Part shown: positions 1 to 64,000 of the stretch, one piece after another | Numbering within the stretch: position 1 is the first letter of the stretch | Layout of the letters: the number at the start of each line of letters is the position of its first letter | DNA from: Prochlorococcus sp. AG-409-P01 | GTDB lineage: Bacteria; Cyanobacteriota; Cyanobacteriia; PCC-6307; Cyanobiaceae | Assembly (NCBI GenBank): GCA_003215335.1 | Contig: QCKM01000002.1 | Location: 186,001-250,000, forward strand | Direction of reading: 5' to 3' | Length of the DNA stretch: 64,000 bases | Notes under the pieces: generated by a model | Seen by the model: the letters and a program-made list of their open reading frames with translations, nothing else | The model's database searches: none | Told to the model about the DNA's origin: nothing | Made by a program: the position numbers and the translations under genes

Positions 1-696
1 TGATAAACCACCTAATAGGGCCGTAGCAATGAGGGTTCGAAACCTAAGTCCTGCTGCCATGGCCATTAGCCAAAGTAAAATCCCTACTAAAGCTGCTGTG
101 CTTAGGTTTGGTTGTTTGAGTATGAGGAGTAAAAGTGTTCCGAAGATTAACAACCAAAAAATTTTCTGATCTGAACTAATTCGCTTCCAATAGGCGAAAA
201 GATTTGCAGCTTGAAGTACCACAAATGGCTTTATTAATTCTGATGGTTGTATTTGGAGAGGCCCTAATATCAACCATCTACTTGCACCATTGACAGTGGT
301 GCCAATAAATAAGGTTGCTCCTACCAGAAGGCAGCCTATCCATACACAAGGCCCTGCAAGATTTAGCCACCTTCGAAGATTTGTTGACATTGAAAAACCA
401 AGTAGGGTCCAACTGGCGGTCATCCAGATCAATTGGCGCTTGATGTAATACGCTCCGTCTCCCATTTCTCGGCTAGCAACCCACCAGCTTGCAGAGCCCA
501 GAACCAAAAGCCCAGCAATGCTCCAGAAGGCAATTAATGTAAGTAGTAAACGAGCTTCGGCTGGCCAAAGAACCCAAGGTAATGGCAGAAGCTTTTGTAA
601 TAAGGACAATTTATGGACACGATTCCCTTGAGTTTTTTTGGAGGTTCCGTCTCTATGGTGGCGACTTCCGGTTTTCAATTCGGAGGGACTTCTCAA
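1..696 (-). CDS. ftsW: FtsW cell-division lipid II polymerase, 3' part outside the window
   Basis: SEDS-family membrane glycosyltransferase that polymerises septal peptidoglycan. The reverse-strand translation gives hydrophobic segments and the family signature GASRWLILGPLQIQPSELIKP-like stretch (encoded near 215-290), preceded by a conserved GSASWWVA segment. The C-terminal part runs off the left edge. No ATG is available; in-frame TTG codons lie at 696, 678 and 609 after an in-frame stop, so the start is unresolved. The next gene diverges from it. Confidence 0.88.
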   Translation of the reverse strand, partial: MRSPSELKTGSRHHRDGTSKKTQGNRVHKLSLLQKLLPLPWVLWPAEARLLLTLIAFWSIAGLLVLGSASWWVASREMGDGAYYIKRQLIWMTASWTLLGFSMSTNLRRWLNLAGPCVWIGCLLVGATLFIGTTVNGASRWLILGPLQIQPSELIKPFVVLQAANLFAYWKRISSDQKIFWLLIFGTLLLLILKQPNLSTAALVGILLWLMAMAAGLRFRTLIATALLGGLS

Positions 697-981
697 AACT
701 GAGTTGCAGGTTTCTTTTGACCTATTGAGACGCTCCTAAGGCAATTTGCCAAGTCTTGCTAACACCAAGAGAAATTTGGTGATGAGAATGAATAAAGCAG
801 TTCGAGAGTTGTTATTGGTTTTCTCTTGCTGGTTTGAGTAGCCTTTTGTTCATTGATCAATATTTAGATTGACATTAAATAGGTTTTGTTTGAAGGGACT
901 TCTGCTTAGTATTTTACAAATAAAAATTGGAATATTTTAAGTTAAAATAGAAGACCGCAAGATCTTGACTTGTTCCTTGAC
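697..981. other. Intergenic region between ftsW and the methyltransferase
   Basis: AT-rich divergent spacer holding the promoters of both flanking genes. I see no RNA gene or further coding region in it. Confidence 0.5.
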
Positions 982-2196
982 ATGTCTTCTGAATTTGTTT
1001 CTCCTGATGCGATAAGTGAAGCTACAAGTAAATTTTATGACCAATTTCCTTTTCCTTCTTCACCATTAATCTTTAACCTGCCTCAAGAATGTGATTGGCA
1101 CTTTTGTTTTGATGCTGTTTATTCGTTTTGTACAGGGGTGCACCCCTCTTATCGAAATATTTTCGAACCCATAAGAATTCTTGATGCAGGTTGTGGAAGT
1201 GGAGTGAGCACGAATTGTTTGGCATATTTCAACCAAGGTGCAGAAATCCTTGCAGTAGATATTTCTGGTGGAGCTCTTGAAGTTGCTGCTGAGCGATTGA
1301 GACGGTCTGGATGTATTGAATTCGTTGATTTGCGCTTTCATAAAGAAAGCCTTTTCAACCTAAGTGATGAGGGCTTATTTGATTATATAAATTCAATAGG
1401 TGTTTTGCATCATTTAAATGACCCTTCGGCCGGTTTGAAAGCTCTTTCCTCTCTGCTGAGTCCGTCAGGACTAATGCACATTTCTATTTATTCAAGTGCA
1501 GGCAGGTGGGCAATTCAACGAATTCATCGAACCCTTAATATGCTTGGTTTCAGTGACCATAAAGCAGATGTAAAACTTGCTCGAAAGCTCTTTGAAAATC
1601 TACCTTTTGATAATGAATTTCGTTGTAATTTCAAAAAAAAATGGTTTCGAGATTGTCAGGTTGATGCAGATTTTGCGGATATGTTTCTTCACCCTTATGA
1701 GACCAGTTTTAGTCTTGATGAATTGTTTGAATTAATCTCGGAGGTAGATTTGTATTTTGCTGGCTTCTCTAACCCTCAGGTTTGGGATTTGTCACGTCTT
1801 TTGCGTGGAGAATTCCTAGAGAGGGCAATATCTTTGTCTCAATTTGAACAATGGAAATTGATTGAAGAGCTTGATACGCAGATAATTAGCTTTGATTTTT
1901 TCTTGTCAAAGTCACCAATTTCAATTCATGAATGGAGCGATGACAATCAAATTCTCAACGCTACTGCAAAAATTAATCCTTGTTTTCCAAAAAATCTTCT
2001 AAAGAATGGCTCAGTTTTGTCCAATGGGAGACATCTCAGGTTAAATCCTAATTCCAAAAAGTTGCTTGAGGCGGTTGAAGAGGCTCCTTTCGTTACTCCT
2101 TTGCGTTCTTTGAATATTGGGGTGGATTCATCTGTGATCGCTTCATTGGCAAGAGATTTGCAGGAGCAACAGGTCTTGCTTCTTTTGCCAGGGTGA
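982..2196 (+). CDS. Class I SAM-dependent methyltransferase
   Basis: The Rossmann methyltransferase motif I is clear: ILDAGCGSGVSTNCLAYF followed by the acidic ILAVDIS strand (about residues 65-95), and a motif IV-like INSIGVLHHL. The roughly 200-residue C-terminal region is not recognised. I chose the ATG at 982 (MSSEFVSPDA) over the TTG at 970. The substrate is unknown. It sits just upstream of the ATP synthase operon on the same strand; a functional link cannot be shown from sequence. Confidence 0.85.
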   Translation: MSSEFVSPDAISEATSKFYDQFPFPSSPLIFNLPQECDWHFCFDAVYSFCTGVHPSYRNIFEPIRILDAGCGSGVSTNCLAYFNQGAEILAVDISGGALEVAAERLRRSGCIEFVDLRFHKESLFNLSDEGLFDYINSIGVLHHLNDPSAGLKALSSLLSPSGLMHISIYSSAGRWAIQRIHRTLNMLGFSDHKADVKLARKLFENLPFDNEFRCNFKKKWFRDCQVDADFADMFLHPYETSFSLDELFELISEVDLYFAGFSNPQVWDLSRLLRGEFLERAISLSQFEQWKLIEELDTQIISFDFFLSKSPISIHEWSDDNQILNATAKINPCFPKNLLKNGSVLSNGRHLRLNPNSKKLLEAVEEAPFVTPLRSLNIGVDSSVIASLARDLQEQQVLLLLPG

Positions 2197-2309
2197 ATTC
2201 ACTCACATGATAGATTCCGCGAGCCTTTCTTTAAAGGGCTTAAGAGCCATTGCTGGCATCCTCTCTTTTTCGGTCTGAAACTAAGCCTCCCGAGGGGGGC
2301 TCAGTTGGA

Positions 2310-2726
2310 TTGGAAAACACTAAGGAAGCCAGTCATAGCGAAGAGAAAACTCTTTGCCAAGATTCTTCTGATGCTGCCCTTTTGGAGGCATCAGAAGAAT
2401 ATGCGCAGCATCAGCAGCGCTACATAGTGGCCACTTCGATAGTCTCAGCACTTGCTGTTGCTATTTCAGCCATTTTCTTCGACCGTTCAACTACCTTCAG
2501 CATTCTGATTGGTGGGTTGTCTGGACTTCTCTATCTCTGGCTTCTGTCACGTGGTGTCGGAAAGCTGGGAAAAGTATCGAAGAGGGTTAGTAAGTCTCAA
2601 CTGCTTGTTCCTGTAGTACTCGTTTTAGCGAGTTCCAGGTTCCCCCAGCTTGATTTTTTGCCAGCCATTTTGGGCTTCATGCTCTATAAGCCCACCATGA
2701 TTCTTCAGGTGTTGCTCGAGTCTTGA
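2310..2726 (+). CDS. atp1: ATP synthase protein I (Atp1/AtpI-type assembly factor)
   Basis: Small protein with an acidic, hydrophilic N-terminus and about four hydrophobic segments (IVATSIVSALAVAISAIFF; FSILIGGLSGLLYLWLL; LLVPVVLVLA; AILGFML). This is the layout and position of the poorly conserved first gene of F0F1 operons, proposed to help c-ring assembly. The TTG at 2310 has a purine-rich GAGGGGGG upstream and is preferred; an in-frame TTG at 2250 would add 20 residues. Confidence 0.75.
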   Translation: MENTKEASHSEEKTLCQDSSDAALLEASEEYAQHQQRYIVATSIVSALAVAISAIFFDRSTTFSILIGGLSGLLYLWLLSRGVGKLGKVSKRVSKSQLLVPVVLVLASSRFPQLDFLPAILGFMLYKPTMILQVLLES

Positions 2727-2812
2727 ACACGAGCTTTATCCGAAGCAACTGCAATGCCTTTTTGGCACCTTTAACTGAAACGTCGTAAAAACGACACCGA
2801 ACTTCAAACCCA

Positions 2813-3538
2813 ATGGGTTCCTTGTCATTTGCTTTTCCCTTTGCCGAGTTAGAGGTGGGTCAACACCTTTACTGGGAATTTGGAAACTTTCGACTTCACG
2901 GCCAGGTCTTTATGACTTCCTGGATCGTGATAGGCGCACTACTTGCTCTTGTGGTTGTAGGCACTCGAAAGATGGAACGCGACCCTCGTGGTGTTCAAAA
3001 TCTTCTCGAGTTTCTTTGGGATTACATACGTGATTTAGCTCGCACCCAAATTGGCGAAAAGGCTTATAGGGATTGGATGCCTTTTATTGGAACCCTTTTC
3101 CTATTTATTTTTGTTAGTAACTGGGGTGGTGCTTTGGTCCCATGGAAGTTGATTCATCTTCCTAGTGGTGAGCTTGGAGCACCTACAGCTGATATCAACA
3201 CTACGGTTGCATTGGCATTACTCGTCTCTCTCTCGTATTTCTATGCTGGCTTAAGTCGCAAGGGGTTGAGGTATTTCGAGTATTACGTGCATCCAACACC
3301 CATCATGCTTCCGTTCAAGATTGTGGAGGATTTCACAAAGCCTCTCTCTCTTTCCTTCCGTTTATTTGGAAACATCTTGGCGGATGAATTGGTTGTGGCT
3401 GTTTTGGTTTTTCTAGTTCCACTAGTTTTACCTATTCCAGTAATGTTTCTTGGCCTCTTCACAAGTGCCATCCAGGCCTTGATCTTTGCAACTCTTGCTG
3501 CTTATTACATCGGGGAAGCAGTAGAGGAGCATCATTGA
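2813..3538 (+). CDS. atpB: ATP synthase F0 subunit a
   Basis: Membrane subunit forming the two proton half-channels against the c-ring. The translation (241 aa, family length) contains the invariant [13 protein letters not shown] segment with the essential arginine, and the conserved C-terminal [17 protein letters not shown] helix. It is the second gene of the operon, after atp1 and before subunit c. Confidence 0.97.
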
Positions 3539-3592
3539 TCTGATTTATTTATCAGGCCTTAACTGATCGTCTGTCAAACTCTCTTGCGCGAA

Positions 3593-3952
<360 letters not shown>

Positions 3953-4100
3953 GAAAGAACTGAGCTTTTCAGCAGGGATTCAAATTGAAATGGCTTTTAT
4001 GCCTAAAAGGTTTGTTGATCTGCTGAATTTCACCTGAGTTCTCATCTTTTAGCTTCTTCTACGTTTTGCTGCTTGCTTCAATTGCTTGCACCTTTGCCAA

Positions 4101-4562
4101 ATGACAAGCTTGCTACTTTTCGGTGCTACAGAGGGAGGTCTTTTTGACTTCGATGCCACTCTGCCTCTTATGGCGGTCCAAGTGGTCCTCCTCACTTTCA
4201 TCCTGAATGCTCTTTTCTTCAAGCCGGTTGGCCGGGTTGTTGAGGAGCGTGAAGGATATGTTTTGACTAGTCGAGCTGAGGCTAAGAAAAAGCTTGCCGA
4301 AGTAGAGAAGCTTGAAGAGGATTTAAGAGAGCAGCTTAAAGAAGCACGCCAGGCCTCACAGAAGCTCATTAATGATGCTGAGCAGGATTCTGACAAGCTT
4401 TATCGAGAAGCATTGGCATTAGCTAATTCTGAAGCTAATGCTTCTAGAGAAGAGGCTCGTCGTGAGATCGACTCTCAGAAAGAGTCTGCTTTGAATCAAT
4501 TAAAAGCTGATGCCGAGAAGCTTGGTGATTTGATTGTCGAACGACTATTGGCAGCCCAATGA
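4101..4562 (+). CDS. atpF2: ATP synthase F0 subunit b'
   Basis: One N-terminal membrane helix ([20 protein letters not shown]) followed by a long charged coiled coil, forming the peripheral stalk with subunit b. Photosynthetic organisms carry b and b' as tandem genes, as here. The ATG at 4101 is preferred over a TTG at 4086. Its stop overlaps the next start (ATGA), which suggests translational coupling. Confidence 0.95.
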
Positions 4563-5074
4563 CTTTCCTTTCGATTTTCGCCACAGGAGGTTTTGGTCTC
4601 AACCTCAATTTGTTCGAGACCAATATCATCAACTTGACAGTAGTTATTTTCGGTCTTTACAAGTTTCTTCCAAATTTCCTTGGAAGCATGCTTGAGCGCC
4701 GACGTGCTTCCATCTTGGTAGATCTTGATGATGCTGAAGAGCGTCTTTCTAAAGCTACTCAAGCTTTAGCTGATGCTCAAAAAGAACTAGCAGCTGCTGA
4801 GCAGAAGGCAGTTCAGATTCGATCCGATTGCAAAGCTCGAGCAGAAGCCATTCGTCTAGAAAGCGAAAAGCGTACTGTCGAGGAAATGGCAAGGATTAAG
4901 CAAGGCGCTGTTTCTGATCTGAATTCAGAGGCTGCACGTGTCAGTTCAGATTTACGAAGAGAAGCGGCAAAATTGGCTATTGAGAAGGCACTACTTAGCT
5001 TGCCTTCCAAGCTTGACTCAGATACTCAGGCGAAATTTCTCAACCAGGCAATTAAAGAAATGGGAGAAGCTTGA
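4559..5074 (+). CDS. atpF: ATP synthase F0 subunit b
   Basis: Peripheral stalk subunit of 171 aa: an N-terminal membrane segment ([20 protein letters not shown]) and a long Ala/Glu/Arg-rich coiled coil. It starts inside the b' stop codon and ends overlapping the delta start (TGATG), so b', b and delta are probably translated together. Confidence 0.95.
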
Positions 5075-5622
5075 TGCCACTTCTAAACACCATTACGACT
5101 CCCTACGCCGAAGCTTTTCTTCAAGTAGCTGAAAGCAATAAGGAAGTCGATCGTGTAGTCGCAGAGGCCAAGGATGTACTTGCTCTCTGGAATGATTCTC
5201 CAGAGTTAAGTGATGCAATGTCCTCTCCTGTTCTGGAAGTTGATTCCAAGAAACTTGCCCTTGAGAATATCTTTGATGGAAAGGTCACACCTTCTTTCCT
5301 AAACCTTATGAAGCTCTTGGCTGATCGTCAAAGGATTGGATTTTTGGATGCTGTATTAGAGCGCCTTCTTGAGCTTTATAGAGAACAGCGAAATATTGCT
5401 TTAGCAACAGTGACCTCGGCTTCTGATCTCACTAAGGATCAGCAGGCTGACCTTCTCAAGAAGGTTAAGTCCGTCGCAGGCACCGATAATCTTGAGATCA
5501 ACCTTAAGGTTGATCCTGATTTGATTGGTGGCTTCATAGTCAACGTTGGCTCCAAAGTCATCGACGCAAGCCTTGCTGGGCAAGTGCGTCGTCTTGGCCT
5601 AGCCCTAGCTAAGTCGACTTAG
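5074..5622 (+). CDS. atpH: ATP synthase F1 subunit delta
   Basis: OSCP/delta family protein linking the stalk to the top of F1. The recognisable C-terminal motif is LKVDPDLIGGFIVNVGSKVIDASL, followed by GQVRRL. The ATG at 5074 overlaps the atpF stop; a TTG immediately upstream is less likely to be used. Confidence 0.95.
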   Translation: MPLLNTITTPYAEAFLQVAESNKEVDRVVAEAKDVLALWNDSPELSDAMSSPVLEVDSKKLALENIFDGKVTPSFLNLMKLLADRQRIGFLDAVLERLLELYREQRNIALATVTSASDLTKDQQADLLKKVKSVAGTDNLEINLKVDPDLIGGFIVNVGSKVIDASLAGQVRRLGLALAKST

Positions 5623-5669
5623 TTAACACCCTCTCTTTCTCGCTCCTTCCCTCAACTTAAAAGCCTCCC

Positions 5670-7187
5670 ATGGTTTCTATTCGCCCCGATGAGATCAGCT
5701 CGATTCTTAAGAAGCAGATCGCTGATTATGACAAGTCAGTTTCAGTAAGCAATGTCGGTACCGTCTTGCAGATAGGTGATGGTATTGCGCGTGTTTATGG
5801 CCTTGAGAAAGTCATGGCTGGGGAACTGGTTGAATTTGAAGATGGCACTGAAGGTATTGCTTTAAACCTTGAGGATGACAATGTCGGAGCAGTGTTGATG
5901 GGAGAGGGACTTGGTATTCAGGAGGGGAGTACCGTTAAGGCAACAGGCAAGATTGCCTCTGTCCCAGTAGGAGAGGCCACGTTGGGTCGAGTAGTGAATT
6001 CACTTGGTCAGCCAGTAGATGGGAATGGGGAGATTCAAACAAGTGATACAAGATTGATTGAGTCGATCGCCCCAGGGATAATTAAACGAAAGTCTGTTCA
6101 TGAGCCTATGCAGACAGGAATCACATCTATTGATGCGATGATCCCTATAGGCCGTGGCCAACGAGAATTAATAATTGGCGATCGTCAAACTGGTAAGACT
6201 GCCATTGCATTAGACACAATCATCAATCAAAAGGGCGAAGATGTTGTTTGTGTCTATGTTGCGATTGGTCAGAAATCTGCATCAGTTGCAAATGTAGTCG
6301 AAGTGCTGCGTGAAAAAGGGGCATTGGACTATACGGTTGTGGTTAATGCAAGTGCCTCAGACCCTGCAGCTTTGCAGTATTTGGCGCCTTATACCGGGGC
6401 AGCTATAGCTGAATACTTTATGTACAAAGGCAAAGCCACTTTGGTTATCTATGACGATCTAACCAAGCAGGCTCAGGCATATCGTCAGATGTCTCTTTTG
6501 CTTCGTCGTCCCCCAGGAAGGGAAGCTTATCCTGGAGATGTTTTTTACCTGCATAGTCGTTTATTGGAAAGGGCTGCAAAGCTTTCAGACGCTATGGGTA
6601 AGGGATCGATGACTGCTTTGCCCATTATTGAAACTCAAGCAGGAGATGTCTCTGCTTACATTCCTACTAATGTGATTTCGATTACTGACGGCCAGATTTT
6701 CCTTAGTTCAGACCTGTTCAACTCAGGTTTAAGGCCTGCTATTAATGTTGGAATTTCAGTAAGTCGTGTTGGAGGCGCTGCTCAGACTAAAGCTATTAAG
6801 AAAATTGCCGGTACTTTGAAGCTTGAATTGGCTCAGTTTGATGAGCTGGCTGCTTTCTCTCAGTTCGCTTCTGATTTGGATGAAGCTACACAAAATCAGC
6901 TTGGTCGTGGAAAGCGTCTTCGTGAGCTGCTTAAGCAGCCTCAGTTTGCTCCTTTAAACCTTGCTGAACAAGTCGCGATTGTTTACGCGGGCGTGAAAGG
7001 TCTTATTGATGAAGTTCCTGAAGAAGCTGTTACACAATTTGCACGTGAACTTCGGGACTATCTCAAGACAAATAAGGCTGACTTCATTTCCAAGGTTCTC
7101 ACAGAGAAGGTTCTCAGTGATGAAGCTGAGTCCATGCTTGTTGAAGCCATAAATGAAGTGAAGTCCTCCATGCTGGCTGCGGCCTGA
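5670..7187 (+). CDS. atpA: ATP synthase F1 subunit alpha
   Basis: Non-catalytic nucleotide-binding subunit (505 aa, full length). The P-loop GDRQTGKT is at about residues 170-177, with the downstream signature [22 protein letters not shown]. It follows delta and precedes gamma in the operon. Confidence 0.99.
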
Positions 7188-7218
7188 TCCTTCAAGACAA
7201 CTCGGAGAACAACTATCC

Positions 7219-8169
7219 ATGGCGAATCTTAAGGACATCCGCGACAGGATTGTTTCTGTCAAGAACACTCGAAAGATTACAGAGGCAATGCGTCTCGTTG
7301 CAGCAGCAAAAGTGCGGCGTGCACAGGAACAAGTTTTGCGAAGTCGCCCTTTCGCAGACCGTCTAGCACGTGTTCTCGAGAATATTCAAACTCGTATGCG
7401 CTTCGAGATGGCTGATGCTCCACTACTAAAAACTAGAGATATCAGCTCAATTACTCTTGTGGCAGTTACTGCTGATCGAGGTCTTTGTGGTGGATATAAC
7501 TCAAATATTATTAAGCGAACTGAGATTCGCTATGCCGAGTTAACTAATCAGGGATTTAACCCTGACCTTGTTTTGATAGGACGTAAGGCAATTAGCTATT
7601 TTCAGAATCGATCAAGTAAATACACAATAAGGGCTACTTTTACTGATTTAGAACAAGTTCCAACTTCAGAAGATGCAGAAAAAATTACTAGTGAGGTTTT
7701 GGCCGAATTCCTCTCGGAAAGCACTGACCGGGTTGAGGTTATTTATACTAAGTTCATTAATCTTGTGAGCTGTAATCCAGTAGTGCAAACTTTGCTTCCT
7801 TTAGATCCACAGGGTATAGCAGAGGCTGATGATGAGATTTTTAGATTGACTACAAAGGATAGTCAACTAACTATTGAAAAGGGTTCTGCTCCAGCAAATG
7901 AGCAGCCTCCCTTGCCTTCCGATATTGTCTTTGAGCAGAGTCCAGAGCAACTTTTAAATGCATTGTTGCCTCTTTATTTGCAGAATCAACTTTTAAGAGC
8001 ACTTCAAGAATCAGCTGCGTCTGAATTGGCCAGTCGAATGACGGCAATGAACAACGCCAGCGATAATGCCAAGGAACTTGCCAAGACCTTGACGCTTGAT
8101 TACAACAAAGCTCGTCAGGCTGCGATCACTCAAGAGATTCTTGAAGTTGTTGGTGGTTCTTGTGTATGA
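7219..8169 (+). CDS. atpG: ATP synthase F1 subunit gamma
   Basis: Central rotor shaft. Both terminal helices are recognisable: N-terminal [20 protein letters not shown] and C-terminal [16 protein letters not shown] / [19 protein letters not shown]. The cyanobacterial insert lies at roughly residues 195-235 and, unlike the chloroplast enzyme, has no redox cysteine pair. It is the last gene of this operon; beta and epsilon are 12 kb away. Confidence 0.97.
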
Positions 8170-8310
8170 CTAATCGCATTTGAAATTCGATTAGGTTTGA
8201 TTGATCGACTTTTCTTTTACTCTTAAAAAAGTGATCAGCCAGTTTTTTAAAACAGGTTATTGAGTAGTTTTTATTGTTGAGAAGTGAGACTTCATTTTGT
8301 ACAGTTCAAG

Positions 8311-8484
8311 ATGGCTTGGCCCGAAGATATGCCGCTCAAAGGGTTAAGACGTTTAGTTGTAGAGCGGCTGAAGAAAAATGGTGAGCCTTTGCGTTGGTCA
8401 ATTACTGATATTGAACCTGGTTTGAATTCTGGTGCCTTGCCTCAGCTTCAAATTGAAGCGGTGATGATAGTTTCAGAATCGTGA
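8311..8484 (+). CDS. Conserved hypothetical small protein (57 aa)
   Basis: Short basic protein starting MAWPEDMPLKGLRRLVVE. An in-frame GTG at 8284 is an alternative start. Its stop overlaps the GTG start of the DUF3326 gene (GTGA), so the two are probably cotranslated. I recognise no domain. Confidence 0.65.
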   Translation: MAWPEDMPLKGLRRLVVERLKKNGEPLRWSITDIEPGLNSGALPQLQIEAVMIVSES

Positions 8485-9638
8485 ATACTGTGGGTTTGCT
8501 GCCTTTGCATAAATATGCAAACTCATCAGTGGAGGCGCCACTTCCAACAATTATGGTAGTCCCTTCGGGCATAGGTTGTTCCATTGGTGGTTATGCAGGA
8601 GATGCAATACCTGCTGCGCGTTTGTTGGCAGCAGCAAGTGGTTGCTTGATTACCCACCCAAATGTTTTAAATGGCGGCACTCTTTTTTGGCCAGATTCAC
8701 GTCTTCATTATGTTGAAGGTTATGCTCTTGATCAATTTGCGATAGGTGAGATTGCTCTCAGGCCTGTTCGGCAGCAACGAGTTGGAGTCATTTTAGATGC
8801 AGCAATTGAGCCTGAGTTGCGGTCTAGAAATTTACAAGTAGTTGATGGTTGTCGTGCGACTTTGGGATTGAATGTAGGCCCAGTGATCACTACTGAAACC
8901 CCGTTAGATGTACGTTTAAATATTGGAGAATCTGGTGCGAGTTGGGGTTCGATTGGAGAGCCTAAGGCATTGTTAAAGGCAGGAGAAAGTCTTCAAAGGG
9001 CTGGTGCTACAGCTATTGCTGTTATTGCTCGCTTCCCTGATGGCGAAGAGGACCTTGCCTTTGAGAGATACCGTAAAGGTGAAGGGGTGGATGCATTGGC
9101 TGGTGCAGAAGCAATTATTAGTCATCTTTTGGTTCGTCATTTAGGTATCCCTTGTGCACATTCTCCTGCGCTAGCTCCTCTTGAGTTGGATACTTCTGTA
9201 GACCCACGTGCGGTAGCTGAGGAGCTTGGCTACTCTTTTCTGACTTCAGTATTAGTTGGCTTGAGTAAAGCACCGGACATAGTGTTGCTAACGTCTTCCT
9301 CTGAAGAGGCTAAGAGAGACTACGCAAGGATAATCAAGGTTGAAGATTTAGGAGCAATAGTGGCTCCAGACGGTGCATTAGGAGGTGAAGCTGTTTTGGC
9401 TTGCATAGAGAAGGGAATCCCACTGATATCTGTTGATAACCCTGGAGTTTTGGGAGTTAATTGTGAGACGTTAGGGCTCAAGCAGGAATCTCAACCTTCA
9501 CGTGGATACAGTTTGATTCGTGCCAAAAATTACCTTGAAGCAGCGGGTGTTTTGATGCTTTTGCGTGAAGGAATTTCTTTGGAAGCATTACAACGGCCAA
9601 TGTTGGCTACTGAGAACATGCTTAAGGGATCTGAATAG
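8481..9638 (+). CDS. DUF3326 family protein
   Basis: 385-aa soluble protein matching my recollection of the DUF3326 family of cyanobacteria and plastid-bearing organisms: glycine-rich segments MVVPSGIGCSIGGYAGDA near the N-terminus, ITHPNVLNGG, and APDGALGGEAVLACIEKGIP in the C-terminal half. The activity is unknown. The GTG start overlaps the upstream small gene. Confidence 0.85.
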   Translation: MNTVGLLPLHKYANSSVEAPLPTIMVVPSGIGCSIGGYAGDAIPAARLLAAASGCLITHPNVLNGGTLFWPDSRLHYVEGYALDQFAIGEIALRPVRQQRVGVILDAAIEPELRSRNLQVVDGCRATLGLNVGPVITTETPLDVRLNIGESGASWGSIGEPKALLKAGESLQRAGATAIAVIARFPDGEEDLAFERYRKGEGVDALAGAEAIISHLLVRHLGIPCAHSPALAPLELDTSVDPRAVAEELGYSFLTSVLVGLSKAPDIVLLTSSSEEAKRDYARIIKVEDLGAIVAPDGALGGEAVLACIEKGIPLISVDNPGVLGVNCETLGLKQESQPSRGYSLIRAKNYLEAAGVLMLLREGISLEALQRPMLATENMLKGSE

Positions 9639-9693
9639 TTATTGATTGGCTTATTGAATAGGGAATTTACTATTGGCTAATCTGCGAGGGACG

Positions 9694-10833
9694 TCAGCGT
9701 AAACATGCCATTGGGTGACGTGGTGGTATGCCAAGTGCTTTAGCTACGCCAGGATGACACACTGAACCGCACACTGTATTTAGTCCAGATAGAAGCTCTG
9801 GCCTCTCTGCAACCGCTTCTTCTAAACCTCTCCCAGCGATGCCGAGAATGTATGGCAATGTCACACTTACAAGTGCTTCGGTAGATGTAAAAGGTACTGC
9901 TCCTGGCATATTGCCTACTGCATAGTGCTGTACACCATGTATTGAAACAGTGGGGTTTGTGTGAGTCGTTTCGCGGCTGGTGGCTACGCACCCTCCTTGG
10001 TCAATAGCAACGTCTACAATTACTGAGTTGGTATTCATTTGTCTGACCATTTCTTCATCTATGAGTGTTGGTGCACGACCGCCAGGAGTTAATACTGCTC
10101 CGATCAAAAGGTCTGCAGTCGGGACAAGTCTTTCGAGTAGACCACGGCTACTGACAACACTCATCAGTCTGCCTCTTCGGTCGGCTTCTAGATTGCGCAG
10201 TCTCTCAGGTGATCGGTCCAAAAGCATTACTTCAGCATCCATTGCTGCAGCAAGCCTCGCAGCATTCCACCCTACTGTTCCAGCTCCTAGAACAATAACT
10301 CTCGCAGGCCGAACACCAGTACACCCTCCCATGAGGACACCTCTACCGCCATGAGGTTTTTCTAATAAATGAGCACCTATCTGTGCTGCGAGACGGCCTG
10401 CAATCTCGCTCATTGGAGCCAAGAGAGGCAGGCTCCCATTCTCCAGCTGAACCGTTTCATATCCCACTGCAGTTGTTCCTGCTTTCAGTAGGGCTTCTCC
10501 AACTTTTGGGTAAGCAGCAAGGTGCAAATAAGTAAATAGCACCATGTCTTGCCGAAGTAGATCAAATTCTTCTTCTTGAGGCTCTTTTACTTTTACTACG
10601 AGATGAGCAGCCCATGCCTCATCTTTAGTAACCAATTGAGCCCCTGCTTTTGCAAAGGCCGCATCCTCAATTCCTGCTCCTGCCCCGGCCCCAGTTTGCA
10701 CTCGAACCTCAAGGCCTTGGGTCACAAGTTCTCTAACCCCATCGGGAGTCAGGGCTACCCTTAGTTCATCAGGTTTGATTTCGGTAGGCACCCCGATGCT
10801 GGCCATCGGGGCCGAAAGAACGGAGGACACCAT
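9694..10833 (-). CDS. ald: Alanine dehydrogenase
   Basis: NAD-dependent interconversion of L-alanine and pyruvate plus ammonium. Features are N-terminal IGVPTEIKPDELRVALTPDG, a Rossmann VIVLGAGTVGWNAARLAAAM, and the substrate segment VKVKEP. Length is normal. An internal Met at residue 10 could be the true start. It lies at the end of a reverse-strand gene run with the NAD biosynthesis genes, whose product it uses. Confidence 0.95.
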   Translation of the reverse strand: MVSSVLSAPMASIGVPTEIKPDELRVALTPDGVRELVTQGLEVRVQTGAGAGAGIEDAAFAKAGAQLVTKDEAWAAHLVVKVKEPQEEEFDLLRQDMVLFTYLHLAAYPKVGEALLKAGTTAVGYETVQLENGSLPLLAPMSEIAGRLAAQIGAHLLEKPHGGRGVLMGGCTGVRPARVIVLGAGTVGWNAARLAAAMDAEVMLLDRSPERLRNLEADRRGRLMSVVSSRGLLERLVPTADLLIGAVLTPGGRAPTLIDEEMVRQMNTNSVIVDVAIDQGGCVATSRETTHTNPTVSIHGVQHYAVGNMPGAVPFTSTEALVSVTLPYILGIAGRGLEEAVAERPELLSGLNTVCGSVCHPGVAKALGIPPRHPMACLR

Positions 10834-10895
10834 GAATAGACGTGACTGTTCTTAGGTTGGCTATTGATGGCCAGACTAACTAGCTTTTGTTTTGA

Positions 10896-12590
10896 TCAAA
10901 CGGCGGCTATAGGAACTCTCCAGCCGCTCCCAAATGCTTGTGGAGTAACTTTTAAAAGCGGAGGTGCTTGTCTCCGCTTGAATTCTCCACGTTGTATTAG
11001 CTTTTGAATTTGATCGAGTAAAGCGGGATCCTGTCCCTTTTTTATTAGCTCTTCTTTACTAATTTTGTCTTCAATCAACGACTTTAGGATTGGATCTAAG
11101 ACTGAGTAATCAGGTAATGAATCAGTGTCGAGCTGATTGGGACTTAATTCAGCGCTGGGAGGCTTGTGTCGAATGGCTTTTCCAATGAGCTCACCACTTG
11201 CAGGCAGACCCAGTGCAATACGACAAGATTGTGCAGCAGGGCTGTCTAGCCAATGACAGATAGAAAATACTGTGCTTTTGTAAATGTCACCTATTACCGC
11301 TAATCCACCATTCATGTCTCCATAGAGTGTGCAATAACCTACGGCTAATTCAGATTTGTTTCCTGTAGAGAGCAATAGATGACCTTGTTGATTGGCCATT
11401 GCCATTAATAAGGTTCCTCTAATTCTTGATTGCAGATTCTCTGCTGTTACCCCTTCAGGAGGTTTTCCTAATGGCTTGGTAAGTGATGATGTGAATGACT
11501 CCATAAGAGGAGTGATTGGGATCATTTTATGAATTATTCCTAATCTGTCGGCTAAGGCTTTAGCGTCATTAATGGACCCTTGACTACTCCATGGAGATGG
11601 CATAAGCATTGTTGTTATTTGGCTAGGGCCTAATGCTGCTGCAGCTATTACAGTTACTAGTGCAGAGTCAATGCCTCCACTCAAGCCAATTAATGCAGTT
11701 TTAAAGCCACATTTCATTGCATAGTCATGGACACCGAGTACCAATACTTCGAAGAGTTGCTGCTCTTCTGAAGTTTCAGCTTTAATGGGCTCTCTTACGA
11801 TTGAGTGTGTGTCCCAGACACTAAAAGTTTCTTGAAAACTAGGAAGCTTCAGTAAGAGCTGTGAATCTTGATCAATGATAAAACTAGCGCCATCAAAAAC
11901 AAGCTCATCATTTCCTCCTATTTGGTTGAGATAGATAACTGGGCATTTCAATCTTTGTGCTGCGCTGGATGCAAGTTTTTTTCGAAGGTTGCTTTTGTGT
12001 TGGCAAAAAGGTGAGGCTGAAAAATTGATTAAGAGATCAACGTTGTGTGGGAGTAGATCTTCAATGGGATCTGGCCCGCTTAGTTGATGACCTTGCAGAT
12101 CTTCTTCTACCCAGAGATCTTCACAAATAGTGAGCCCAAGTTGCCAAAGCTTTCCTCTATGTTGAAATTCCAGGATTTCTGTTTGCTGAGCTGAACGGAA
12201 ATACCGCTTTTCGTCGAAGACGTCATAAGTGGGCAGCAATTGTTTGCGAGCTACTACTTCCCAACCATTGTTTTGAACAAGAGCAATTGAATTAAAAAGT
12301 TTGGGTAACTTTGCATCTTGCGCAGCCTCGGCTATTCCTACTAGGAGCTTTAGATGAGGAGCTCCAATGGCAAGAGTGTTGACTAATTCTTCGAGCACTA
12401 TTTTTTGCTTATCTAGTAGAGATTGATTGAGTAATAGGTCTCTTGGTGGATAGCCCCATAGAGAAAGTTCTGGTGTAATCAACAAATCTGTATCAAGTTT
12501 AGAAGCTTTCATACAGGTGGATTTGATTAGCTCACCATTGCCAGCCAGGTCTCCTATAAGAGGATTTAATTGTGCTAAGCCTATTTTCAT
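10896..12590 (-). CDS. nadE: Glutamine-dependent NAD+ synthetase
   Basis: Last step of NAD synthesis, amidating nicotinate adenine dinucleotide. The N-terminal nitrilase-fold glutaminase shows the Glu (TPELSLWGYPPRD), Lys (RKQLLPTYDVFDEKRYF) and Cys (LTICEDLW) triad. The C-terminal synthetase has the ATP motif GLSGGIDSALV. Its start overlaps the nadD stop (ATGA), so this two-gene NAD module is coupled. Confidence 0.96.
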   Translation of the reverse strand: MKIGLAQLNPLIGDLAGNGELIKSTCMKASKLDTDLLITPELSLWGYPPRDLLLNQSLLDKQKIVLEELVNTLAIGAPHLKLLVGIAEAAQDAKLPKLFNSIALVQNNGWEVVARKQLLPTYDVFDEKRYFRSAQQTEILEFQHRGKLWQLGLTICEDLWVEEDLQGHQLSGPDPIEDLLPHNVDLLINFSASPFCQHKSNLRKKLASSAAQRLKCPVIYLNQIGGNDELVFDGASFIIDQDSQLLLKLPSFQETFSVWDTHSIVREPIKAETSEEQQLFEVLVLGVHDYAMKCGFKTALIGLSGGIDSALVTVIAAAALGPSQITTMLMPSPWSSQGSINDAKALADRLGIIHKMIPITPLMESFTSSLTKPLGKPPEGVTAENLQSRIRGTLLMAMANQQGHLLLSTGNKSELAVGYCTLYGDMNGGLAVIGDIYKSTVFSICHWLDSPAAQSCRIALGLPASGELIGKAIRHKPPSAELSPNQLDTDSLPDYSVLDPILKSLIEDKISKEELIKKGQDPALLDQIQKLIQRGEFKRRQAPPLLKVTPQAFGSGWRVPIAAV

Positions 12591-13174
12591 GAAGTCTCTT
12601 GGGTAAGCCCGTATAGTTTTTCTTCGAGTAATAATGACAAAACGGCGTTTGGAATGTGAGAAAGTTCTAGCGTTTTTCTCACATTAGAACTGGCTGTGGC
12701 TGGGATTTCTAGGGGGAGAATTTCGATTTGAGCTCCTAATGACTCCAATAGCTTTATTTGTGGTGCTTGAAGTGGCCAACCTGCACGAGGGGCAATCCCA
12801 AGACGTGCAATTTTCAGAACTGATTGGGAATTTTTCCAATTAGGAATTTGACAGGTCAAATCACTACCAATAACAAAAACCAATTCGGACCCTGGCCATA
12901 GGGCAACGGCTCGTTCAAGTGAGGTAATTGTCCATGGACTACTTAATTCTTGAATAAGCTCTAGGTTTGGATTGGCTATTGTTTTTACAAGTGCATTTAG
13001 CAATGCCGCGCGTTTTTGAATGTTTGCCCCATGGGATTTTATGGGGTTGTCACTGGCCCAAGTGATAACTTTCGGAAAAAGGTTAAGGAGGCCAACTAGA
13101 AGTGCTTCATGTCCACATGTTGGAGGATCTGCACTTGTCCCAAATAAGGCTATAGGACTTTTTGACTTGCTCAT
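12587..13174 (-). CDS. nadD: Nicotinate-nucleotide adenylyltransferase
   Basis: Nucleotidyltransferase with the T/HxGH-type motif in FGTSADPPTCGHEALL and the C-terminal ISxTxxR-like IPATASSNVRKTLE. It makes the dinucleotide used by NadE next door. It overlaps both the upstream GTPase and the downstream nadE by 4 bases. Confidence 0.92.
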   Translation of the reverse strand: MSKSKSPIALFGTSADPPTCGHEALLVGLLNLFPKVITWASDNPIKSHGANIQKRAALLNALVKTIANPNLELIQELSSPWTITSLERAVALWPGSELVFVIGSDLTCQIPNWKNSQSVLKIARLGIAPRAGWPLQAPQIKLLESLGAQIEILPLEIPATASSNVRKTLELSHIPNAVLSLLLEEKLYGLTQETS

Positions 13175-14508
13175 GGAAGCAGAGTCGGGAGAGGTAAGGA
13201 CTTAATTCCTTGTGGCTGTTTAATTAATAGACGTTTGACTTGCGGATCAATCGCAGCAAGGCGACGAAGCATTTCTCTGGGTTGTGTATTAGTACGTGAA
13301 TTTTCTGAGACCAGCTCAAGAGCAGCAAGACGTCCAGTAAGCCTAGTGGTGTGAACTGCAAGTGCTGCTTGTACAAGTGCAACAGGTGCTGCTGGAGCCA
13401 AACTCAAGCCACTAGTTAGTGGAGCCGCAAGTAAAAGCAACTGTCTAATGACTCCTAGAACTAATTGAATACCTATTTGAGCTCCTCCTAGGAGAAGATT
13501 TTGACCAGATACTTTCGTGACCAGCTGTCTTGCAGATGGAGCCTCCATTTGTAAGCCATAAAGTTTGCATAGCTCCAAGATCAGAGCAGTATCACAGGCG
13601 AGGCCTCCAGCAAGATCAAGTACCAAAAATGGATTGGCTGCAACACTGGTAGCTTTCACAGCAGCGAACTTTCCTATGAGTCCTTGGGCTTTAGATTTTC
13701 GTAGTTTTAGTCTTTCTTCTTGCAAACTTTGGTGGAAGGAGTCTGCTTCCCTAAGGGCGTTTAGAGCCAACAGTAATTCGCCTTGGCTCTCGAGCAGTTG
13801 CATGAGATGACTACGTAATTCTTCTATTTGGGGAGCAACTGGGTAGCTTCTCACCTTGCCGTTTGTCTGGAGATGGACTTGGCGAGGTGCAGCAGATACT
13901 GCTTTGATTACCAAATTACGAGCTTCTTTAGGTAAACGTCGTCGAATGCTTTGTATTAAAAGGACTTGTTCACTTTGTGACCATTGATCACAGCGATTGA
14001 GTACTAGAAGAATTTGCTTTCCACTTTGCAAAAGAGTTTCGATGGCTTCTTTCTCGATAGTTGTTAAGTCACTATCAAGAACGACAATTATCAAATCGGA
14101 TTGAAGAGCGATTCTTCTGGCCAGACGAGCTCTGGCTGCCGCAGCAATTTCATCTATGCCTGGAGTGTCTATTAGCTGTACGGATTGCAGGTTTTTAAAT
14201 TGTTGGTTCCAGTTAATGGATTGCAGTTTTCGAGTACTTCCATGGGCTACATCCGTATCAAAGGTGAATTCTTCCAGAAGTGCATTAAGCAAGCTTGATT
14301 TCCCTACACCTACTTTCCCGAAAACTGAAAGCCTTAGTTTGCGTTGACTGAATCGTTGAAGTTGTCGGTCCATAGCAAGAAGCTTGCCATTGAGTTGGCT
14401 TTGTTCTCGGCTGCTTAACCTCAGATTATTGCGCCATTGTGTTAATCGAAGAAGGCATCTTTTTGGGGTTGAGGTTTGTTTGTGCATTAGCTTGATTTCC
14501 TCCACCAC
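13171..14508 (-). CDS. Era/TrmE-like GTPase with hydrophobic C-terminal domain (YcjF/DUF697 type)
   Basis: The G domain shows G1 GKVGVGKSSLLNAL (about residue 63), G3 DTPGID and G4 NRCD (NKxD variant). The last 150 residues are rich in Ala/Leu/Gly with membrane-like stretches (LLLGGAQIGIQLVLGVIRQLLLL), as in YcjF-type proteins. The cellular role is unknown. The start overlaps the upstream CBS-protein gene by 22 bases. Confidence 0.85.
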   Translation of the reverse strand: MVEEIKLMHKQTSTPKRCLLRLTQWRNNLRLSSREQSQLNGKLLAMDRQLQRFSQRKLRLSVFGKVGVGKSSLLNALLEEFTFDTDVAHGSTRKLQSINWNQQFKNLQSVQLIDTPGIDEIAAAARARLARRIALQSDLIIVVLDSDLTTIEKEAIETLLQSGKQILLVLNRCDQWSQSEQVLLIQSIRRRLPKEARNLVIKAVSAAPRQVHLQTNGKVRSYPVAPQIEELRSHLMQLLESQGELLLALNALREADSFHQSLQEERLKLRKSKAQGLIGKFAAVKATSVAANPFLVLDLAGGLACDTALILELCKLYGLQMEAPSARQLVTKVSGQNLLLGGAQIGIQLVLGVIRQLLLLAAPLTSGLSLAPAAPVALVQAALAVHTTRLTGRLAALELVSENSRTNTQPREMLRRLAAIDPQVKRLLIKQPQGIKSLPLPTLLP

Positions 14509-15482
14509 CCTGCAAGGACTGCCAAAACAGCTTCTGCTCCGATCAATCCAACAAACCCCCCAAACTCGTCAACTACTACTCTCACTCCGTTTTTGTCAGC
14601 CTGGAAGGTGTCCAAGAGACGGTCAGCGCGGATCATTTCTGGAACAAAATCGACTGACTCGCTCAAGTCCGCGGCGGTTAAATGCCCTAATCCTTGGACT
14701 ATTGCTGTGAGCAGGCGATCCCGACTGGCCACTCCAAGAACTTTATCCACTCCAGCCCCTAGAACAACCCACCATTGCTCATCATGGGTGATAAGGCTGT
14801 TGCGAAGTTTGTTGAGGCTAGAAGTTCCATCAAGTGTGGGGGCTGCTACACGAGGAGTCATCAGATCTCTGGCTGTCAGGTCATTTAGCTGAAATACTTT
14901 TGCAATCATTGCTGCCTCATCATCTTCGATTTGGCCTTTTTGTGAGCCTAATCTTGCTAGTTGACGTATCTCATCTTCATCTATGTTGAGTTCATCCTCA
15001 GCGGTGATGGCCGGCATTAATCTTTCAAGCAAGATGACTAAAGGGCGCATTACTAGGCCTAATAGATTCAATAAAGGGGCACTTGCTAAGGAGACTTGAA
15101 GAGCAAACCGACTGCCTAAAGATTTCGGCAGGATTTCACCAAAAAGAATTACTAGAACTGTTAGCCCTATAGAAAATATTGGGAGTGCTATCCCATTGAC
15201 ATTGCGATGTTCGAAGACAAATGCTGCGTAACCGCCAAGCATCAAACTACCGAAGATATTGAAACCATTATTTGCAATAACCAGAACGGAAAGTGTTCTG
15301 CCTAGTCGCTTTCTAAGTTTGTCTAAACGCTTGGCCCCCCTAATTGGGTTTGGACGAGCTGCGAGTTCATGCACTCGCAGAGGGTTTACTGCCAGCAGTG
15401 CAGCTTCGAGCCCTGAGCACAACGCAGAGCCTGCAAGCACGATTAGTACGAGTAAAGCTAGGACCAGCAGGTCAGTGCTCAT
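14487..15482 (-). CDS. CNNM/DUF21 membrane protein with CBS domains (hemolysin-like)
   Basis: The N-terminal DUF21 region has about four hydrophobic helices (LLVLALLVLIVLAGSALCSG; ALPIFSIGLTVLVILFGEILPKS; LASAPLLNLLGLVMRPLVILL). It is followed by a tandem CBS region starting LTARDLMTPRV. The family is linked to Mg2+/Co2+ or Na+ handling; the substrate here is not determinable. It is the first gene of the reverse-strand run to nadE. Confidence 0.88.
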   Translation of the reverse strand: MSTDLLVLALLVLIVLAGSALCSGLEAALLAVNPLRVHELAARPNPIRGAKRLDKLRKRLGRTLSVLVIANNGFNIFGSLMLGGYAAFVFEHRNVNGIALPIFSIGLTVLVILFGEILPKSLGSRFALQVSLASAPLLNLLGLVMRPLVILLERLMPAITAEDELNIDEDEIRQLARLGSQKGQIEDDEAAMIAKVFQLNDLTARDLMTPRVAAPTLDGTSSLNKLRNSLITHDEQWWVVLGAGVDKVLGVASRDRLLTAIVQGLGHLTAADLSESVDFVPEMIRADRLLDTFQADKNGVRVVVDEFGGFVGLIGAEAVLAVLAGWWRKSS

Positions 15483-15641
15483 TAGTTAATTGGAGTAATA
15501 AGGATGAGAAGGTTCTTAAAGGCAGGCATGATGGGTTAGATGATTGATTGGTTCTCTTTTAAGTGGACCATTTGGTGGCAAGCTTCAACTTGATTTGGCT
15601 CTCCTGCCATCCTGACGATCAATAGCCGTTATGTCTTTGTC

Positions 15642-16967
15642 GTGATCGATTTAGGAACTTTTTGCAAAAGGCGCGCTCGCTTTTTGAAGGAATTAGGAGG
15701 GACAGCAGCAGTTATTCCAGCTGCTCCTTTGGTGACCCATCATGCTGATTGCGAATATCCTTTCCGACAGAACAGTGATTTTTGGTATCTAACTGGCTTT
15801 GATGAGCCAGATGCAGTGGCTTTATTTTTACCTCATAGACCAGTTGGGGAACGTTTTGTACTTTTTGTGCACCCAAAGGAGTCTGGAATAGAAATTTGGA
15901 GTGGATCTCGATGGGGGACAGAAGGAGCTGTTAATCATTTTGGAGCAGACATTGCTCATCCTCTTTCCGAACTCCCTAAATTATTGGGGCAATACCTAAG
16001 TGGGTCTGAAGGGATTGCTTTCAGAGTTGGAAAGCATCGCAAGCTGCAAATGATGGTGCTTGATTTTTGGGCAGATCAACTTGAAAAGTTGCAGCGCAGC
16101 GGCTCTGCCCCTGTGACTTTAAAAGCCCCTTGTCCAATCCTGCACCAAATGCGTTTATTCAAAGAACCTGAAGAGTTGGATCGTTTGCGCGTGGCTGGAA
16201 GGATCTCAGCCGAGGCACATGAGATCGCAAGAGAGGTTGCTTGCCCTGGTATGAATGAGCGCCAACTCCAAGCAATTATTGAGCAGTATTTTTTAGAAAA
16301 TGGTGCTAGAGGGCCCGCCTATAGTTCGATTGTTGCTGGTGGAGATAATGCATGTGTATTGCATTACACCGCTAATAATTCAGTATTGCGAGATGGGGAT
16401 TTGTTGTTGATCGATGCAGGGTGTTCTTTGGATGATTATTACAATGGGGATGTCACGAGAACGTTTCCTGTTAACGGCCGCTTTAGTGGTGAGCAGTTAG
16501 CTCTTTATGAGATTGTTTTAGCCGCACAAAAGGTTGCGGTTTCCTCTGTTTGTCCAGGTCAAAATGCTGAGAAGGTTCACAATGCTGCTGTTCGAGTTTT
16601 AGTAGAAGGTTTGTTGCATCTTGGCTTATTACAAGGGAGCGTCGAAAGTGTTATTGAGCAAGGAGCTTACAGGCATATTTATATGCACCGCACTGGACAT
16701 TGGTTGGGATTAGATGTACATGATGTTGGTGCTTATAGGTTGGGAGAATACCCAGTTGAACTACAACCAGGTATGGTCTTGACCGTTGAGCCTGGTCTTT
16801 ACATTAGTGATCGTTTACCAGTGCCTGATGGTCAGCCTTTAATTGAGGAAAGATGGAAGGGTATAGGTATTCGAGTTGAAGATGATGTTGCAGTTACTGA
16901 TGAAGGTCATGAGGTGCTTACTTCAGCAGCTGCAACTGCAGTAAGTGATTTGCAAAAGAAAGGGTAG
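15642..16967 (+). CDS. pepP: Xaa-Pro aminopeptidase (aminopeptidase P)
   Basis: Pita-bread metallopeptidase removing N-terminal residues before proline. The five metal ligands are visible: the Asp pair in LIDAGCSLDDYYNGDVTRTF, His in HRTGHWLGLDVHDVG, Glu in LTVEPGLYI and Glu in IRVEDDVAVT. The start is GTG at 15642 because the upstream ATG reads into a stop. Confidence 0.96.
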   Translation: MIDLGTFCKRRARFLKELGGTAAVIPAAPLVTHHADCEYPFRQNSDFWYLTGFDEPDAVALFLPHRPVGERFVLFVHPKESGIEIWSGSRWGTEGAVNHFGADIAHPLSELPKLLGQYLSGSEGIAFRVGKHRKLQMMVLDFWADQLEKLQRSGSAPVTLKAPCPILHQMRLFKEPEELDRLRVAGRISAEAHEIAREVACPGMNERQLQAIIEQYFLENGARGPAYSSIVAGGDNACVLHYTANNSVLRDGDLLLIDAGCSLDDYYNGDVTRTFPVNGRFSGEQLALYEIVLAAQKVAVSSVCPGQNAEKVHNAAVRVLVEGLLHLGLLQGSVESVIEQGAYRHIYMHRTGHWLGLDVHDVGAYRLGEYPVELQPGMVLTVEPGLYISDRLPVPDGQPLIEERWKGIGIRVEDDVAVTDEGHEVLTSAAATAVSDLQKKG

Positions 16968-17063
16968 AATTTATACACAGGAATTTAATTATCATGAGGA
17001 TTCTAGCTATTGATAGAGAAAAAAGTGTATTTAAAGTCGTTATCCTGAATACTTGCAACTAAG

Positions 17064-17852
17064 ATGCTTGAAAGAATAAATGACTCTGGAGCTTGTTTGG
17101 AAAACCAAAAAATTGAGATTGCCAGAATAGTCTATGAGCATTATATTTATGAAATTATAATTGTTTTGGGATGTTTTTTGAGATGGTCTAATATACTTAG
17201 AAATTCAGAAGCTCTCGCAAAATGGGTACTTGGGAGGGATTTCTCGAAAGCATCTTGTGACTCATTAGATAAAGATCTTAGAGAAGATATACTTCAGGAA
17301 TTGATCATGTTTATAGAACAATCTTTCGTAAATGTAACCACTATTAAGGCTAGCATTAGAACTCTACTTAGAGGTACTCAATTCAGAAAAGAATCCTTGC
17401 TCCTTTTGGTATCAGATATATTTCGAGATCACCCTGAACAAGATTCTGCAGTGAACACATTAAGGGACGATTTACTAGTTGAGGGATATGAATTAGGTTA
17501 CCCTATTCCGGCAATCCCTTTGTTTAATAAAAGTCAGCTATTTGTTTTAGGTGTAAATGAAAAAGATATCAAATCTTATTCAATCAGTGAAACTATAATG
17601 AGGCTAACGTCAAGCCTTAATCAAGGTGAATTGGTTCTAAATAAAAAAGATCTCCAGGTTGATATTTATGCTTCTATTTGTAAGAATCTTGATTCTAATA
17701 ATTATTCAATTAACAAGGACAAGCTTGCCTTGTTAATAGATGAAGGTATTCGTATGGGCGGGCTTATTTTTGGAATTACAGCTTTAAATGGTGGGCATTA
17801 CGTTGACTCAGTAGGAATAGAAGTTCTTGACCTAAGGAAGTCTAGAACTTGA
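17064..17852 (+). CDS. Hypothetical protein (262 aa), unrecognised
   Basis: AT-rich gene encoding a largely alpha-helical, charged protein with one hydrophobic patch near residues 30-42 (EIIIVLGCFLRW). Codon composition is more A/T-rich than its neighbours, so it may be an acquisition. It stands alone on the + strand between pepP and a convergent HAD gene. No domain recognised. Confidence 0.7.
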   Translation: MLERINDSGACLENQKIEIARIVYEHYIYEIIIVLGCFLRWSNILRNSEALAKWVLGRDFSKASCDSLDKDLREDILQELIMFIEQSFVNVTTIKASIRTLLRGTQFRKESLLLLVSDIFRDHPEQDSAVNTLRDDLLVEGYELGYPIPAIPLFNKSQLFVLGVNEKDIKSYSISETIMRLTSSLNQGELVLNKKDLQVDIYASICKNLDSNNYSINKDKLALLIDEGIRMGGLIFGITALNGGHYVDSVGIEVLDLRKSRT

Positions 17853-17945
17853 TTATATTAGATTTTGATTAATTCATTTTTTAGTCAATTGATTTTCACT
17901 ATGCCTTTTGGAAAGGCTATACTTTGATTTGATATCTTTAATTTC

Positions 17946-18719
17946 TTATACGAGATAATCAACAGAATCCGTAGCTCTTTCTAAAACAAAGTTTGCTCCT
18001 GCTGACTTAAGCCTTGATTCATATTTTCTACGGGCGGTTTGATTTTCTTTGCCATACAAATGTGGAGGTGCTATTGCCAAACTTAAGAATTTTTGGTCGG
18101 GGCATTGTTTTTGAGCCTCTTTCACGGTGAGTACATCTGCGACTGTGTCTCCCAGATAGGCAATAGGAGGGATCCCTTTGCCAAGCGATGAGCAAGCTAG
18201 TTCGGAGGCTAGGTTTAGTAATCCAGTTGGATTAGGCTTGCTAGGCGCGTCGCCCATCGCAACTAGCGGAGCATCTTTTAGTCCTAAGCGTTTTTCTAGA
18301 ATAAATCTTGCAGATGTGGGTTCAGCTCCACTGACAAATCCCCAAGCGATTTCTTTTTTATCAAGTTCATCGAAAAAACTTTTTTGAATTAAGAGCTTTT
18401 CATTTCGAATAAACCCATCCCATTTGTCCTGGTCTCCTTCAGGGTCACCACCAAAGTAGAAACTTGTGAAAATAACGGTAACTTCTTTGATGTTTGGCAG
18501 TTCGAAATCTGCTCCTTCTTTTTCTGAATAGCGCCTAAGTAGTTCTAAGCTCGCATCCCAGTCGTTGTTCCAGATCCCTTCTTCTTTAAGAGAATCGATA
18601 TTTTGTGAAGTTGGGGACCAGCCACTGAAGTGTTTAACAGTTTCTTTAATTGCTAAACGGTAGCTCTCGGATACATCACGAATAACTCCATCTATGTCAA
18701 ACAGTAGAAAACCTTGCAA
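17946..18719 (-). CDS. HAD-superfamily hydrolase, subfamily IA
   Basis: N-terminal nucleophile motif LLFDIDGVIRD (DxD), a helical cap, then GAEPTSARF-type motif II and a DTVADVLT acidic motif IV. The architecture fits the uncharacterised subfamily IA group common in cyanobacteria (TIGR01548-like, from memory). The substrate is unknown. Confidence 0.85.
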   Translation of the reverse strand: MQGFLLFDIDGVIRDVSESYRLAIKETVKHFSGWSPTSQNIDSLKEEGIWNNDWDASLELLRRYSEKEGADFELPNIKEVTVIFTSFYFGGDPEGDQDKWDGFIRNEKLLIQKSFFDELDKKEIAWGFVSGAEPTSARFILEKRLGLKDAPLVAMGDAPSKPNPTGLLNLASELACSSLGKGIPPIAYLGDTVADVLTVKEAQKQCPDQKFLSLAIAPPHLYGKENQTARRKYESRLKSAGANFVLERATDSVDYLV

Positions 18720-18771
18720 GAGTCGGATCCAAAAAAGCGTTGTAAGGCTGTTAGGTTAGTTCTTTGTTTAG

Positions 18772-19296
<525 letters not shown>

Positions 19297-19318
19297 AATG
19301 CAGCGCTATTAACTTTAT

Positions 19319-19984
19319 TTAGGCATTTGAATCATTTTCGAAATTTTTTGCAGCCTCAATAGTTGGCAGTACATTGAAGAACTCCTCAATAAGTTCAGGA
19401 CCTATTGTGAATGTGCTTAGGCCTTCATAGACAAGATTATTTATATCATCTTTTTTTCTTATGCTTGCTACAAGAATCTTGCAGTTGCTATTGATGTTAT
19501 CAATAGCTTTTTGCATTGAAGAAACTGTTTTAAGCCCATCCACGGAATTGTCATTTATTCTGCCTAGGTATGGTGCTATATAACTTGCTCCAAGCGCAGA
19601 TGCAATAAGAACTTGCTGGATTTCATAGCACGCAGTAAATGTAATAGAGATGTTCTTACTTATCAGTTCTTTTGCTGCTTCAGTGCCTATACGCGTGATT
19701 GGAACCTTGATATATATTTTTAGAGATGGAGTAGTTAATTCGCTAAGCTTTAATCCACAATATATAAGTTTTTGTGCGTTATTTCCCCAGGCCTGAAGGT
19801 GGAGCTCTTTACTTCTCAGCCGATCTGCTCTGTGAGCGAGCTGCCTAAGATTACTGAACTCGCATGGCTGTCCAGCTTGTCGTAAAAGTGTTGGGTTAGT
19901 TGTAATCCCTGTGAAAATCCCTGAGGGTATCCACTCTTCCCATCTTTCTGGATCTGCACTATCAAGTAGCAGTTCAAGACTCAT
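19319..19984 (-). CDS. Transaldolase / fructose-6-phosphate aldolase-like protein
   Basis: Short class I aldolase-like TIM barrel of 221 aa. It opens with ELLLDSADPERWEEW and GITTNPTLLRQAG, carries the Schiff-base lysine region IYIKVPITRIGTEA, and has ITFTACYEIQQVLIASALGASYIAPYLGRI, as in transaldolase-fold proteins. It is shorter than a full transaldolase. The substrate is not certain. Confidence 0.85.
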   Translation of the reverse strand: MSLELLLDSADPERWEEWIPSGIFTGITTNPTLLRQAGQPCEFSNLRQLAHRADRLRSKELHLQAWGNNAQKLIYCGLKLSELTTPSLKIYIKVPITRIGTEAAKELISKNISITFTACYEIQQVLIASALGASYIAPYLGRINDNSVDGLKTVSSMQKAIDNINSNCKILVASIRKKDDINNLVYEGLSTFTIGPELIEEFFNVLPTIEAAKNFENDSNA

Positions 19985-20014
19985 GAATTTTTGTTTTAGG
20001 GTTTTGGAATTTTT

Positions 20015-20428
20015 TTATGCTTCTGCTGATTTACTTGCTTGCACTCTTGCTCTGGCGCGGTTGAGACTCTCTTGGGCTTTAATTTTTTCTGGAGATGTTT
20101 GTTGGCCTTCTAATTGATTGAATTGTTGTTTGGCTTTTTCTAAATCAGCTTCTGCAACTCCAGCGTCAATCTCTGATCCCATCTCAGCACCATTGACTAA
20201 GACAGTGACATCATCTGACTCAACTTCTGCAAATCCACCCATAAGGGCAATTGAATTCCATGTGCCATTTTTGAGTACTCTTAATACACCAACATCCAAG
20301 GCGGTTACAAGGGAAATATGCCCTGGGAGTATTCCGAGTAGTCCTGTGGTGCTTGGAAGAATCACCTCTTCGGCTGTGCCGTCAAAAACACTCTGATCAG
20401 GAGCCAGCACACGGAGGGTGAGTGCCAT
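20015..20428 (-). CDS. atpC: ATP synthase F1 subunit epsilon
   Basis: 137 aa. An N-terminal beta sandwich ([39 protein letters not shown]) precedes a C-terminal helical hairpin. It inhibits and couples the rotor. It lies 87 bp downstream of atpD on the same strand, the usual cyanobacterial beta-epsilon pair. Confidence 0.97.
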
Positions 20429-20515
20429 GGTTATAAAAGAAAGGGTGAAAGTGTTGAGAGTGAGTTAGTGGGATGCACGCTAGAGATTTAAAGCATGTAT
20501 TAGGGACTGAATAAA

Positions 20516-22045
<1,530 letters not shown>

Positions 22046-22130
22046 TTACCACTGTGCCTGCAGCAGGGTCGGCAGGGTTCGGTGATCCGCCCAGCAGGCC
22101 TATCGTCGGTCCAGTGCTTTGGCGCATAGG

Positions 22131-22157
22131 TTGGCACTCGTAGACCTTGAGTGCTAT
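22131..22157. promoter_or_regulatory. CIRCE operator (HrcA site) upstream of groES
   Basis: TTGGCACTC, nine bases, GAGTGCTAT: the inverted repeat differs from the TTAGCACTC-N9-GAGTGCTAA consensus at one position in each arm. It lies 55 bp upstream of the groES start, in the divergent atpD-groES spacer. This predicts repression of groESL by HrcA and relief on heat shock. Confidence 0.9.
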
Positions 22158-22211
22158 CTCAGGTCATTTTTGTGGTGTTCACGCACCCTGTTGTTGCTTC
22201 CGCATTAATCC

Positions 22212-22523
22212 ATGGCAGCCGTTTCTTTAAGTGTTTCAACCGTAAAACCCCTTGGGGACCGTGTTTTTGTGAAAATCTCTGAGTCAGAGGAGAAGACTGC
22301 TGGCGGAATACTTTTGCCTGACACCGCTAAAGAAAAACCCCAGGTTGGCGAGGTCGCTCAAGTAGGCCCAGGCAAACGTAATGAAGACGGGTCTCGCCAG
22401 TCTCCAGAAGTAGGTGTTGGTGACAAGGTTCTCTACAGCAAGTACGCAGGAACAGACATCAAGCTTGGCTCAGATGAGTATGTTCTTTTGTCTGAGAAAG
22501 ACATCTTGGCTGTCGTCAACTGA
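22212..22523 (+). CDS. groES: Co-chaperonin GroES
   Basis: 103-aa lid of the GroEL chamber. Motifs are [31 protein letters not shown] and the C-terminal [12 protein letters not shown]. It forms an operon with groEL 63 bp downstream, behind a CIRCE operator. Confidence 0.98.
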
Positions 22524-22574
22524 GCCTTTTGAGCCACTGACTTTTAACCGATCAAAACAATTTCATTCATTTAG

Positions 22575-24224
<1,650 letters not shown>

Positions 24225-24248
24225 TTTTGTTTAGGTTTTTCTATACCT

Positions 24249-24292
24249 GAAACCAATAAAAAAGGACCTCAGGGTCCTTTTTTATTGGTTTC
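24249..24292 (+). terminator. groESL rho-independent terminator
   Basis: A perfect inverted repeat with 20-base arms (24249-24268 and 24273-24292) and a 4-base TCAG loop; the inner stem is AAGGACC/GGTCCTT followed by a T run. A/T pairs extend on both sides, so it could work in both directions. Confidence 0.92.
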
Positions 24293-24430
24293 TTGAGCGC
24301 ATTTATTTATTTGTGTTTGGCTTGCATATAGCTGTTTTTTCTTAAAGAGTCGAAAAAAATGCTTCGATGCTTCTGCGCCTTTCATCTTCTGTTGCTAGTA
24401 CTTGAACAGAGGTAAATGAGGTAATAGGCC

Positions 24431-24661
24431 ATGGATGATGCTTTTGCAAGGGAGGTGACGACTCGCTTGCTCTTGAAATCAAAGGGTTATGAGTTTGACT
24501 ATGAGAATCAATTTTGGGTTCGAGAGTGGACTACTAATGCTGGACAGGAAAAGGTTTTAGAAGTTGCTCTCAAGACAGAGGATGGAGAATGGAATAAATT
24601 GATGATGACAACTGAAGGGAAAGTTTTTTATGCGGAAGCAATAAGTGAAGGAGTCGAGTGA
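24431..24661 (+). CDS. Conserved hypothetical protein (76 aa)
   Basis: Small acidic soluble protein, MDDAFAREVTTRLLLKSKGY then an antiparallel-looking FWVREWTTNAG / EWNKLMMTTEG pattern. It resembles short uncharacterised proteins of marine picocyanobacteria. No function is assignable. Confidence 0.7.
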   Translation: MDDAFAREVTTRLLLKSKGYEFDYENQFWVREWTTNAGQEKVLEVALKTEDGEWNKLMMTTEGKVFYAEAISEGVE

Positions 24662-24727
24662 ACATTTACCAAGCGGCAAGGTCGAGAAGTTGATTATTAG
24701 TTTTTGAAGCTTACTTTGCTTTTAATG

Positions 24728-25408
24728 TTATTCATTTTCAGGTTGATGTTTTTCCCTACTATATACTTTCAATGCTTCATCTTCGAGAATGATTCTTCTA
24801 ATTGTTGAGAGGGCAAGGCTTGTTTGTGATCTAATAGATCTATATGAGGCTCCTTCTTCTCTAAGGCGAAGTACGAGCTTTTCCCTTGCTTGATTTATCT
24901 TAGGGCGCCCTCCTAAATTCCCGCCATTCTCTCTTCGGAAATTTATGCTTTCACGACTACGCTCCTGAATAATTGACTTGTCTATTTCCGTAAGACTTTG
25001 CAGTAACCCAATCAAGAGTGGAGCTAATTCACCTAAGTTTTTTGTATTGACGAGCCCATTGAGTGTTCTTATATGAATGCCTTTGCTTTGCAGCTCATTT
25101 ATTAGAGAGATTACTTCTGCTTGGGAGCCGCCTAGGCAGCCTAGCTTTTCTATGACTAATTCATCTCCTGACCTTAGTTTAGAGAGAGCTTTTTGAAGCT
25201 CAGGGCAGCTTCTTGATTTATTTCTCGCATTTATTTCTTCTTTGAAGATCAGGCAACAGCCAGCGCTCTTAAAAGGTTGAAGATTATCGGAGACTATTGG
25301 TTGGCTTGAGTTCACTCGCAGATAGCCAATTGACTGGCTTGCCTGTTTGCTTGAAAAGGGCTTGCGATCTACCAAGAATTTCGGAGGAGTTCTGCGGAAC
25401 CCAATCAT
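24728..25408 (-). CDS. Serine recombinase (resolvase) homologue with degenerate catalytic site
   Basis: Overall Tn3-resolvase-like layout: about 25 extra N-terminal residues, then SIGYLRVNSSQ, GDELVIEKLGCLGG, INELQSKGIHIRTL, the long E helix, NLGGRP and a C-terminal HTH (EEGASYRSIRSQTSLALSTIRRIL). Compared with the family, the nucleophile Ser (YxRVS) is Asn and the LDRLGR motif is LGCLGG, so the catalytic Asp and both Arg are gone. It probably binds DNA without cutting. A 14-bp inverted repeat begins 2 bp upstream of its ATG. Confidence 0.82.
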   Translation of the reverse strand: MIGFRRTPPKFLVDRKPFSSKQASQSIGYLRVNSSQPIVSDNLQPFKSAGCCLIFKEEINARNKSRSCPELQKALSKLRSGDELVIEKLGCLGGSQAEVISLINELQSKGIHIRTLNGLVNTKNLGELAPLLIGLLQSLTEIDKSIIQERSRESINFRRENGGNLGGRPKINQAREKLVLRLREEGASYRSIRSQTSLALSTIRRIILEDEALKVYSREKHQPENE

Positions 25409-25409
25409 T

Positions 25410-25466
25410 TTGTTCCAGAAACGGATGTCACCTAAACATTTTAGTTAATATACGTTTCTGGAACAA
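25410..25466. promoter_or_regulatory. 14-bp perfect inverted repeat upstream of the resolvase homologue
   Basis: Arms TTGTTCCAGAAACG (25410-25423) and its exact reverse complement (25453-25466) are separated by 29 bp. The proximal arm lies against the start codon of the resolvase homologue, where it would cover the ribosome-binding region. A further TGGAACA occurs at about 25538. Likely the protein's own operator, or a relic of a recombination site. Confidence 0.65.
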
Positions 25467-25714
25467 GTAGTCATTTGAATAAAATAGCTCTTTGATTTTC
25501 TCGAGACACTTTTATATGTATTGAAAACAACTCTTTTTGGAACACTTGTATTCCTTTGACTTGTTTTATTTCTTTTGTAAAGTGGCGGATTTTAAATGGT
25601 GATTAGGTTATTTATATCAGCCTCTTCTTTATTCCAAGCTATTTAAAAGTCAGAGTGAATTTTAATTGGACTTTTGATGAGCATGAATAGATATGTTGAT
25701 CATTTACTTGATCT
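25467..25714. other. AT-rich intergenic region
   Basis: Very AT-rich spacer between the resolvase homologue promoter and the end of the next gene. I see no coding region or RNA gene in it. Confidence 0.4.
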
Positions 25715-26137
25715 TTATAGACAGTATTTGTTTAAAACATGCTTGATTTTACTTGGCTTATTTTCCATCCAATAAGCTTCATGCTCTTTTTGCCTTTCCC
25801 CTGAGATCTTGTAAGAAATTTCTAGGTGTCTATATTTTATTGGAGGTAGCTTCATGTTTCTAGTTGGGATCCGAAATGGCCTCCCTTGGTTGCAAGCTTG
25901 AGCAACATGAACTGCTTCGTGTAGAAGAGTCTCATTGATGAGTTTGCCTGTTTTTTTCCCGTAAAGCTTGATATTTTTTGTGCACATTATCAATTCTTTT
26001 CTCTTGCTATTTAATGCTCCAAATATTTTTGGTTGTACTATGCAAAGCAGTTGATTCTCTGAAATGGAGTAGTTTGCTTTTCTAACCAGGTCGAGAATTT
26101 CTTTGCTGTTTGCTGTAAGAAATAAAATAAATTCCAA
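25715..26137 (-). CDS. Hypothetical protein with HEAVH zinc-peptidase-like motif
   Basis: 140 aa. Residues around 87-92 read LLHEAVHVAQ, an HExxH-like arrangement (HEAVH) typical of metallopeptidase active sites, preceded by a basic stretch. There is no signal peptide, and no third ligand can be assigned with confidence. The gene is A/T-rich. Confidence 0.65.
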   Translation of the reverse strand: MEFILFLTANSKEILDLVRKANYSISENQLLCIVQPKIFGALNSKRKELIMCTKNIKLYGKKTGKLINETLLHEAVHVAQACNQGRPFRIPTRNMKLPPIKYRHLEISYKISGERQKEHEAYWMENKPSKIKHVLNKYCL

Positions 26138-26178
26138 CTTTGCAACCTAATTTTTTGAGGAATAGTCGGACTTCTTTT

Positions 26179-26409
26179 TTAACTTAGCCATCTTGCACTA
26201 AGTATAATTGCCAGAGTTAAGAAAATAGCCAAAAAGGTCCATGTCACTCTGTTTAAGGCGGCTTCTGCACTGCTCGCACTAGTAAACATGGAGCTCCCGC
26301 TTGCTGCGAGTCCCCCCATGCCATCCCCTTTGGGACTATGTAAAAGGACTAGAAGAATAAGAATCAGGCCAGAAGCGACCCATATCCAGCTAAGAACAGA
26401 TGCAATCAT
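26179..26409 (-). CDS. secG: Preprotein translocase subunit SecG
   Basis: 76 aa with two hydrophobic helices (VLSWIWVASGLILILLVLLHSP; VTWTFLAIFLTLAIILS) joined by the family loop KGDGMGGLAASGSSMFTS. It stabilises the SecYE channel. It sits immediately downstream of gpmI on the same strand, a common bacterial pairing. Confidence 0.93.
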   Translation of the reverse strand: MIASVLSWIWVASGLILILLVLLHSPKGDGMGGLAASGSSMFTSASSAEAALNRVTWTFLAIFLTLAIILSARWLS

Positions 26410-26470
26410 TTGGAAATTTTAGTGTGGACTTTCTTAGACAGTTGAAATGGGATAAGAAAAGCTTTCTAAA

Positions 26471-28093
26471 TCAGACGGTTTGAGGGAGTTGAGCATTGAT
26501 TGAAGGAGTCTGAGTTGGCTCAATCAATGAGTATCCAGACATAGCATTAGGTTTAGGCAGTTCAAGCAGTTGAAGGAGTGTAGGTGCGATATCGGCTAAT
26601 CCCCCTCCTTTGCGCAATTGAATGGAATTGCCATGGCCTTCAACTTTACGTTTTTCTCCCTCAACAAGTATTACTGGTACAGGATTAGTTGTATGGGCAG
26701 TCCAAGGTTGCCCATCAGGACCTTTCATTAGTTCGGCATTACCATGGTCTGCTGTTATTAGAAGTGCTCCACTCATTTTTCCGGTTGCTTCTAGAAGCCT
26801 CCCGATGCATCGATCTACAGTCGCAATAGCTTCTCTGGCTGCACTCATATTGCCTGTATGCCCAACCATGTCTGGGTTTGCATAATTGATTACAACCAAG
26901 GAATAGAGACCACTTTCGATTGCGTTTAAACAGCTATCGGTCAGTTCATTGGCTGACATTGCTGGAGCAAGGTCATATGTCGCCACTCGAGGTGAAGGAA
27001 CGAGATGTCTGTCTTCTCCAGCGAGTGGCTTCTCAATCCCACCATTGAGGAAATAGGTGACATGAGGATATTTTTCGGTTTCGGCGGTCCTGTACTGCTT
27101 AAGGCCATGTTCTGATATCACCTGGCCTAGCAGATTATTCAGGCACTCTGGTGGAAATGCGACTGAGACAGGTAGATCTGCTTCATATTGTGTGAAGGTG
27201 ACTACGGATAAGTTGGGCTTTTGGGGTCTTTCGAAGGCATCGAAGTCAGGAATCGTTATCGCTTTAATTAATTGACGGGCACGATCTGGTCGGAAGTTGA
27301 AAACTAATAGTCCATCTCCTTCCTTTAAATAAGAATTAGTTAGCTTCGTAGGTTCGAGAAATTCATCAGTAATGTCTTTTTCGTAGCTCTTTTGAAGAAT
27401 CCCTTGAGCTGATTCTTTCGATGGAGAAAGTTCTGGGTTTGTGAAGAGGTTGTAGGCCTTTGCCGTCCTTTCCCAGCGGTTATCTCTATCCATTGCCCAG
27501 TATCTGCCACAAAGACTTGCTATCTCCCCCACCCCAGTAGAGGCAATAGTTTCTTCAACGAGCCGCAAGTATTTACCTGCACTGTTTGTTGGAGTGTCGC
27601 GGCCATCAGTGATGGCATGAACGGCAATTTTTTGCAGCCCAATGGAGGCGGCCCATCGCAAAACTCCGCATAGGTGGTCAACATGACTATGTACTCCTCC
27701 GTCGGAACACAGCCCTAATACATGCAGTGTGCCTTGGGACTCTTGCAATGAGTTGGCAATTTCTTTTAGCGCAGGGTTCTCTCCAAGAGACTCTTTTTTA
27801 ACTGTCTCGGTAATGCGTACCAACTCTTGTTGAATGATTCGACCTGCGCCAATGGTCAGATGTCCAACTTCAGAATTCCCCATTTGATTATCAGGTAGAC
27901 CAACCTGAGCGCCACTTGCTTCAATAAGAGTGTGGGGATATGAATGCCAGAGAGCATCCATTATTGGTGTATCTGCTTTAAGGATCGCGTTGTTTTCGCT
28001 ACCTTCTCGATATCCCCAACCATCAAGTATCGCCAGGACGACAGGCGCAACTCTGCCGGAACGCATGGAGTCTCCGGAACTAATGTTCGGCAT
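26471..28093 (-). CDS. gpmI: 2,3-bisphosphoglycerate-independent phosphoglycerate mutase
   Basis: Glycolytic interconversion of 3- and 2-phosphoglycerate. The metal/nucleophile motif [10 protein letters not shown], the N-terminal [13 protein letters not shown] and the C-terminal [13 protein letters not shown] / [10 protein letters not shown] motifs are intact. 540 aa, family length; an internal Met at residue 10 is an alternative start. Confidence 0.97.
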
Positions 28094-28255
28094 GCTGACC
28101 CGGGATGATTCCTTGATAAGGGATTGTTCTTGATTAAATTACTTCTTCTTTGGGCATGCTTTTCATTTGTGCGAAGTTCCGTCAGCTTTTCCGAATCCCA
28201 TATGCTTTGAGTTGAAGTTAGATCGACATACACTTTCTTTCTTACAAACCACTCA

Positions 28256-28807
28256 ATGAGCGATTTCAATAGCATTAACACAGTTGAGATACTTTCTGCA
28301 CAAGAGCTTGGGAGAACACTTAGGCGCCTTGCCTCTCAGGTACTTGAATCTGTTAGGGACAGCAGGGATCTGATGCTTCTAGGTATTCCTACCAGGGGTG
28401 TTTATCTTTCAAGGGTTCTCGCGAAGGAGTTGGAGACGTTGACTTCGCATTCTGTTGATCATGGAAGTCTCGATCCCACTTTTCATCGTGATGATATCCA
28501 GCGGATAGGTACAAGGATGGTTCAATCCACTGACCTTCCAACAGGCTTGGATGGACGCCAATTAGTTTTAGTGGATGATGTTATCTTTACAGGCCGTACT
28601 GTTCGAGCTGCCCTTGAGGCTTTGCAAGCTTGGGGTAGGCCTAACAGAGTAATGTTGCTTGTGATGGTTGATCGTGGGCACAGGGAATTGCCAATACAGC
28701 CTGATTTTTGTGGGCGAATAGTACCTACTAGACGAGCTGAGAGTATTGAGTTGCGCTTAAAAGATTTAGATGGCAAGGAGGGTGTTTATTTAACTCAGAA
28801 GGATTGA
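28256..28807 (+). CDS. pyrR: PyrR bifunctional protein / uracil phosphoribosyltransferase
   Basis: Type I PRTase fold with the PRPP loop QLVLVDDVIFTGRTVRAAL and an N-terminal LGIPTRGVYL. In other bacteria PyrR represses pyr genes by RNA binding; in cyanobacteria only the uracil PRTase role is easily inferred. It diverges from gpmI. Confidence 0.93.
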   Translation: MSDFNSINTVEILSAQELGRTLRRLASQVLESVRDSRDLMLLGIPTRGVYLSRVLAKELETLTSHSVDHGSLDPTFHRDDIQRIGTRMVQSTDLPTGLDGRQLVLVDDVIFTGRTVRAALEALQAWGRPNRVMLLVMVDRGHRELPIQPDFCGRIVPTRRAESIELRLKDLDGKEGVYLTQKD

Positions 28808-28823
28808 TAGTTTTATTGATTGG

Positions 28824-30437
28824 CTAACGAATAAGTCCTAGGATTTGAGGTTTTATGGCATCTCCGGTACGTAGATCTTTGCCTTCGATTTGGAGATTGC
28901 CTTCCTGATTGATATTGAATTGAACCCGGAGGCAATCTTCACCAGGTTGAGCAGGAGTATTTAGCGGAATCGAAATAGTTGGCCCTCCCCAAGGTTGGAG
29001 ATTTTGATTAGCTTTTAGTGTTTTGACAGTAGGTATTCCATCGATATAGATGACTTCATGAGATCCTTCAGTTTGAGGTTCTCCTAGAAAAAGCTCGATT
29101 TCCAGTTGATTTTTGTTGCTTGCTGCAAGTACCAGTTCAAGTGGTGAGGAAGTAGGCCATGGTTGGCCAGCAACAAAGAGAGGATGCCATATATGTTCTT
29201 GACCTCTTTTATCCCAGCATCGAAGAGATATTCCATGGTTCAACACATCTTTAACAATTACACCTGGTGTTAGGGATAGGGCCCCTAAAGCAACAGCCTC
29301 AACTGGTGGCGCATTTAAAAGGGGTAATGGTTTGGTTTGTTCTTTGAGCCAATTGCGAAACAGAGGAATCTTTGAGCCTCCTCCTATAGCAATCACTCCT
29401 TGAATATCATTTAAATCGCTGCCGTGTTTTCTGCCTCCAGCTAGTGTCTGCTTTAAAAGTTCAGAAAGGGTGTCAAGAAAGCCTCGTTCAATCAGCAGTT
29501 TATTTAGTTCATTTCTGCATAGCCTTAATGGCTTTCCTTCTTGAGTTTCAGGGTCATTGGCAATTTCTAAAAGGGTTTGTGTATCTGAAATGCTTTCATC
29601 GCTCAATCTGCATTTCAGTCTCTCTGCTGCATTTAAGAATGCTTCTGATGGAAGTGTTTTTGGGAAGAGATGATTGACAATCCAACGATCAAGATCTCTT
29701 CCCCCAAGTTGAATTCCTGCTTTCCCAAGAACTTTTGCGCAACGAAGAACTTGCTGACTGATTTGTTCGAGATCTTGGCCTCGAAAACGGAGTAGCTGTG
29801 CGATTGGATTTGCCTTGCCTTCTCCACCTTCTAGGGCGACAAGAGATATATCTATTGTGCTGCCTCCAAGGTCAATTACTAGCACTTTTGCGCCTGGATT
29901 AAGTCCTGTTCCTATTGCGGCGGCAGTGGGCTCATCTATAAGTGCAATTTCTTCGACGGGTAAAACATTGCAGACTTCATATAGCCAGCTTCTATAAGCC
30001 TTATAACTCTCGACTGGTGCTGTTAGTACAAGCCTGCAAACGTTTATTTGCTTAGGAAGCCTTTTCCAAATTTCAAGTAACAAAACCTCCCCTGCTTTGT
30101 TAGGAGAAATATGACTTTGAGTAATTTTTATCTCATTATTTGCTCCTATCCAACGCTTGAAATCGCTAGAAAGTCTTGGATCATTTTGATCAAGTAATCC
30201 TGCTTGTATCACTTGGTTGCCAACCAAGAACCTTGAGTCTTGATTGTCTGATTGCCAAACGAGACTTGGGACTTCACCAGTGAATCGAGTTATAGGAGGT
30301 AGATCAAGAAGCTCTGGTATTAAATCGACCTCTCCTTGAAAAGCGACAACAGTTGTTGTGTTGCCAAGGTCAATAGCAAGGGTGCCTTTTCGAATTGAAA
30401 CCTGAGGCTTATCTCCGACCTTGGAGGGCAGGTCCAC
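28824..30437 (-). CDS. Hsp70-family (DnaK-like) protein lacking the lid
   Basis: 537 aa. The ATPase domain starts TLAIDLGNTTTVVAF, with the connect/phosphate motifs IALIDEPTAAAIGTGLNPGAKVLVIDLGGSTIDI and GVIAIGGGSKIPLF. A shortened substrate-binding beta region follows and the helical lid of DnaK appears missing. Co-chaperones and clients are unknown. Convergent with pyrR. Confidence 0.9.
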   Translation of the reverse strand: MDLPSKVGDKPQVSIRKGTLAIDLGNTTTVVAFQGEVDLIPELLDLPPITRFTGEVPSLVWQSDNQDSRFLVGNQVIQAGLLDQNDPRLSSDFKRWIGANNEIKITQSHISPNKAGEVLLLEIWKRLPKQINVCRLVLTAPVESYKAYRSWLYEVCNVLPVEEIALIDEPTAAAIGTGLNPGAKVLVIDLGGSTIDISLVALEGGEGKANPIAQLLRFRGQDLEQISQQVLRCAKVLGKAGIQLGGRDLDRWIVNHLFPKTLPSEAFLNAAERLKCRLSDESISDTQTLLEIANDPETQEGKPLRLCRNELNKLLIERGFLDTLSELLKQTLAGGRKHGSDLNDIQGVIAIGGGSKIPLFRNWLKEQTKPLPLLNAPPVEAVALGALSLTPGVIVKDVLNHGISLRCWDKRGQEHIWHPLFVAGQPWPTSSPLELVLAASNKNQLEIELFLGEPQTEGSHEVIYIDGIPTVKTLKANQNLQPWGGPTISIPLNTPAQPGEDCLRVQFNINQEGNLQIEGKDLRTGDAIKPQILGLIR

Positions 30438-30702
30438 AGCTATGGGGGAGTTGAAGTATTAGAGCTTAGGAGGTTTGTCATGGAACGAGTAGGGCAGTTG
30501 TTTTTTTCCTATAGAGCAGACCTTCTCATTGAAGAAGGATTAAATCTATGACTTGCCTTAAGGATGTATTTTGATGAGGGCACATGAATTCACCGTGATA
30601 AAGGATATTTATTGAATTTGTCTTTTTATAGGGATCTAATGGGTTGAATCTCAATCAAAGATGGTCTTTCGCTAAAATTATTTCTACCATTCAGAACTCT
30701 CA

Positions 30703-30930
30703 GTGATCTCTTCCAGGGTTGATGCTAAAGATCTTGCTAAAAGAGGTGAAAGCCTTATTCGACATTCGACTAATAGATATCTGACAACGGTTCGAATTGC
30801 TTTCCGAGCAAAGCAACGTCGTTTTGATGATTTTGATGGGCTTTTGGAAGAATCAGCAGTCAAGCCTGTTCAAAGGGCAATCGTAGAGTTGAGTGATGAG
30901 CAAGATCAACCAGACTTGTTGCCTGGCTAG
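30703..30930 (+). CDS. rpoZ: RNA polymerase omega subunit
   Basis: 75 aa. [36 protein letters not shown] is the cyanobacterial omega signature (RAEELI..SKNRYRITVQVA-like). It ends in [11 protein letters not shown]. The start is GTG at 30703. The DUF1818 gene follows after 2 bases. Confidence 0.92.
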
Positions 30931-30932
30931 TT

Positions 30933-31313
30933 GTGATTGAACATGCAGGCCCTGGATGGCGACTTGCCAGGGACCCTGCTAGAGGAAGCTTCCCTTTTCT
31001 AATAGGTGGAGAGGGTTGGGCATTTGAGCTCACTCAAAAGGAGTGGGCTGCTTTGGTTCTAATAATTAGAGAGTTGTCTGAACAGCATCTCCATCTCGAT
31101 GCTCAATTGATGTCTCAGGAATCAATATGTCTAGAGATGGAGAAAGGCCCCTGGTGGTGCTGTCTTGATGGAGATAGAGATTCATGGAGCTTGCAATTTA
31201 TTTTGCAAGGGGATGGCGAAGGAGCACGTGGGATTGAGGGGTATTGGTCTATACCTGCTGCTCAAGCAATTGCATCTGCAATGACAAATTTTGGGACTCA
31301 GTCCATTGATTAG
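30933..31313 (+). CDS. DUF1818 family protein
   Basis: 126-aa cyanobacterial protein with the Trp-rich pattern GPGWRLARDPARGSFPFLIGGEGWAFELT and GPWWCCLDGDRDSWSLQFIL. The GTG start is 2 bp after rpoZ, so it is probably cotranscribed. Function unknown. Confidence 0.85.
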   Translation: MIEHAGPGWRLARDPARGSFPFLIGGEGWAFELTQKEWAALVLIIRELSEQHLHLDAQLMSQESICLEMEKGPWWCCLDGDRDSWSLQFILQGDGEGARGIEGYWSIPAAQAIASAMTNFGTQSID

Positions 31314-31362
31314 GGAGACTGATTAATTAGGTTTGAATGATCTTCCCCTGATTTATCGTTCT

Positions 31363-31426
31363 ATTTCCACAGCTTTTCCACTGATTTTGGGTGCAGATAG
31401 CCTGCAAATCTAAAGACTGTGGAAAA
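31363..31426. promoter_or_regulatory. Cluster of three DnaA-box-like 9-mers
   Basis: ATTTCCACA (31363-31371) and TTTTCCACT (31374-31382) on the + strand and an exact TTTTCCACA on the - strand (31418-31426). The latter two form an 11-bp inverted repeat, AGCTTTTCCAC / GTGGAAAAGCT. TTTTCCACA is the DnaA box form I recall for cyanobacteria. They lie in the 273-bp gap before the DUF2811 gene; replication origin, DnaA titration or DnaA-controlled promoter are all possible. Confidence 0.5.
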
Positions 31427-31586
31427 GCTCATGATTTATCGGCTGACTCTTGACGCATAGGTGTTCTTCTTCCTCTGATTTTGATTTGAAAAATGATGGG
31501 GCTGTAAAGGGCTGTTATGACTTGGATCTTATTGCAAGAGCTTTTGAGACTGGCAGAACTAACCTGACCTTGACTACTGGCTCAGG

Positions 31587-31922
31587 TTGTGGAGACTTGT
31601 GTTCGACAAAACAGGTTTTATTCAATTGACTGACTTAGCTGCCCTTCAAGAAATTTCGCAAAAGCAGGAAGATTCTTCTTTACCCAATCACGTTGATGCA
31701 AGCACCCCAGAGGGGGTTGTGAGTTTTTATGCTGAGCTTCCTGTTGCTTTGCAAGTGGCTATGGCAGGGTTTATTGAGCGTTATCCAAATTGGGATCAGT
31801 ATCGATTGATTCAAGCTGCTATGGCAGGGTTTTTAGTTCAAAACGGGGTTGAATCAAGGCAAATAACTCGTCTTTATGTAGGGAACATGTTTGGTGGAAA
31901 TTCAATGCTTAATGGAATTTGA
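31587..31922 (+). CDS. DUF2811 family protein
   Basis: The C-terminal 65 residues match DUF2811: SFYAELPVALQVAMAGFIERYPNWDQYRLIQAAMAGFLVQNG then RQITRLYVGNMF. The first 45 residues are variable. The start is uncertain (TTG 31587 or GTG 31599). Function unknown. Confidence 0.8.
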   Translation: MWRLVFDKTGFIQLTDLAALQEISQKQEDSSLPNHVDASTPEGVVSFYAELPVALQVAMAGFIERYPNWDQYRLIQAAMAGFLVQNGVESRQITRLYVGNMFGGNSMLNGI

Positions 31923-31999
31923 GGTATTGCTGCGTCCCTTTCGTTAGAGGTAGTTGCAACTTGATTAAAGTGATCGAGATAGATTTGAAAAGATTTTTC

Positions 32000-32476
32000 T
32001 CATGAAAACTTGCCTAGGCGTTTGAGTATATCTTTGGCTGTTTTTGTTGGGATTGGCAGTATTGAAAGGCGATTGCCCTTTCTTATGACCGGTAGTTCTT
32101 CCTGGGTGTAAATAGATCGCATCTCTTCTAGGCTTAGCATTTCACTAAAACGACCTAGGTACTTCAATTCAACACAGTCCCAACGGGGCTTTTCTTTAAG
32201 AGATTTGGGGTCGTAGTAATTCGATTTTGGATCGAATTGAGTAGGGTCGATTAAACCTAATTTAATTATTTCCATTATTCCAACTATGCCTGGCGGTTTA
32301 CAGTTTGAGTGGTAGAAAAAAGCCTTGTCACCAATGGCCATCGTTCGCATGTAATTGCGGGCTTGGTAGTTCCTAATACCATCCCAGAGAGTTGTAGATT
32401 CTTTTTTTAGTTGCGAAATACCATAAACATCTGGTTCGCTCTTCATTAGCCAGTAGCTAGGTTCCTGTTGTGCCAT
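32000..32476 (-). CDS. EVE-domain protein (PUA-like, modified-base reader family)
   Basis: 158 aa, full-length EVE domain: SYWLMKSEPDVYG, TLWDGIRNYQARNYMRTMAIGDKAFFYHS, PPGIVGIMEI and a C-terminal LPVIRKGNRLSILPI. EVE proteins share a fold with YTH and PUA domains and bind modified nucleobases in known cases. Its first twelve codons and upstream region are the apparent source of the repeat scattered through the next 30 kb. Confidence 0.92.
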   Translation of the reverse strand: MAQQEPSYWLMKSEPDVYGISQLKKESTTLWDGIRNYQARNYMRTMAIGDKAFFYHSNCKPPGIVGIMEIIKLGLIDPTQFDPKSNYYDPKSLKEKPRWDCVELKYLGRFSEMLSLEEMRSIYTQEELPVIRKGNRLSILPIPTKTAKDILKRLGKFS

Positions 32477-32520
32477 GGGATCTCAGCGAAAATGGGTGGT
32501 TTGAGTAAAGTTTGAGTAAA
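32440..32520 (-). repeat. WLMK repeat copy 1 (EVE gene 5' end)
   Basis: Covers the start of the EVE gene, the arm TTCGCTGAGATC, and two exact tandem 11-mers GTTTGAGTAAA on the + strand (32499-32509, 32510-32520), 22 bp before the ATG. All later copies share parts of this sequence, so this is the reference copy. Confidence 0.85.
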
Positions 32521-32552
32521 CCCTAAATCTAAGCGTTTCAGCTCTCTACCTA

Positions 32553-33125
32553 TTATCTGAAAGATCTGCAAACAGGGCTTTTTCTGTAGGGAGATGTCCT
32601 GCAAATTTCTTTTAGTTCTTTAGTTGTTTTCTTTGACCAGTCGGTAATAGGTGGGTTTTCATAAGGGTTAAGCCCTTTATCTCTACCTTGAGTGTCTTGC
32701 GGTCCTTGGCTATAGGGCATACGGAAGTTGGGGTATGGCAAAGCATCTTGTCTTTTCCAGCGAAATAGAGCTTTTACAAAGTTTTTTTGAGCCCCTCGAT
32801 TAGCAAAAAGGAAGAGGGCCTGTTTTTCTTTGCCGTTATTTCCTCTATAAGTGATGTAGTTGTAGTATTCGCCGCCATCTATGTCATTTCTATATTTTAT
32901 GTACTGAGAAGCTTGAATCCCTCCTTGACCCTCAACCCACATTCCTGGCCCCTGAAATCGAACCCTACATTTGTTTTTTAACCAACGACACCAAGCATCG
33001 TGATAACTCTTAGGCCCATCTTTAAAAAGTTCTTCTGGGAAATCAGCATCTCCAAAGTCAGCAAAGGCTGGGCTAAATAAAGATGCAAAAAATGGAAGAA
33101 GAATCAAAGCATGTTTTGATTTCAT
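32553..33125 (-). CDS. Secreted small protein, paralogue of the gene at 52168
   Basis: Signal peptide LILLPFFASLFSPAFA, then GDADFPEEL, YHDAWCRWLKNKCRVRFQG and a charged RGNNGKEKQALFLFANRGAQKNFVKALFRW. The same order (YDAWCGSIRNKSCKVKFRG; SGKTRIALIRF) occurs in the gene at 52168-52665. Start at MKSKHALI (33125), 1 bp after the upstream gene's stop. Function unknown; periplasmic or exported location predicted. Confidence 0.75.
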   Translation of the reverse strand: MKSKHALILLPFFASLFSPAFADFGDADFPEELFKDGPKSYHDAWCRWLKNKCRVRFQGPGMWVEGQGGIQASQYIKYRNDIDGGEYYNYITYRGNNGKEKQALFLFANRGAQKNFVKALFRWKRQDALPYPNFRMPYSQGPQDTQGRDKGLNPYENPPITDWSKKTTKELKEICRTSPYRKSPVCRSFR

Positions 33126-33126
33126 A

Positions 33127-33369
33127 TTATTGAACTCCTCCGTCAACGCACCAGAAATATGTGCTGTATTCCTTTTTGTTTCTTGTAGTGGCTAATGCCC
33201 CTTCTTCCTGGCATTGGTCCATAGAGGCCATTGGCATGGAAACAGAGGACATTGAACCATATACTCCAGGCCCTCTAGAGAAAGCCAGCACTAAATGAAC
33301 AGCTGGATCGGCTGCTTGAACAGGGATGGAAAATGTCAATAAAAGTGGTGCAAGAAGTAAGCGGCGCAT
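33127..33369 (-). CDS. Small secreted Cys-containing protein (80 aa)
   Basis: Signal peptide MRRLLLAPLLLTFSIPVQA, then a short mature part with two cysteines (DQCQEEG; YFWCVDGG). Similar in size and plan to the products at 33731 and 52668 (signal peptide, a MS-TMEEC-like middle, a Cys near the C-terminus). It forms a two-gene unit with the downstream secreted protein. A truncated copy of its promoter and signal peptide lies at 41868-42040. Confidence 0.7.
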   Translation of the reverse strand: MRRLLLAPLLLTFSIPVQAADPAVHLVLAFSRGPGVYGSMSSVSMPMASMDQCQEEGALATTRNKKEYSTYFWCVDGGVQ

Positions 33370-33435
33370 GGTTGGTTCTTTTCCCCTTGTCTAGTTGTTC
33401 TAGATCAATATTTCACTTATTTGAAGTAAAAAGGA

Positions 33436-33579
33436 GTTTGAGTAAAGTTTGAGTAAATCTCCACGATTCGCCGAGAGCACTTGCTATCACTCAAATGCCT
33501 CTTTTCATTAGCCAGTAGTTAATTTCCTGTTGTGCCATGGGCTTTCAGCGATATTGCGATGTGTGGATGATGTGTGGAT
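33436..33579 (-). repeat. WLMK repeat copy 2, complete
   Basis: On the - strand: a tandem ATCCACACATC pair (33558-33579), the arm CAATATCGCTGAAAGCCC, a 15-codon micro-ORF (33491-33538) encoding MAQQEINYWLMKRGI, the arm CTCTCGGCGAATC and two tandem GTTTGAGTAAA 11-mers (33436-33457, + strand reading). The second pair is about 70 bp upstream of the gene at 33369; the first faces the + strand leader at 33664. Confidence 0.85.
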
Positions 33580-33663
33580 GGCTTAACATTCTCACCCTCA
33601 TTTCTTTATTCTATTTCAATCAAGTTTCTATTACTAATAACCAAAGAAAGGCTCGCATGTTTT

Positions 33664-33723
33664 ATGTCTGATGGAACGGCTGATCTTTACGCCAAAAGAA
33701 ATAAAGCTGCTAAGGCTGCATAA
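33664..33723 (+). CDS. Leader micro-ORF (19 aa) upstream of the secreted protein
   Basis: Encodes MSDGTADLYAKRNKAAKAA and stops 7 bp before the ATG of the next gene. The paralogous locus has the same leader (ending DLYAKRNQTAKAA, 52930-52977) in the same position. The alternative reading, an in-frame extension of the secreted gene (FTPKEIK..LHNSD), is also open in both copies, so which frame is used cannot be decided here. Confidence 0.45.
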   Translation: MSDGTADLYAKRNKAAKAA

Positions 33724-33730
33724 TTCAGAT

Positions 33731-33967
33731 ATGAAACGCTTCCTACTTCCACTAATTGCTGCTATTGCAGTACCTACAGCCGCCAACGCTGAAACCTATT
33801 GGTTAATCCTTTCAGGAACTAGGACTACTGCTGGTGCAATGTTGAAAGTTCCCATGTCGACCATGGAAGAATGCGAACTTGCAGGAAAAAAAGTTATGCA
33901 GAGCGACCACCACGCCAGAAATTATATGTGGGAGAGTATGAGATATATATGCGTCAAAGGCAAATAA
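33731..33967 (+). CDS. Small secreted Cys-containing protein (78 aa)
   Basis: Signal peptide MKRFLLPLIAAIAVPTAANA, mature start ETYWLILSG, cysteines in TMEECELAG and MRYICVKGK. It is a paralogue of the product at 52668 (MKRLLLPLLAGLALPTAANA, ESYWLLIG, RYYCVIGK), and their upstream 150 bp are nearly identical. Function unknown. Confidence 0.75.
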   Translation: MKRFLLPLIAAIAVPTAANAETYWLILSGTRTTAGAMLKVPMSTMEECELAGKKVMQSDHHARNYMWESMRYICVKGK

Positions 33968-33969
33968 TC

Positions 33970-34068
33970 ATGCCTATCAATAAACCCATTCCTGATTCTG
34001 TTATTAGCTTTTGGAAAAAGCAGTTTCAAAAGATCAGAGAAATAATCGTTAGACCTTCTAATAAATAA
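33970..34068 (+). CDS. Possible small protein (32 aa)
   Basis: ATG two bases after the preceding stop; encodes MPINKPIPDSVISFWKKQFQ plus a basic tail. Amphipathic and tightly spaced with the secreted gene, but too short to be sure it is real. Confidence 0.35.
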   Translation: MPINKPIPDSVISFWKKQFQKIREIIVRPSNK

Positions 34069-34690
34069 AGAACAGATCGCAACTGACAGAAAAACTCCTC
34101 AATTCCCAGGAAGCACCCTTTATTGAGAAATCTAGTGACGGCAACAGATCTGAGTTATTCGCAATTTTTCTATCCACACCATTTTCAAAACCTATCCACA
34201 CATCGCTCATTGGTCGAGTGATGCCAAGGCGGTACGTGTTTCTGCACAGAGTATTCAATCTTTCCTTTCCTCTCCGACGTTGAGGATCAATTCCAAGACT
34301 TTAGAAACCAGTTCGATGAATCAATCCATTCATCCTTCATGGTGACTTTCTGGAGAGGCGTATGAGGGAGTCATATGTCCTGCCCGTCTCGTTATATGAG
34401 CTCAGAAATTTATGCAACATTTTTAGATGTAGTAGAACTCTGGGTGATTCTCTACATTTTTATTTAGACCTTCCTTAATGTTTGTCGCCACAAATTTTTT
34501 GTATTTAGCGTAAGCAGAAACTTCACCTTTCGTATCGCCTAACTTTCCTTTCTTCACGGGTCTCTTTAATTGCCATCTAAGGAATCAGACTTTCCATCTA
34601 TTGAACCAGAGTTTGAATTAATTGGGAATAGTTTAAAAAGCTAAGACTGGGTTAAGTGATATAAAAGTAGAAACAGTAAAGTTTTTTGGA
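34069..34690. other. Degraded region with gene remnants
   Basis: No solid gene. There is a diverged pair of CTATCCACACC-like boxes (about 34168-34205) and a stretch near 34130-34150 resembling the start of the gene at 54085. The - strand frame 34423-34557 (GTG start, 44 aa, contains GKLGDTKGEVSAYAKYKKFV) looks protein-like and may be the end of a decayed gene. Confidence 0.4.
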
Positions 34691-35803
34691 TTAACTAGAA
34701 GTAAATAGTAATAATTTAGCTCTTTTGATTAGCTTTAATATTGGTAGAATTGCGAATGAGAAAAGTGGGTGATATTTATTGTATTGACTATTTATTACAC
34801 CGTATTGCTTGATTTCTTGTAAATTCGACTCATCAAGATAAGTGCCAAATAGCTTGTCCCAGAATACGAACTTCTCGCCAAAATTGCTATGAAAATGTCT
34901 TGGTTCTATAGAGTGATGGAACCAATGTAATGATGGGCTCATATATATAAAATTGATTGGTTTTGGGAATAAAACTTTTAACCCACTATGTGCTAAAACC
35001 CCCCAGGTTCTTTGTATCATTGAATCTATTAGATATATATATAGTGGGATCAAATATCCTTGCGACAAGTATTCATTTATTAATAAACCTGTGAAAATTG
35101 TAATAGGTAGAATCAGAGTTCCTTTTATGGTGTTTTCAATTGGAAGTTCCCTAAAATTATTAAGAATAGTCATCTCTGAAGCTGAATGATGAAACTCATG
35201 AAGGTCCCAAATGAAACCAACATGATGAGCAAGTCTATGGCAAAAATATTGGGCCATATCTGAAATTAGTAATGCAAAAATAAAAATACAAACAATTAAA
35301 GGCTTTGAATTTGGTAAAGGCATTATTGATTGATATATTCCATGAAACCAATCTCCTATTCCCTCATTCAAAGCAGCTAAACCTATTGTTGAAAACATTA
35401 CTAAAAATTGTAGCTGTGAGCTTAAAAGATATAGAAAGAAATACCATATATCAGCTAATTTATAGCCTTCAACGTGATTTAGCCTACCTATACTTGTCTC
35501 ATTAAATAAATTAAAAATATTATTTCTACCATTGTTCGCCGCCTCAAAAAGAGGAATTGTAAATATAGGTAGAATTAATAGGGCAAACTTTACAGTTATA
35601 GTGATGAGGATCGCAGATATGCCACCATTTTTAAGTCCATTAAGTGTGATTATATTATTGGCAATATCAAAGTTTGATGAAGGGAGTTTCTCCTGAAATT
35701 CGTGAAAACCAATAAGCAATAAACTCAATAACAATATAATTCCAGAAATATTTCTAAGAGTTTTTGGCATGAGAAAAGGTTTCTTGAGAGCCAGCCCCCT
35801 CAA
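34691..35803 (-). CDS. Fatty acid hydroxylase / sterol desaturase family membrane protein
   Basis: 370 aa with several membrane segments and the di-iron histidine motifs of the family: HRLAHH, HEFHH and HWFHH, plus a late HFHSNFG. These enzymes use O2 to hydroxylate or desaturate lipids or carotenoids; the substrate is unknown. The gene is AT-rich and sits between two WLMK repeats, so it is probably an acquired cassette. Confidence 0.88.
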   Translation of the reverse strand: MRGLALKKPFLMPKTLRNISGIILLLSLLLIGFHEFQEKLPSSNFDIANNIITLNGLKNGGISAILITITVKFALLILPIFTIPLFEAANNGRNNIFNLFNETSIGRLNHVEGYKLADIWYFFLYLLSSQLQFLVMFSTIGLAALNEGIGDWFHGIYQSIMPLPNSKPLIVCIFIFALLISDMAQYFCHRLAHHVGFIWDLHEFHHSASEMTILNNFRELPIENTIKGTLILPITIFTGLLINEYLSQGYLIPLYIYLIDSMIQRTWGVLAHSGLKVLFPKPINFIYMSPSLHWFHHSIEPRHFHSNFGEKFVFWDKLFGTYLDESNLQEIKQYGVINSQYNKYHPLFSFAILPILKLIKRAKLLLFTSS

Positions 35804-35859
35804 AATATACCTAGACGATCTAGGCGTCTAGTCAGCTATGCGTTATTTAGGAATTCCTT

Positions 35860-35969
35860 CTAATCCCTTGACATCAATGACTTATAACTGTTCATTAGCC
35901 AGGAGCTAGGTTCCTGTTGTGCCATGGGATCTCAGCAAAAATGGGTGGTTTGAATAAAGTTTGGATAGA
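35860..35969 (-). repeat. WLMK repeat copy 4
   Basis: On the - strand: tandem 11-mers (+ strand reading GTTTGAATAAA, GTTTGGATAGA at 35948-35969), arm TTTGCTGAGATC, and a 21-codon micro-ORF (35860-35925) beginning MAQQEPSSWLMNS and ending MSRD. The right arm ATGTCAAGGGATT is the reverse complement of the left arm of other copies. Confidence 0.82.
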
Positions 35970-36080
35970 TCCTCGACCTCAGCAGGGGATTTCTATTTTT
36001 TCTATCTTGGCCTATTTGTATTGAAGTTGAAGTTGCAGTTGCTTTTGAGCCATCTCTTTTAGGGGACCTTGGGGGAGCTC
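35885..36080. repeat. Direct repeat, left copy flanking the nitrite module
   Basis: About 190 bp that recur in the same orientation at 40918-41107. It includes WLMK repeat copy 4, GACCTCAGCAGGGGATTTCT, and the last 20 or so codons of the HEAT gene. Together the two copies bracket about 5 kb holding nirA and focA. Confidence 0.85.
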
Positions 36081-36731
36081 AATCAGAAGATTTGACAGGG
36101 TTGCAAGGCTATGGGGAGTGGCTATACAACTGAGGGCAAGAAGTGCTGCACGAGCTGTTGCTTCTGATCCGTTCTTAGCAATTTCTGCAATTTGTAAATT
36201 GATGGCGGTACTATTGCGCCGTTGTAAAACCCTAATGGTTGATAACACAACTGGATCGCGAAAATCTTTTAATGGTTTCTGAACAAGATCAAGAAGAATG
36301 TAATCACTGAGTTGATGAACTTTGAATTTGAGTAATTCCAAGCCAGCTAAGACAAGGGGTTGGGATTTTTCGCTTAAGACGTTCCTAAGGAGAATGATTG
36401 GAAGTTCACCTCCCCAGCAGCTAAGTGCTTGCAGAACTGGCAGCTTGAGTTGGTTCTCTTCTTTGAGCAGCTTTAGCAACCAAGTTTTTGCCTCAGGCTG
36501 ATGACAAAGTCCTGCTGCACTAATTAACTCTGGTTGAGCCCCTGCTTGTTTGATTAGTAACTCTAAAACTGGCCAACCTTTATTACTTAGTAATCCGAGT
36601 TGCTCAGTTATCGCAAAGCGAAGGTCTGTCTGAAGATTGATTGAATAAACCTCACCCAACCAGCAAGGCTCGAGGGGAACCCTGCGGGATTGGTTGAGTT
36701 TTTCCCAGATTGAGTCTTCATGGATAGCCAT
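36012..36731 (-). CDS. HEAT-repeat protein of the nitrite assimilation cluster
   Basis: 239 aa, built of Leu/Ala-rich helical repeats (LLSNKGWPVLELLIKQAG; LPVLQALSCWGGELPIILLRNVL; ATARAALLALSCIA), the pattern of HEAT/CpcE-type proteins. Some cyanobacterial nitrite loci carry an accessory gene needed for nitrite reductase (nirB/nirX); equivalence here is a guess. It starts 9 bp after the focA stop, so it is in the same transcript. Confidence 0.7.
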   Translation of the reverse strand: MAIHEDSIWEKLNQSRRVPLEPCWLGEVYSINLQTDLRFAITEQLGLLSNKGWPVLELLIKQAGAQPELISAAGLCHQPEAKTWLLKLLKEENQLKLPVLQALSCWGGELPIILLRNVLSEKSQPLVLAGLELLKFKVHQLSDYILLDLVQKPLKDFRDPVVLSTIRVLQRRNSTAINLQIAEIAKNGSEATARAALLALSCIATPHSLATLSNLLIELPQGPLKEMAQKQLQLQLQYK

Positions 36732-36740
36732 AGATAGTCC

Positions 36741-37652
36741 TTAGCGTGCACCAAGTTCTGCGGCTAGTTCTCGTTCCAGTTTTTCATCATGAACTGTTGG
36801 CAGGACATTGGACACCTTGGTGCGATGTGTGCTGTAGAAGAGCATGCCTATAAAAACCATTCCTCCAATAATGTTGCCAACAGTAACTGGCAGGAAATTC
36901 CAAAAAATAACCTTGCTGAAGGGCACTCCAGAACCAAGAAGGGGGCCTGCTGTATGCAAAAACATGTTTACAACAATGTGCTCCATGCCCATTGTTTGGA
37001 ATGCAGTAATTGGTAGCCAACAAGCAAGAAGTTTTCCTGGAACACTTTTACTTACTAGAGCCATTGTGACTCCAAGACATACTAGCCAGTTAGCAATAAC
37101 ACCTCGTATAAATGCTAGGAAAAGTCCAGTACTTCCTAGAGACTCATACTTGGTAAGAACATTTGATTGATTTATAGATATCAGCTTTGATGCAACAACG
37201 GCCCATCCTTTACCTCCTTCAGCTGCAGATAAAGGATCAATAGTTCCTGCGCTTGTCAAACTAATTGAAAGTAAAACTGCTACAAGAAATGTGCCCAAGA
37301 AATTACCTATCCAGACCCACCCCCAATTTCTAAATGTGGCTTTCCAGGAGGATTTGCCCGCCCAAGTTGCCATAGGTAATAGAGCAAAATTTCCAGTAAC
37401 TAGCTCCATACCAAAAAGCACTATGCTTGCAAATCCAAACGGGAAAATAACTGAACCAAGGAAAGGCATCCCAGATTGAATACCTACAGTTATTGCTAGA
37501 CATGTAGCTAAGCCAAGTATTGCCCCAGAGTAAAAACCTCTTACTAGCAAGTTTTTTGTACTTACAGTAGATTTTTTTCCGCCCGCTGCAATCATTCCAT
37601 CGACTAATTCATTAGGAAGGACATAATCCATTTGTGAGTTGTTTGCATCCAT
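36741..37652 (-). CDS. focA: Formate/nitrite transporter family protein, probable nitrite channel
   Basis: 303 aa with six hydrophobic helices, and the family motifs FGMELVTGNFALLP and GMEHIVVNMF. Located between nirA and a HEAT protein, which makes nitrite the likely substrate. Confidence 0.93.
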   Translation of the reverse strand: MDANNSQMDYVLPNELVDGMIAAGGKKSTVSTKNLLVRGFYSGAILGLATCLAITVGIQSGMPFLGSVIFPFGFASIVLFGMELVTGNFALLPMATWAGKSSWKATFRNWGWVWIGNFLGTFLVAVLLSISLTSAGTIDPLSAAEGGKGWAVVASKLISINQSNVLTKYESLGSTGLFLAFIRGVIANWLVCLGVTMALVSKSVPGKLLACWLPITAFQTMGMEHIVVNMFLHTAGPLLGSGVPFSKVIFWNFLPVTVGNIIGGMVFIGMLFYSTHRTKVSNVLPTVHDEKLERELAAELGAR

Positions 37653-37699
37653 GTTTGGGAAAATGATTGTGTTGGAAGATGTTTTTTAAGTTGATTGAT

Positions 37700-37843
37700 T
37701 TATCTGCTAATGCGATTCATTAGCCTTGAAAAAGGATCTTTACTTCCGCCTTGACGATCAATGAGTGGACGGTCACTCCCAAATTCACTTAGCCAATTCA
37801 CAATGCGACTAAAGAAATCAGTTGAATTAGATTTAAATTTCAT
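37700..37843 (-). CDS. Small protein between nirA and focA (47 aa)
   Basis: Encodes MKFKSNSTDFFSRIVNWLSE and a basic remainder ending in LMNRISR. It begins 40 bp after the nirA stop on the same strand, inside the nitrite operon. Unrecognised; its position suggests an accessory role. Confidence 0.6.
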   Translation of the reverse strand: MKFKSNSTDFFSRIVNWLSEFGSDRPLIDRQGGSKDPFSRLMNRISR

Positions 37844-37883
37844 AGAGAAGTTAACAAATGATTGTGGTTTTGGTAAAAGCAGC

Positions 37884-39488
37884 TTATGGAGAACGACTGC
37901 TTTTACCTAACTGCCGAATCCAATCAATAATCTGCTTTAAAGCAATAAATTTCTCAGAGAAATTCTTGGTCTTTGGAATTGCAGAGTAATTTTCAATCAA
38001 TAATTTTTTCAATAGATTCTTTAATTCAGCAGTAGGAACTGATTTATGTATTAACTCTCCTATCTTTTGATTTGGTCCTTGCTCTCCTCCAATTGATATG
38101 TCATAAGCCTCAATCATTTTCCCATCAGCATTTCTGGCTTTTGTCCCGGTTAGGCCTATTGCTCCCATATAGGCTTGACCACAACTATTGGGACACCCTG
38201 TCCAGTGAATCTTTAGTTCTTCAGGTAAATCAATTTCTGAGTCAAGCTCTTTAGATACCTTTAGAGCCTGATCTTTAGTATTTGTCAAAGCAAAACTGCA
38301 GTAGGTATTACCTGTACATGAGACAGTCCCTGCCGCTATTGTTTTTGGGCGGAGGGGAAATTTCTTTAATAGAGGATCAGCTTTAAAACTCTCAATCTGC
38401 TTGTCTGGGATATTAACTATGATCACATTTTGATCTTCAGTAAGACGAAGTTCACTGCTCCCATATGTTGCACTTATGCTGGCTAAATCTTGAATTTCTT
38501 CTGCTGAAAGCCGACCTACTGGAATATGTAGGCCTGCATAGTTAAGACCTAACTGCTTTTGAGGATGAACTCCAAAGAAAGAACGTGGTTTTTGTGAAAA
38601 AATAGAACCAGGATCTGGAGTAAGTGTTCCAAATTTTTCTTGAACATTATCCCTGAAATTTTCTACGCCAACTTTATTTAAATAGAACCTAAATCGTCCT
38701 TTAGGCCGTTGATAACGTTCTCCATCATCGCGCCAACTAGATATAACTACCCCTGTGAAATGACATATTTCATGTGGTTTAACCCATACATTAAGAGGAA
38801 TAGCGTAATCATTTAATTGAGAAGAAAGAATCCCTCCAACCCAAACACTAAAACCAAGCTCTCCTTCTTTTATAACTGGATGGAAAATAATGTCATTGTG
38901 CAAAAGAAAGTTGTCATGTGAACCTGCTACTGCAGTGTTCCATTTTCTTGGCAAATTAGAGAATTCAGAATTTCCTTCTCCATTCTTAGTCAAGTAATTA
39001 TCCAACTCCAATGTATATGGCCTGGTATCTATAATTTCATTCGGATCGATTCCTGCTAATGGATTACCTGTGACATTTCTTGGGTTATCAAACCCTGATT
39101 GGATGGTTTCTATATCAGCATCTTTTAGACGTCTAAGAATTTCAGGTAGGTCACTAATAAGAATCCCACGGAGTTGGAGATTTTGCCTTGTAGTGATATC
39201 GCAACTTCCATCTTCTGCATAACGAGCAACAATAGATGCAATTACATTTAATTGATGTGCATTTAGTATTCCATTAGTTATTCGTAAACGGAGCATAAAT
39301 TTTCCTGGTGTTTTAGGCCGCCAGAACATTCCATACCATTTCAAGCGAAGCTCTAAGTCGATTTTGTCCATTTTCTCCCAACCAATCTTGGCCAATTCTT
39401 CTATTTCTCTGCCCAATAGGAGCCCATCTTTCAGGGCCTTATTCTTTTCTATTTTATTTAATTTCTTCCCTTCTAAATACGGTTTCAT
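37884..39488 (-). CDS. nirA: Ferredoxin-nitrite reductase
   Basis: Six-electron reduction of nitrite to ammonium using siroheme and a 4Fe-4S cluster. The sirohaem/cluster motif TGCPNSCGQAYMGAIGLTGTK and the upstream GTVSCTGNTYC supply the cysteine ligands; the substrate-site region TTRQNLQLRGI is present. 534 aa, full length. No nitrate reductase gene is in the window, fitting a nitrite-only user or a distant narB. Confidence 0.97.
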   Translation of the reverse strand: MKPYLEGKKLNKIEKNKALKDGLLLGREIEELAKIGWEKMDKIDLELRLKWYGMFWRPKTPGKFMLRLRITNGILNAHQLNVIASIVARYAEDGSCDITTRQNLQLRGILISDLPEILRRLKDADIETIQSGFDNPRNVTGNPLAGIDPNEIIDTRPYTLELDNYLTKNGEGNSEFSNLPRKWNTAVAGSHDNFLLHNDIIFHPVIKEGELGFSVWVGGILSSQLNDYAIPLNVWVKPHEICHFTGVVISSWRDDGERYQRPKGRFRFYLNKVGVENFRDNVQEKFGTLTPDPGSIFSQKPRSFFGVHPQKQLGLNYAGLHIPVGRLSAEEIQDLASISATYGSSELRLTEDQNVIIVNIPDKQIESFKADPLLKKFPLRPKTIAAGTVSCTGNTYCSFALTNTKDQALKVSKELDSEIDLPEELKIHWTGCPNSCGQAYMGAIGLTGTKARNADGKMIEAYDISIGGEQGPNQKIGELIHKSVPTAELKNLLKKLLIENYSAIPKTKNFSEKFIALKQIIDWIRQLGKSSRSP

Positions 39489-39864
39489 GGTTCAGATGTT
39501 TAATGCTATTGATTTTGTGTAAGAAAAGAGAATAATAAATTGAGGAATATTTCAGGCGTATAAATTTTTTGAGGCTAGGACTCTATTCATCTCAAAGGAC
39601 TGAAGTTCATCTACTATTAATGCATTTAAGAGCTCAATCTATATGTATCAGATTAAACAAAAATGGAAATTTCTGGAATTTAGAATTTAGTGTACTTAGA
39701 TACAGAATTATTACAGCCAAGATGAGTTTTGATTGATTGACTCATCTAAAGCATTGCTAATCTGCTATTTCTAGAGCAGATTAGAAGATTAGGCTATGTA
39801 TATTTAGATACAAGAAAATAGTCATTTAGTTCTTTTATCTCTCTTCAGAACCTAAATCGAAAAG
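39489..39864. promoter_or_regulatory. nirA upstream region with a possible NtcA site
   Basis: AT-rich 376-bp region. On the - strand GTT-N8-TAC at 39658-39645 is one mismatch from the NtcA consensus GTA-N8-TAC, about 157 bp before the nirA ATG; TA-rich -10 candidates follow. Nitrogen control is expected for nirA, but the site itself is weak. Confidence 0.4.
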
Positions 39865-40095
39865 CTAATACTGACGACCCACTTCGCCAAACCAACGTAT
39901 TGAACCTTCCAATAGCATTTTCCAAACTTTCTTCATTGCAGCAATGTCTCTATCTAGTCCATTATTAAAATTACTGGGGTGGCTTAAATTATTTATTTGC
40001 TCAGAAGGTCTTGTTGTTAATGTTCTTCTTGATTTTGACCTATAGAGGCGGCTGACCATTCTAAGCCCTTTTCCTGAAAATAAATTTATGACCAT
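39865..40095 (-). CDS. Hypothetical basic protein (76 aa)
   Basis: Arg/Lys-rich N-terminus (MVSRLYRSKSRRTLTTRPSEQ after an internal Met at residue 13, a likely start) and a C-terminal amphipathic KKVWKMLLEGSIRWFGEVGRQY. No domain recognised. Confidence 0.5.
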   Translation of the reverse strand: MVINLFSGKGLRMVSRLYRSKSRRTLTTRPSEQINNLSHPSNFNNGLDRDIAAMKKVWKMLLEGSIRWFGEVGRQY

Positions 40096-40256
40096 TAGAG
40101 CAGAGACCCATATTATTCATATGTTGCAGTTGCTACAAAAAACAATATTCTATCAAAGTATCCCTTTCTTAAATAAGGTTAGCCCTTGATTGAAAAGTTA
40201 GATTTAGATCATTGGCTTGTGTTTAGAATTGTTTGACTTGGAGGGACCCATTGTAA

Positions 40257-40673
40257 TTATTCTTTCGAGAAATAATCTAAATCAGCTTCTAGCATGCTTT
40301 GATTATCTTCATTTGAGCAGCATCTGTACATAAGATTAATAATACGTTGTGGATCAATTTTAAGAGCTGCAACCTCATTCCATAGTTTGCGAGTCAGTTC
40401 ATCATTCGCGAGATTAAATTGTGCATTAATAATATCCCTTGCTAACGAGAAGACTTTTTTATTAGCCTCAGAGCTGTAAGGCTTATTAGTATTATTAGTA
40501 GATCCTTTTGACAAGTATTTGCTGCCACGGTAGATCAAATTATTTTGAACCTTAGATATTAATTGTCTTTTTTGATTGTAAATGCTTCGCCTGTACTTTA
40601 ATTGGACAGATTTTTTATACACAATTTCTTTGTGTTGGGTATATTTGTTGCCACGATAAAGAAGTTTTTCCAT
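40257..40673 (-). CDS. DUF4278-like protein with two YRGxxY motifs
   Basis: 138 aa. MEKLLYRGNKYTQH at the N-terminus and NNLIYRGSKYLSKG near residue 46 match the repeated YRG-x-x-Y signature of the small cyanobacterial DUF4278 family; the C-terminal half is helical and acidic. Function unknown. Confidence 0.65.
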   Translation of the reverse strand: MEKLLYRGNKYTQHKEIVYKKSVQLKYRRSIYNQKRQLISKVQNNLIYRGSKYLSKGSTNNTNKPYSSEANKKVFSLARDIINAQFNLANDELTRKLWNEVAALKIDPQRIINLMYRCCSNEDNQSMLEADLDYFSKE

Positions 40674-40790
40674 TGTTTAGAGATTGAAGATGGTCAAAGA
40701 ACATTTCTTGGACTTGATTAAGAGGCTCTTTGAGGAATAAGTCTGAATGCGCTTTAACCATATGCCCTTTTTATTGATAGCTCCTATGGA

Positions 40791-40856
40791 CTAAAGATGT
40801 AGTTCATAAGGGCACAAAAAATGGCTTTTTGTCTTTTCTTCCTCCATTTTCACCAT
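40791..40856 (-). CDS. Leader micro-ORF at the outer end of WLMK repeat copy 5
   Basis: 21 codons starting MVKMEEEKTKS directly after the repeat sequence TAGAGAA. The same start (MVKM/MVKI) follows the repeat at 45861 and 51270, so the repeat carries its own translation start into the cassette. Confidence 0.35.
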   Translation of the reverse strand: MVKMEEEKTKSHFLCPYELHL

Positions 40857-41005
40857 TTCTCTAGTTTGGATAGAAATTCCTAATTCGCTGAGATCGGTTG
40901 ATATCACCTAAAGGGAACTTTCCATTGGCCAGTAGCTAGGTTCCTGTTAAGCCAGGGAATCTCAGCGAAAATGGGTGGTTTGAATAAAGTTTTGATAGAT
41001 CCTCG
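40854..41005 (-). repeat. WLMK repeat copy 5, complete palindrome
   Basis: On the - strand the left arm TTCGCTGAGAT and right arm ATCTCAGCGAA are exact inverted partners around a core GCTACTGGCCAATGGAAAG. The ATG of the micro-ORF is lost here (CCCTGGCTTAA), so this copy is non-coding but the palindrome is kept. 11-mer boxes lie on both outer sides. Confidence 0.82.
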
Positions 41006-41107
41006 ACCTCAGCAGGGGATTTCTGTTTTTTCTATCTTGGCCTATTTATATTGAAGTTTCAGTTGCTTTTGGGCCCATCTCTTTTAAGGGACCTTGGGGG
41101 AGCTCAT
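40918..41107. repeat. Direct repeat, right copy flanking the nitrite module
   Basis: Same sequence and orientation as 35885-36080, including a fragment of the 3' end of the HEAT gene (TTGGGGGAGCTCA region) with no gene attached. Recombination between the two copies would delete or circularise the nirA-focA segment. Confidence 0.85.
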
Positions 41108-41170
41108 TGAGCTAAAGGGGTATATCTTTGAAAAGGTACTTGATTTGATGTCAACCACTATAGAAAAGGA

Positions 41171-41818
41171 GTGTCTTTGGACCTGATTGCTTCTTATCGC
41201 AACCCCGGTTTTGAATCTCTTGCTGATGGGGTTATGTCATTCTTCGATCGCCGTCATGATCTTCAACGTAATGGAGTTGCATTCGGGAATCATTCATCTT
41301 CAGCTGAGTCAGAACCAGCCAAAGTTTCTACAGATATAAGCCTGGTTGCAATTGATCGTTCAGATCCAGAGGCATTTGCTCTTTCAGATGTAGTTGTTCG
41401 AGGTGTTACTGCTGCTCTCAATAAATATCTTCAAGATCGTCCTTTATTTAGAGAATGTGTTCCAGACCAGTCTTTATTTGTAATCCCGATTTTCAACATC
41501 CAACGTTATGCCCCTGGAGAAGGTTTCAAGCGCTGGCATTGTGATTGGACTATCAGCGATGAGTTGACAGAGCCTGTTCATAGAGTTCTTGCTTGGATCC
41601 TTTATTGCAATGACATTGATTCAGCTGCCACTGAGTTCTATTGGCAAGAACATAATGAATCTGCAGAAAGAGGGAAACTCTTGATTTTTCCGGCAGGTCC
41701 ATCTCATATTCATCGTGGTCAAGTAAATGATGAAGGGACTAAAACAATTGCTACAGGGTGGATTAATGCAGGCACGAGAGATGCCTACCTTTCTCGTTTG
41801 GCAACTGCTAAAGATTGA
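41171..41818 (+). CDS. 2-oxoglutarate/Fe(II)-dependent oxygenase-like protein
   Basis: 215 aa. Fe ligands of the facial triad are recognisable: HCD (HxD) in FKRWHCDWTI and the distal His in PAGPSHIHRGQV, with the following KTIATGWI where the 2OG-binding basic residue would be. Similar to small prolyl-4-hydroxylase-type oxygenases of cyanobacteria and their phages. GTG start with AAAGGAG upstream. Confidence 0.75.
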   Translation: MSLDLIASYRNPGFESLADGVMSFFDRRHDLQRNGVAFGNHSSSAESEPAKVSTDISLVAIDRSDPEAFALSDVVVRGVTAALNKYLQDRPLFRECVPDQSLFVIPIFNIQRYAPGEGFKRWHCDWTISDELTEPVHRVLAWILYCNDIDSAATEFYWQEHNESAERGKLLIFPAGPSHIHRGQVNDEGTKTIATGWINAGTRDAYLSRLATAKD

Positions 41819-41867
41819 CTGTCCAAAGTTCTCCAATGAATGCCTTATGGTTGCCAGATACAACCCT

Positions 41868-42040
41868 TTTGAGTGATAGCAAGTGCTCTCGGCGAATCGT
41901 GGAGATTTACTCAAACTTTACTCAGACTCCTTTTTACTTCAAATAAGTGGGATATTGACCTAGAACAACTAGACAAGGGAAAAACAACCAATCATGCGCT
42001 GCTTACTTCTTGCCCCACTTTTATTGACATTTTCCATCAA
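41868..42040 (+). pseudogene. Truncated copy of the secreted-protein promoter and signal peptide
   Basis: About 170 bp nearly identical to the reverse complement of 33325-33490: repeat arm CTCTCGGCGAATC, tandem TTTACTCAAAC boxes, the 5' leader, and the first 15 codons (from ATG at 41994) of the gene at 33369. Similarity stops inside the signal peptide. The right half of a WLMK repeat is included (copy 6). Confidence 0.85.
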
Positions 42041-42047
42041 AGAAAAC

Positions 42048-42260
42048 TCAATCATCATAAACCTTGCAATGAGAATTGGTTGGATGCCCTTCACACTCTT
42101 CATCCCAAAAATCTAAATTTGGCTCTTGCTTATTTACCTCTAATTCGAGACCACATTCCTTAATAGGCACTTCAACATCATCGATCGTACAAACGATTTT
42201 ATCTAGTGATTTGTTCTTCAATGCATCCCCAAGGATGTCGAATGTTGTAGTTAGTTTCAT
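42048..42260 (-). CDS. CP12-like small protein (70 aa)
   Basis: The C-terminus reads FWDEECEGHPTNSHCKVYDD, matching the GAPDH-binding end of CP12 (C-x3-P-x4-C-x2-Y). The N-terminal MKLTTTFDILGDALKN is not CP12-like; the family's N-terminal cysteine pair is absent. A strong GGAGG precedes the ATG, which overlaps the previous stop (ATGA). A redox-sensitive partner-binding role is inferred. Confidence 0.7.
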   Translation of the reverse strand: MKLTTTFDILGDALKNKSLDKIVCTIDDVEVPIKECGLELEVNKQEPNLDFWDEECEGHPTNSHCKVYDD

Positions 42261-42397
42261 TGGAAACCTCCTTTGCATGCAACTGCAAGTTCGTGCCAGA
42301 ACTCCCGGGCACCTAGAAAGGCCAAGCATCCAAGAGAAATACCAACAGCTATTGGGAGAATAGATTCAATTAAGTTGAGTCCTTCTTGATAGTTCAT
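42257..42397 (-). CDS. Small single-span membrane protein (46 aa)
   Basis: Starts MNYQEGLNLIES behind GGAGG; membrane segment ILPIAVGISLGCLAFLGA; ends in CKGGFQ. Translationally coupled to the CP12-like gene through an ATGA overlap. Unrecognised. Confidence 0.65.
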   Translation of the reverse strand: MNYQEGLNLIESILPIAVGISLGCLAFLGAREFWHELAVACKGGFQ

Positions 42398-42569
42398 TAC
42401 AGACCTCCTGAGGAAGTTTTGCGAGGGGCTTGCGACCAAAGCCCCCCTAAAGCCAGTAAGAGCATTTACCTTGTATTTATTGCCCATCTAGGCTCTACTT
42501 AATTTTTAATTGTTAATAGTAACAATGTCTATGGTGCTATTACTAAAGTACTTACCCTCAATAATCTAT

Positions 42570-42962
42570 TCATGGAAGCCAAGAACTTGCAGGCAGTGGC
42601 ATAGAAGATATGTCTTCTTGATCTTTAAGAGAGGAATCCTTTAAATCACAAGCCAAATCACATTCGGTCAAGTCTGGGTTGGCGAGTCGATCGAGAATTC
42701 TTGTCATGTCTACTGCGGAAAGTTCACCATCACTGCTCCACTTCAATGTGGTTTTCCTTTGAGCAGAAACCTTATCAGAAACTTCCGTAATCAAACTATC
42801 CTTACCTTCCAAATCGTCCAAGTATGCCTTGGCAGAATGCAAGTCTCTTGAGTACACACAACGGCTTCTTGAGCATGATCGAAATATCCGACCATTATCA
42901 CCTCTAAAACAAGTAATTGAACCGCCTTTAGGGCTAATCAATAAGGGATTTGTCGTAATCAT
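42570..42962 (-). CDS. Hypothetical protein (130 aa) with several cysteines
   Basis: Cysteines in ITCFRGDN, FRSCSRSRCVYSRD and ECDLACDL. A good GAGGAGG precedes the ATG, and the start lies 29 bp inside the upstream gene in another frame. Part of a four-gene - strand operon ending with the CP12-like gene. No domain recognised. Confidence 0.55.
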   Translation of the reverse strand: MITTNPLLISPKGGSITCFRGDNGRIFRSCSRSRCVYSRDLHSAKAYLDDLEGKDSLITEVSDKVSAQRKTTLKWSSDGELSAVDMTRILDRLANPDLTECDLACDLKDSSLKDQEDISSMPLPASSWLP

Positions 42963-43119
42963 TTTTTGCCTCCTCTTTAAGATGAACCTCTATACATTGA
43001 GTGACACATTGGATGCCATCATCACCTAACGAGCAGGCAGTAATGCATTCAAAATACTCATCAATAGCATCGTGTTCGATGTCAACATCTTGCATGTCAT
43101 AAGATCTTGTTGTGGACAT
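42934..43119 (-). CDS. Small acidic protein with paired CxxxC motifs (61 aa)
   Basis: Encodes MSTTRSYDMQDVDIEHDAID then ECITACSLGDDGIQCVTQC: two C-x3-C pairs 9 residues apart, a pattern that could form disulphides or bind metal. AAGGAGGTG precedes the ATG at 43119. First gene of the small operon 43119-42048. Confidence 0.6.
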   Translation of the reverse strand: MSTTRSYDMQDVDIEHDAIDEYFECITACSLGDDGIQCVTQCIEVHLKEEAKNDYDKSLID

Positions 43120-43300
43120 GACTTGCACCTCCTTCAGATTGAAGTAGAACCTATCATAAAAAATTCTATTTTAGAAATTTAGTAACAAAATATGCAGTGA
43201 TTAGGTAATCCTTACTAGCCAAATATGACTTAATGAAGTTTTAAGACTTAACTATATTTTTGCTGTTAAATATAGTTTGAATGGACTTATAAAAATAACA

Positions 43301-43337
43301 AAAACCGACCTTCCTTTGCAAGCAAGGAGGTCGGTTT
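43301..43337. terminator. Bidirectional-looking hairpin terminator
   Basis: AAAACCGACCTTCCTT pairs with AAGGAGGTCGGTTT around a short loop (one mismatch). A/T tracts flank both sides. Confidence 0.65.
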
Positions 43338-43861
43338 CATGTGTATATTTTTAGAAGCTTCTTGCTCTTAATCGCCTGGGGCCAAGTGTCTAGGTGTAAG
43401 GCTGATAAAACTCAATTAAGGGCACCTAAAACGATGCATCAGAGTGTCATTAATGCTAGGAAAGCATCTACGACCAGCCCACTTATAAAATGAGAATGTT
43501 GGAGCAGGGACCAGAAGTCAATTCGCTTCTATTTGATACTCAGGTGGAGTGTCGATCATTAATCCCTCCGTGTGTCAGTGAAATAATTTTGTATCAACCG
43601 TTACATTATTGCAATCCGCCTTAATGCTTATTCCTTCTCCAATCACTGCTAAGCAAAAACAAATAAAGACTGGTTTTGGCGTATACGCCAGAATGAGAGC
43701 AGGTTGGAAGATTCTCTAGTCCCTAAAAGCGAAGGAAATTATTGAGGAAGTTTGGAATAAGAAGAGATTCGTAAATGGGTTTAGTTATCCATCGTTGAAG
43801 CATGAACGCTCATGCTGAGCTTCTGTGTGCAAATCTCAAAGATATCGGCAAGGAATTCTGT
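43338..43861. other. Gene-poor stretch
   Basis: No convincing gene. A 31-codon + strand frame (starts at about 43624, contains TGFGVYARMRAGWKI) is the only protein-like piece. Otherwise mixed sequence, probably decayed. Confidence 0.35.
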
Positions 43862-44026
43862 CTACAATTCGTAGAGCTTACAGGTGGATTTTGTGGGATG
43901 AAGTTTGCATTCCTGTTCCCAAAAGTCGCCCTGCCTTTCATTAGGTAACTGATAAGAGAAATCGTGAATACGGTCAATATCTCTAAGTGGGTTCGCAACA
44001 ACAGTAAAAGGAGTTCTTAGTTTCAT
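43862..44026 (-). CDS. CP12-like miniprotein A (54 aa)
   Basis: MKLRTPFTVVANPLRDIDRI, then LPNERQGDFWEQECKLHP and TKSTCKLYEL. It has the CP12 C-terminal pattern C-x3-P-x4-C-x2-Y without the N-terminal CP12 half. AGGAGG upstream of the ATG. It diverges from the coiled-coil gene at 44235; the same divergent pair occurs inverted at 62273-62939. Confidence 0.7.
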   Translation of the reverse strand: MKLRTPFTVVANPLRDIDRIHDFSYQLPNERQGDFWEQECKLHPTKSTCKLYEL

Positions 44027-44234
44027 AATCCTCCTATTCGGTTACTTCCTTTTTAACACATCTATAAGAATTAGATATAGGGTTTTTACTCAAGTATTTA
44101 GGCTTTACGGTTCTCACTGACTAAAGTGTTATTAACCGAAACAGGTGATATTTACCGAATCAATTTCTTCGGTTTACATCATTACTTTATCTGAAAAGTT
44201 AGGACAAAGTAAGAGTGTTCCCGCACAGAACATC

Positions 44235-44528
44235 ATGTACACATCTTTATTCGATACTTTCTTTGCCGACTCTTTCTTCTCACCTACCAGGACTGTTTAT
44301 GTTGTCTCTGATAGCCAACTAGAAGAGATCAAGCGTAAGCAGCGGCAAGAGGAGCTCGACAATCTTGAGGCTTCTCGCAAGAGACTAGAAGAAACTTATC
44401 AGTCACGCATCAAAATCATTGATGAACGAGAGCATGAGCTTCAAGAAGAGCTAAAAGCTCTAGCGCCAGCAGAAAAAAAAACCGAACTCTCTGCTGAAGA
44501 ACCTGAAAAATGCGCTGTCAAGGCTTAA
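44235..44528 (+). CDS. Coiled-coil protein, copy 1 of an inverted duplicate (97 aa)
   Basis: Starts MYTSLFDTFFADSFFSPTRT, then VYVVSDSQLEEIKRKQRQEE and a continuous charged helix, ending EEPEKCAVKA. The central coiled coil is identical to that of the gene at 62273-62566. I use the ATG at 44235 since the upstream frame differs between copies. Unrecognised. Confidence 0.72.
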   Translation: MYTSLFDTFFADSFFSPTRTVYVVSDSQLEEIKRKQRQEELDNLEASRKRLEETYQSRIKIIDEREHELQEELKALAPAEKKTELSAEEPEKCAVKA

Positions 44529-44572
44529 TCCTTTCGACTCACTGAGTGATGGGGATCACTAACGACGTATTC

Positions 44573-44596
44573 AAGGGGCCTTAATGGCTCCTTTTT
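44573..44596 (+). terminator. Terminator downstream of the coiled-coil gene
   Basis: AAGGGGCC / GGCTCCTT stem with a TTAAT loop followed by T5. A second hairpin, AGTGAT-GGGG-ATCACT (44545-44560), lies just before it and is conserved at the other copy (about 62232-62260). Confidence 0.7.
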
Positions 44597-44599
44597 CTT

Positions 44600-45053
44600 G
44601 TCCAGTTGTTAGAGGAAACATTCTTTTATCAATAAGGAGTTAAAAAAAGCCCCCATGCAGAAAAGAGGCTTCTTGTATTAAGACCGTTTGATCCCCATCA
44701 CCCGGCCATTGGGCTGACAGTAGTCACTGTCAAACGATTTGTCATCGGTAGATACACGCTATTTATAGTGTGACTTATACAACTGATAAGAAAATACACT
44801 ACTTATGGGGGTTGATTTTAAGCTGAATGTCTCTTAGAAAATAAGCTCCCCATCACCCAGGTCCCGCGCGTTTAGCAAGGGCCTTTTTTATTGCCTAGGT
44901 CTAAGCACCATCCAGTGCTCTGTGATCCAGACACCCTAGTTAGGACAGTCGATCCCGTCAGAAAGCAGTAAGTTTTGAGTATGAATTAGTAGAAAATTCT
45001 CTAGCAAAATTGCTGAGAGGCTTTAGTTTTTATTTGCCAGCAGGAATTATCTA
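44600..45053. other. Gene-free stretch with hairpins
   Basis: No coding region seen. CCCATCACCC motifs recur at about 44693 and 44848, the latter followed by GGTCCCGCG...GGGCCTTTTTT, a possible terminator of an unseen short RNA. Confidence 0.35.
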
Positions 45054-45251
45054 ATGTCTATTGATCCTGAAGTCATCCCTCCTTCTAGTTCAGCAGGCAA
45101 AAATGCAGTCAGCTTTGTGCCTAAATGGGCTATTTACGGAGCTATTGGGTTAGGGGTATTAGTTGTCGTTGGGATAGTGAAAGCTCTTCTCCCATTGATC
45201 TTGATGGGACTACTAATAGGTTTTATCTGGAAACAAGCCAAGACTTACTAA
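45054..45251 (+). CDS. Small membrane protein (65 aa)
   Basis: MSIDPEVIPPSSSAGKNAVS, then a long hydrophobic stretch WAIYGAIGLGVLVVVGIVKA and LLPLILMGLLIGFIW, ending KQAKTY. One long or two short membrane helices. No function recognised. Confidence 0.6.
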   Translation: MSIDPEVIPPSSSAGKNAVSFVPKWAIYGAIGLGVLVVVGIVKALLPLILMGLLIGFIWKQAKTY

Positions 45252-45335
45252 ATCGAGATAGAAGCAAAGACTAATGACTGAAAAGAAAACAGCGGCAAAA
45301 AGAATCCTTGAATTGTTCGGAGATTCCATGAAGAA

Positions 45336-45359
45336 GGGGGACGTATTTCGATGTCCCCC
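45336..45359 (+). terminator. Rho-independent terminator
   Basis: GGGGGAC / GTCCCCC stem (45336-45342, 45353-45359), 10-base loop, followed by TTT. It ends the small membrane protein transcript. Confidence 0.75.
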
Positions 45360-45457
45360 TTTGAGTCCAGCTCTTATTTTTTACACCAACGAGCTTAGAC
45401 TCCTAGTTCATTTCTAGCCAACCAATAACCAAGACCCAAGAGTAAAAACACCTCTTT

Positions 45458-45517
45458 TGCTCTTCACTGGCTAATGAACAGTTAAAAGCTATTGTTACCA
45501 AGGGGTCTGAGGCATTA
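45458..45517 (+). repeat. WLMK repeat copy 7, core and right arm
   Basis: CACTGGCTAATGAACAGTTA, then TTGTTACCAAGGGGTCTGAG, the same arm type as copies 4 and 13. The left part is degraded. Confidence 0.6.
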
Positions 45518-45537
45518 ACCAAAATCCATTCGAACTT

Positions 45538-45717
45538 TTAAGACGCCATTAATTGAGCGTTAAGTAGACGCTTGGCCTTCTCCTTTCTTGCAGCAGAATT
45601 GGCATTTAAAGCTGACTGGTCGTGAAATTTACTTCCATGGGAAGTGGCAATTAACTGAGCCTTGTGAATGCGATCTGCTCGTTTGATGTGCGAGCGAATT
45701 AATGGGAGAGTGTTCAT
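45538..45717 (-). CDS. Small basic protein (59 aa)
   Basis: MNTLPLIRSHIKRADRIHKA, then NANSAARKEKAKRLLNAQLM. GGAGG lies upstream of the ATG at 45717. Highly basic and helical; possibly nucleic-acid binding. Unrecognised. Confidence 0.55.
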   Translation of the reverse strand: MNTLPLIRSHIKRADRIHKAQLIATSHGSKFHDQSALNANSAARKEKAKRLLNAQLMAS

Positions 45718-45839
45718 TACGTTCCTCCGAAGTGACAGCCCCGTTCCCTGCTGCCAAAACATGCATCCCAGCAAAGGGACGAACGTATAGAAATAGTAGC
45801 AACGGATACCAAATATTGGTTATGAAAAATCACCTATCA

Positions 45840-45893
45840 AACTTTATGCAAACTAGAGAAATGGTCAAAATAGAAGAAGTAGCGGCAGAATGA
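45840..45893 (+). repeat. WLMK repeat copy 8, outer end with leader ORF
   Basis: CAAACTTTATGCAAACTAGA box followed by GAAATGG. The ATG at 45861 opens a 10-codon leader (MVKIEEVAAE) whose stop overlaps the ATG at 45890. Confidence 0.6.
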
Positions 45894-46186
45894 AAGACCT
45901 TCCACCTCACTTCCTTCGGGAAAAAGAAAAAGAAGTTGTCTTCCATATTCCTGGTGCATTCCCAACACCGATGGTTGCTGAACTAATGCAGGCATATTTC
46001 CCTGAATACAAGACTATTCTTATTCGCTGTGCTGAAACCTTTTATCGGATGCGTGAGAGTGCAAGGGTATGGCTGTTGATTGGAAAGAATCAGATGGAGC
46101 AGAGTGGCAGGAAGAGTTCAAGCAACTCAAAGGGACTGTCTCTATTCATGACCTCAAATTGCTGGATGAAGGAGCAACAACCATGA
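45890..46186 (+). CDS. Hypothetical protein, overlapped by the next frame
   Basis: First 60 residues look real (MKDLPPHFLREKEKEVVFHI, FPTPMVAELMQAYFPEY). The last 39 (Ser/Lys-rich) overlap the next gene by 118 bp in another frame. Either a frameshift has split one gene, or the two truly overlap. Coupled to the repeat-borne leader ORF through ATGA. Confidence 0.5.
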   Translation: MKDLPPHFLREKEKEVVFHIPGAFPTPMVAELMQAYFPEYKTILIRCAETFYRMRESARVWLLIGKNQMEQSGRKSSSNSKGLSLFMTSNCWMKEQQP

Positions 46187-46275
46187 AAGATGCATGGCGA
46201 TTAGGAGCTCTTCATGCTGAATACAAACGACTGAAGAGAAACCAACCACCAGGCCTGCCAGATATAAAGCGATGA
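46069..46275 (+). CDS. Hypothetical protein (68 aa)
   Basis: MAVDWKESDGAEWQEEFKQL, then MKDAWRLGALHAEYKRLKRN. Charged helical protein. Its stop overlaps the next ATG (ATGA). Could be the C-terminal half of a frameshifted gene starting at 45890. Confidence 0.55.
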   Translation: MAVDWKESDGAEWQEEFKQLKGTVSIHDLKLLDEGATTMKDAWRLGALHAEYKRLKRNQPPGLPDIKR

Positions 46276-46388
46276 ACTATTCCGATGCGCTGTTCATATT
46301 TGCTCCCACCATTGGATTGGTGATTTTCTTTGTGGTGATGAATATCGTGATTACAAGGGTCTTCACCAATGACCGAAACAGAAGATGA
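46272..46388 (+). CDS. Single-span membrane microprotein (38 aa)
   Basis: MNYSDALFIFAPTIGLVIFF, VVMNIVITRVF and a basic tail. Overlaps the genes on both sides by ATGA, so it is embedded in a coupled operon. Confidence 0.6.
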   Translation: MNYSDALFIFAPTIGLVIFFVVMNIVITRVFTNDRNRR

Positions 46389-46594
46389 TTGATGCCTACA
46401 CCTTTGAGCAATGCAAGAAAGATAAGGAGATTAGACAACTCAAAATCAAGAACTTGGAGCATGCCATCTATCAGTCAGAAGCGATGATCGCTGAATCGCA
46501 AATGGATGGAGATGCCTTGACCTTTTTAAGGAGGAAGGTTGCCGACTCCAGGCAAGATCTAGAAGTTCTTTATTTAATTAATGATCAGGAGTAA
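46385..46594 (+). CDS. Coiled-coil hypothetical protein (69 aa)
   Basis: MIDAYTFEQCKKDKEIRQLK and further charged helix. Translationally coupled to the membrane microprotein. Unrecognised. Confidence 0.55.
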   Translation: MIDAYTFEQCKKDKEIRQLKIKNLEHAIYQSEAMIAESQMDGDALTFLRRKVADSRQDLEVLYLINDQE

Positions 46595-46648
46595 ATGAGA
46601 CCCTGCTAGAAAAGACAAGGGGACTCAATTGATAATGAGGTTTTGACT

Positions 46649-46804
46649 ATGGATTGGGACACAGCAAGAGCACACTGCAAAGAGAAAGACTGGAAGTGGA
46701 GTCTGGATTTGATCGACAAGTATCAGAAGGAGATGGAAGAACTAAAAGACGAGAATGTGAAACTAAAGCGTCAGTTAGTCCTTCGCTCTCAACTGAAAAA
46801 GTAA
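46649..46804 (+). CDS. Small coiled-coil protein (51 aa)
   Basis: MDWDTARAHCKEKDWKWSLD, then EMEELKDENVKLKRQL, a short leucine-zipper-like helix. The stop and next start share bases (TAATG). Confidence 0.6.
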   Translation: MDWDTARAHCKEKDWKWSLDLIDKYQKEMEELKDENVKLKRQLVLRSQLKK

Positions 46805-47136
46805 TGCCAGTCTTGATAATTGGTTGGAGCGTGTACGACAAACTCCCAGATGAAGAGCAAAAGGAGTTTGCGTTAGTAGAGCGTTATAGGACTGATTATT
46901 TCTATGAGTGCTATGAGTATGAAAATGCCAAGGGAAATAAAAATTATGAGTGGAGTGATCGATGCTTTAACAGTCAGGAAGAGTTATTGGACTTCTTTGG
47001 TTATGAAATGATCGAAGACTTAAATTCAGATGCCGCGTATGCAAGACGCGTAGAGACCTTCACTGATGAAGATAAAAAGAGATGGATGAAATTAAGTGAT
47101 GCTGGAAATCAAATCAAAGTAATGGGAGCAAACTAA
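46804..47136 (+). CDS. Hypothetical acidic protein (110 aa)
   Basis: MPVLIIGWSVYDKLPDEEQK, then CFNSQEELLDFFGYEMIEDL. Aromatic and acidic, with no membrane segment. I start at the ATG at 46804 overlapping the preceding stop. No domain recognised. Confidence 0.6.
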   Translation: MPVLIIGWSVYDKLPDEEQKEFALVERYRTDYFYECYEYENAKGNKNYEWSDRCFNSQEELLDFFGYEMIEDLNSDAAYARRVETFTDEDKKRWMKLSDAGNQIKVMGAN

Positions 47137-47286
47137 ATGCTTGCCACCATCAGACGAGTACACGACTCAACGCTTGATAGGTATAGAAGGTTGGGTCTGA
47201 ATAATTCCACGATTGCCTGGTTGCTCTTTGCAGAAGGAATATTTGTGGTTCTAGCTGGCAAAACAGTTCTTGGATTCATTGCATAA
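47137..47286 (+). CDS. Single-span membrane microprotein (49 aa)
   Basis: Basic N-terminus MLATIRRVHDSTLDRYRRLG, then STIAWLLFAEGIFVVLAG. Starts directly after the previous stop; last gene of the coupled cassette 45861-47286. Confidence 0.6.
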   Translation: MLATIRRVHDSTLDRYRRLGLNNSTIAWLLFAEGIFVVLAGKTVLGFIA

Positions 47287-47349
47287 AAAAATCACTGGCA
47301 CTTGGATACAGTAAAGAAAAGAGAAGGGACTTTGAGGTTTCATTCGAAC

Positions 47350-47475
47350 CGACCATTATCGCCAAGATTACAGACCATGACTAGAATTAACTACTGGCTA
47401 ATGAAAAGTTCCCTTTAGGTGATAACAACCGATCTCAGCGAATCAGGAATTTCTATTCAAACTTTATGCAAACTT
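47350..47475 (+). repeat. WLMK repeat copy 9, complete
   Basis: Left arm CATTATCGCCAAGATTAC, micro-ORF 47377-47418 encoding MTRINYWLMKSSL, right arm GATCTCAGCGAATCAGGAAT, and boxes TTCAAACTTTATGCAAAC. Confidence 0.85.
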
Positions 47476-47502
47476 GCAATGCAATAGAAATAAGCATCTC
47501 AC

Positions 47503-47898
47503 TTATTTGATAGGACCTTTTATTAGATCCACAATATTTGGCCAAGCATCTAGCAATTCTTTAAGAGCTTTTCTGTTTGGTGTATACAAGATGCAGGAAA
47601 AAGCACTGATCAGATACCAGAAGAACCACCAACGACTTGTCGCGTAAACAGAAACAAATGAGAAGAGAAAGCTACCTAAGAACAGAAGAAATAGTGATCG
47701 ATTAAAAATTTCAAGAGGCGATTTCCTTAATCTGCGAAATGGTTTCTTCTCAGATCTTCTTTTTTCTTCTTCCTCGTTCTCTTCATTTCTTCTTCTCGAA
47801 TCTGCCTGATCCAAAGCATCACTCGCCTTGACAATCTCTGATAGTTTTTCCTCGCTGAAATTCACGAAGGGATCAGAGCCCTCTTCCTTAGAAGCCAT
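47503..47898 (-). CDS. Two-span membrane protein with acidic/basic N-terminus (131 aa)
   Basis: Highly charged first 60 residues (NEENEEEEKRRSEKKPFRRL), then SLFLLFLGSFLFSFVSVYAT and WWFFWYLISAFSCILY, and a short helical tail. No family recognised. Confidence 0.6.
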   Translation of the reverse strand: MASKEEGSDPFVNFSEEKLSEIVKASDALDQADSRRRNEENEEEEKRRSEKKPFRRLRKSPLEIFNRSLFLLFLGSFLFSFVSVYATSRWWFFWYLISAFSCILYTPNRKALKELLDAWPNIVDLIKGPIK

Positions 47899-48011
47899 AA
47901 GTTTTAAACGGAATGAGCATAATCTGCGGCTTTTCCCTCCATGAACAGACTATCCAATCAAGAGCCTCAGAAAACAGCTAGAAAGGAAGTGCACAGGAAA
48001 TCAGAAATTCA

Positions 48012-48200
48012 GTGCTAGCTGACCCCTATTCGGTTCTGCTTCTAGTTGGACTCATCTTCATGGGTACACAGCTTTATTTGCTGCTCTCGATCGTCAAGAA
48101 CAACAAAGGTGAAAGATTTTTCTTTGATCGAACTCAGATGTATGCGATTCAACTACGGATAGAGAAGCTCTTCGGGCAGATCCATACGAGGAAGGATTAA
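48012..48200 (+). CDS. Single-span membrane protein (62 aa)
   Basis: GTG start; MLADPYSVLLLVGLIFMGTQ with LYLLLSIV forms a membrane helix, followed by a basic cytoplasmic tail ending TRKD. Unrecognised. Confidence 0.5.
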   Translation: MLADPYSVLLLVGLIFMGTQLYLLLSIVKNNKGERFFFDRTQMYAIQLRIEKLFGQIHTRKD

Positions 48201-48207
48201 AGCCTGA

Positions 48208-48387
48208 ATGAGATACCTCATTACGAGACAGGATGGAGAGAAGGACGACATCACCTCTTAAAGCTTTGACAACTACAACGATGCCTATGCCTACGACTTA
48301 ATTGAAGAGATCTGCGGAGATATGTGCTGCTCAGATGCTGACTACGAAGATCGTCCTTACTACGAGATCATTGAGGTAAAAGATTGA
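48208..48387 (+). pseudogene. Nonsense-interrupted copy of the gene at 61679
   Basis: Codes MRYLITRQDGEKDDITS, then TAA (48259-48261), then SFDNYNDAYAYDLIEE and DMCCSDADYEDRPYY. The intact paralogue has CAA at the stop position, so a single C-to-T change ended the frame. Confidence 0.8.
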
Positions 48388-48484
48388 GCCATTTGGTCGA
48401 TAATGGACTTGGACAAGATTCTTCCAAAATCCGCTTGATACTCTTTGTTTCAGGTGAAGTTACTCTAATCCTTTAAATCATAGT

Positions 48485-48600
48485 TATACCAAGCAAATGA
48501 GCGAAATTAACTACTGGCTAATGAAAAGTTCCCTTTAGGTGATAACAACCGATCTCAGCGAATCAGGAATTTCTATCCAAACTTTATCCAAACTAGAGAA
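48485..48600 (+). repeat. WLMK repeat copy 10
   Basis: Micro-ORF 48497-48538 encoding MSEINYWLMKSSL, right arm GATCTCAGCGAATCAGGAAT and tandem TATCCAAACTT/TATCCAAAC boxes, ending TAGAGAAATGG where a 8-codon leader (MEEEKTRA) starts. From the core rightwards it is nearly identical to copy 9. Confidence 0.88.
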
Positions 48601-48692
48601 ATGGAAGAAGAGAAAACGAGGGCTTAATGATGAAAATGGTTATCGTTATCACCATCTGATATTTTTATAGAGCGATTGTCATTGTCCAAAGA

Positions 48693-49478
48693 ATGAGCCA
48701 AACATGGCTGATCTCGGGTTCACCAGGCTGCGGCAAAACCAGCTGGATACTCAAAACAATGCAAGGCCATCAAGGTAAATGCGGATATTTGCGACTAGAT
48801 GGCTATGCCTCTAAGGGACTAGAGCAGGTATCTGACTCAGGAATCGATAAGGCATTTCTCAAGGATCAATTCCCTCAACTAATAGATCTATCGGATTCCC
48901 ATCATGCCTCCAGATCTCAACAAGGCGACCTGCTCACATTGATTGAGCTTCCCCAGTTTCAGGCTCCTCAGCATGCAGGCCTAACGGATATGGATCCTCG
49001 CGTCAAAAATCAGCTTGAAACCTTGCAACTTCATCCTGATAGGCATCTCCACTTTGGTCGGGATCCTGAATTGCCAAACAAAGACACATTGGAATTCAAA
49101 AAACTTGAATCCTTCAGCCTCAGTCTTAATACCAGCGTCTGGGATCCACCCAGCCTGAATACCTTTTGGTTCGAGCTAGTGAACGGAGCATATGGCGACG
49201 TCTATCGAGCTAAGGGCTTGATGAACTTGCCAGATGGGCGCTCTATTTTCTTCAACTGGATCGTGAGCCAAGAAAGCTCACAGTTCCTTCCACTTCAAGA
49301 AATTTCAGATCCAAATGGGAGACCTCGCAGCTTGTCTGAGCTTGTTGTCCAAGGAAAACATCTTGATTGCCTACGCATTCAATCAACGATCGACCTCTGC
49401 CTACTAAACGATGCCGTACTTGAGATGCATCAAATGCCTCTTAGGGATCGACAAAAAGAAGCTCTTCCCTCAACCTAA
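48693..49478 (+). CDS. CobW/COG0523-like P-loop protein
   Basis: P-loop at the extreme N-terminus, LISGSPGCGKTSW, and a C-terminal segment YGDVYRAKGLMNLPDGRSIF resembling the CobW C-terminal domain. The metal-binding CxCC motif and a clear GTPase NKxD are not seen, so it is a reduced member. It starts a three-gene unit with two phosphoesterases, and looks less AT-rich than the rest of the island. Confidence 0.7.
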   Translation: MSQTWLISGSPGCGKTSWILKTMQGHQGKCGYLRLDGYASKGLEQVSDSGIDKAFLKDQFPQLIDLSDSHHASRSQQGDLLTLIELPQFQAPQHAGLTDMDPRVKNQLETLQLHPDRHLHFGRDPELPNKDTLEFKKLESFSLSLNTSVWDPPSLNTFWFELVNGAYGDVYRAKGLMNLPDGRSIFFNWIVSQESSQFLPLQEISDPNGRPRSLSELVVQGKHLDCLRIQSTIDLCLLNDAVLEMHQMPLRDRQKEALPST

Positions 49479-49483
49479 TCGCC

Positions 49484-50299
49484 ATGCATCACGCAATTAT
49501 CTCCTGCCTACACGCCAACCTCCCTGCAGTAGAAGCTGTCTTGAATGACATTGATAAGCAGGGGATTGACACCATTACCTGTCTTGGTGATCTAGTTGGC
49601 TATGGCCCCCAACCCAACGAAGTGGTTGAGCTGATACGGAAGCGTGGCATCGCGACCTGCCAGGGCTGCTGGGATGAAGATATCATCGATGGTCTTAATG
49701 CCTGCGAGTGCAGCTATCCTTCTCAGCTAGCAGAAAGACGCGGGCACCTGGCCCACCAATGGACAGATGATCAGTTAACGGACGAAAACAAATGTTTTTT
49801 AGCCAGCCTCCCAACATCATTACGTCGTGATCGACTCCTCTTTGTGCATGGAAGTCCAAACAGTCAGCATGAGTATCTTCTGCCAGACATGGATGCATTT
49901 GCGGCTCTCGAGCGAGTAGAAACAGCGGGGGCCGATATTCTGTTTTGCGGGCATACTCACCAGCCTTATGTACGTGAATTGAGAGATGGATCTATTCGTG
50001 TGCGTTTACAGAGTGCCGAGCATGGCAATGATCAGGGCGAAGAACTAACCCTGCCGATGCGCAAAATCGTCAATGCTGGATCAGTGGGTGAGCCACGTCA
50101 TGGAAGTACAAATGCCACCTATGTAATTCACAACGACGCAACTGACGAAGTTGAGATAAAAGAGGTGGCCTATGACGTTGCTCGAACGTGTCAAGCGATT
50201 ATCGAGGCAGGGCTACCGAAAGTCTTCGCATGGCGACTGAGTCATGGTTTTGAATTCGCCGAGCAGGCCGAAGATGCAAGTCATGTGTGTGAACGATGA
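49484..50299 (+). CDS. Calcineurin-like metallophosphoesterase with altered metal site
   Basis: 271 aa, YfcE/MJ0936-like layout: IISCLHANLPAVEAV, ITCLGDLVGYGP, GCWDED, LLFVHGSP and ILFCGHTHQPY. The first motif normally reads DxH but is CLH here, and GNHD is GCWD, so some metal ligands are missing. Five bases follow the CobW-like stop; the next gene overlaps by ATGA. Confidence 0.8.
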   Translation: MHHAIISCLHANLPAVEAVLNDIDKQGIDTITCLGDLVGYGPQPNEVVELIRKRGIATCQGCWDEDIIDGLNACECSYPSQLAERRGHLAHQWTDDQLTDENKCFLASLPTSLRRDRLLFVHGSPNSQHEYLLPDMDAFAALERVETAGADILFCGHTHQPYVRELRDGSIRVRLQSAEHGNDQGEELTLPMRKIVNAGSVGEPRHGSTNATYVIHNDATDEVEIKEVAYDVARTCQAIIEAGLPKVFAWRLSHGFEFAEQAEDASHVCER

Positions 50300-51009
50300 T
50301 TGAAAGATGGGCACTAGTAAGTGGTCTACGCGGAGATCTCGAGACCTATGAGCTAATTCAACGGGATCTAAAGAAGACTCGTGGAGTTACAGCCTTATTT
50401 GTCCTTGGAGACCTAGTCGGGCCCGAACGCAACTGTGACGCACTGTTGGATCGACTAAGAAATCCCCATCGCGGCGATTTAAAACCAGATTGCATCTATG
50501 GCTGGTGGGAAGAGCAACTACTTGCAGAGCGTGGGTTTCGTGGTGAACGCAAAGCTGATGCTCTGCGGCTCAGCCAAGGTGAAGACACAGTCAGCGCACT
50601 GCTGAATACGGTTAATCCTTCTCACCTGAAATGGCTGGCATCACTGCAATTTGGCTTCATTGAACTTGACTGTGCACTCATCCATGGGAGCTCTTCAGAC
50701 GTGGGTGACAACCTCACAGCTGAAACATCTCCACTGATCCTCCTTGATCGACTCACCCGTCTCAATGTGAACAGACTGTTCACAGCGCGCAGTACTAAAC
50801 AATTTCATCTTGAACTGACTGGAGGAGGGATCAATTCACAAGTAAAGGATCTGAACGGTAAACGTGAACAACAACAGGAAGTTCCCAAGCGAAGCGTGAT
50901 TGGAATTGGAGCTGGCTTGAATTACACCCTTTATGACATTGGTAGCGATAAAACGCACTTCCTTACCGCCGGCAGCAAAACAAATCCCAAAGGGAAGGGT
51001 TTCGCATAA
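50296..51009 (+). CDS. Degenerate metallophosphoesterase-like protein
   Basis: 237 aa. Follows the same plan as its neighbour (ALVSGLRGDLETYELI, LFVLGDLVGPERN, CIYGWWEEQ, ALIHGSSSD), but the DxH, GNHD and GHTH metal motifs are replaced. Likely a tandem duplicate that became a non-catalytic partner. Coupled to the upstream gene through ATGA. Confidence 0.7.
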   Translation: MIERWALVSGLRGDLETYELIQRDLKKTRGVTALFVLGDLVGPERNCDALLDRLRNPHRGDLKPDCIYGWWEEQLLAERGFRGERKADALRLSQGEDTVSALLNTVNPSHLKWLASLQFGFIELDCALIHGSSSDVGDNLTAETSPLILLDRLTRLNVNRLFTARSTKQFHLELTGGGINSQVKDLNGKREQQQEVPKRSVIGIGAGLNYTLYDIGSDKTHFLTAGSKTNPKGKGFA

Positions 51010-51149
51010 ACCTCGTCATTATTTTGAGAGAGAGATTGATAGCCACAAATATTGCTCAGTAGGATCAAAAGCTCTATGAATAGAGAAGAAAACGTAGGCA
51101 TTTGATGGGTTTCAACGCCCAAAAAAGCCTATAAACAACAACTTTTATC

Positions 51150-51269
51150 CCCCGAATCCCTTGCTATGGCTGATATCCAGTGGTGGCTAATGAAAAGTTC
51201 CTTTTGAGTGATAGCACGCGATTTCAGCGAATCAGGAATTTCTATCCAAACTTTATCCAAACTAGAGAA
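51150..51269 (+). repeat. WLMK repeat copy 11
   Basis: Left arm GAATCCCTTGCTATGG (the other arm type), micro-ORF 51166-51207 encoding MADIQWWLMKSSF, right arm GATTTCAGCGAATCAGGAAT, tandem TATCCAAACTT/TATCCAAAC boxes, then TAGAGAA and the next start. Confidence 0.87.
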
Positions 51270-51392
51270 ATGGTGAAAATGGGAGAAGAAAAGCCTCTTG
51301 CGAATAAAGAAGAGAACAAAGAAAAGGAGGAGAACTCTCTACTGAATTATGAGTACGACGAAGATGACGATGGCGTCGACTGGGAGACCTGA
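51270..51392 (+). CDS. Small acidic protein (40 aa) started by the repeat
   Basis: MVKMGEEKPLANKEENKEKE, then NSLLNYEYDEDDDGVDWET. The homologue at 61866-61979 has KEKNRDSLLTYEYEQNAG and MET at its end and also directly follows a WLMK repeat. The conserved C-terminal half supports it being a real gene. Confidence 0.6.
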   Translation: MVKMGEEKPLANKEENKEKEENSLLNYEYDEDDDGVDWET

Positions 51393-51522
51393 AAGAATTA
51401 TAAGTACTCCTACGTTTAATTAAAATTAAACCCATATAGTTCATATTCAATGTTTATTTTTACATATATCCTGATTTATTTCTCTATAGATCAATACAGA
51501 AAAATATTTGTCATTGATCATC

Positions 51523-51927
51523 TTACATCGCAATATTAACTCCTTCCTTAGTGACTATTTCAACTACTCTCTGCATATCGTCAAGAGAACTTGAATTTGC
51601 TTCCAAGCTTGTAAATACTGATTCGACGCCTCCTGGCTGTGCAACCATTACATACCTAGTGTTCTTCTGTTTAGATAGTGGAGCATGAATTGTTCCAGCA
51701 GGGACATCAATTGAACGCCCAGCCGAAATAATTGTACTTACGCCATTTAAATTAAGGTCTAATTCACCTTCAAGCACAACATAAGTCTCATCCCAATCAT
51801 GAGAATGAGGTGGTTGACCTACTCCTTCTGGGGTCTCAAATTCTAAGAAACTATATTTACCATTCGTATCAGTAGAAATTAGTCTTAGAGTTACTTTGTC
51901 TCCTAATACTTCAATTGTTGTTGCCAT
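51523..51927 (-). CDS. Cupin-domain protein
   Basis: 134-aa single cupin: motif 1 PPHSHDWDETYVVLEGELDL supplies HxH and Glu, and motif 2 DVPAGTIHAPL the final His. Small cupins bind a metal and act as isomerases, dioxygenases or sensors; no substrate can be inferred. Confidence 0.85.
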   Translation of the reverse strand: MATTIEVLGDKVTLRLISTDTNGKYSFLEFETPEGVGQPPHSHDWDETYVVLEGELDLNLNGVSTIISAGRSIDVPAGTIHAPLSKQKNTRYVMVAQPGGVESVFTSLEANSSSLDDMQRVVEIVTKEGVNIAM

Positions 51928-51984
51928 AATCCTGCAAGAAAATTGAGTTCATTTTATACGCATGGATGTAAAAAGAGTTTCTCG

Positions 51985-52045
51985 TATTAGCTAATGAAGA
52001 CTTCTCATTGAGTGACATCAACGAATCTCAGCCAAAGCTGGTTGA
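51985..52045 (+). repeat. WLMK repeat copy 12, diverged
   Basis: ATTAGCTAATGAAGACTTC, then TGAGTGACATCAACGAATCT and CAGCC: core and right arm only, clearly decayed. Confidence 0.55.
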
Positions 52046-52167
52046 GGTGCCGCAAAAGATAATGCAAGAAAAGCAAATAACAATCGCATAGGTTGTACCA
52101 AATCACTGAAGTATGTCCCAACTATGTCCTAACAGCTAACAAAGGCTAGAAGCGGTGCATGATTAGC

Positions 52168-52665
52168 TTAGTTTTCTATTTTTATAGTCGGCCCTGTGCC
52201 TCTTAGTTTTATCCCTGACCAATTTTCCAAGTCTCTTCTGAATTGATTTGAGCGCGCTTCATGCGAAAACCTAATCAAGGCAATCCGAGTTTTTCCTGAG
52301 GAGGCTTTGTATGTAATCCAAAAATGGTTCTGACAGCTAGGCCTGCCAAACCTTTGAGAAATTGGCACGCAGAGTGCTCCATGATCTGATCTGTTTTGCT
52401 CTGAGTCTCTGTTAATCATGAACAGGAGCCATTTTTGAGAAATTTCTAAAACCTGATCTTGTAAAACTCCAGTTCCATCATTAACGATTATTCTTTGCCC
52501 CCTGAATTTCACTTTGCAGGACTTATTTCTAATGCTTCCACACCAAGCGTCATAAATTCTTTTGGAGACAATGCTTCCTTCCATTCCATCTTCTGCATCT
52601 CCTAACCCAGCCCAGGAAGGCGAGAAAAGACCAATCAGAAGAGGGAGTAGCAGTAAGCGACGCAT
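52168..52665 (-). CDS. Secreted small protein, paralogue of the gene at 32553
   Basis: Signal peptide MRRLLLLPLLIGLFSPSWA, then GDAEDGMEG, YDAWCGSIRNKSCKVKFRGQ, and SGKTRIALIRFSHEARSNQF. 165 aa, ending TGPTIKIEN. Located 2 bp after the upstream secreted gene, the same order as 33369-32553. A piece of a third copy lies at 61148-61225. Confidence 0.75.
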   Translation of the reverse strand: MRRLLLLPLLIGLFSPSWAGLGDAEDGMEGSIVSKRIYDAWCGSIRNKSCKVKFRGQRIIVNDGTGVLQDQVLEISQKWLLFMINRDSEQNRSDHGALCVPISQRFGRPSCQNHFWITYKASSGKTRIALIRFSHEARSNQFRRDLENWSGIKLRGTGPTIKIEN

Positions 52666-52667
52666 GA

Positions 52668-52922
52668 TTATTTGCCTATGACGCAGTAATACCTGAGGTT
52701 ATCTATAAAATTATCCCTGAAGGATTTAGTAGATGGGTTGTTTCTGTCAGTGAGCTTTTTGCCCTCACTTTCACACGTTGCAAGGCTCTTCATTTCTATC
52801 TTTTCTAAGGTTGCCCCGCCGTAACTATTTTTGCCTACGCCTATAAGTAGCCAATAACTTTCAGCATTAGCGGCAGTGGGTAGAGCTAGTCCAGCAAGTA
52901 ATGGAAGTAGTAAGCGCTTCAT
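52668..52922 (-). CDS. Small secreted Cys-containing protein (84 aa)
   Basis: Signal peptide MKRLLLPLLAGLALPTAANA, then ESYWLLIGVGKNS; cysteines in LATCESEGK and RYYCVIGK. Paralogue of 33731-33967 with a nearly identical upstream region and leader ORF. First gene of a secreted pair. Confidence 0.75.
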   Translation of the reverse strand: MKRLLLPLLAGLALPTAANAESYWLLIGVGKNSYGGATLEKIEMKSLATCESEGKKLTDRNNPSTKSFRDNFIDNLRYYCVIGK

Positions 52923-52929
52923 ATCTGAA

Positions 52930-52977
52930 TTATGCAGCTTTTGCCGTTTGATTTCTTTTGGCGTAAAGGTCAGGCAT
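52930..52977 (-). CDS. Leader micro-ORF (15 aa), paralogue of 33664-33723
   Basis: MPDLYAKRNQTAKAA, stopping 7 bp before the secreted gene's ATG. Against the other copy, two of the differing codons are synonymous and two change residues. An in-frame extension of the downstream gene is the competing reading. Confidence 0.45.
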   Translation of the reverse strand: MPDLYAKRNQTAKAA

Positions 52978-53069
52978 GTCATCAGATATAAAACATGCTT
53001 CTCTTGCTTTGGTTATTAGTAATAGAAACTTGATTGAAATAGAATAGAAATAAGAGGGCGAGAATGTTA

Positions 53070-53225
53070 AGCCATCCAAACACCATCCACACATCGCAAT
53101 ATCGCTAAAATCCCATGGCACTACAGGAACCTAACTACTGGCTAATGAAAAGTTATAAACCATTGATACCAAGGGATTAGAAGGAATTCACAAATCCTGT
53201 TCAAACTCTGTTCAAACTTTTTCAA
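53070..53225 (+). repeat. WLMK repeat copy 13
   Basis: ATCCAAACACC/ATCCACACATC boxes, left arm CAATATCGCTAAAATCCC, a 21-codon micro-ORF (53115-53180) beginning MALQEPNYWLMKS and ending IPRD, right arm TTGATACCAAGGGATTAG, and TTCAAACTCTGTTCAAAC boxes. The micro-ORF has the same length as that of copy 4. Confidence 0.85.
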
Positions 53226-53228
53226 CCC

Positions 53229-53321
53229 TTAATTCATCAGATAACGCGCCAAGCCAAGTGCAATACAAAGCCCAACGCCTACATTCCAAATCAAAGCTTG
53301 ATGTCTTAGAAGCCAACGCAT
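53229..53321 (-). CDS. Membrane microprotein (30 aa)
   Basis: MRWLLRHQALIWNVGVGLCI and ALGLARYLMN: a single membrane helix. Last gene of the operon 55257-53229, 7 bp after the previous stop. Confidence 0.45.
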   Translation of the reverse strand: MRWLLRHQALIWNVGVGLCIALGLARYLMN

Positions 53322-53328
53322 CAGATGT

Positions 53329-53463
53329 TTACCATTTAGAAGGAGCATCATGCATGAAATACCAACCAACCCATGCCACGAAATTCAAACCAACAACAAA
53401 AGCCCAAACTTTCCAAGGTTGATCTTTATCTGGCTTTGTAGGAGTGAGTTTTTTGAGAGACAT
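53329..53463 (-). CDS. Membrane microprotein (44 aa)
   Basis: Basic start MSLKKLTPTKPDKDQPWKVW, then a helix VWAFVVGLNFVAWVGWYFM. Starts in the stop of the DUF2905 gene (TAATG). Confidence 0.6.
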   Translation of the reverse strand: MSLKKLTPTKPDKDQPWKVWAFVVGLNFVAWVGWYFMHDAPSKW

Positions 53464-53666
53464 TAGGAGGATCGGAATAAATTAAGCAGCACCGAAACAA
53501 GCAAACTAATGACAATACAACTAACGACTGGGAAATAAAACGTTGAGCTTTCTCCCTTCAAAACTATGTCCCCAGGAAGTTGCCCTAAACCCAATTGCCT
53601 TACGTAAGGGTATAGAACACCTATAGCTGCAATTCCAAGTCCGAGAGTAATGAGCAGTTTTTGCAT
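53463..53666 (-). CDS. DUF2905 family two-helix membrane protein
   Basis: 67 aa: LLITLGLGIAAIGVLYPYV, the family motif LGQLPGDIVLKGESSTFYFP and a second helix SCIVISLLVSVLLNLF. DUF2905 proteins are widespread and uncharacterised. Start and stop both overlap neighbours (TAATG). Confidence 0.85.
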   Translation of the reverse strand: MQKLLITLGLGIAAIGVLYPYVRQLGLGQLPGDIVLKGESSTFYFPVVSCIVISLLVSVLLNLFRSS

Positions 53667-53788
53667 TATTTTTCTCCAAAAAATCTTTTGACCTGCCAAA
53701 CCAAATAGACAGAGGTTGCCGCGAACAGAAATAGTCCGGCAGTTCCTACTGCTCTATTAGCAGCCTCAACAGTTGGCCAGTCATCCAT
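53666..53788 (-). CDS. Membrane microprotein (40 aa)
   Basis: MDDWPTVEAANRAVGTAGLF and LFAATSVYLVWQVKRFFGEK: one membrane helix with a basic end. Overlaps the upstream gene by 8 bp and the downstream start by one. Confidence 0.55.
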   Translation of the reverse strand: MDDWPTVEAANRAVGTAGLFLFAATSVYLVWQVKRFFGEK

Positions 53789-53981
53789 CTTTTTGACCTT
53801 TGCCAAATAGGGGCCCAGTAAATAAAAAATAGCCAATGGCTCCAAGAAACAAACCAAAAGCAATTAGGTTGGGGATTATCCCTCCAACAATTGCAGCTTT
53901 AGCAAAATAAGTATTCGCTGCTTCTAGAGCTAAGAACGTCATCACGACAAATACCCTCGCCCAGTTGTCAGCAAAATTCAT
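53781..53981 (-). CDS. Two-helix membrane protein (66 aa)
   Basis: MNFADNWARVFVVMTFLALE, then IIPNLIAFGLFLGAIGYFLF. Start overlaps the previous stop (TAATG). Unrecognised. Confidence 0.6.
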   Translation of the reverse strand: MNFADNWARVFVVMTFLALEAANTYFAKAAIVGGIIPNLIAFGLFLGAIGYFLFTGPLFGKGQKDG

Positions 53982-54088
53982 TACCAATCAGGATAGACAT
54001 AATCATCCCCTATCGGTTCCTCATAGAAGTTTCCTGAATCGATACCTTTTTGATAAGCATTAAGGAACGCAAGTAGTAAACGTTTCAT
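53981..54088 (-). CDS. Microprotein (35 aa)
   Basis: MKRLLLAFLNAYQKGIDSGN followed by an acidic YEEPIGDDYVYPDW tail. Might be a membrane-anchored or cleaved peptide. ATGA overlap with the upstream gene. Confidence 0.5.
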   Translation of the reverse strand: MKRLLLAFLNAYQKGIDSGNFYEEPIGDDYVYPDW

Positions 54089-54321
54089 GAGTAATAACGG
54101 TCCGCCATTTCTTGGAGCATTTTTCGTATGTGATCGTCTTGAGCATTGGTCTCTTCCTTTAGCTTCTCGCAAGCACCCTTAACTTGCATCCACACTGCTT
54201 CCATGACTTCACGCTCTTCTTCTGAAGGCTTCCATTTAGGTGTTTCCATATAAGCGATAATAGAAGTAATTAAATTGAGTAACGGCAACAGATCTGGATT
54301 TTGCTTGTTGACTGACTCCAT
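54085..54321 (-). CDS. Helical acidic protein (78 aa)
   Basis: MESVNKQNPDLLPLLNLITS, then KPSEEEREVMEAVWMQVKGA. Begins 3 bp after the DnaB-like stop. A decayed relative of its start may lie near 34130. Unrecognised. Confidence 0.6.
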   Translation of the reverse strand: MESVNKQNPDLLPLLNLITSIIAYMETPKWKPSEEEREVMEAVWMQVKGACEKLKEETNAQDDHIRKMLQEMADRYYS

Positions 54322-54324
54322 TTC

Positions 54325-55257
54325 TTAAGCGGCTAAATTCCTAAACCGTGTGAACTGTGGTTCAAATAGGAGTTTCACAGTACCGAGTGGACCATTTCTG
54401 TGCTTGCAAGTGATCAGTTCTGTAATTCCTCGATCAATTGTCTCAGGGTCGTAGTACTCATCTCGATAAATCATCACCACCATGTCCGCATGACTTTCGA
54501 GTGAATGTGTTTCTCGCAAGTCACAAAGCATGGGACGTTTGTTTCTTCGATGCTCAACAGCTCGACTGAGTTGAGACATCACGATGACTGGGACCTGCAA
54601 AGTGCTGGCCATCTGCTTTAGATCACTAATGATTTTCCCCAGTTCTACTTCTCGAGAATCAAGGTATTTCTGACCATCCATCAGATGGACATAGTCAACA
54701 ACAACCAGCCCTAGAGACTTCTTTGTTGTCTCTTGAATTTGTTGGCATTTAGCCAGCATCTCTTCAACTGTGATTGTGGGTTTACCACTGATAAAAATTG
54801 GTGCTTGGCCAAGAGTATCGACCCCTTTCCCAAGGATTGGCCATTCGTCTTGTGCTATTCGCCCTGTCCTCAACCTTCCTGTTTCAATCCCAACTTCCAT
54901 CGACAGAAGTCGGTAGGTGTATTGCGCTTGGCTCATCTCTAAACCAAAAATGCAAACAGGGAGATCATGAATCTGGGCAACATTCTTTGCCATGTTGAGG
55001 CAGATGGATGTTTTGCCCATCGCTGGCCTACCAGCAACAACAATTAAAGAACCTCTTTGCAGACCTTGAGTCATCGCATCAAAGTCGTAGAAATTGACTG
55101 GAACTCCAGCAACGGATGTCCCTAAAGAGCGACTTTCAATTTCGTTAAAGACTGAACTCAGGATTTCTGCTGCTGCTGCCAGTTCTTCTGGATGCTTTGC
55201 TTGTTTAGTTCCTTGAAGCTCGAGTTTCTTGCTCTTCTTCTTCCCCTTTTTCGCCAT
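54325..55257 (-). CDS. DnaB-like helicase core domain without the N-terminal domain
   Basis: 310 aa. Basic start MAKKGKKKSKKLELQGTKQA, then the RecA-like domain: Walker A VVAGRPAMGKTS (near residues 74-84), Walker B LGLVVVDYVHLM, SQLSRAVEHR and late DLRETHSLESHADMVVMIYR. Replicative DnaB is about 450 aa or longer with a DnaG-binding N-terminal domain, absent here. All ATPase motifs are intact. It leads an operon of seven tiny, mostly membrane, proteins; a mobile-element replication relic is likely. Confidence 0.88.
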   Translation of the reverse strand: MAKKGKKKSKKLELQGTKQAKHPEELAAAAEILSSVFNEIESRSLGTSVAGVPVNFYDFDAMTQGLQRGSLIVVAGRPAMGKTSICLNMAKNVAQIHDLPVCIFGLEMSQAQYTYRLLSMEVGIETGRLRTGRIAQDEWPILGKGVDTLGQAPIFISGKPTITVEEMLAKCQQIQETTKKSLGLVVVDYVHLMDGQKYLDSREVELGKIISDLKQMASTLQVPVIVMSQLSRAVEHRRNKRPMLCDLRETHSLESHADMVVMIYRDEYYDPETIDRGITELITCKHRNGPLGTVKLLFEPQFTRFRNLAA

Positions 55258-55725
55258 TGAATATTTGTGGACAGGCCATCATCTAAACCAGGAGATTTGG
55301 AGCTCGCTAGGGGGTAGAAATACTGAACCCTAGATTCAACGTCGACTCTCTAGATTGTCTTTACCATCTAGCAAAATTTTCTCGAAAAGCCTGACTAATA
55401 CTGAGCTTTTGCGTGATTAGAGTTATGGCCGTTGGTCATGACTTTGTTAAACGGGGTTGTTTGGGCTGGGTTTTATAGACCCTTGACTTTGACGGTTCCT
55501 TGGGAAGAATATTTTTAGTCACCTTTTTTTTATGCTGACTCGTCTATTTGCTCACCTTTCCATCAAATCCTTGTTGAAGGCCAAAGGATTCATCATCAAC
55601 AGATTTATATAGTTTCTAAATTGATTTTTTAAATACTTGGGGCTGGCTACAAAGTGGCTGGCCTCTTTTTTGTTGAACGTTGGCTGGCAACCGTCATGAT
55701 GGATTCATGAGATCACCTCAATTCC
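55258..55725. other. Gene-free promoter region
   Basis: Upstream regions of the divergent DnaB-like operon and the DUF2839-like gene. No gene seen. Confidence 0.4.
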
Positions 55726-55902
55726 ATGGGCGAAGCTAAAAGAAGGAAAGAACAGGGGCTACCACCTCGGCCAAAGAAAGAAGAAAAAAAAGCTGATACC
55801 CCAAATATCTTCGCCAGATACCAAATCCTTCCTTACATCCTTGTCGGAGGTTTCATGATTTTTCTGATTTACGACGTGATTAAGTACTACTCAGCTGGTT
55901 GA
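55726..55902 (+). CDS. DUF2839-like small membrane protein (58 aa)
   Basis: MGEAKRRKEQGLPPRPKKEE is the family's N-terminal hallmark; the C-terminus has one helix YILVGGFMIFLIYDVIKYY. Function unknown; common in cyanobacteria. Confidence 0.75.
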   Translation: MGEAKRRKEQGLPPRPKKEEKKADTPNIFARYQILPYILVGGFMIFLIYDVIKYYSAG

Positions 55903-56005
55903 TTGTTGGTTGCCAGAGAATGTTCAACTGGCTACTAGTTCAAAATGCAGCTAAATCCTGCAATTTCCGACAACGCTTTATGATTAACCTAATTTCGAAC
56001 CTGCA

Positions 56006-56155
56006 TTGAAAAAAATTCTTCCATTAGTATTTGCTCTTTCAATGGTTTCTGCCCCTGCACTTGCGTGGGGCTGGGTAGGTGATGGTGATTGCGCTTATTC
56101 GAAGGACAAAGCAAACCAAGAGAAGACAGAACAAGTGGACGAGTCAGACAAGTAA
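56006..56155 (+). CDS. Small secreted protein (49 aa)
   Basis: TTG start; signal peptide MKKILPLVFALSMVSAPALA, mature WGWVGDGDCAYSKDKANQEK and an acidic tail. Three bases separate it from the transporter gene. Confidence 0.6.
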   Translation: MKKILPLVFALSMVSAPALAWGWVGDGDCAYSKDKANQEKTEQVDESDK

Positions 56156-56158
56156 GTT

Positions 56159-57025
56159 TTGCTTGGAATTATTTCTGCGTTAGGAGCTGCTAGCGCTTGG
56201 ACATATGCTTGTTACTTATGGAGACAGCAGACTAAATACTTTTCTGCTGCACAAATAAATATAACTAAAAATATAATTGCTTTTATTGTATTCTTCCCGG
56301 TCATTTTGACTCTTGACCTTCAAGTTAGTATTAAAAATATTTTTATTCTTTTTTTAAGTGGAATTATAGGAATTTCTGTGGGTGATACTTTTTATATAAC
56401 ATCTTTAAAAAAATTAGGTACACGTCGCACTCTTGCTGTTGAAGCCCTATCTCCCATTATTGCAACGGTTTTAGGGGCAATTTTTTTGAAAGAGATACTT
56501 CCTCTTAAGGTATGGGCAGGAGTTTTTATTGTAAGCATTTCTTTGCTAGGTGTGGCTTTTCAGAAAACCAAAAATACTCAAAATACAATATCAAATAAGG
56601 ATAGAAAAGAAGGCTTTATATTTGCTATTCTTTCAGTTCTTTGCGCTGTTATGGCAGCAGCTTTATCAAGATTTGTACTCATAAATTCTGATTTAAATCC
56701 ATTCCAAACTACAGAAATTCGATTGCTTGGAAGTATTTTTGGTCTGCTTCCTTTTTTGCGAAAAGAAGTGACTTCTTATGTTGGAAAGATTCCTTTGAAA
56801 AATAAGCTTAGTCTTTTACTTGCAACATTGTTGGGGACAAATATAGGGATTTTGTTACAGCAAAATGTCTTTAGATTATTGCCTATTGGATTGGGTTGGA
56901 CACTTTTAAGTACCTCGCCAGTAATTGCACTTTTCTTTGCAAGAGTGGAGGGAGAAGAAGTTAATTGGAAAACTTATGTATTAACATTAACGACAATGCT
57001 AGGCGTCGGAGTAGTATTTAGTTGA
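56159..57025 (+). CDS. EamA/DMT-family transporter
   Basis: 288 aa with about ten hydrophobic helices in two halves, each carrying the EamA pattern (GISVGDTFYITSLKKLGTRRTLAVEALSPI; NIGILLQQNVFRLLPIGLGWTLLSTSPVIALFF). Exports or imports small metabolites; the substrate is unknown. Start TTG at 56159. AT-rich. Confidence 0.85.
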   Translation: MLGIISALGAASAWTYACYLWRQQTKYFSAAQINITKNIIAFIVFFPVILTLDLQVSIKNIFILFLSGIIGISVGDTFYITSLKKLGTRRTLAVEALSPIIATVLGAIFLKEILPLKVWAGVFIVSISLLGVAFQKTKNTQNTISNKDRKEGFIFAILSVLCAVMAAALSRFVLINSDLNPFQTTEIRLLGSIFGLLPFLRKEVTSYVGKIPLKNKLSLLLATLLGTNIGILLQQNVFRLLPIGLGWTLLSTSPVIALFFARVEGEEVNWKTYVLTLTTMLGVGVVFS

Positions 57026-57085
57026 GAACTTGTCAGCATCTGAGAAGTAGACATTTCTGTTGCTCAACTCGTGAATAAGACGTGA

Positions 57086-57268
57086 ATGAGATCATGTGAA
57101 TCTCCTATTATTGAACAAACCATTTTGCATGTCAGTCATCGTGATGAGATAGCAGAGTTAATTCGAAAAGGAAGAGATACGGAGCGTTTAGCCTTAGCAA
57201 CAGCAGTGCGATTGCATTTGCAGCATCAAGTTATGGTTTATCGAGGTAGAACAGCTGTATTTGCTTAA
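57086..57268 (+). CDS. Hypothetical protein (60 aa)
   Basis: MRSCESPIIEQTILHVSHRD then ELIRKGRDTERLALATAVRL. Basic and helical; no cysteine motif. Unrecognised. Confidence 0.5.
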   Translation: MRSCESPIIEQTILHVSHRDEIAELIRKGRDTERLALATAVRLHLQHQVMVYRGRTAVFA

Positions 57269-57451
57269 AAAGGAAATACTGATTTGAACAGATCATTAAT
57301 TAGTGCTTAGAACTGAATTATTTAAGTTTGAGAAAAGATTTTTTTGATTCTTTAAAGCTCTATACCATCATCAGAGAAGAACTTTTTCAGTAGATCAAAA
57401 GTTCTAACGAGATTCGAACCAGCTTTTAGTTATTCAAAAGGAATATTTCTC

Positions 57452-57838
57452 TTATTTGCTTTCAGGAGCCACCTTGGCTTCGAGGGTAAATGTGACGCTC
57501 TCATTAGGGTTGAAGCGATCAACTAACGATTGAAGCTCTTCTTTTAATTCACCTTCTGAAATCACATCTATCGACTCTTGAGCGATGGCATCCTTCCATG
57601 CTTTGTCGATGAGTTTTTCTAATGCTGCGGCTTTGATTCTTGAAATGCCTACCTGCTGAAGAATGACTGGCTTAGGGACCTTGCCTGGCCGAAAGCCTGG
57701 AAGTCTTACAGAACTACCCATACGTGCTAAGGCAGCTTCATAACTTGATTTGCAGCGATCTTCTGGCACCTCAATCTCCACAGCTACACGGTTGTCGGCC
57801 AACTCATTGACTTTTACCTTCAATGCCTGTTCGCTCAT
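57452..57838 (-). CDS. Isolated trigger-factor N-terminal (ribosome-binding) domain
   Basis: 128 aa matching only the first domain of trigger factor: LKVKVNELADNRVAVEIEVP, the ribosome-docking GFRPGKVPKPVI and VTFTLEAKVAPESK at the end. Full trigger factor is about 430-480 aa; PPIase and substrate arms are absent, ended by a normal stop. It may bind ribosomes as a stand-alone or competing factor. Confidence 0.85.
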   Translation of the reverse strand: MSEQALKVKVNELADNRVAVEIEVPEDRCKSSYEAALARMGSSVRLPGFRPGKVPKPVILQQVGISRIKAAALEKLIDKAWKDAIAQESIDVISEGELKEELQSLVDRFNPNESVTFTLEAKVAPESK

Positions 57839-57901
57839 GGGCTCAGAGGTTAAGAATTTCCGTTACTAACAATGCTAATGAATTGATTGATATTTTCACT
57901 T

Positions 57902-58279
57902 TTACTTAGAAGTGGGGTCGCATCTTGGAGTATTAGGCTTTTCATTAAGCCTCTCAATTTTAGATATATCTAAATCAGCTATATCAAGTCCATAAAGATT
58001 AGCAATTTTTGTCATGGCTAGACCTTCTGCACCAGCCCATGACTCTGCCAAAATAGCCCAAGTTTTTTGACTAAATTCAATACCTAAGTTTTCATTATTG
58101 CTCCTTTGCTCATCAACCTCCATGACTTTCTTTAATCCTGCTGGACTTAGATGACTTTTTATCCTTAAAAAAATAACTTCTAACATTGAGTAGTAGAACT
58201 TTTCCATTGCATTGTTGTAAGCCCATTCAGCATCTTTCTGATCTTTCTTGGCAAGTTCAGATGTGATTTCTTTGCTCAT
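57902..58279 (-). CDS. Hypothetical helical protein (125 aa)
   Basis: MSKEITSELAKKDQKDAEWA, then YYSMLEVIFLRIKSHLSPAG and AWAGAEGLAMTK-like helices. Cytosolic, charged. No domain recognised. It lies 63 bp upstream of the trigger-factor-like gene on the same strand and may share its transcript. Confidence 0.6.
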   Translation of the reverse strand: MSKEITSELAKKDQKDAEWAYNNAMEKFYYSMLEVIFLRIKSHLSPAGLKKVMEVDEQRSNNENLGIEFSQKTWAILAESWAGAEGLAMTKIANLYGLDIADLDISKIERLNEKPNTPRCDPTSK

Positions 58280-58436
58280 TAGTTCTTTGGTTTAGTTGGA
58301 ATTTTGGATGAAGAGCTTAATAGTATTTATCATACTTAGAATGTTGTAAATTAATCTAAGTATGATAAATACCTGGCTTTAAATCAGTGAGAACTGTTTT
58401 ATTTATGTTGAAAGTTTTCTTTGCACAGATATATGA

Positions 58437-58592
58437 CTAAGAGCCTAATGCCTCTATCTTGAATTTCTTGCCAGGTTTCCAGTTACCATATATTTTTTTC
58501 CAAGTCGCAACTGTGTTTCTCCCAATTTCTGATAGGTGCTGACTACCAGTTCGCTCAGGATTTAGATTTGGTGCCTCAAAAGGAAATTTCAA
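58437..58592 (-). CDS. Possible small HTH-like protein or gene remnant (51 aa)
   Basis: TTG start after a stop; contains HLSEIGRNTVATWKKIYGNW and GKKFKIEALGS, resembling a helix-turn-helix. It lies on the same strand downstream of the truncated integrase, possibly as debris of the same element. Confidence 0.4.
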   Translation of the reverse strand: MKFPFEAPNLNPERTGSQHLSEIGRNTVATWKKIYGNWKPGKKFKIEALGS

Positions 58593-58917
58593 GGATCAAT
58601 ACTATAATATGTTTTGTAATCAAAGATAATTAAAAGCAATTATCTCTAGCCTGACCGCAAACTAAATATTTTTTATATTGGTACAAAATACCTCGTTACA
58701 CTTCTTTGATTAGTGAATACATTATGTTTTTCTAAGGGCGAAAAATGATCACTGCCCTCAACTTTTCATTACAAGAGGCACAACTATCGCTTCCGTAATA
58801 ACAAGTACTCATTCAGAATTATATTGGTGCTTAGGATTTCTTTGGTATTACAACTGTTCCCGACCCGTTATTAAGAACCATCCAAACGACTTTTTAGGTT
58901 GTGTGAACAGGAGCTGA
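58593..58917. other. Gene-free stretch after the truncated integrase
   Basis: The catalytic domain of a tyrosine recombinase would be expected here but is not readable in any frame. AT-rich, no RNA seen. Confidence 0.4.
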
Positions 58918-59613
58918 TTATAAAGCTTCACTCTTGTTCCCATTCTCATTCAGTTGATCCATAGTTGCCTTCTCTCCAATGAATTTATTCAGATCTTCTG
59001 GTGGCAGCCAACTTCTATTAGCCCCATTCTTAAAAGCAAAGCGTAGGAATTCCGCTGCGTATTGGATCCGGAGTCGTCGGCTTGCTGAGCCAGGTTCTCC
59101 TCCATGACGTTCGACAAGGGTTTTTAAAACCGAGTAGCCACTAGCCACAGAAGTTTCGCAGGTAAGGATAAGCAATGTGCGTGCAATAGGAGTTCGGTAG
59201 TTTCGGTTCCAAACTCGTGATCCTTTCTTCCCACTACTTGTTTTATGTGATTTAAATTTTCTGGCTAATTGCTCCCAGTCGAGCGCACCATTTAATCCAG
59301 ACCCGTTCTTTTTCTTCACTAGTTCATAGGCTTCAGCTAAACCCTTTCCTTCAGATTTCATTATTAGCGAAATGTCTGTGGAGATTTTCAATATCCATCC
59401 GGCACTTGCTCCTACCCATGGAACAAAATCTGGATTGTTCTTTGCCTTTGGCCCAAGAACAATGCTGGTTCGGGTGCCATCCTCAAAACGAACTGTTAGC
59501 TGAACCTTTTGAACCAGACCTTTCCCTATGCCGCGGACCATCCATCCCTTGCCACATTCCTTTCGAATTTCTTCGCGGAGGGAGGTAATCCATTTCGAAG
59601 GCTTATCGGGCAT
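58918..59613 (-). CDS. Truncated tyrosine recombinase (N-terminal and core-binding part)
   Basis: 231 aa beginning MPDKPSKWITSLREEIRKEC and containing RLRIQYAAEFLRFAFKNGAN and SWLPPEDLNKFIGEKA, the segment that in marine picocyanobacterial integrases leads into the catalytic domain. The protein ends 20 residues later, so the R...HxxR...Y active site is missing. Probably inactive, a relic of a mobile element that built part of this island. Confidence 0.68.
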   Translation of the reverse strand: MPDKPSKWITSLREEIRKECGKGWMVRGIGKGLVQKVQLTVRFEDGTRTSIVLGPKAKNNPDFVPWVGASAGWILKISTDISLIMKSEGKGLAEAYELVKKKNGSGLNGALDWEQLARKFKSHKTSSGKKGSRVWNRNYRTPIARTLLILTCETSVASGYSVLKTLVERHGGEPGSASRRLRIQYAAEFLRFAFKNGANRSWLPPEDLNKFIGEKATMDQLNENGNKSEAL

Positions 59614-59657
59614 TATTTTTTATTGAATACAAGAAAGGAGAAGTGGAAGGTCTTTCA

Positions 59658-59798
59658 TCACCCATCCAACCTGTCTGCATAGTCTCTTAAAACCTCTGCC
59701 ATTTTGTGAGGCGGAATTTCTTGCTGAAATTCCCTACATAAATCAAAGAACTTATCTAGAAATTCCTTCATAGGGTTTGGTCTGTTTGCTTCAGTCAT
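59658..59798 (-). CDS. Small helical protein (46 aa)
   Basis: MTEANRPNPMKEFLDKFFDL, then PPHKMAEVLRDYADRLDG. 44 bp upstream of the truncated integrase. Unrecognised but well-formed. Confidence 0.5.
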   Translation of the reverse strand: MTEANRPNPMKEFLDKFFDLCREFQQEIPPHKMAEVLRDYADRLDG

Positions 59799-59869
59799 TT
59801 AGAGCTTCAATAGTGTGAATAGAGTGTGACGGGGTTTTGCGAATTCCTTGTCATCGCTTTCAGCGACTC

Positions 59870-59970
59870 AAATGTACTTATTCATTGGCCAGTGTTGATT
59901 TCTGTCATATCAAGGGGTTTGGGCGAAGACAGGTGGTTTGAATAAAGTTTGGATAGACCCTCGATATTCT
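59870..59970 (-). repeat. WLMK repeat copy 14, frameshifted
   Basis: On the - strand: CTATCCAAACTTTATTCAAA boxes, arm CCCCTTGATATGACAG, then ATCAACACTGGCCAATGAAT: the micro-ORF is shifted after MTEIN. Right arm CGCTGAAAGCG. Confidence 0.65.
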
Positions 59971-60003
59971 GGCGTGTTTCCATACATAGGTGAAGCGCAC
60001 TTT

Positions 60004-60216
60004 TCATGCGATTCCCAACTTCATTGCTGCTTTAACCCTTCTGACTATTGCGTCATCAATATCGTTGTCGGTTTGCAGGGCTAACCATTCCAAAGCAGAA
60101 ATAATCCAAGCTTTCATTTGTTTCTTGAACACCTTTTTTAGGGTCAAGAACAACATGGGCTTGAATAATAAGAAAAGGAATCCTGTAATACCAGTCATTC
60201 TTTTAATCTCATTCAC
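60004..60216 (-). CDS. Small protein with hydrophobic N-terminus (70 aa)
   Basis: TGFLFLLFKPMLFLTLKKVF, then KAWIISALEWLALQTDNDID and DAIVRRVKAAMKLG. The pattern resembles phage holin-like small proteins, but I cannot confirm it. The overlapping + strand frame is treated as a shadow. Confidence 0.5.
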   Translation of the reverse strand: MNEIKRMTGITGFLFLLFKPMLFLTLKKVFKKQMKAWIISALEWLALQTDNDIDDAIVRRVKAAMKLGIA

Positions 60217-60294
60217 TAAAAAGCTAGCTGTTTTCTTCCCTAGGTACCTATGAGTTCCAGGTCCTTAGTAATGCAAGTTTGAATAGAAAGTTCT

Positions 60295-60410
60295 GATTAG
60301 CTGAGATCGGTTGCTGTCAAATAAAAGGAATTTTTTATTAACCAGTAGCTGATACTAGTTATGTCAAGGGATTTGAGAGAGAGTGATCGGTTTGGTTAAG
60401 GTTTTAGTAA
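60295..60410 (-). repeat. WLMK repeat copy 15, degraded
   Basis: On the - strand: arm AAATCCCTTGACATAAC, core CAGCTACTGGTTAATAAAAA, right arm CGATCTCAGCTAATCAG, box CTATTCAAACTT. No micro-ORF start. Confidence 0.7.
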
Positions 60411-60464
60411 ACCCTTGTTATTTTTTCTGAGGGCTGCATGAACTAATTCCTATTCAGTCCAGAT

Positions 60465-60659
60465 CTACGTATTGAGATCTTGTTGAATCGGCTCTGTCGG
60501 GATTGCCCAAATTTCGTCATTAATATTTTCTCCTAACCATTCCTTGTATTCTTGGAAAAGGCAACGTCGATCAGAAGGTTCTTCTAATGCTTCCATTCTT
60601 GATACAGCATTCTTAACAGCTGCCTTCAAGATCTCTTTTAGTTGTGAATCAGCATCCAT
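60465..60659 (-). CDS. Hypothetical acidic protein (64 aa)
   Basis: MDADSQLKEILKAAVKNAVS, then FQEYKEWLGENINDEIWAIP. Lies between two WLMK repeats as the only gene of its cassette. Unrecognised. Confidence 0.55.
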   Translation of the reverse strand: MDADSQLKEILKAAVKNAVSRMEALEEPSDRRCLFQEYKEWLGENINDEIWAIPTEPIQQDLNT

Positions 60660-60849
60660 TAACAAATGAACTTACCTTCTATTAGATACATAGTTAGGAG
60701 TTTCAATTTTGGAATGGGGACAAATACTCTTTATGTGCAAATAAATACTCTTTAGCTTGCTCTCCATCTAGGAATAGGCCTCTTAGATTGACCACAAAGG
60801 CTATGCGGAATCATAATTTCTCTGGCTTGGAAAAATTGTGGATAAAAAT

Positions 60850-60975
60850 CCCCGACTCGCTGAGGCCGGTTGCTATCACTTAAAGGAAAGTTTTTATTAA
60901 CAAGTGGCTGATATTAGTTATGTCAAGGGATTTGAGTAGAAATCGGCGGTTTTGAGAAAAGTTTGGGTAAATCTT
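60850..60975 (-). repeat. WLMK repeat copy 16, degraded
   Basis: On the - strand: TTTACCCAAACTTTTCTCAA boxes, arm AAATCCCTTGACATAAC, core CAGCCACTTGTTAATAAAAA, right arm GGCCTCAGCGAGTCGG. No micro-ORF. Confidence 0.65.
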
Positions 60976-61147
60976 CGATCTGAGGGTTCTAGTTGCTGCC
61001 ATTCTTCCTCAGGTAATTAACTTTGGAAAGAATCGGATGCTTGCTCGAACAGTTCCAGGAAGTTGCCCATTAAGGCTTGCCAAAGAGGAGAAAAGGCAAA
61101 GCGCAAAGGGTTAAGCCTGAGATAAGCAAAAAAATGAGAAAGATGTT

Positions 61148-61225
61148 TTGGCGCATGATTAGCTCAGGTTTCTATTTTTATAGTCGGCCATGCGCTTCTC
61201 AGTTTTTGCACTGACCAAAAACTGA
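61148..61225 (-). pseudogene. 3' remnant of the secreted-protein family
   Basis: TTTCTATTTTTATAGTCGGC and flanking bases match the 3' end of the gene at 52168 (encoding ...PTIKIEN), same strand; the rest of the gene is missing. Confidence 0.65.
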
Positions 61226-61355
61226 GTTGACAAGGCCACAATCCACCTGTAGAACAGATGTACTATTACAGGCTTATGGCTCCATCTGCTTCCCCGTACG
61301 CGGTTTTTAAGGCTGAGGACTGGATGGGTCCAGCGGCTCCTATTGGACTAGGTCA

Positions 61356-61637
61356 ATGCGTAAGAGTCAGGCCAAAAAAACGTTACCCCAAAAGCGGTTC
61401 AACGATGCCGAGGAGTGGGATTATCTCGAAGATGGAATACTCAAAAAAAACCGTTCAGCTTGCGTTTGCATGACGTGCCAGCACTTCAATTATTGCTGTG
61501 ACAAGCATTGCCGAACTCTTCTTGCCTGCCACATTCAGCAGAAGCTGATACCCCACGGGGAGCACCTGACTTCCAGGTGTCCCCTATGGCAGCAGCGACG
61601 GGAGAAAGAGATTGGATGGTGTCCAGAGGCCGCTTGA
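61356..61637 (+). CDS. Cys-rich hypothetical protein, possible zinc binder (93 aa)
   Basis: KKTLPQKRFNDAEEWDYLED, then CVCMTCQHFNYCCDKHCRTL and LIPHGEHLTSRCPLW, ending WCPEAA. The eight or more cysteines with two histidines suggest metal binding. Preferred over the other + frame because of this ordered pattern. Confidence 0.6.
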   Translation: MRKSQAKKTLPQKRFNDAEEWDYLEDGILKKNRSACVCMTCQHFNYCCDKHCRTLLACHIQQKLIPHGEHLTSRCPLWQQRREKEIGWCPEAA

Positions 61638-61678
61638 TTTCCTTTAGTCCTTTTGAACCTAGGTTCTTGTCTTTATAT

Positions 61679-61852
61679 CTACTGGTCGACTTGAATGATG
61701 TCGTAGTACGGACGGTCTTCGTAGTCAGCATCTGAGCAGCACATGTCTCGGTAGATCTCCTCCAGTAAGTCGTAGGCATCTTCGTAGTTGTCGAATTCTT
61801 GAGATGTGATGTTGTCTTCTTCTCCATCGTGCCTGGTTATGCGATAGGTCAT
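61679..61852 (-). CDS. Small acidic protein (57 aa), intact paralogue of 48208-48387
   Basis: MTYRITRHDGEEDNITSQEF, then EEIYRDMCCSDADYEDRPYY. Starts 13 bp after the upstream small gene. The paralogue at 48208 is broken by a stop codon. Confidence 0.65.
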   Translation of the reverse strand: MTYRITRHDGEEDNITSQEFDNYEDAYDLLEEIYRDMCCSDADYEDRPYYDIIQVDQ

Positions 61853-61865
61853 TTTTTAGTACTTG

Positions 61866-61979
61866 CTATGTCTCCATGTCGACAGGACCGGCATTTTGCT
61901 CGTATTCATAAGTAAGTAGAGAATCCCTATTCTTTTCTTTGATTTCTTCTTGATTGGTGAGTGACTTTGATTTTGCCAT
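61866..61979 (-). CDS. Small acidic protein (37 aa) started by the repeat
   Basis: MAKSKSLTNQEEIKEKNRDS, then LLTYEYEQNAG. Homologue of 51270-51392 and, like it, begins at the end of a WLMK repeat. Confidence 0.6.
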   Translation of the reverse strand: MAKSKSLTNQEEIKEKNRDSLLTYEYEQNAGPVDMET

Positions 61980-61984
61980 TTTCC

Positions 61985-62125
61985 TCATTTCATAAGTTTG
62001 GAAAGAAATTCCTGATTTATTGAGACCGGTTGGTGCCCCTCATTGGGAAGTTTCCATTAGCCAGCAGTTGATTTCGGCCATGTCAAAGTATTTGGGCGGC
62101 AATGGTTGGTTTTAATAAAGTTTGA
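61985..62125 (-). repeat. WLMK repeat copy 17
   Basis: On the - strand: boxes CAAACTTTATTAAAAC, arm AAATACTTTGACATGG, micro-ORF 62040-62081 encoding MAEINCWLMETSQ, right arm GGTCTCAATAAATCAGGAAT, then CTTTCCAAACTTATGAAATG. Confidence 0.8.
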
Positions 62126-62272
62126 AAACCTTAGAAATTTGACCCTTAACCATTTAGATTTTTTTGATTTGATTTTTGACAGTCTGTATACCTGAAAATT
62201 GCAAAAAAAGGGGCCTTGTCTGACCCCTGAGTAAGTCCTTTGTGATCCCCATCACTCAGTGAGTCGAAAGGA

Positions 62273-62566
62273 TTAAGCCTTGACAGCGCATTTTTCAGGT
62301 TCTTCAGCAGAGAGTTCGGTTTTTTTTTCTGCTGGCGCTAGAGCTTTTAGCTCTTCTTGAAGCTCATGCTCTCGTTCATCAATGATTTTGATGCGTGACT
62401 GATAAGTTTCTTCTAGTCTCTTGCGAGAAGCCTCAAGATTGTCGAGCTCCTCTTGCCGCTGCTTACGCTTGATCTCTTCTAGTTGGCTATCAGAGACAAC
62501 ATAAACAGTCTTCATTGGAGAAAAGAATGAATCTGCAAAGAAGGAGTCGAGTAGGGATGTGTACAT
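62273..62566 (-). CDS. Coiled-coil protein, copy 2 of an inverted duplicate (97 aa)
   Basis: Nearly identical to 44235-44528 in reverse: MYTSLLDSFFADSFFSPMKT, then the same VYVVSDSQLEEIKRKQRQEE coil and EEPEKCAVKA end. The 3' hairpin AGTGAT/ATCACT is also conserved. Divergent from a CP12-like gene, as at the other copy. Confidence 0.72.
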   Translation of the reverse strand: MYTSLLDSFFADSFFSPMKTVYVVSDSQLEEIKRKQRQEELDNLEASRKRLEETYQSRIKIIDEREHELQEELKALAPAEKKTELSAEEPEKCAVKA

Positions 62567-62774
62567 GATGATTTGTGCGGGAACTCCATTACTCTGCTTC
62601 AAGTTTTAACAAGAGCTAATGCTGTAAACCGAAGAAATATATACGGTCAATATCACTTAATTCGGTTAGTAACACCTTCATTGGTAATAACCCTTAAGTC
62701 TAAATACTTGCGTAAAAGCTCTATACTTAATTCACGTAAATGTGTTAGAAATAAATCAGCTGAACAGGAGGGTT

Positions 62775-62939
62775 GTGAAACTAAGAACTTCTTTCACTGT
62801 AATTGCAAGCCAATCTCGAGACCTTGACTTTCTGCATGAATGCACTTGCAATCTTCCTAATGAAAAGCTAGGTGAATTCTGGCAACAGGAATGTAAACTT
62901 CACCCCACAAAATCTTCTTGTAAGCTTTATCAAGTGTAA
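62775..62939 (+). CDS. CP12-like miniprotein B (54 aa)
   Basis: GTG start behind AGGAGG; VKLRTSFTVIASQSRDLDFL, then GEFWQQECKLHPTKSSCKLY and QV. Same length as the copy at 43862-44026 and the same C-x3-P-x4-C-x2-Y ending. It abuts the OsmC-family gene. Confidence 0.7.
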   Translation: MKLRTSFTVIASQSRDLDFLHECTCNLPNEKLGEFWQQECKLHPTKSSCKLYQV

Positions 62940-62968
62940 ATAAGATTCTTTGCCGTTATTTAGGAGAT

Positions 62969-63916
62969 TTGCATACAGAAGCTATTCATGTTCATTCTGG
63001 AGAAATACTTAGGACCGATGCACCTCTTGATCATGCAGGCAAAGGAGAGAATTTTGCTCCTACTGATTTATTGGCTACAGCTGTAGGGACTTGTTTCCTT
63101 ACAGTTATGGGAATCAGAGCTGAAGAAAAAGGGTGGAAATTAGATGAGATAGCAGTTCAAATTGATAAGAGGATGACAACTCAGGCTCCTCGCAAGATTG
63201 AATCTTTATCACTTCAAATTAGTATGCCACCTGATTTAGAAGCTAATCAATTAAAGGCCCTTCAAAAGGCTACGAAGGATTGCCCTGTTTTGAGAAGTTT
63301 AAATGATTCACTAAAAATCAAAGTCCACTGGAATCAATCAAAAAAGAAAAAACAGACATCTTTGAATTTTGTCTCTACGAAAGTCTTTCGAGAAACTCCT
63401 CAAGTCAAATTCTTTGATGCAGGAGTAAAGGGCTCTAATGGATCTGATGTGGTTATTCATCATGGGGCTGCAATCTCTCCTCCCAATGACGACGAATTTG
63501 AGCAGTATTACGTTCATTACCATCAGATTGACCATAACTTGGTTTTAGATGGAAGCCGTACTTTTACCTTGCTTAACCCTGAATGGGATGAGCCGCACCA
63601 CGTGATTTACCTCAATCAAAAAATGGGCGCTCTTCAAATACCAATTGGGACTTATCACCAATCTGTTTCGGGGTCAGAGGGCAGCATGGTGTTGAATCAA
63701 GCAGTCAGAGATAGAGATTTTGATCCAAATAAGGAATTTGTCCCTGTCAGTTTGAGAGATAGGGCTGATTTGCGTAAAGCAAAAGCAGCCGATCCAGTGT
63801 TCTGGTTTTGGGATGATGGAAAAATCAGAAGATTGAAATTAGGTCATGCTTCTAGTAGTAAAAAAAATCACGCTTTAATTGCTAATGAACTAGGAATTAT
63901 TTGGAAGGAGACTTAA
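62969..63916 (+). CDS. OsmC-family protein with extra C-terminal domain, start codon apparently lost
   Basis: OsmC domain HTEAIHVHSGEILRTDAPLD, DLLATAVGTCFLTVMGIRAE and ATKDCPVLRSL with both peroxidatic-type cysteines, then a second domain of about 190 aa. The frame is open upstream and still encodes ILCRYLGDL, the family's first strand, but no ATG/GTG precedes it back to a stop; the first usable codon is the TTG at 62969. The island edge seems to have removed the native start. Confidence 0.85.
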   Translation: MHTEAIHVHSGEILRTDAPLDHAGKGENFAPTDLLATAVGTCFLTVMGIRAEEKGWKLDEIAVQIDKRMTTQAPRKIESLSLQISMPPDLEANQLKALQKATKDCPVLRSLNDSLKIKVHWNQSKKKKQTSLNFVSTKVFRETPQVKFFDAGVKGSNGSDVVIHHGAAISPPNDDEFEQYYVHYHQIDHNLVLDGSRTFTLLNPEWDEPHHVIYLNQKMGALQIPIGTYHQSVSGSEGSMVLNQAVRDRDFDPNKEFVPVSLRDRADLRKAKAADPVFWFWDDGKIRRLKLGHASSSKKNHALIANELGIIWKET

Positions 63917-63923
63917 CGTAGTA

Positions 63924-64000
63924 ATGATGGAAAGCATTAATGGTGGATATCTAGCTCTAGCTGTTGTAGGGATTGTTTTTTTGGGCCTTCAGTTTTGGTG
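63924..64000 (+). CDS. Start of a membrane protein, cut by the window edge
   Basis: MMESINGGYLALAVVGIVFL, then GLQFW: a hydrophobic N-terminus eight bases after the OsmC stop. Too short to identify. Confidence 0.5.
   Translation, partial: MMESINGGYLALAVVGIVFLGLQFW

Follow-up and report, generated by a model that had tools for sequence, protein, structure and literature searches.

A cassette array at the EVE-domain gene of Prochlorococcus

Overview

Dispersed repeats in a genomic island of Prochlorococcus sp. AG-409-P01 are recombination sites copied from the front end of one ordinary gene, which encodes an EVE-domain protein. At this single spot, a site-specific recombinase appears to keep inserting small foreign gene packages, so that ocean Prochlorococcus cells carry a 25-171 kb stack of exchangeable genes for nitrite use, phage defence and other functions. 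We analysed a window of 64,000 nt (contig QCKM01000002.1, positions 186,001 to 250,000, assembly GCA_003215335.1), in which a first-pass annotation had listed sixteen copies of a palindromic repeat with a WLMK motif in both orientations, separating different small gene sets. That observation was confirmed. Its interpretation, that the repeat is either the exchange site of a cassette-shuffling system or a family driving homologous recombination, was partly supported: the exchange-site suggestion holds, but the origin of the repeat in the neighbouring EVE gene and the fixed polarity of the array had been missed.

The repeat derives from the 5′ end of the EVE gene

To establish the extent of the repeat family, we searched the whole window with a 152-nt profile. 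Fifteen of the sixteen listed copies were recovered (E 6e-38 to 4e-7), all between 32427 and 62127 and none in positions 1-32000; the copy listed at 45.84 kb is only a short piece of one arm (E 5.6) and is not counted. Seven weaker copies continue beyond the window, up to 15.9 kb past its end. The core CTACTGGCTAATGAA gave 18 matches with up to 3 mismatches against 2.25 expected, and 0 of 100 shuffles reached 18. The first-pass annotation had called the core constant; it is nearly constant, with five copies identical over all 15 bases.

The copy at 32.44 kb is the start of an intact gene on the minus strand (32000-32476; PF01878, E 7.3e-53), found in 50 of 50 genomes searched, and YWLMK is that protein's own N-terminal motif. 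Each repeat comprises this gene's promoter and first ~10 codons (P5), the 15-bp core and a non-EVE half (P3). The copy at the EVE gene itself (32427-32524, minus; E 1e-24) covers model positions 2-98, that is, P5 and core only.

The claim that the repeat is not of tRNA, IS or CRISPR type holds. No Rfam family covers it, the only matches in the window (ATPC and Glutamine-II) lying outside the repeats, and no tRNA was found in the window or beside the integrases described below.

Cassettes and repeats in the window

The cassette nearest EVE (32442-33518, minus) holds two small ORFs of 197 and 80 aa without a Pfam match, and a related unit with 85% identity over 1.1 kb occurs in another genome, designated G030. 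It is followed by a full repeat (33435-33581, minus; E 6e-38) whose P3 arm pair TTTACTCAAACTTTACTCAAAC equals the P5 arm pair at the EVE gene (match score 22), marking the EVE-proximal cassette. The next cassette (33504-35905, minus) carries a fatty-acid hydroxylase-like gene (PF04116) and a 98-aa ORF and is followed by a repeat copy at 35847-35974 (minus; E 1e-30). The nitrite cassette (35891-40935, minus) encodes ferredoxin-nitrite reductase nirA (37884-39488; NF007125, E 1e-251), a formate/nitrite-family transporter (focA; 36741-37652; TIGR00790, E 7e-42), a HEAT-like ORF and a DUF4278 ORF; it is 91-93% identical over about 5 kb in the arrays of G030 and two further genomes, G051 and G045. 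A repeat copy lies at 40863-41004 (minus; E 9e-35).

Seven repeat copies on the opposite strand form an inverted block (41867-53218, plus): a P3 half only at 41867-41928 (E 2e-10), core and P3 at 45466-45538 (E 1e-13), a full repeat at 47326-47474 (E 6e-35), and repeats at 48497-48594 (E 9e-25), 51129-51263 (E 7e-29), 51980-52035 (weak; E 4e-7) and 53071-53218 (full; E 3e-35). Within this block, a cassette at 48511-51194 (plus) encodes a CobW_C-like protein and two phosphoesterase-like ORFs; it is 95% identical over 2705 bp core to core in genome G014, and the same gene set lies between repeats in 10 genomes.

Some intervals, such as 53-60 kb here, are large and mixed. This interval includes a DnaB-type helicase lacking the DnaB N-terminal domain (54325-55257, minus; PF03796, E 2.5e-86), a gene that elsewhere sits in integrase-bearing units. 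It also includes a stand-alone N-terminal half of a tyrosine recombinase (58918-59613, minus; 231 aa, no catalytic domain), downstream of a full repeat. This half is up to 41% identical to the N-terminal half of 418-448-aa integrases and 70-92% identical in some 30 genomes, mostly just downstream of a repeat. Further repeats on the minus strand lie at 59812-59962 (full; E 6e-31), 60275-60415 (E 5e-25), 60826-60976 (E 1e-23) and 61994-62127 (E 8e-25).

The array is polar and occupies essentially one locus

Both orientations noted at first are real in the window (minus at 32.4-41.0 and 59.8-62.1 kb, plus at 41.9-53.2 kb), but this mixture is special to this genome and reflects a local inversion. 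Of 188 copies outside the window, in relatives, 185 lie at or upstream of EVE on its strand. The empty site was also identified: murD is -3 to 128 nt from EVE in four array-less genomes and 25-171 kb away in 17 array genomes. Repeat copies decay with distance from EVE (rho -0.45, p 2e-11), with a negative trend in 13 of 13 islands. A second small cluster far from EVE exists in G051. Copies lying at random positions with conserved gene order in relatives had been named beforehand as the outcome that would refute the exchange-site idea; instead, copies in relatives sit at one locus with changing gene content.

This distribution bears on the possibility of a MITE or other transposable repeat that inserted many times, once in front of EVE. 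Although a short dispersed repeat with inverted arms in both orientations resembles such an element, copies in relatives sit at essentially one locus in one orientation, half of the repeat is the start of a conserved protein gene, and the unit that moves is the DNA between repeats rather than the repeat. We consider this reading very improbable.

Breakpoints, shared cassettes and arm sites

To locate the points of exchange, we mapped homology breakpoints relative to the core: 293 fell within 20 nt of it, against 49 at random (maximum 88). Whole cassettes, including nirA-focA and CobW/phosphoesterase, are shared core to core between genera at up to 98.6% identity. Tandem 11-bp arm sites at the outer edges of P5 and P3 match between the two ends of one cassette (mean score 12.8) but not within one repeat (9.3; random 9.0). 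EVE 5′ ends are unlinked from EVE bodies (rho 0.03).

An alternative is that the repeats are passive homology patches, duplicated EVE 5′ ends between which RecA-dependent recombination shuffles the intervening genes. Copies up to 90-98% alike over about 100 bp are long enough for some homologous exchange, and the inversion in the window could have arisen this way. However, breakpoints fall in a 15-bp core rather than over the whole repeat, arms match across cassettes and not within repeats, the array shows one polarity and a gradient from EVE, and an integrase is linked to the site. Homologous recombination could add to later reshuffling but is not needed for the main pattern, and as the principal explanation it appears unlikely.

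We also considered an integron-type system, in which single-stranded folded attC sites would be recombined by an IntI-like enzyme into attI, here the EVE 5′ end. The array of small cassettes, the single non-palindromic entry site and a palindromic consensus that folds (z -7.5) are in favour. The inverted partner arms TTCGCTGAGATC/GATCTCAGCGAA described at first are real in the consensus, but in single copies the arms pair at only 48% of positions and do not co-vary, and single copies do not fold well (z 0.42); the palindrome is a pair of inverted half-sites, not a conserved hairpin. Pairing of the inner inverted arms across a cassette gave no signal (0.485 against 0.471); only the outer tandem arm sites carry the cassette signature. 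The crossover lies at the centre and not at the stem base, arm sites outside the inverted half-sites fit a double-strand integrase, and integrase genes sit inside cassettes, next to P3, rather than at the entry site. An integron-type mechanism therefore appears very unlikely.

A divergent tyrosine recombinase is linked to the repeat

A PF00589 search found nothing inside the EVE islands because the family is too divergent, falling below Pfam's cut-off; it was recovered by clustering island ORFs instead. This clade of 503-517-aa tyrosine recombinases has a repeat within ~60 bp upstream of its start in 16 of 16 cases and lies upstream of EVE on the same strand in 24 of 24 same-contig cases. Its assignment is supported by a Foldseek search (top hits Cre, XerA, XerH and Tn1549 Int, E 5e-7 and up) and by a match to the phrog_1 integrase (E 1e-13). 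Candidate catalytic residues Lys368, Arg453 and Tyr485 are invariant, while the first catalytic arginine position (TGxR) reads Ser in the clade. Arm sequence follows the N-terminal domain of the enzyme (permutation p 0.0005). The window genome has no intact integrase of this clade.

Other candidate enzymes were considered and rejected. A ~390-aa tyrosine recombinase found in most of these genomes also occurs in array-less genomes and is not linked to the locus. No serine recombinase lies inside the islands; one lies 7 kb outside in the window. A viral origin was not supported, as no exact site was found in viral contigs, no site in phage records, and no relative of the integrase in viral contigs or phage records. 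As to the targets of distant integrase relatives, two of these relatives follow rpsD, a gene named by eye from the start of its protein.

A model of serial integration at the EVE gene

Collectively, these results support, with high confidence, an accretion array of mostly integrase-less cassettes at a protein-gene attachment site, left by serial integration of small mobile units. In this model, a unit is a circle with the site P5-core-P3, where P3 holds an inverted half-site. The tyrosine recombinase, encoded by a few units just downstream of P3, would cross the unit's core with the core inside the EVE gene. The unit would enter upstream of EVE, its P5 becoming EVE's new promoter and N-terminus so that the gene stays intact, while the old P5 is joined to the unit's P3 to form a new repeat. 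Repetition would build a polar array with the youngest unit next to EVE, and most units would be moved in trans or be decayed remains. The target gene, empty site, polarity, core breakpoints, shared cassettes, arm matching and integrase-site linkage were demonstrated here, whereas the circular intermediate, excision, action in trans and the route between cells are inferred, no excision, circle or transfer having been observed and arm matching giving only indirect support for circles. Also counting against the model are the lack of an intact integrase of the clade in the window genome, the Ser at the first catalytic arginine position, the large and mixed intervals such as 53-60 kb, and the second small cluster far from EVE in G051.

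It is possible, though tentative, that the EVE locus is a lineage-wide cassette exchange platform of Prochlorococcus, functionally equivalent to an integron. One family of integrases with interchangeable N-terminal arm-binding domains would move many small integrase-less cassettes in trans between cells, swap the EVE promoter and N-terminus at each event, and be regulated by a conserved stand-alone integrase N-terminal domain that binds arm sites without cutting.

Relation to known systems

The tandem ssrA genomic islands of Dehalococcoides (PMC3146451) likewise comprise many tandem islands within 100 kb of one target gene, separated by direct repeats of its end, some with and many without an integration module, and carrying adaptive cargo. 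There, however, a serine recombinase and the 3′ end of the tmRNA gene are involved; here we find a tyrosine recombinase with arm sites, the 5′ end of a protein gene, smaller units (median spacing 1.2-3.4 kb in well-filled arrays) and an exchanged promoter and N-terminus. Cis-mobilizable elements and tandem accretion of ICEs/IMEs (PMC5704250) share units that lack integrase but keep attL and attR, stacked by further integrations at the same site; in our case, no conjugation genes were seen among the proteins examined, and the units are far smaller and more numerous.

Tycheposons of Prochlorococcus, as summarized in PMC10872708, share the hosts, a tyrosine recombinase, nutrient cargo and remodelling of islands, but the target here is the EVE gene and not a tRNA, and the enzyme is unlike the 321-327-aa tRNA-Thr-linked integrases of the same genomes. 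The array works like an integron, with an entry site at one end, a polar array of small cassettes and recombination sites between them, yet it has no conserved attC-type fold, a central crossover and no integrase gene at the entry site. In SXT-type integration at the 5′ end of prfC, the element also supplies a new promoter and N-terminus to the target gene, but as one large conjugative element rather than an array of small cassettes.

In the literature examined, no paper describes an EVE-targeted array, and islands such as MIT9312 ISL5 are described without this mechanism; an early island paper (Coleman 2006) reportedly mentions a short repeated element in a Prochlorococcus island.

Prochlorococcus is the most abundant photosynthetic organism, and how its streamlined genome gains and loses genes in hypervariable islands is a long-standing question, to which tRNA-directed tycheposons are the main answer so far. 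The EVE locus, 25-171 kb in the complete genomes examined, has an identifiable target, site structure and enzyme, and carries nitrite assimilation and a complete Hma phage-defence system. It makes gene turnover testable, since cassettes can be read out core to core in any genome, their age ordered from EVE outward, and junction reads searched for in ocean data. The matching of arm sites to the integrase's N-terminal domain suggests a simple code for which enzyme moves which cassette. In this view, the locus also shows a conserved gene whose promoter and N-terminus are replaced again and again by mobile DNA.

Identity and distribution of the EVE-associated repeat

To establish whether the dispersed repeat described in the first-pass annotation is genuine, we searched the window with its 15-bp core and with a profile built from the copies (152 positions; P5 1-68, core 69-83, P3 84-152). 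The core occurs 18 times with up to three mismatches, against 2.25 expected in shuffled sequence, and the profile search identified 15 copies at E 6e-38 to 4e-7, all located at 32427-62127 and none in the first 32 kb. The annotated observation is therefore confirmed, although the copy listed at 45.84 kb proved to be only an arm fragment; the accompanying interpretation was partly supported, as detailed below. Seven weaker copies follow beyond the window. No tRNA was found in the window, and no Rfam family covers the repeat; a Glutamine-II riboswitch (RF01704, 35.3 bits) lies inside the island at 45734-45788 (minus strand).

The copy at 32.44 kb is the start of an intact gene encoding an EVE-domain protein (PF01878, E 7e-53), and YWLMK is that protein's N-terminal motif. 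P5 thus corresponds to the EVE promoter and first codons, whereas P3 is not EVE sequence. Of 201 genomes of the family, 65 match one copy of the repeat. An exact 20-mer search of named genomes returned 21 stretches, all from Prochlorococcus or a closely related Synechococcaceae single-cell genome. The EVE gene itself was found in all 50 genomes searched for it.

Polarity of the array and the empty site

Of 188 copies outside the window, 185 lie at or upstream of EVE on its strand. One copy, in the relative genome G030, is inverted, and two, in the relative genome G051, lie at a separate locus far from the EVE gene (contig 1, 71-94 kb; L062 and L063), with a tyrosine-recombinase fragment near 98 kb. 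The copy nearest EVE generally matches only the 5′ part of the model, since its right half is the EVE gene itself.

In four larger-genome relatives without an array, EVE begins -3 to 128 nt after murD. By contrast, in 17 array genomes with both genes on one contig, murD is located 25 to 171 kb upstream (25 kb in G085, 55 kb in G151, 100 kb in G010 and 171 kb in G030). Repeats decay with distance from EVE (pooled rho -0.45, p 2e-11), and the correlation is negative in all 13 islands. The array therefore grew between murD and EVE, from the EVE side. The copies at 41.9-53.2 kb in the window have the opposite orientation, which is best read as a local inversion. A 793-bp inverted duplication (82% alike) is present in the island at 43804-44596 and 62205-62997, with its first copy inside the inverted block, and could have served this inversion.

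Boundaries and sharing of the mobile unit

To define the unit that moves, we compared islands by blastn and mapped the ends of the alignments. These ends fall within 20 nt of the core 293 times, against 49 for random positions (maximum 88). Upstream-side homology stops just after the core, and downstream-side homology starts just before it. Whole units are shared core to core between genera at up to 95-98.6% identity, whereas the EVE proteins of these genomes are only 58-74% identical to that of the window. The nitrite unit of the window (nirA, a formate/nitrite transporter and a HEAT-like ORF) recurs in the arrays of G030, G051 and a further relative, G045, at 91-93% over about 5 kb, and more distantly in a fourth genome, G064.

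The outer ends of P5 and P3 carry tandem 11-bp repeats of several types (TATTCAAACTT, CATTCCAACTC, CATCCACACAC, CATACCAGCAC and others). These arm sites match between the two ends of the same unit, that is, between P3 of one repeat and P5 of the next (mean score 12.8, 45% at 14 or more), but not within one repeat (9.3, 12%), which is at the random level (9.0; p 0.0017 and 4e-7). This pattern is what crossover in the core between circles of the form P5-core-P3 predicts. The EVE gene's own P5 is exchanged in the process: across 26 array genomes, the similarity of EVE 5′ ends is unrelated to that of EVE bodies (rho 0.03). The polarity, the empty site, the breakpoints at the core, the core-to-core sharing and the arm matching rest directly on sequence comparison with one genome per species, rather than on gains and losses within a population. 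No excision was observed, and action in trans on integrase-less cassettes is inferred.

The first-pass annotation described the repeat as palindromic, and the consensus indeed folds strongly (z -7.5). However, the copy folded does not (z 0.42), and the arms do not co-vary over 132 full copies. The inverted arms are best read as two half-sites around the crossover, not as an attC-like hairpin.

A divergent predicted tyrosine recombinase linked to the repeat

Clustering of island ORFs revealed a 503-517-aa protein that Pfam's integrase model scores below its cut-off. The protein is annotated as integrase by PHROGs (E 1e-13), and its predicted structure (pLDDT 75) matches Cre, XerA, XerH and the Tn1549 integrase. 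The first catalytic arginine position (TGxR; position 286 of the integrase L135 in our alignment) reads Ser (TGMSPEE) throughout the EVE-targeting clade, a replacement for which we have no explanation, but Arg in the distant relatives L154 and L155.

In a search of 400 genomes, all 16 clade members with upstream sequence on the contig have the repeat within about 60 bp of the start codon (one, L145, matched mainly over its 5′ half), whereas relatives below 48% identity have none. In all 24 genomes with the integrase, or its remnant, and EVE on one contig, it lies upstream of EVE on the same strand. The arm sites in front of each integrase are near-perfect tandem repeats, and their sequence follows the N-terminal domain of the enzyme (rho 0.57, permutation p 0.0005; partial correlation 0.58 given the catalytic domain, and -0.27 the other way), so the N-terminal domain most likely reads the arm sites.

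The element next to EVE in G030 (L055 and L056) carries the integrase together with a complete Hma anti-phage defense system (HmaA, HmaB and HmaC), and also holds an inverted P5 half. Other integrase elements carry a DnaB-type helicase. The window genome has no intact integrase of the clade, but its array holds such a helicase and a 231-aa integrase N-terminal half (58918-59613, minus strand). The latter belongs to a group of 215-232-aa proteins (relatives L165-L194) that represent the N-terminal half of a tyrosine recombinase without its catalytic domain, conserved at 70-92% in some 30 genomes and mostly situated just downstream of a repeat; it may be a regulator that occupies arm sites. A further ORF at 57452-57838 (minus strand) holds only the N-terminal domain of trigger factor (PF05697, E 5e-27).

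Comparison with described systems and related integrases

The nearest described system is the tandem ssrA islands of Dehalococcoides (PMC3146451) and, more generally, the accretion of cis-mobilizable elements (PMC5704250). The differences are the tyrosine recombinase with arm sites, the protein-gene 5′ end as target, and the many small cassettes. Tycheposons are described by their tRNA targets (PMC10872708), a criterion that this locus does not fulfill. In the literature examined, no paper was found to describe this locus as such, although prior mention cannot be excluded.

A separate family of 321-327-aa tyrosine recombinases (L209-L211 and L213) was detected just beside tRNA-Thr(GGT) in four genomes, one with a duplicated tRNA-Thr, and possibly represents the tRNA-directed (tycheposon-like) class. 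Meanwhile, two distant relatives of the EVE integrase (L206 and L208) lie about 100 bp after what looks like rpsD, with the same kind of tandem arm sites upstream (TACTCAAACTTTACTCAAACTC); the family may use several protein genes as targets.

Follow-up and report, generated by a model that had tools for sequence, protein, structure and literature searches.

The nitrite assimilation module of Prochlorococcus sp. AG-409-P01 is, by sequence comparison, one cassette in a long cassette array, and its boundaries lie at copies of a short core sequence. Probably the array is anchored in an EVE-domain gene, and recombination at the core adds, removes and re-orders its cassettes, an exchange that would be the work of a dedicated site-specific recombinase. 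The window referred to below is the whole stretch of 64,000 nt analysed; its features are given in Table 1.

Table 1. Coordinates of the array anchor, the nitrite cassette and the core sites in the window.
Feature	Position	Strand	Remarks
EVE-domain gene, array anchor	32000–32476	−	PF01878, E 7e-53; core in YWLMKS codons 32439–32458
Second core site, right-half type C	33501–33520	−	0 mismatches over 17-nt core
Left repeat copy	35886–36081	−	HEAT 3′ end and core site (core 35888–35907); downstream end of nitrite cassette
HEAT-repeat gene	36012–36731	−	HEAT_2, E 1.5e-4, below curated cut-off; adjoins focA in all carriers
focA, formate/nitrite transporter family	36741–37652	−	PF01226, E 7e-63
nirA, ferredoxin-nitrite reductase	37884–39488	−	PF01077, PF03460
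Small ORF of nitrite cassette	39865–40095	−	Place conserved in carriers
DUF4278 gene, first in nitrite cassette	40257–40673	−	PF14105, E 2.5e-8; place conserved in carriers
Right repeat copy	40916–41106	−	Core 40918–40937, right-half type A; upstream end of nitrite cassette; preceded by HEAT remnant 41042–41106
Core site, opposite orientation	45462–45481	+	2 mismatches over 17-nt core
Core site, opposite orientation	47389–47408	+	0 mismatches
Core site, opposite orientation	48509–48528	+	Start of cassette 48504–51199
Core site, opposite orientation	51178–51197	+	End of cassette 48504–51199
Core site, opposite orientation	53133–53152	+	0 mismatches
Decayed core site	60331–60350	−	3 mismatches
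Decayed core site	62050–62069	−	3 mismatches

The genes of the module all lie on the minus strand in the order DUF4278, small ORF, nirA, focA, HEAT gene. The published cassette is focA-nirA-nirX (PMC6370341), and the HEAT gene is probably nirX, judging from its place beside focA. The first-pass annotation had placed the HEAT gene, focA, a small protein and nirA between two same-orientation copies of about 190 bp, each with a WLMK stretch and the HEAT gene 3′ end. This arrangement is confirmed, with the DUF4278 gene inside as well. The two same-strand copies show 88.8% identity over 197 aligned columns (E = 2e-67). In both, the WLMK-coding stretch corresponds to the first codons of the EVE-domain gene, and both include the HEAT gene 3′ end, from 36012 in the left copy and as a 65-nt remnant in the right.

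The pair is not alone. Used as a query against the own genome, the left copy gives ten matches, every one on this contig, and the WLMK part of approximately 80 nt has at least 10 copies on the contig in both orientations. Self-comparison of the window shows repeat copies spread over 32.4–62 kb, also in both orientations. The pair is two members of a large family, and the HEAT tail alone is special to it. Contrary to what the first-pass annotation expected of other nirA carriers, the 65-nt HEAT tail of the right copy is found upstream of nirA in none of the eight whose upstream flank is available. A one-base insertion puts the tail out of frame. The tail resembles the copy in G051 (0.91) no less than it does the left one, which makes it unlikely that the right repeat arose by recent duplication of the left. 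The tail would most likely be a remnant of a second nitrite cassette.

At the centre of every repeat copy is a core of approximately 20 nt, AACTACTGGCTAATGAAAAG, which corresponds to the YWLMKS codons near the EVE gene start. With up to three mismatches allowed, a 17-nt core is found 40 times when the window is taken together with its extension and eleven related loci, and 0 times in shuffled sequence. An alignment of 91 copies from 16 arrays or loci shows about 25 highly conserved core positions, most at 80–100%, but the EVE start codon is poorly conserved among the same copies. Both flanks display paired direct repeats 11 bp apart, at about 30–65 nt to the left and about 55–90 nt to the right of the core start. 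Lag-11 matching in these arms reaches 0.42 and 0.46, compared with 0.26 for control stretches; on the two sides, 58% and 56% of copies have an 8-mer arm repeat, compared with 3–4% in controls. The unit itself is variable (TTCAAAC, TTCCAAC, TTCGAAC, TTCTAAC, TTCACAC, ATACTAGC), yet the two units within one arm match each other. The lag-11 signal was replicated at 47 sites outside the first set. The first set also shows a clear inverted repeat with its centre about 11 nt inside the core (0.39, compared with about 0.25); in the second set this signal is weak (0.31). By analogy, paired 11-bp repeats on both flanks resemble recombinase attachment sites. A search for an RNA family at the repeats yields no Rfam match, and no attC-like fold is found, DNA folding z-scores at four sites being 1.15, −1.72, 0.03 and 0.32.

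The two flanks of the core have separate lines of inheritance and assort independently. Left-half and right-half identities across the core are uncorrelated (rho 0.02), but inner and outer parts within one half correlate (0.24 and 0.27 in the first set). In the second set the left-right value is again 0.02, left-left is 0.61 and right-right is weak, 0.07. The EVE gene itself gives an example of 5′ exchange, as judged from aligned loci: L025 and L026 have EVE genes near-identical to that of L027, but the promoter and first codons differ as far as the core, and the remainder is the same. The genus of these three loci carries a core variant, GGTTGATG, and an extra site upstream of EVE in G028 has the same variant.

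On the non-array side of the EVE gene the gpmI-dnaK-glk-p31587-EVE synteny is conserved, and core sites lie upstream of the gene, 75 of 79 in the EVE orientation. Of 400 family genomes, 138 show the core pattern; most of these belong to Prochlorococcus-like genera with small genomes, and the reversed pattern is almost absent. Named relatives are Prochlorococcus single-cell genomes, e.g. AG-363-N20 and AG-409-B13. Ends of shared segments fall within 100 bp of a core in 91 of 371 cases, against 21.7 ± 4.5 for shifted sites, and not one of 1000 shifts reached the observed count; alignment thus places cassette boundaries at the cores. One solitary core site, L099:6468 (G051:C1:71467), is remote from the EVE array; it has a DnaB-like gene nearby and tyrosine recombinase genes at a distance of 9–27 kb.

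The following mechanism would account for these arrangements. The array would be anchored in the 5′ end of the conserved EVE-domain gene, with a core of approximately 20–25 bp derived from the first codons of that gene. Each cassette boundary would consist of a site of about 140 bp, made up of the core, the paired 11-bp repeats on both sides and the weaker inverted repeat. Recombination at the core, presumably driven by the dedicated recombinase, would let cassettes be gained, lost and re-ordered, and they may pass through an excised circle. A cassette landing beside EVE would supply a new promoter and start codon, and because the adjacent new cassette does so, the EVE gene would stay intact. 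In the window, recombination between the cores of the left and right copies would remove a 5.03-kb nitrite cassette.

The nitrite cassette spreads horizontally, since NirA of the own genome (G000) is 93–94% identical to that of G030 or G051 where gpmI is 72–76%, and FocA shows 97.7–99.7% aa identity in the named carriers. NirA of this type (83–94%) is found in 12 other genomes of 11 genera, mostly near the listed core sites. A segment of approximately 5.0 kb is common to the carriers at 85–95% nucleotide identity, and in many carrier pairs it ends within a few nucleotides of the cores. At L021:13516–13617 an EVE pseudogene fragment is situated directly past the HEAT gene, as if a nitrite cassette had once adjoined an EVE gene. 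One viral contig has focA at 82% and is without a core site; a phage or viral carrier of the core site was sought in INPHARED and IMG/VR and gave no match.

Presence and absence of nirA can be followed within one genus. G064 has the nirA cassette in its array, and G010 and G092, both 99–100% complete, are without it. The 1,515-bp transporter cassette before the nirA cassette in G064 (916199–917714) is 99% identical in G092 (102514–104029), where it is directly followed by EVE, but identity just outside its cores is 30% and 25%; the rest of the chromosome is about 76–78% identical between the two genomes. Behind the nirA cassette of G064 comes a cassette (from 922266) whose counterpart in G010 (from 1425797) matches it at 95% from the core onwards; the sequences ahead of it are unrelated. 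The crossover is confined to the short core, with 99% identity inside against 25–30% outside the cores and with the halves independent. The first-pass annotation had proposed a look for single fused junctions in nirA-lacking relatives. Single junctions at the same kind of site are indeed present, but the neighbours differ beyond the core, which points to cassette exchange rather than simple deletion. Alignments support clean loss or gain of the nitrite cassette by exchange at the core, not by the 190-bp pair. Related genomes are unlike each other in many of their cassettes, so that none offers a strictly isogenic empty site; this counts against the explanation by core recombination, as do the weak right-half correlation and the weak inverted repeat of the second set and the failure to link a recombinase to the sites.

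The annotation had further proposed that recombination between the two copies deletes the module cleanly, a simple route to patchy nitrite use. Part of this stands: direct repeats do bound the module, so that clean loss or exchange is possible, and clean loss or gain is supported. The general boundary, however, is the EVE-derived core and not the 190-bp pair; horizontal gain contributes as well, and part of the patchiness comes from a more distant nirA which several genomes carry outside the array. As a general mechanism, loss by recombination of dedicated 190-bp direct repeats flanking the module is contradicted. The pair exists and could recombine in this strain, but the right HEAT tail is missing in the eight other carriers and the rest of the right copy recurs many times, so that this reading has very little probability. 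Even less probable is a reading of the repeats as regulatory leaders (a promoter, an RNA or the short peptide MTEINYWLMK...) that were copied along with the genes under their control. In its favour, every copy has coding capacity for a short peptide and includes part of the EVE upstream region, but the start codon is poorly conserved whereas most core positions are highly conserved, outside the EVE gene too, the halves are exchanged at the core, and the repeats match no RNA family.

The main rival is plain homologous recombination in the core, whether of RecA type or by microhomology, acting on dispersed copies of the EVE start, with the core as the best-conserved stretch refreshed from EVE. 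The core is in fact the longest sequence that all copies have in common, none of the recombinases could be linked to the core sites, and the left and right copies in the window share 190 bp at 89%. Recombination rates in Prochlorococcus are reported to be high (PMC6370341), which is also in its favour. Yet the paired 11-bp repeats keep a fixed distance from the core even on the side that is not EVE-descended, identity at chance level right outside the approximately 20-nt core leaves RecA little homology, and site orientation is near-uniform. Homologous recombination is thus judged unlikely, though well ahead of the pair and leader readings, and recombination at the core by a dedicated enzyme is preferred.

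The core-plus-arms layout suggests that this enzyme is most likely a tyrosine recombinase acting in trans. The own genome has the universal 392-aa tyrosine recombinase beside cobO. A 418-aa tyrosine recombinase, L087:13784–15040 (G000:C1), missed by the PF00589 genome search, is located close to trxB and near two core sites (10503 and 11870), whose right halves resemble EVE about 15 nt further; G000 C1 would be the other end of the same island. This enzyme was rejected as the one recombinase: no close relative is found in G030 or G064, both array-bearing, where the universal tyrosine recombinase of approximately 390 aa is the only one detected, and recombinases near core sites elsewhere belong to three clades. 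A home-made profile finds no tyrosine recombinase near the EVE end of arrays, and most arrays examined are without any recombinase. A serine resolvase-type gene (24728–25408, minus strand, PF00239), 7 kb outside the EVE gene, has relatives in some array-bearing genomes. It was also rejected as the recombinase, with relatives undetected in several such genomes, e.g. G010, G038 and G092. A more specific picture is put forward tentatively, and may well prove wrong: an integron-like picocyanobacterial system with a two-armed, EVE-born site, a host tyrosine recombinase acting in trans (e.g. the universal one of about 390 aa, which is the sole one detected in some complete genomes with arrays) and metabolic cassettes moving between lineages.

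Like integrons, the array is a row of cassettes split by recombination sites, with near-uniform orientation and a single anchor. Unlike integrons, it has no attC-like fold and no integrase at the anchor, its two-armed site comes from a gene start, and a cassette often holds several genes. SXT is an island that targets the 5′ end of prfC. Islands in the dusA 5′ end (PMC4482086) are similar in that the 5′ end of a conserved gene is the target and the gene is kept usable. The dusA and prfC islands carry their own integrase, in contrast to the multi-cassette EVE array, where most of the genomes examined have no integrase of the array's own. Closest to the array is the additive type of flexible genomic island, in which tRNA ends are repeated (PMC10872708), e.g. 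fGI-2 of Methylophilaceae with its recurring last 20 bp of tRNA-Lys. As in such islands, insertions recur at a single chromosomal position, leave target fragments in a row and lengthen the island, and in the EVE array, too, repeated fragments of one target site bound successive insertions. Unlike them, the EVE array targets the 5′ end of a protein-coding gene and has a repeated site of about 140 bp with arms on both sides, and cassettes exchanged between lineages are cut at the core. Tycheposons, which PMC10872708 refers to, share with the arrays the organisms, nitrogen-related cargo and, putatively, tyrosine recombinases. Tycheposons are described at tRNA genes; neither the window nor any other array region that was scanned contains a tRNA gene. 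Most EVE arrays examined hold no recombinase. The literature searched on the EVE integration site, on Prochlorococcus integrons or cassettes and on tycheposons gives no account of such a system; since it does not extend to the original paper on tycheposons or to most subscription titles, novelty is unproven.

Earlier work explains patchy nitrate and nitrite assimilation in Prochlorococcus chiefly by vertical descent together with loss and homologous recombination, and treats non-homologous acquisition as rare (PMC6370341). A single nitrite cassette has passed from lineage to lineage via a defined site, which gives a testable mechanism for this patchiness. More generally, movable cassettes joined at one short EVE-derived sequence would explain traits coming and going between ocean strains. 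The core sequence is a handle for listing cassettes in single-cell genomes and metagenomes, and the core-site system would offer a natural test system for a recombinase of a phototroph group that ranks among the most abundant.

The window is the main exception in orientation among the arrays, with the five sites at 45462–53152 opposite to EVE. Cassette 48504–51199, in this region, is common to other arrays at 94–97%. Inverted duplications, 43818–44596 with 62205–62983 (83%) and 33325–33495 with 41868–42038 (95%), are situated around the inverted core sites; together with the five opposite sites they suggest an inverted block. A further segment duplicated in opposite orientation (33501–33805 and 52848–53152, 85%) has a core site at its end, and the small proteins encoded by its two copies are related and begin with a signal-peptide-like stretch. 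A Glutamine-II riboswitch aptamer (45734–45788, minus strand; 35.3 bits, above the gathering score) lies within the array, close to the inverted core site at 45462–45481. A stand-alone DnaB_C-type helicase gene at 54325–55257 (minus strand) is of a kind recurrent in arrays, and one copy, G000:C1:2036–2962, is 97% identical to one in G072, which belongs to another genus.
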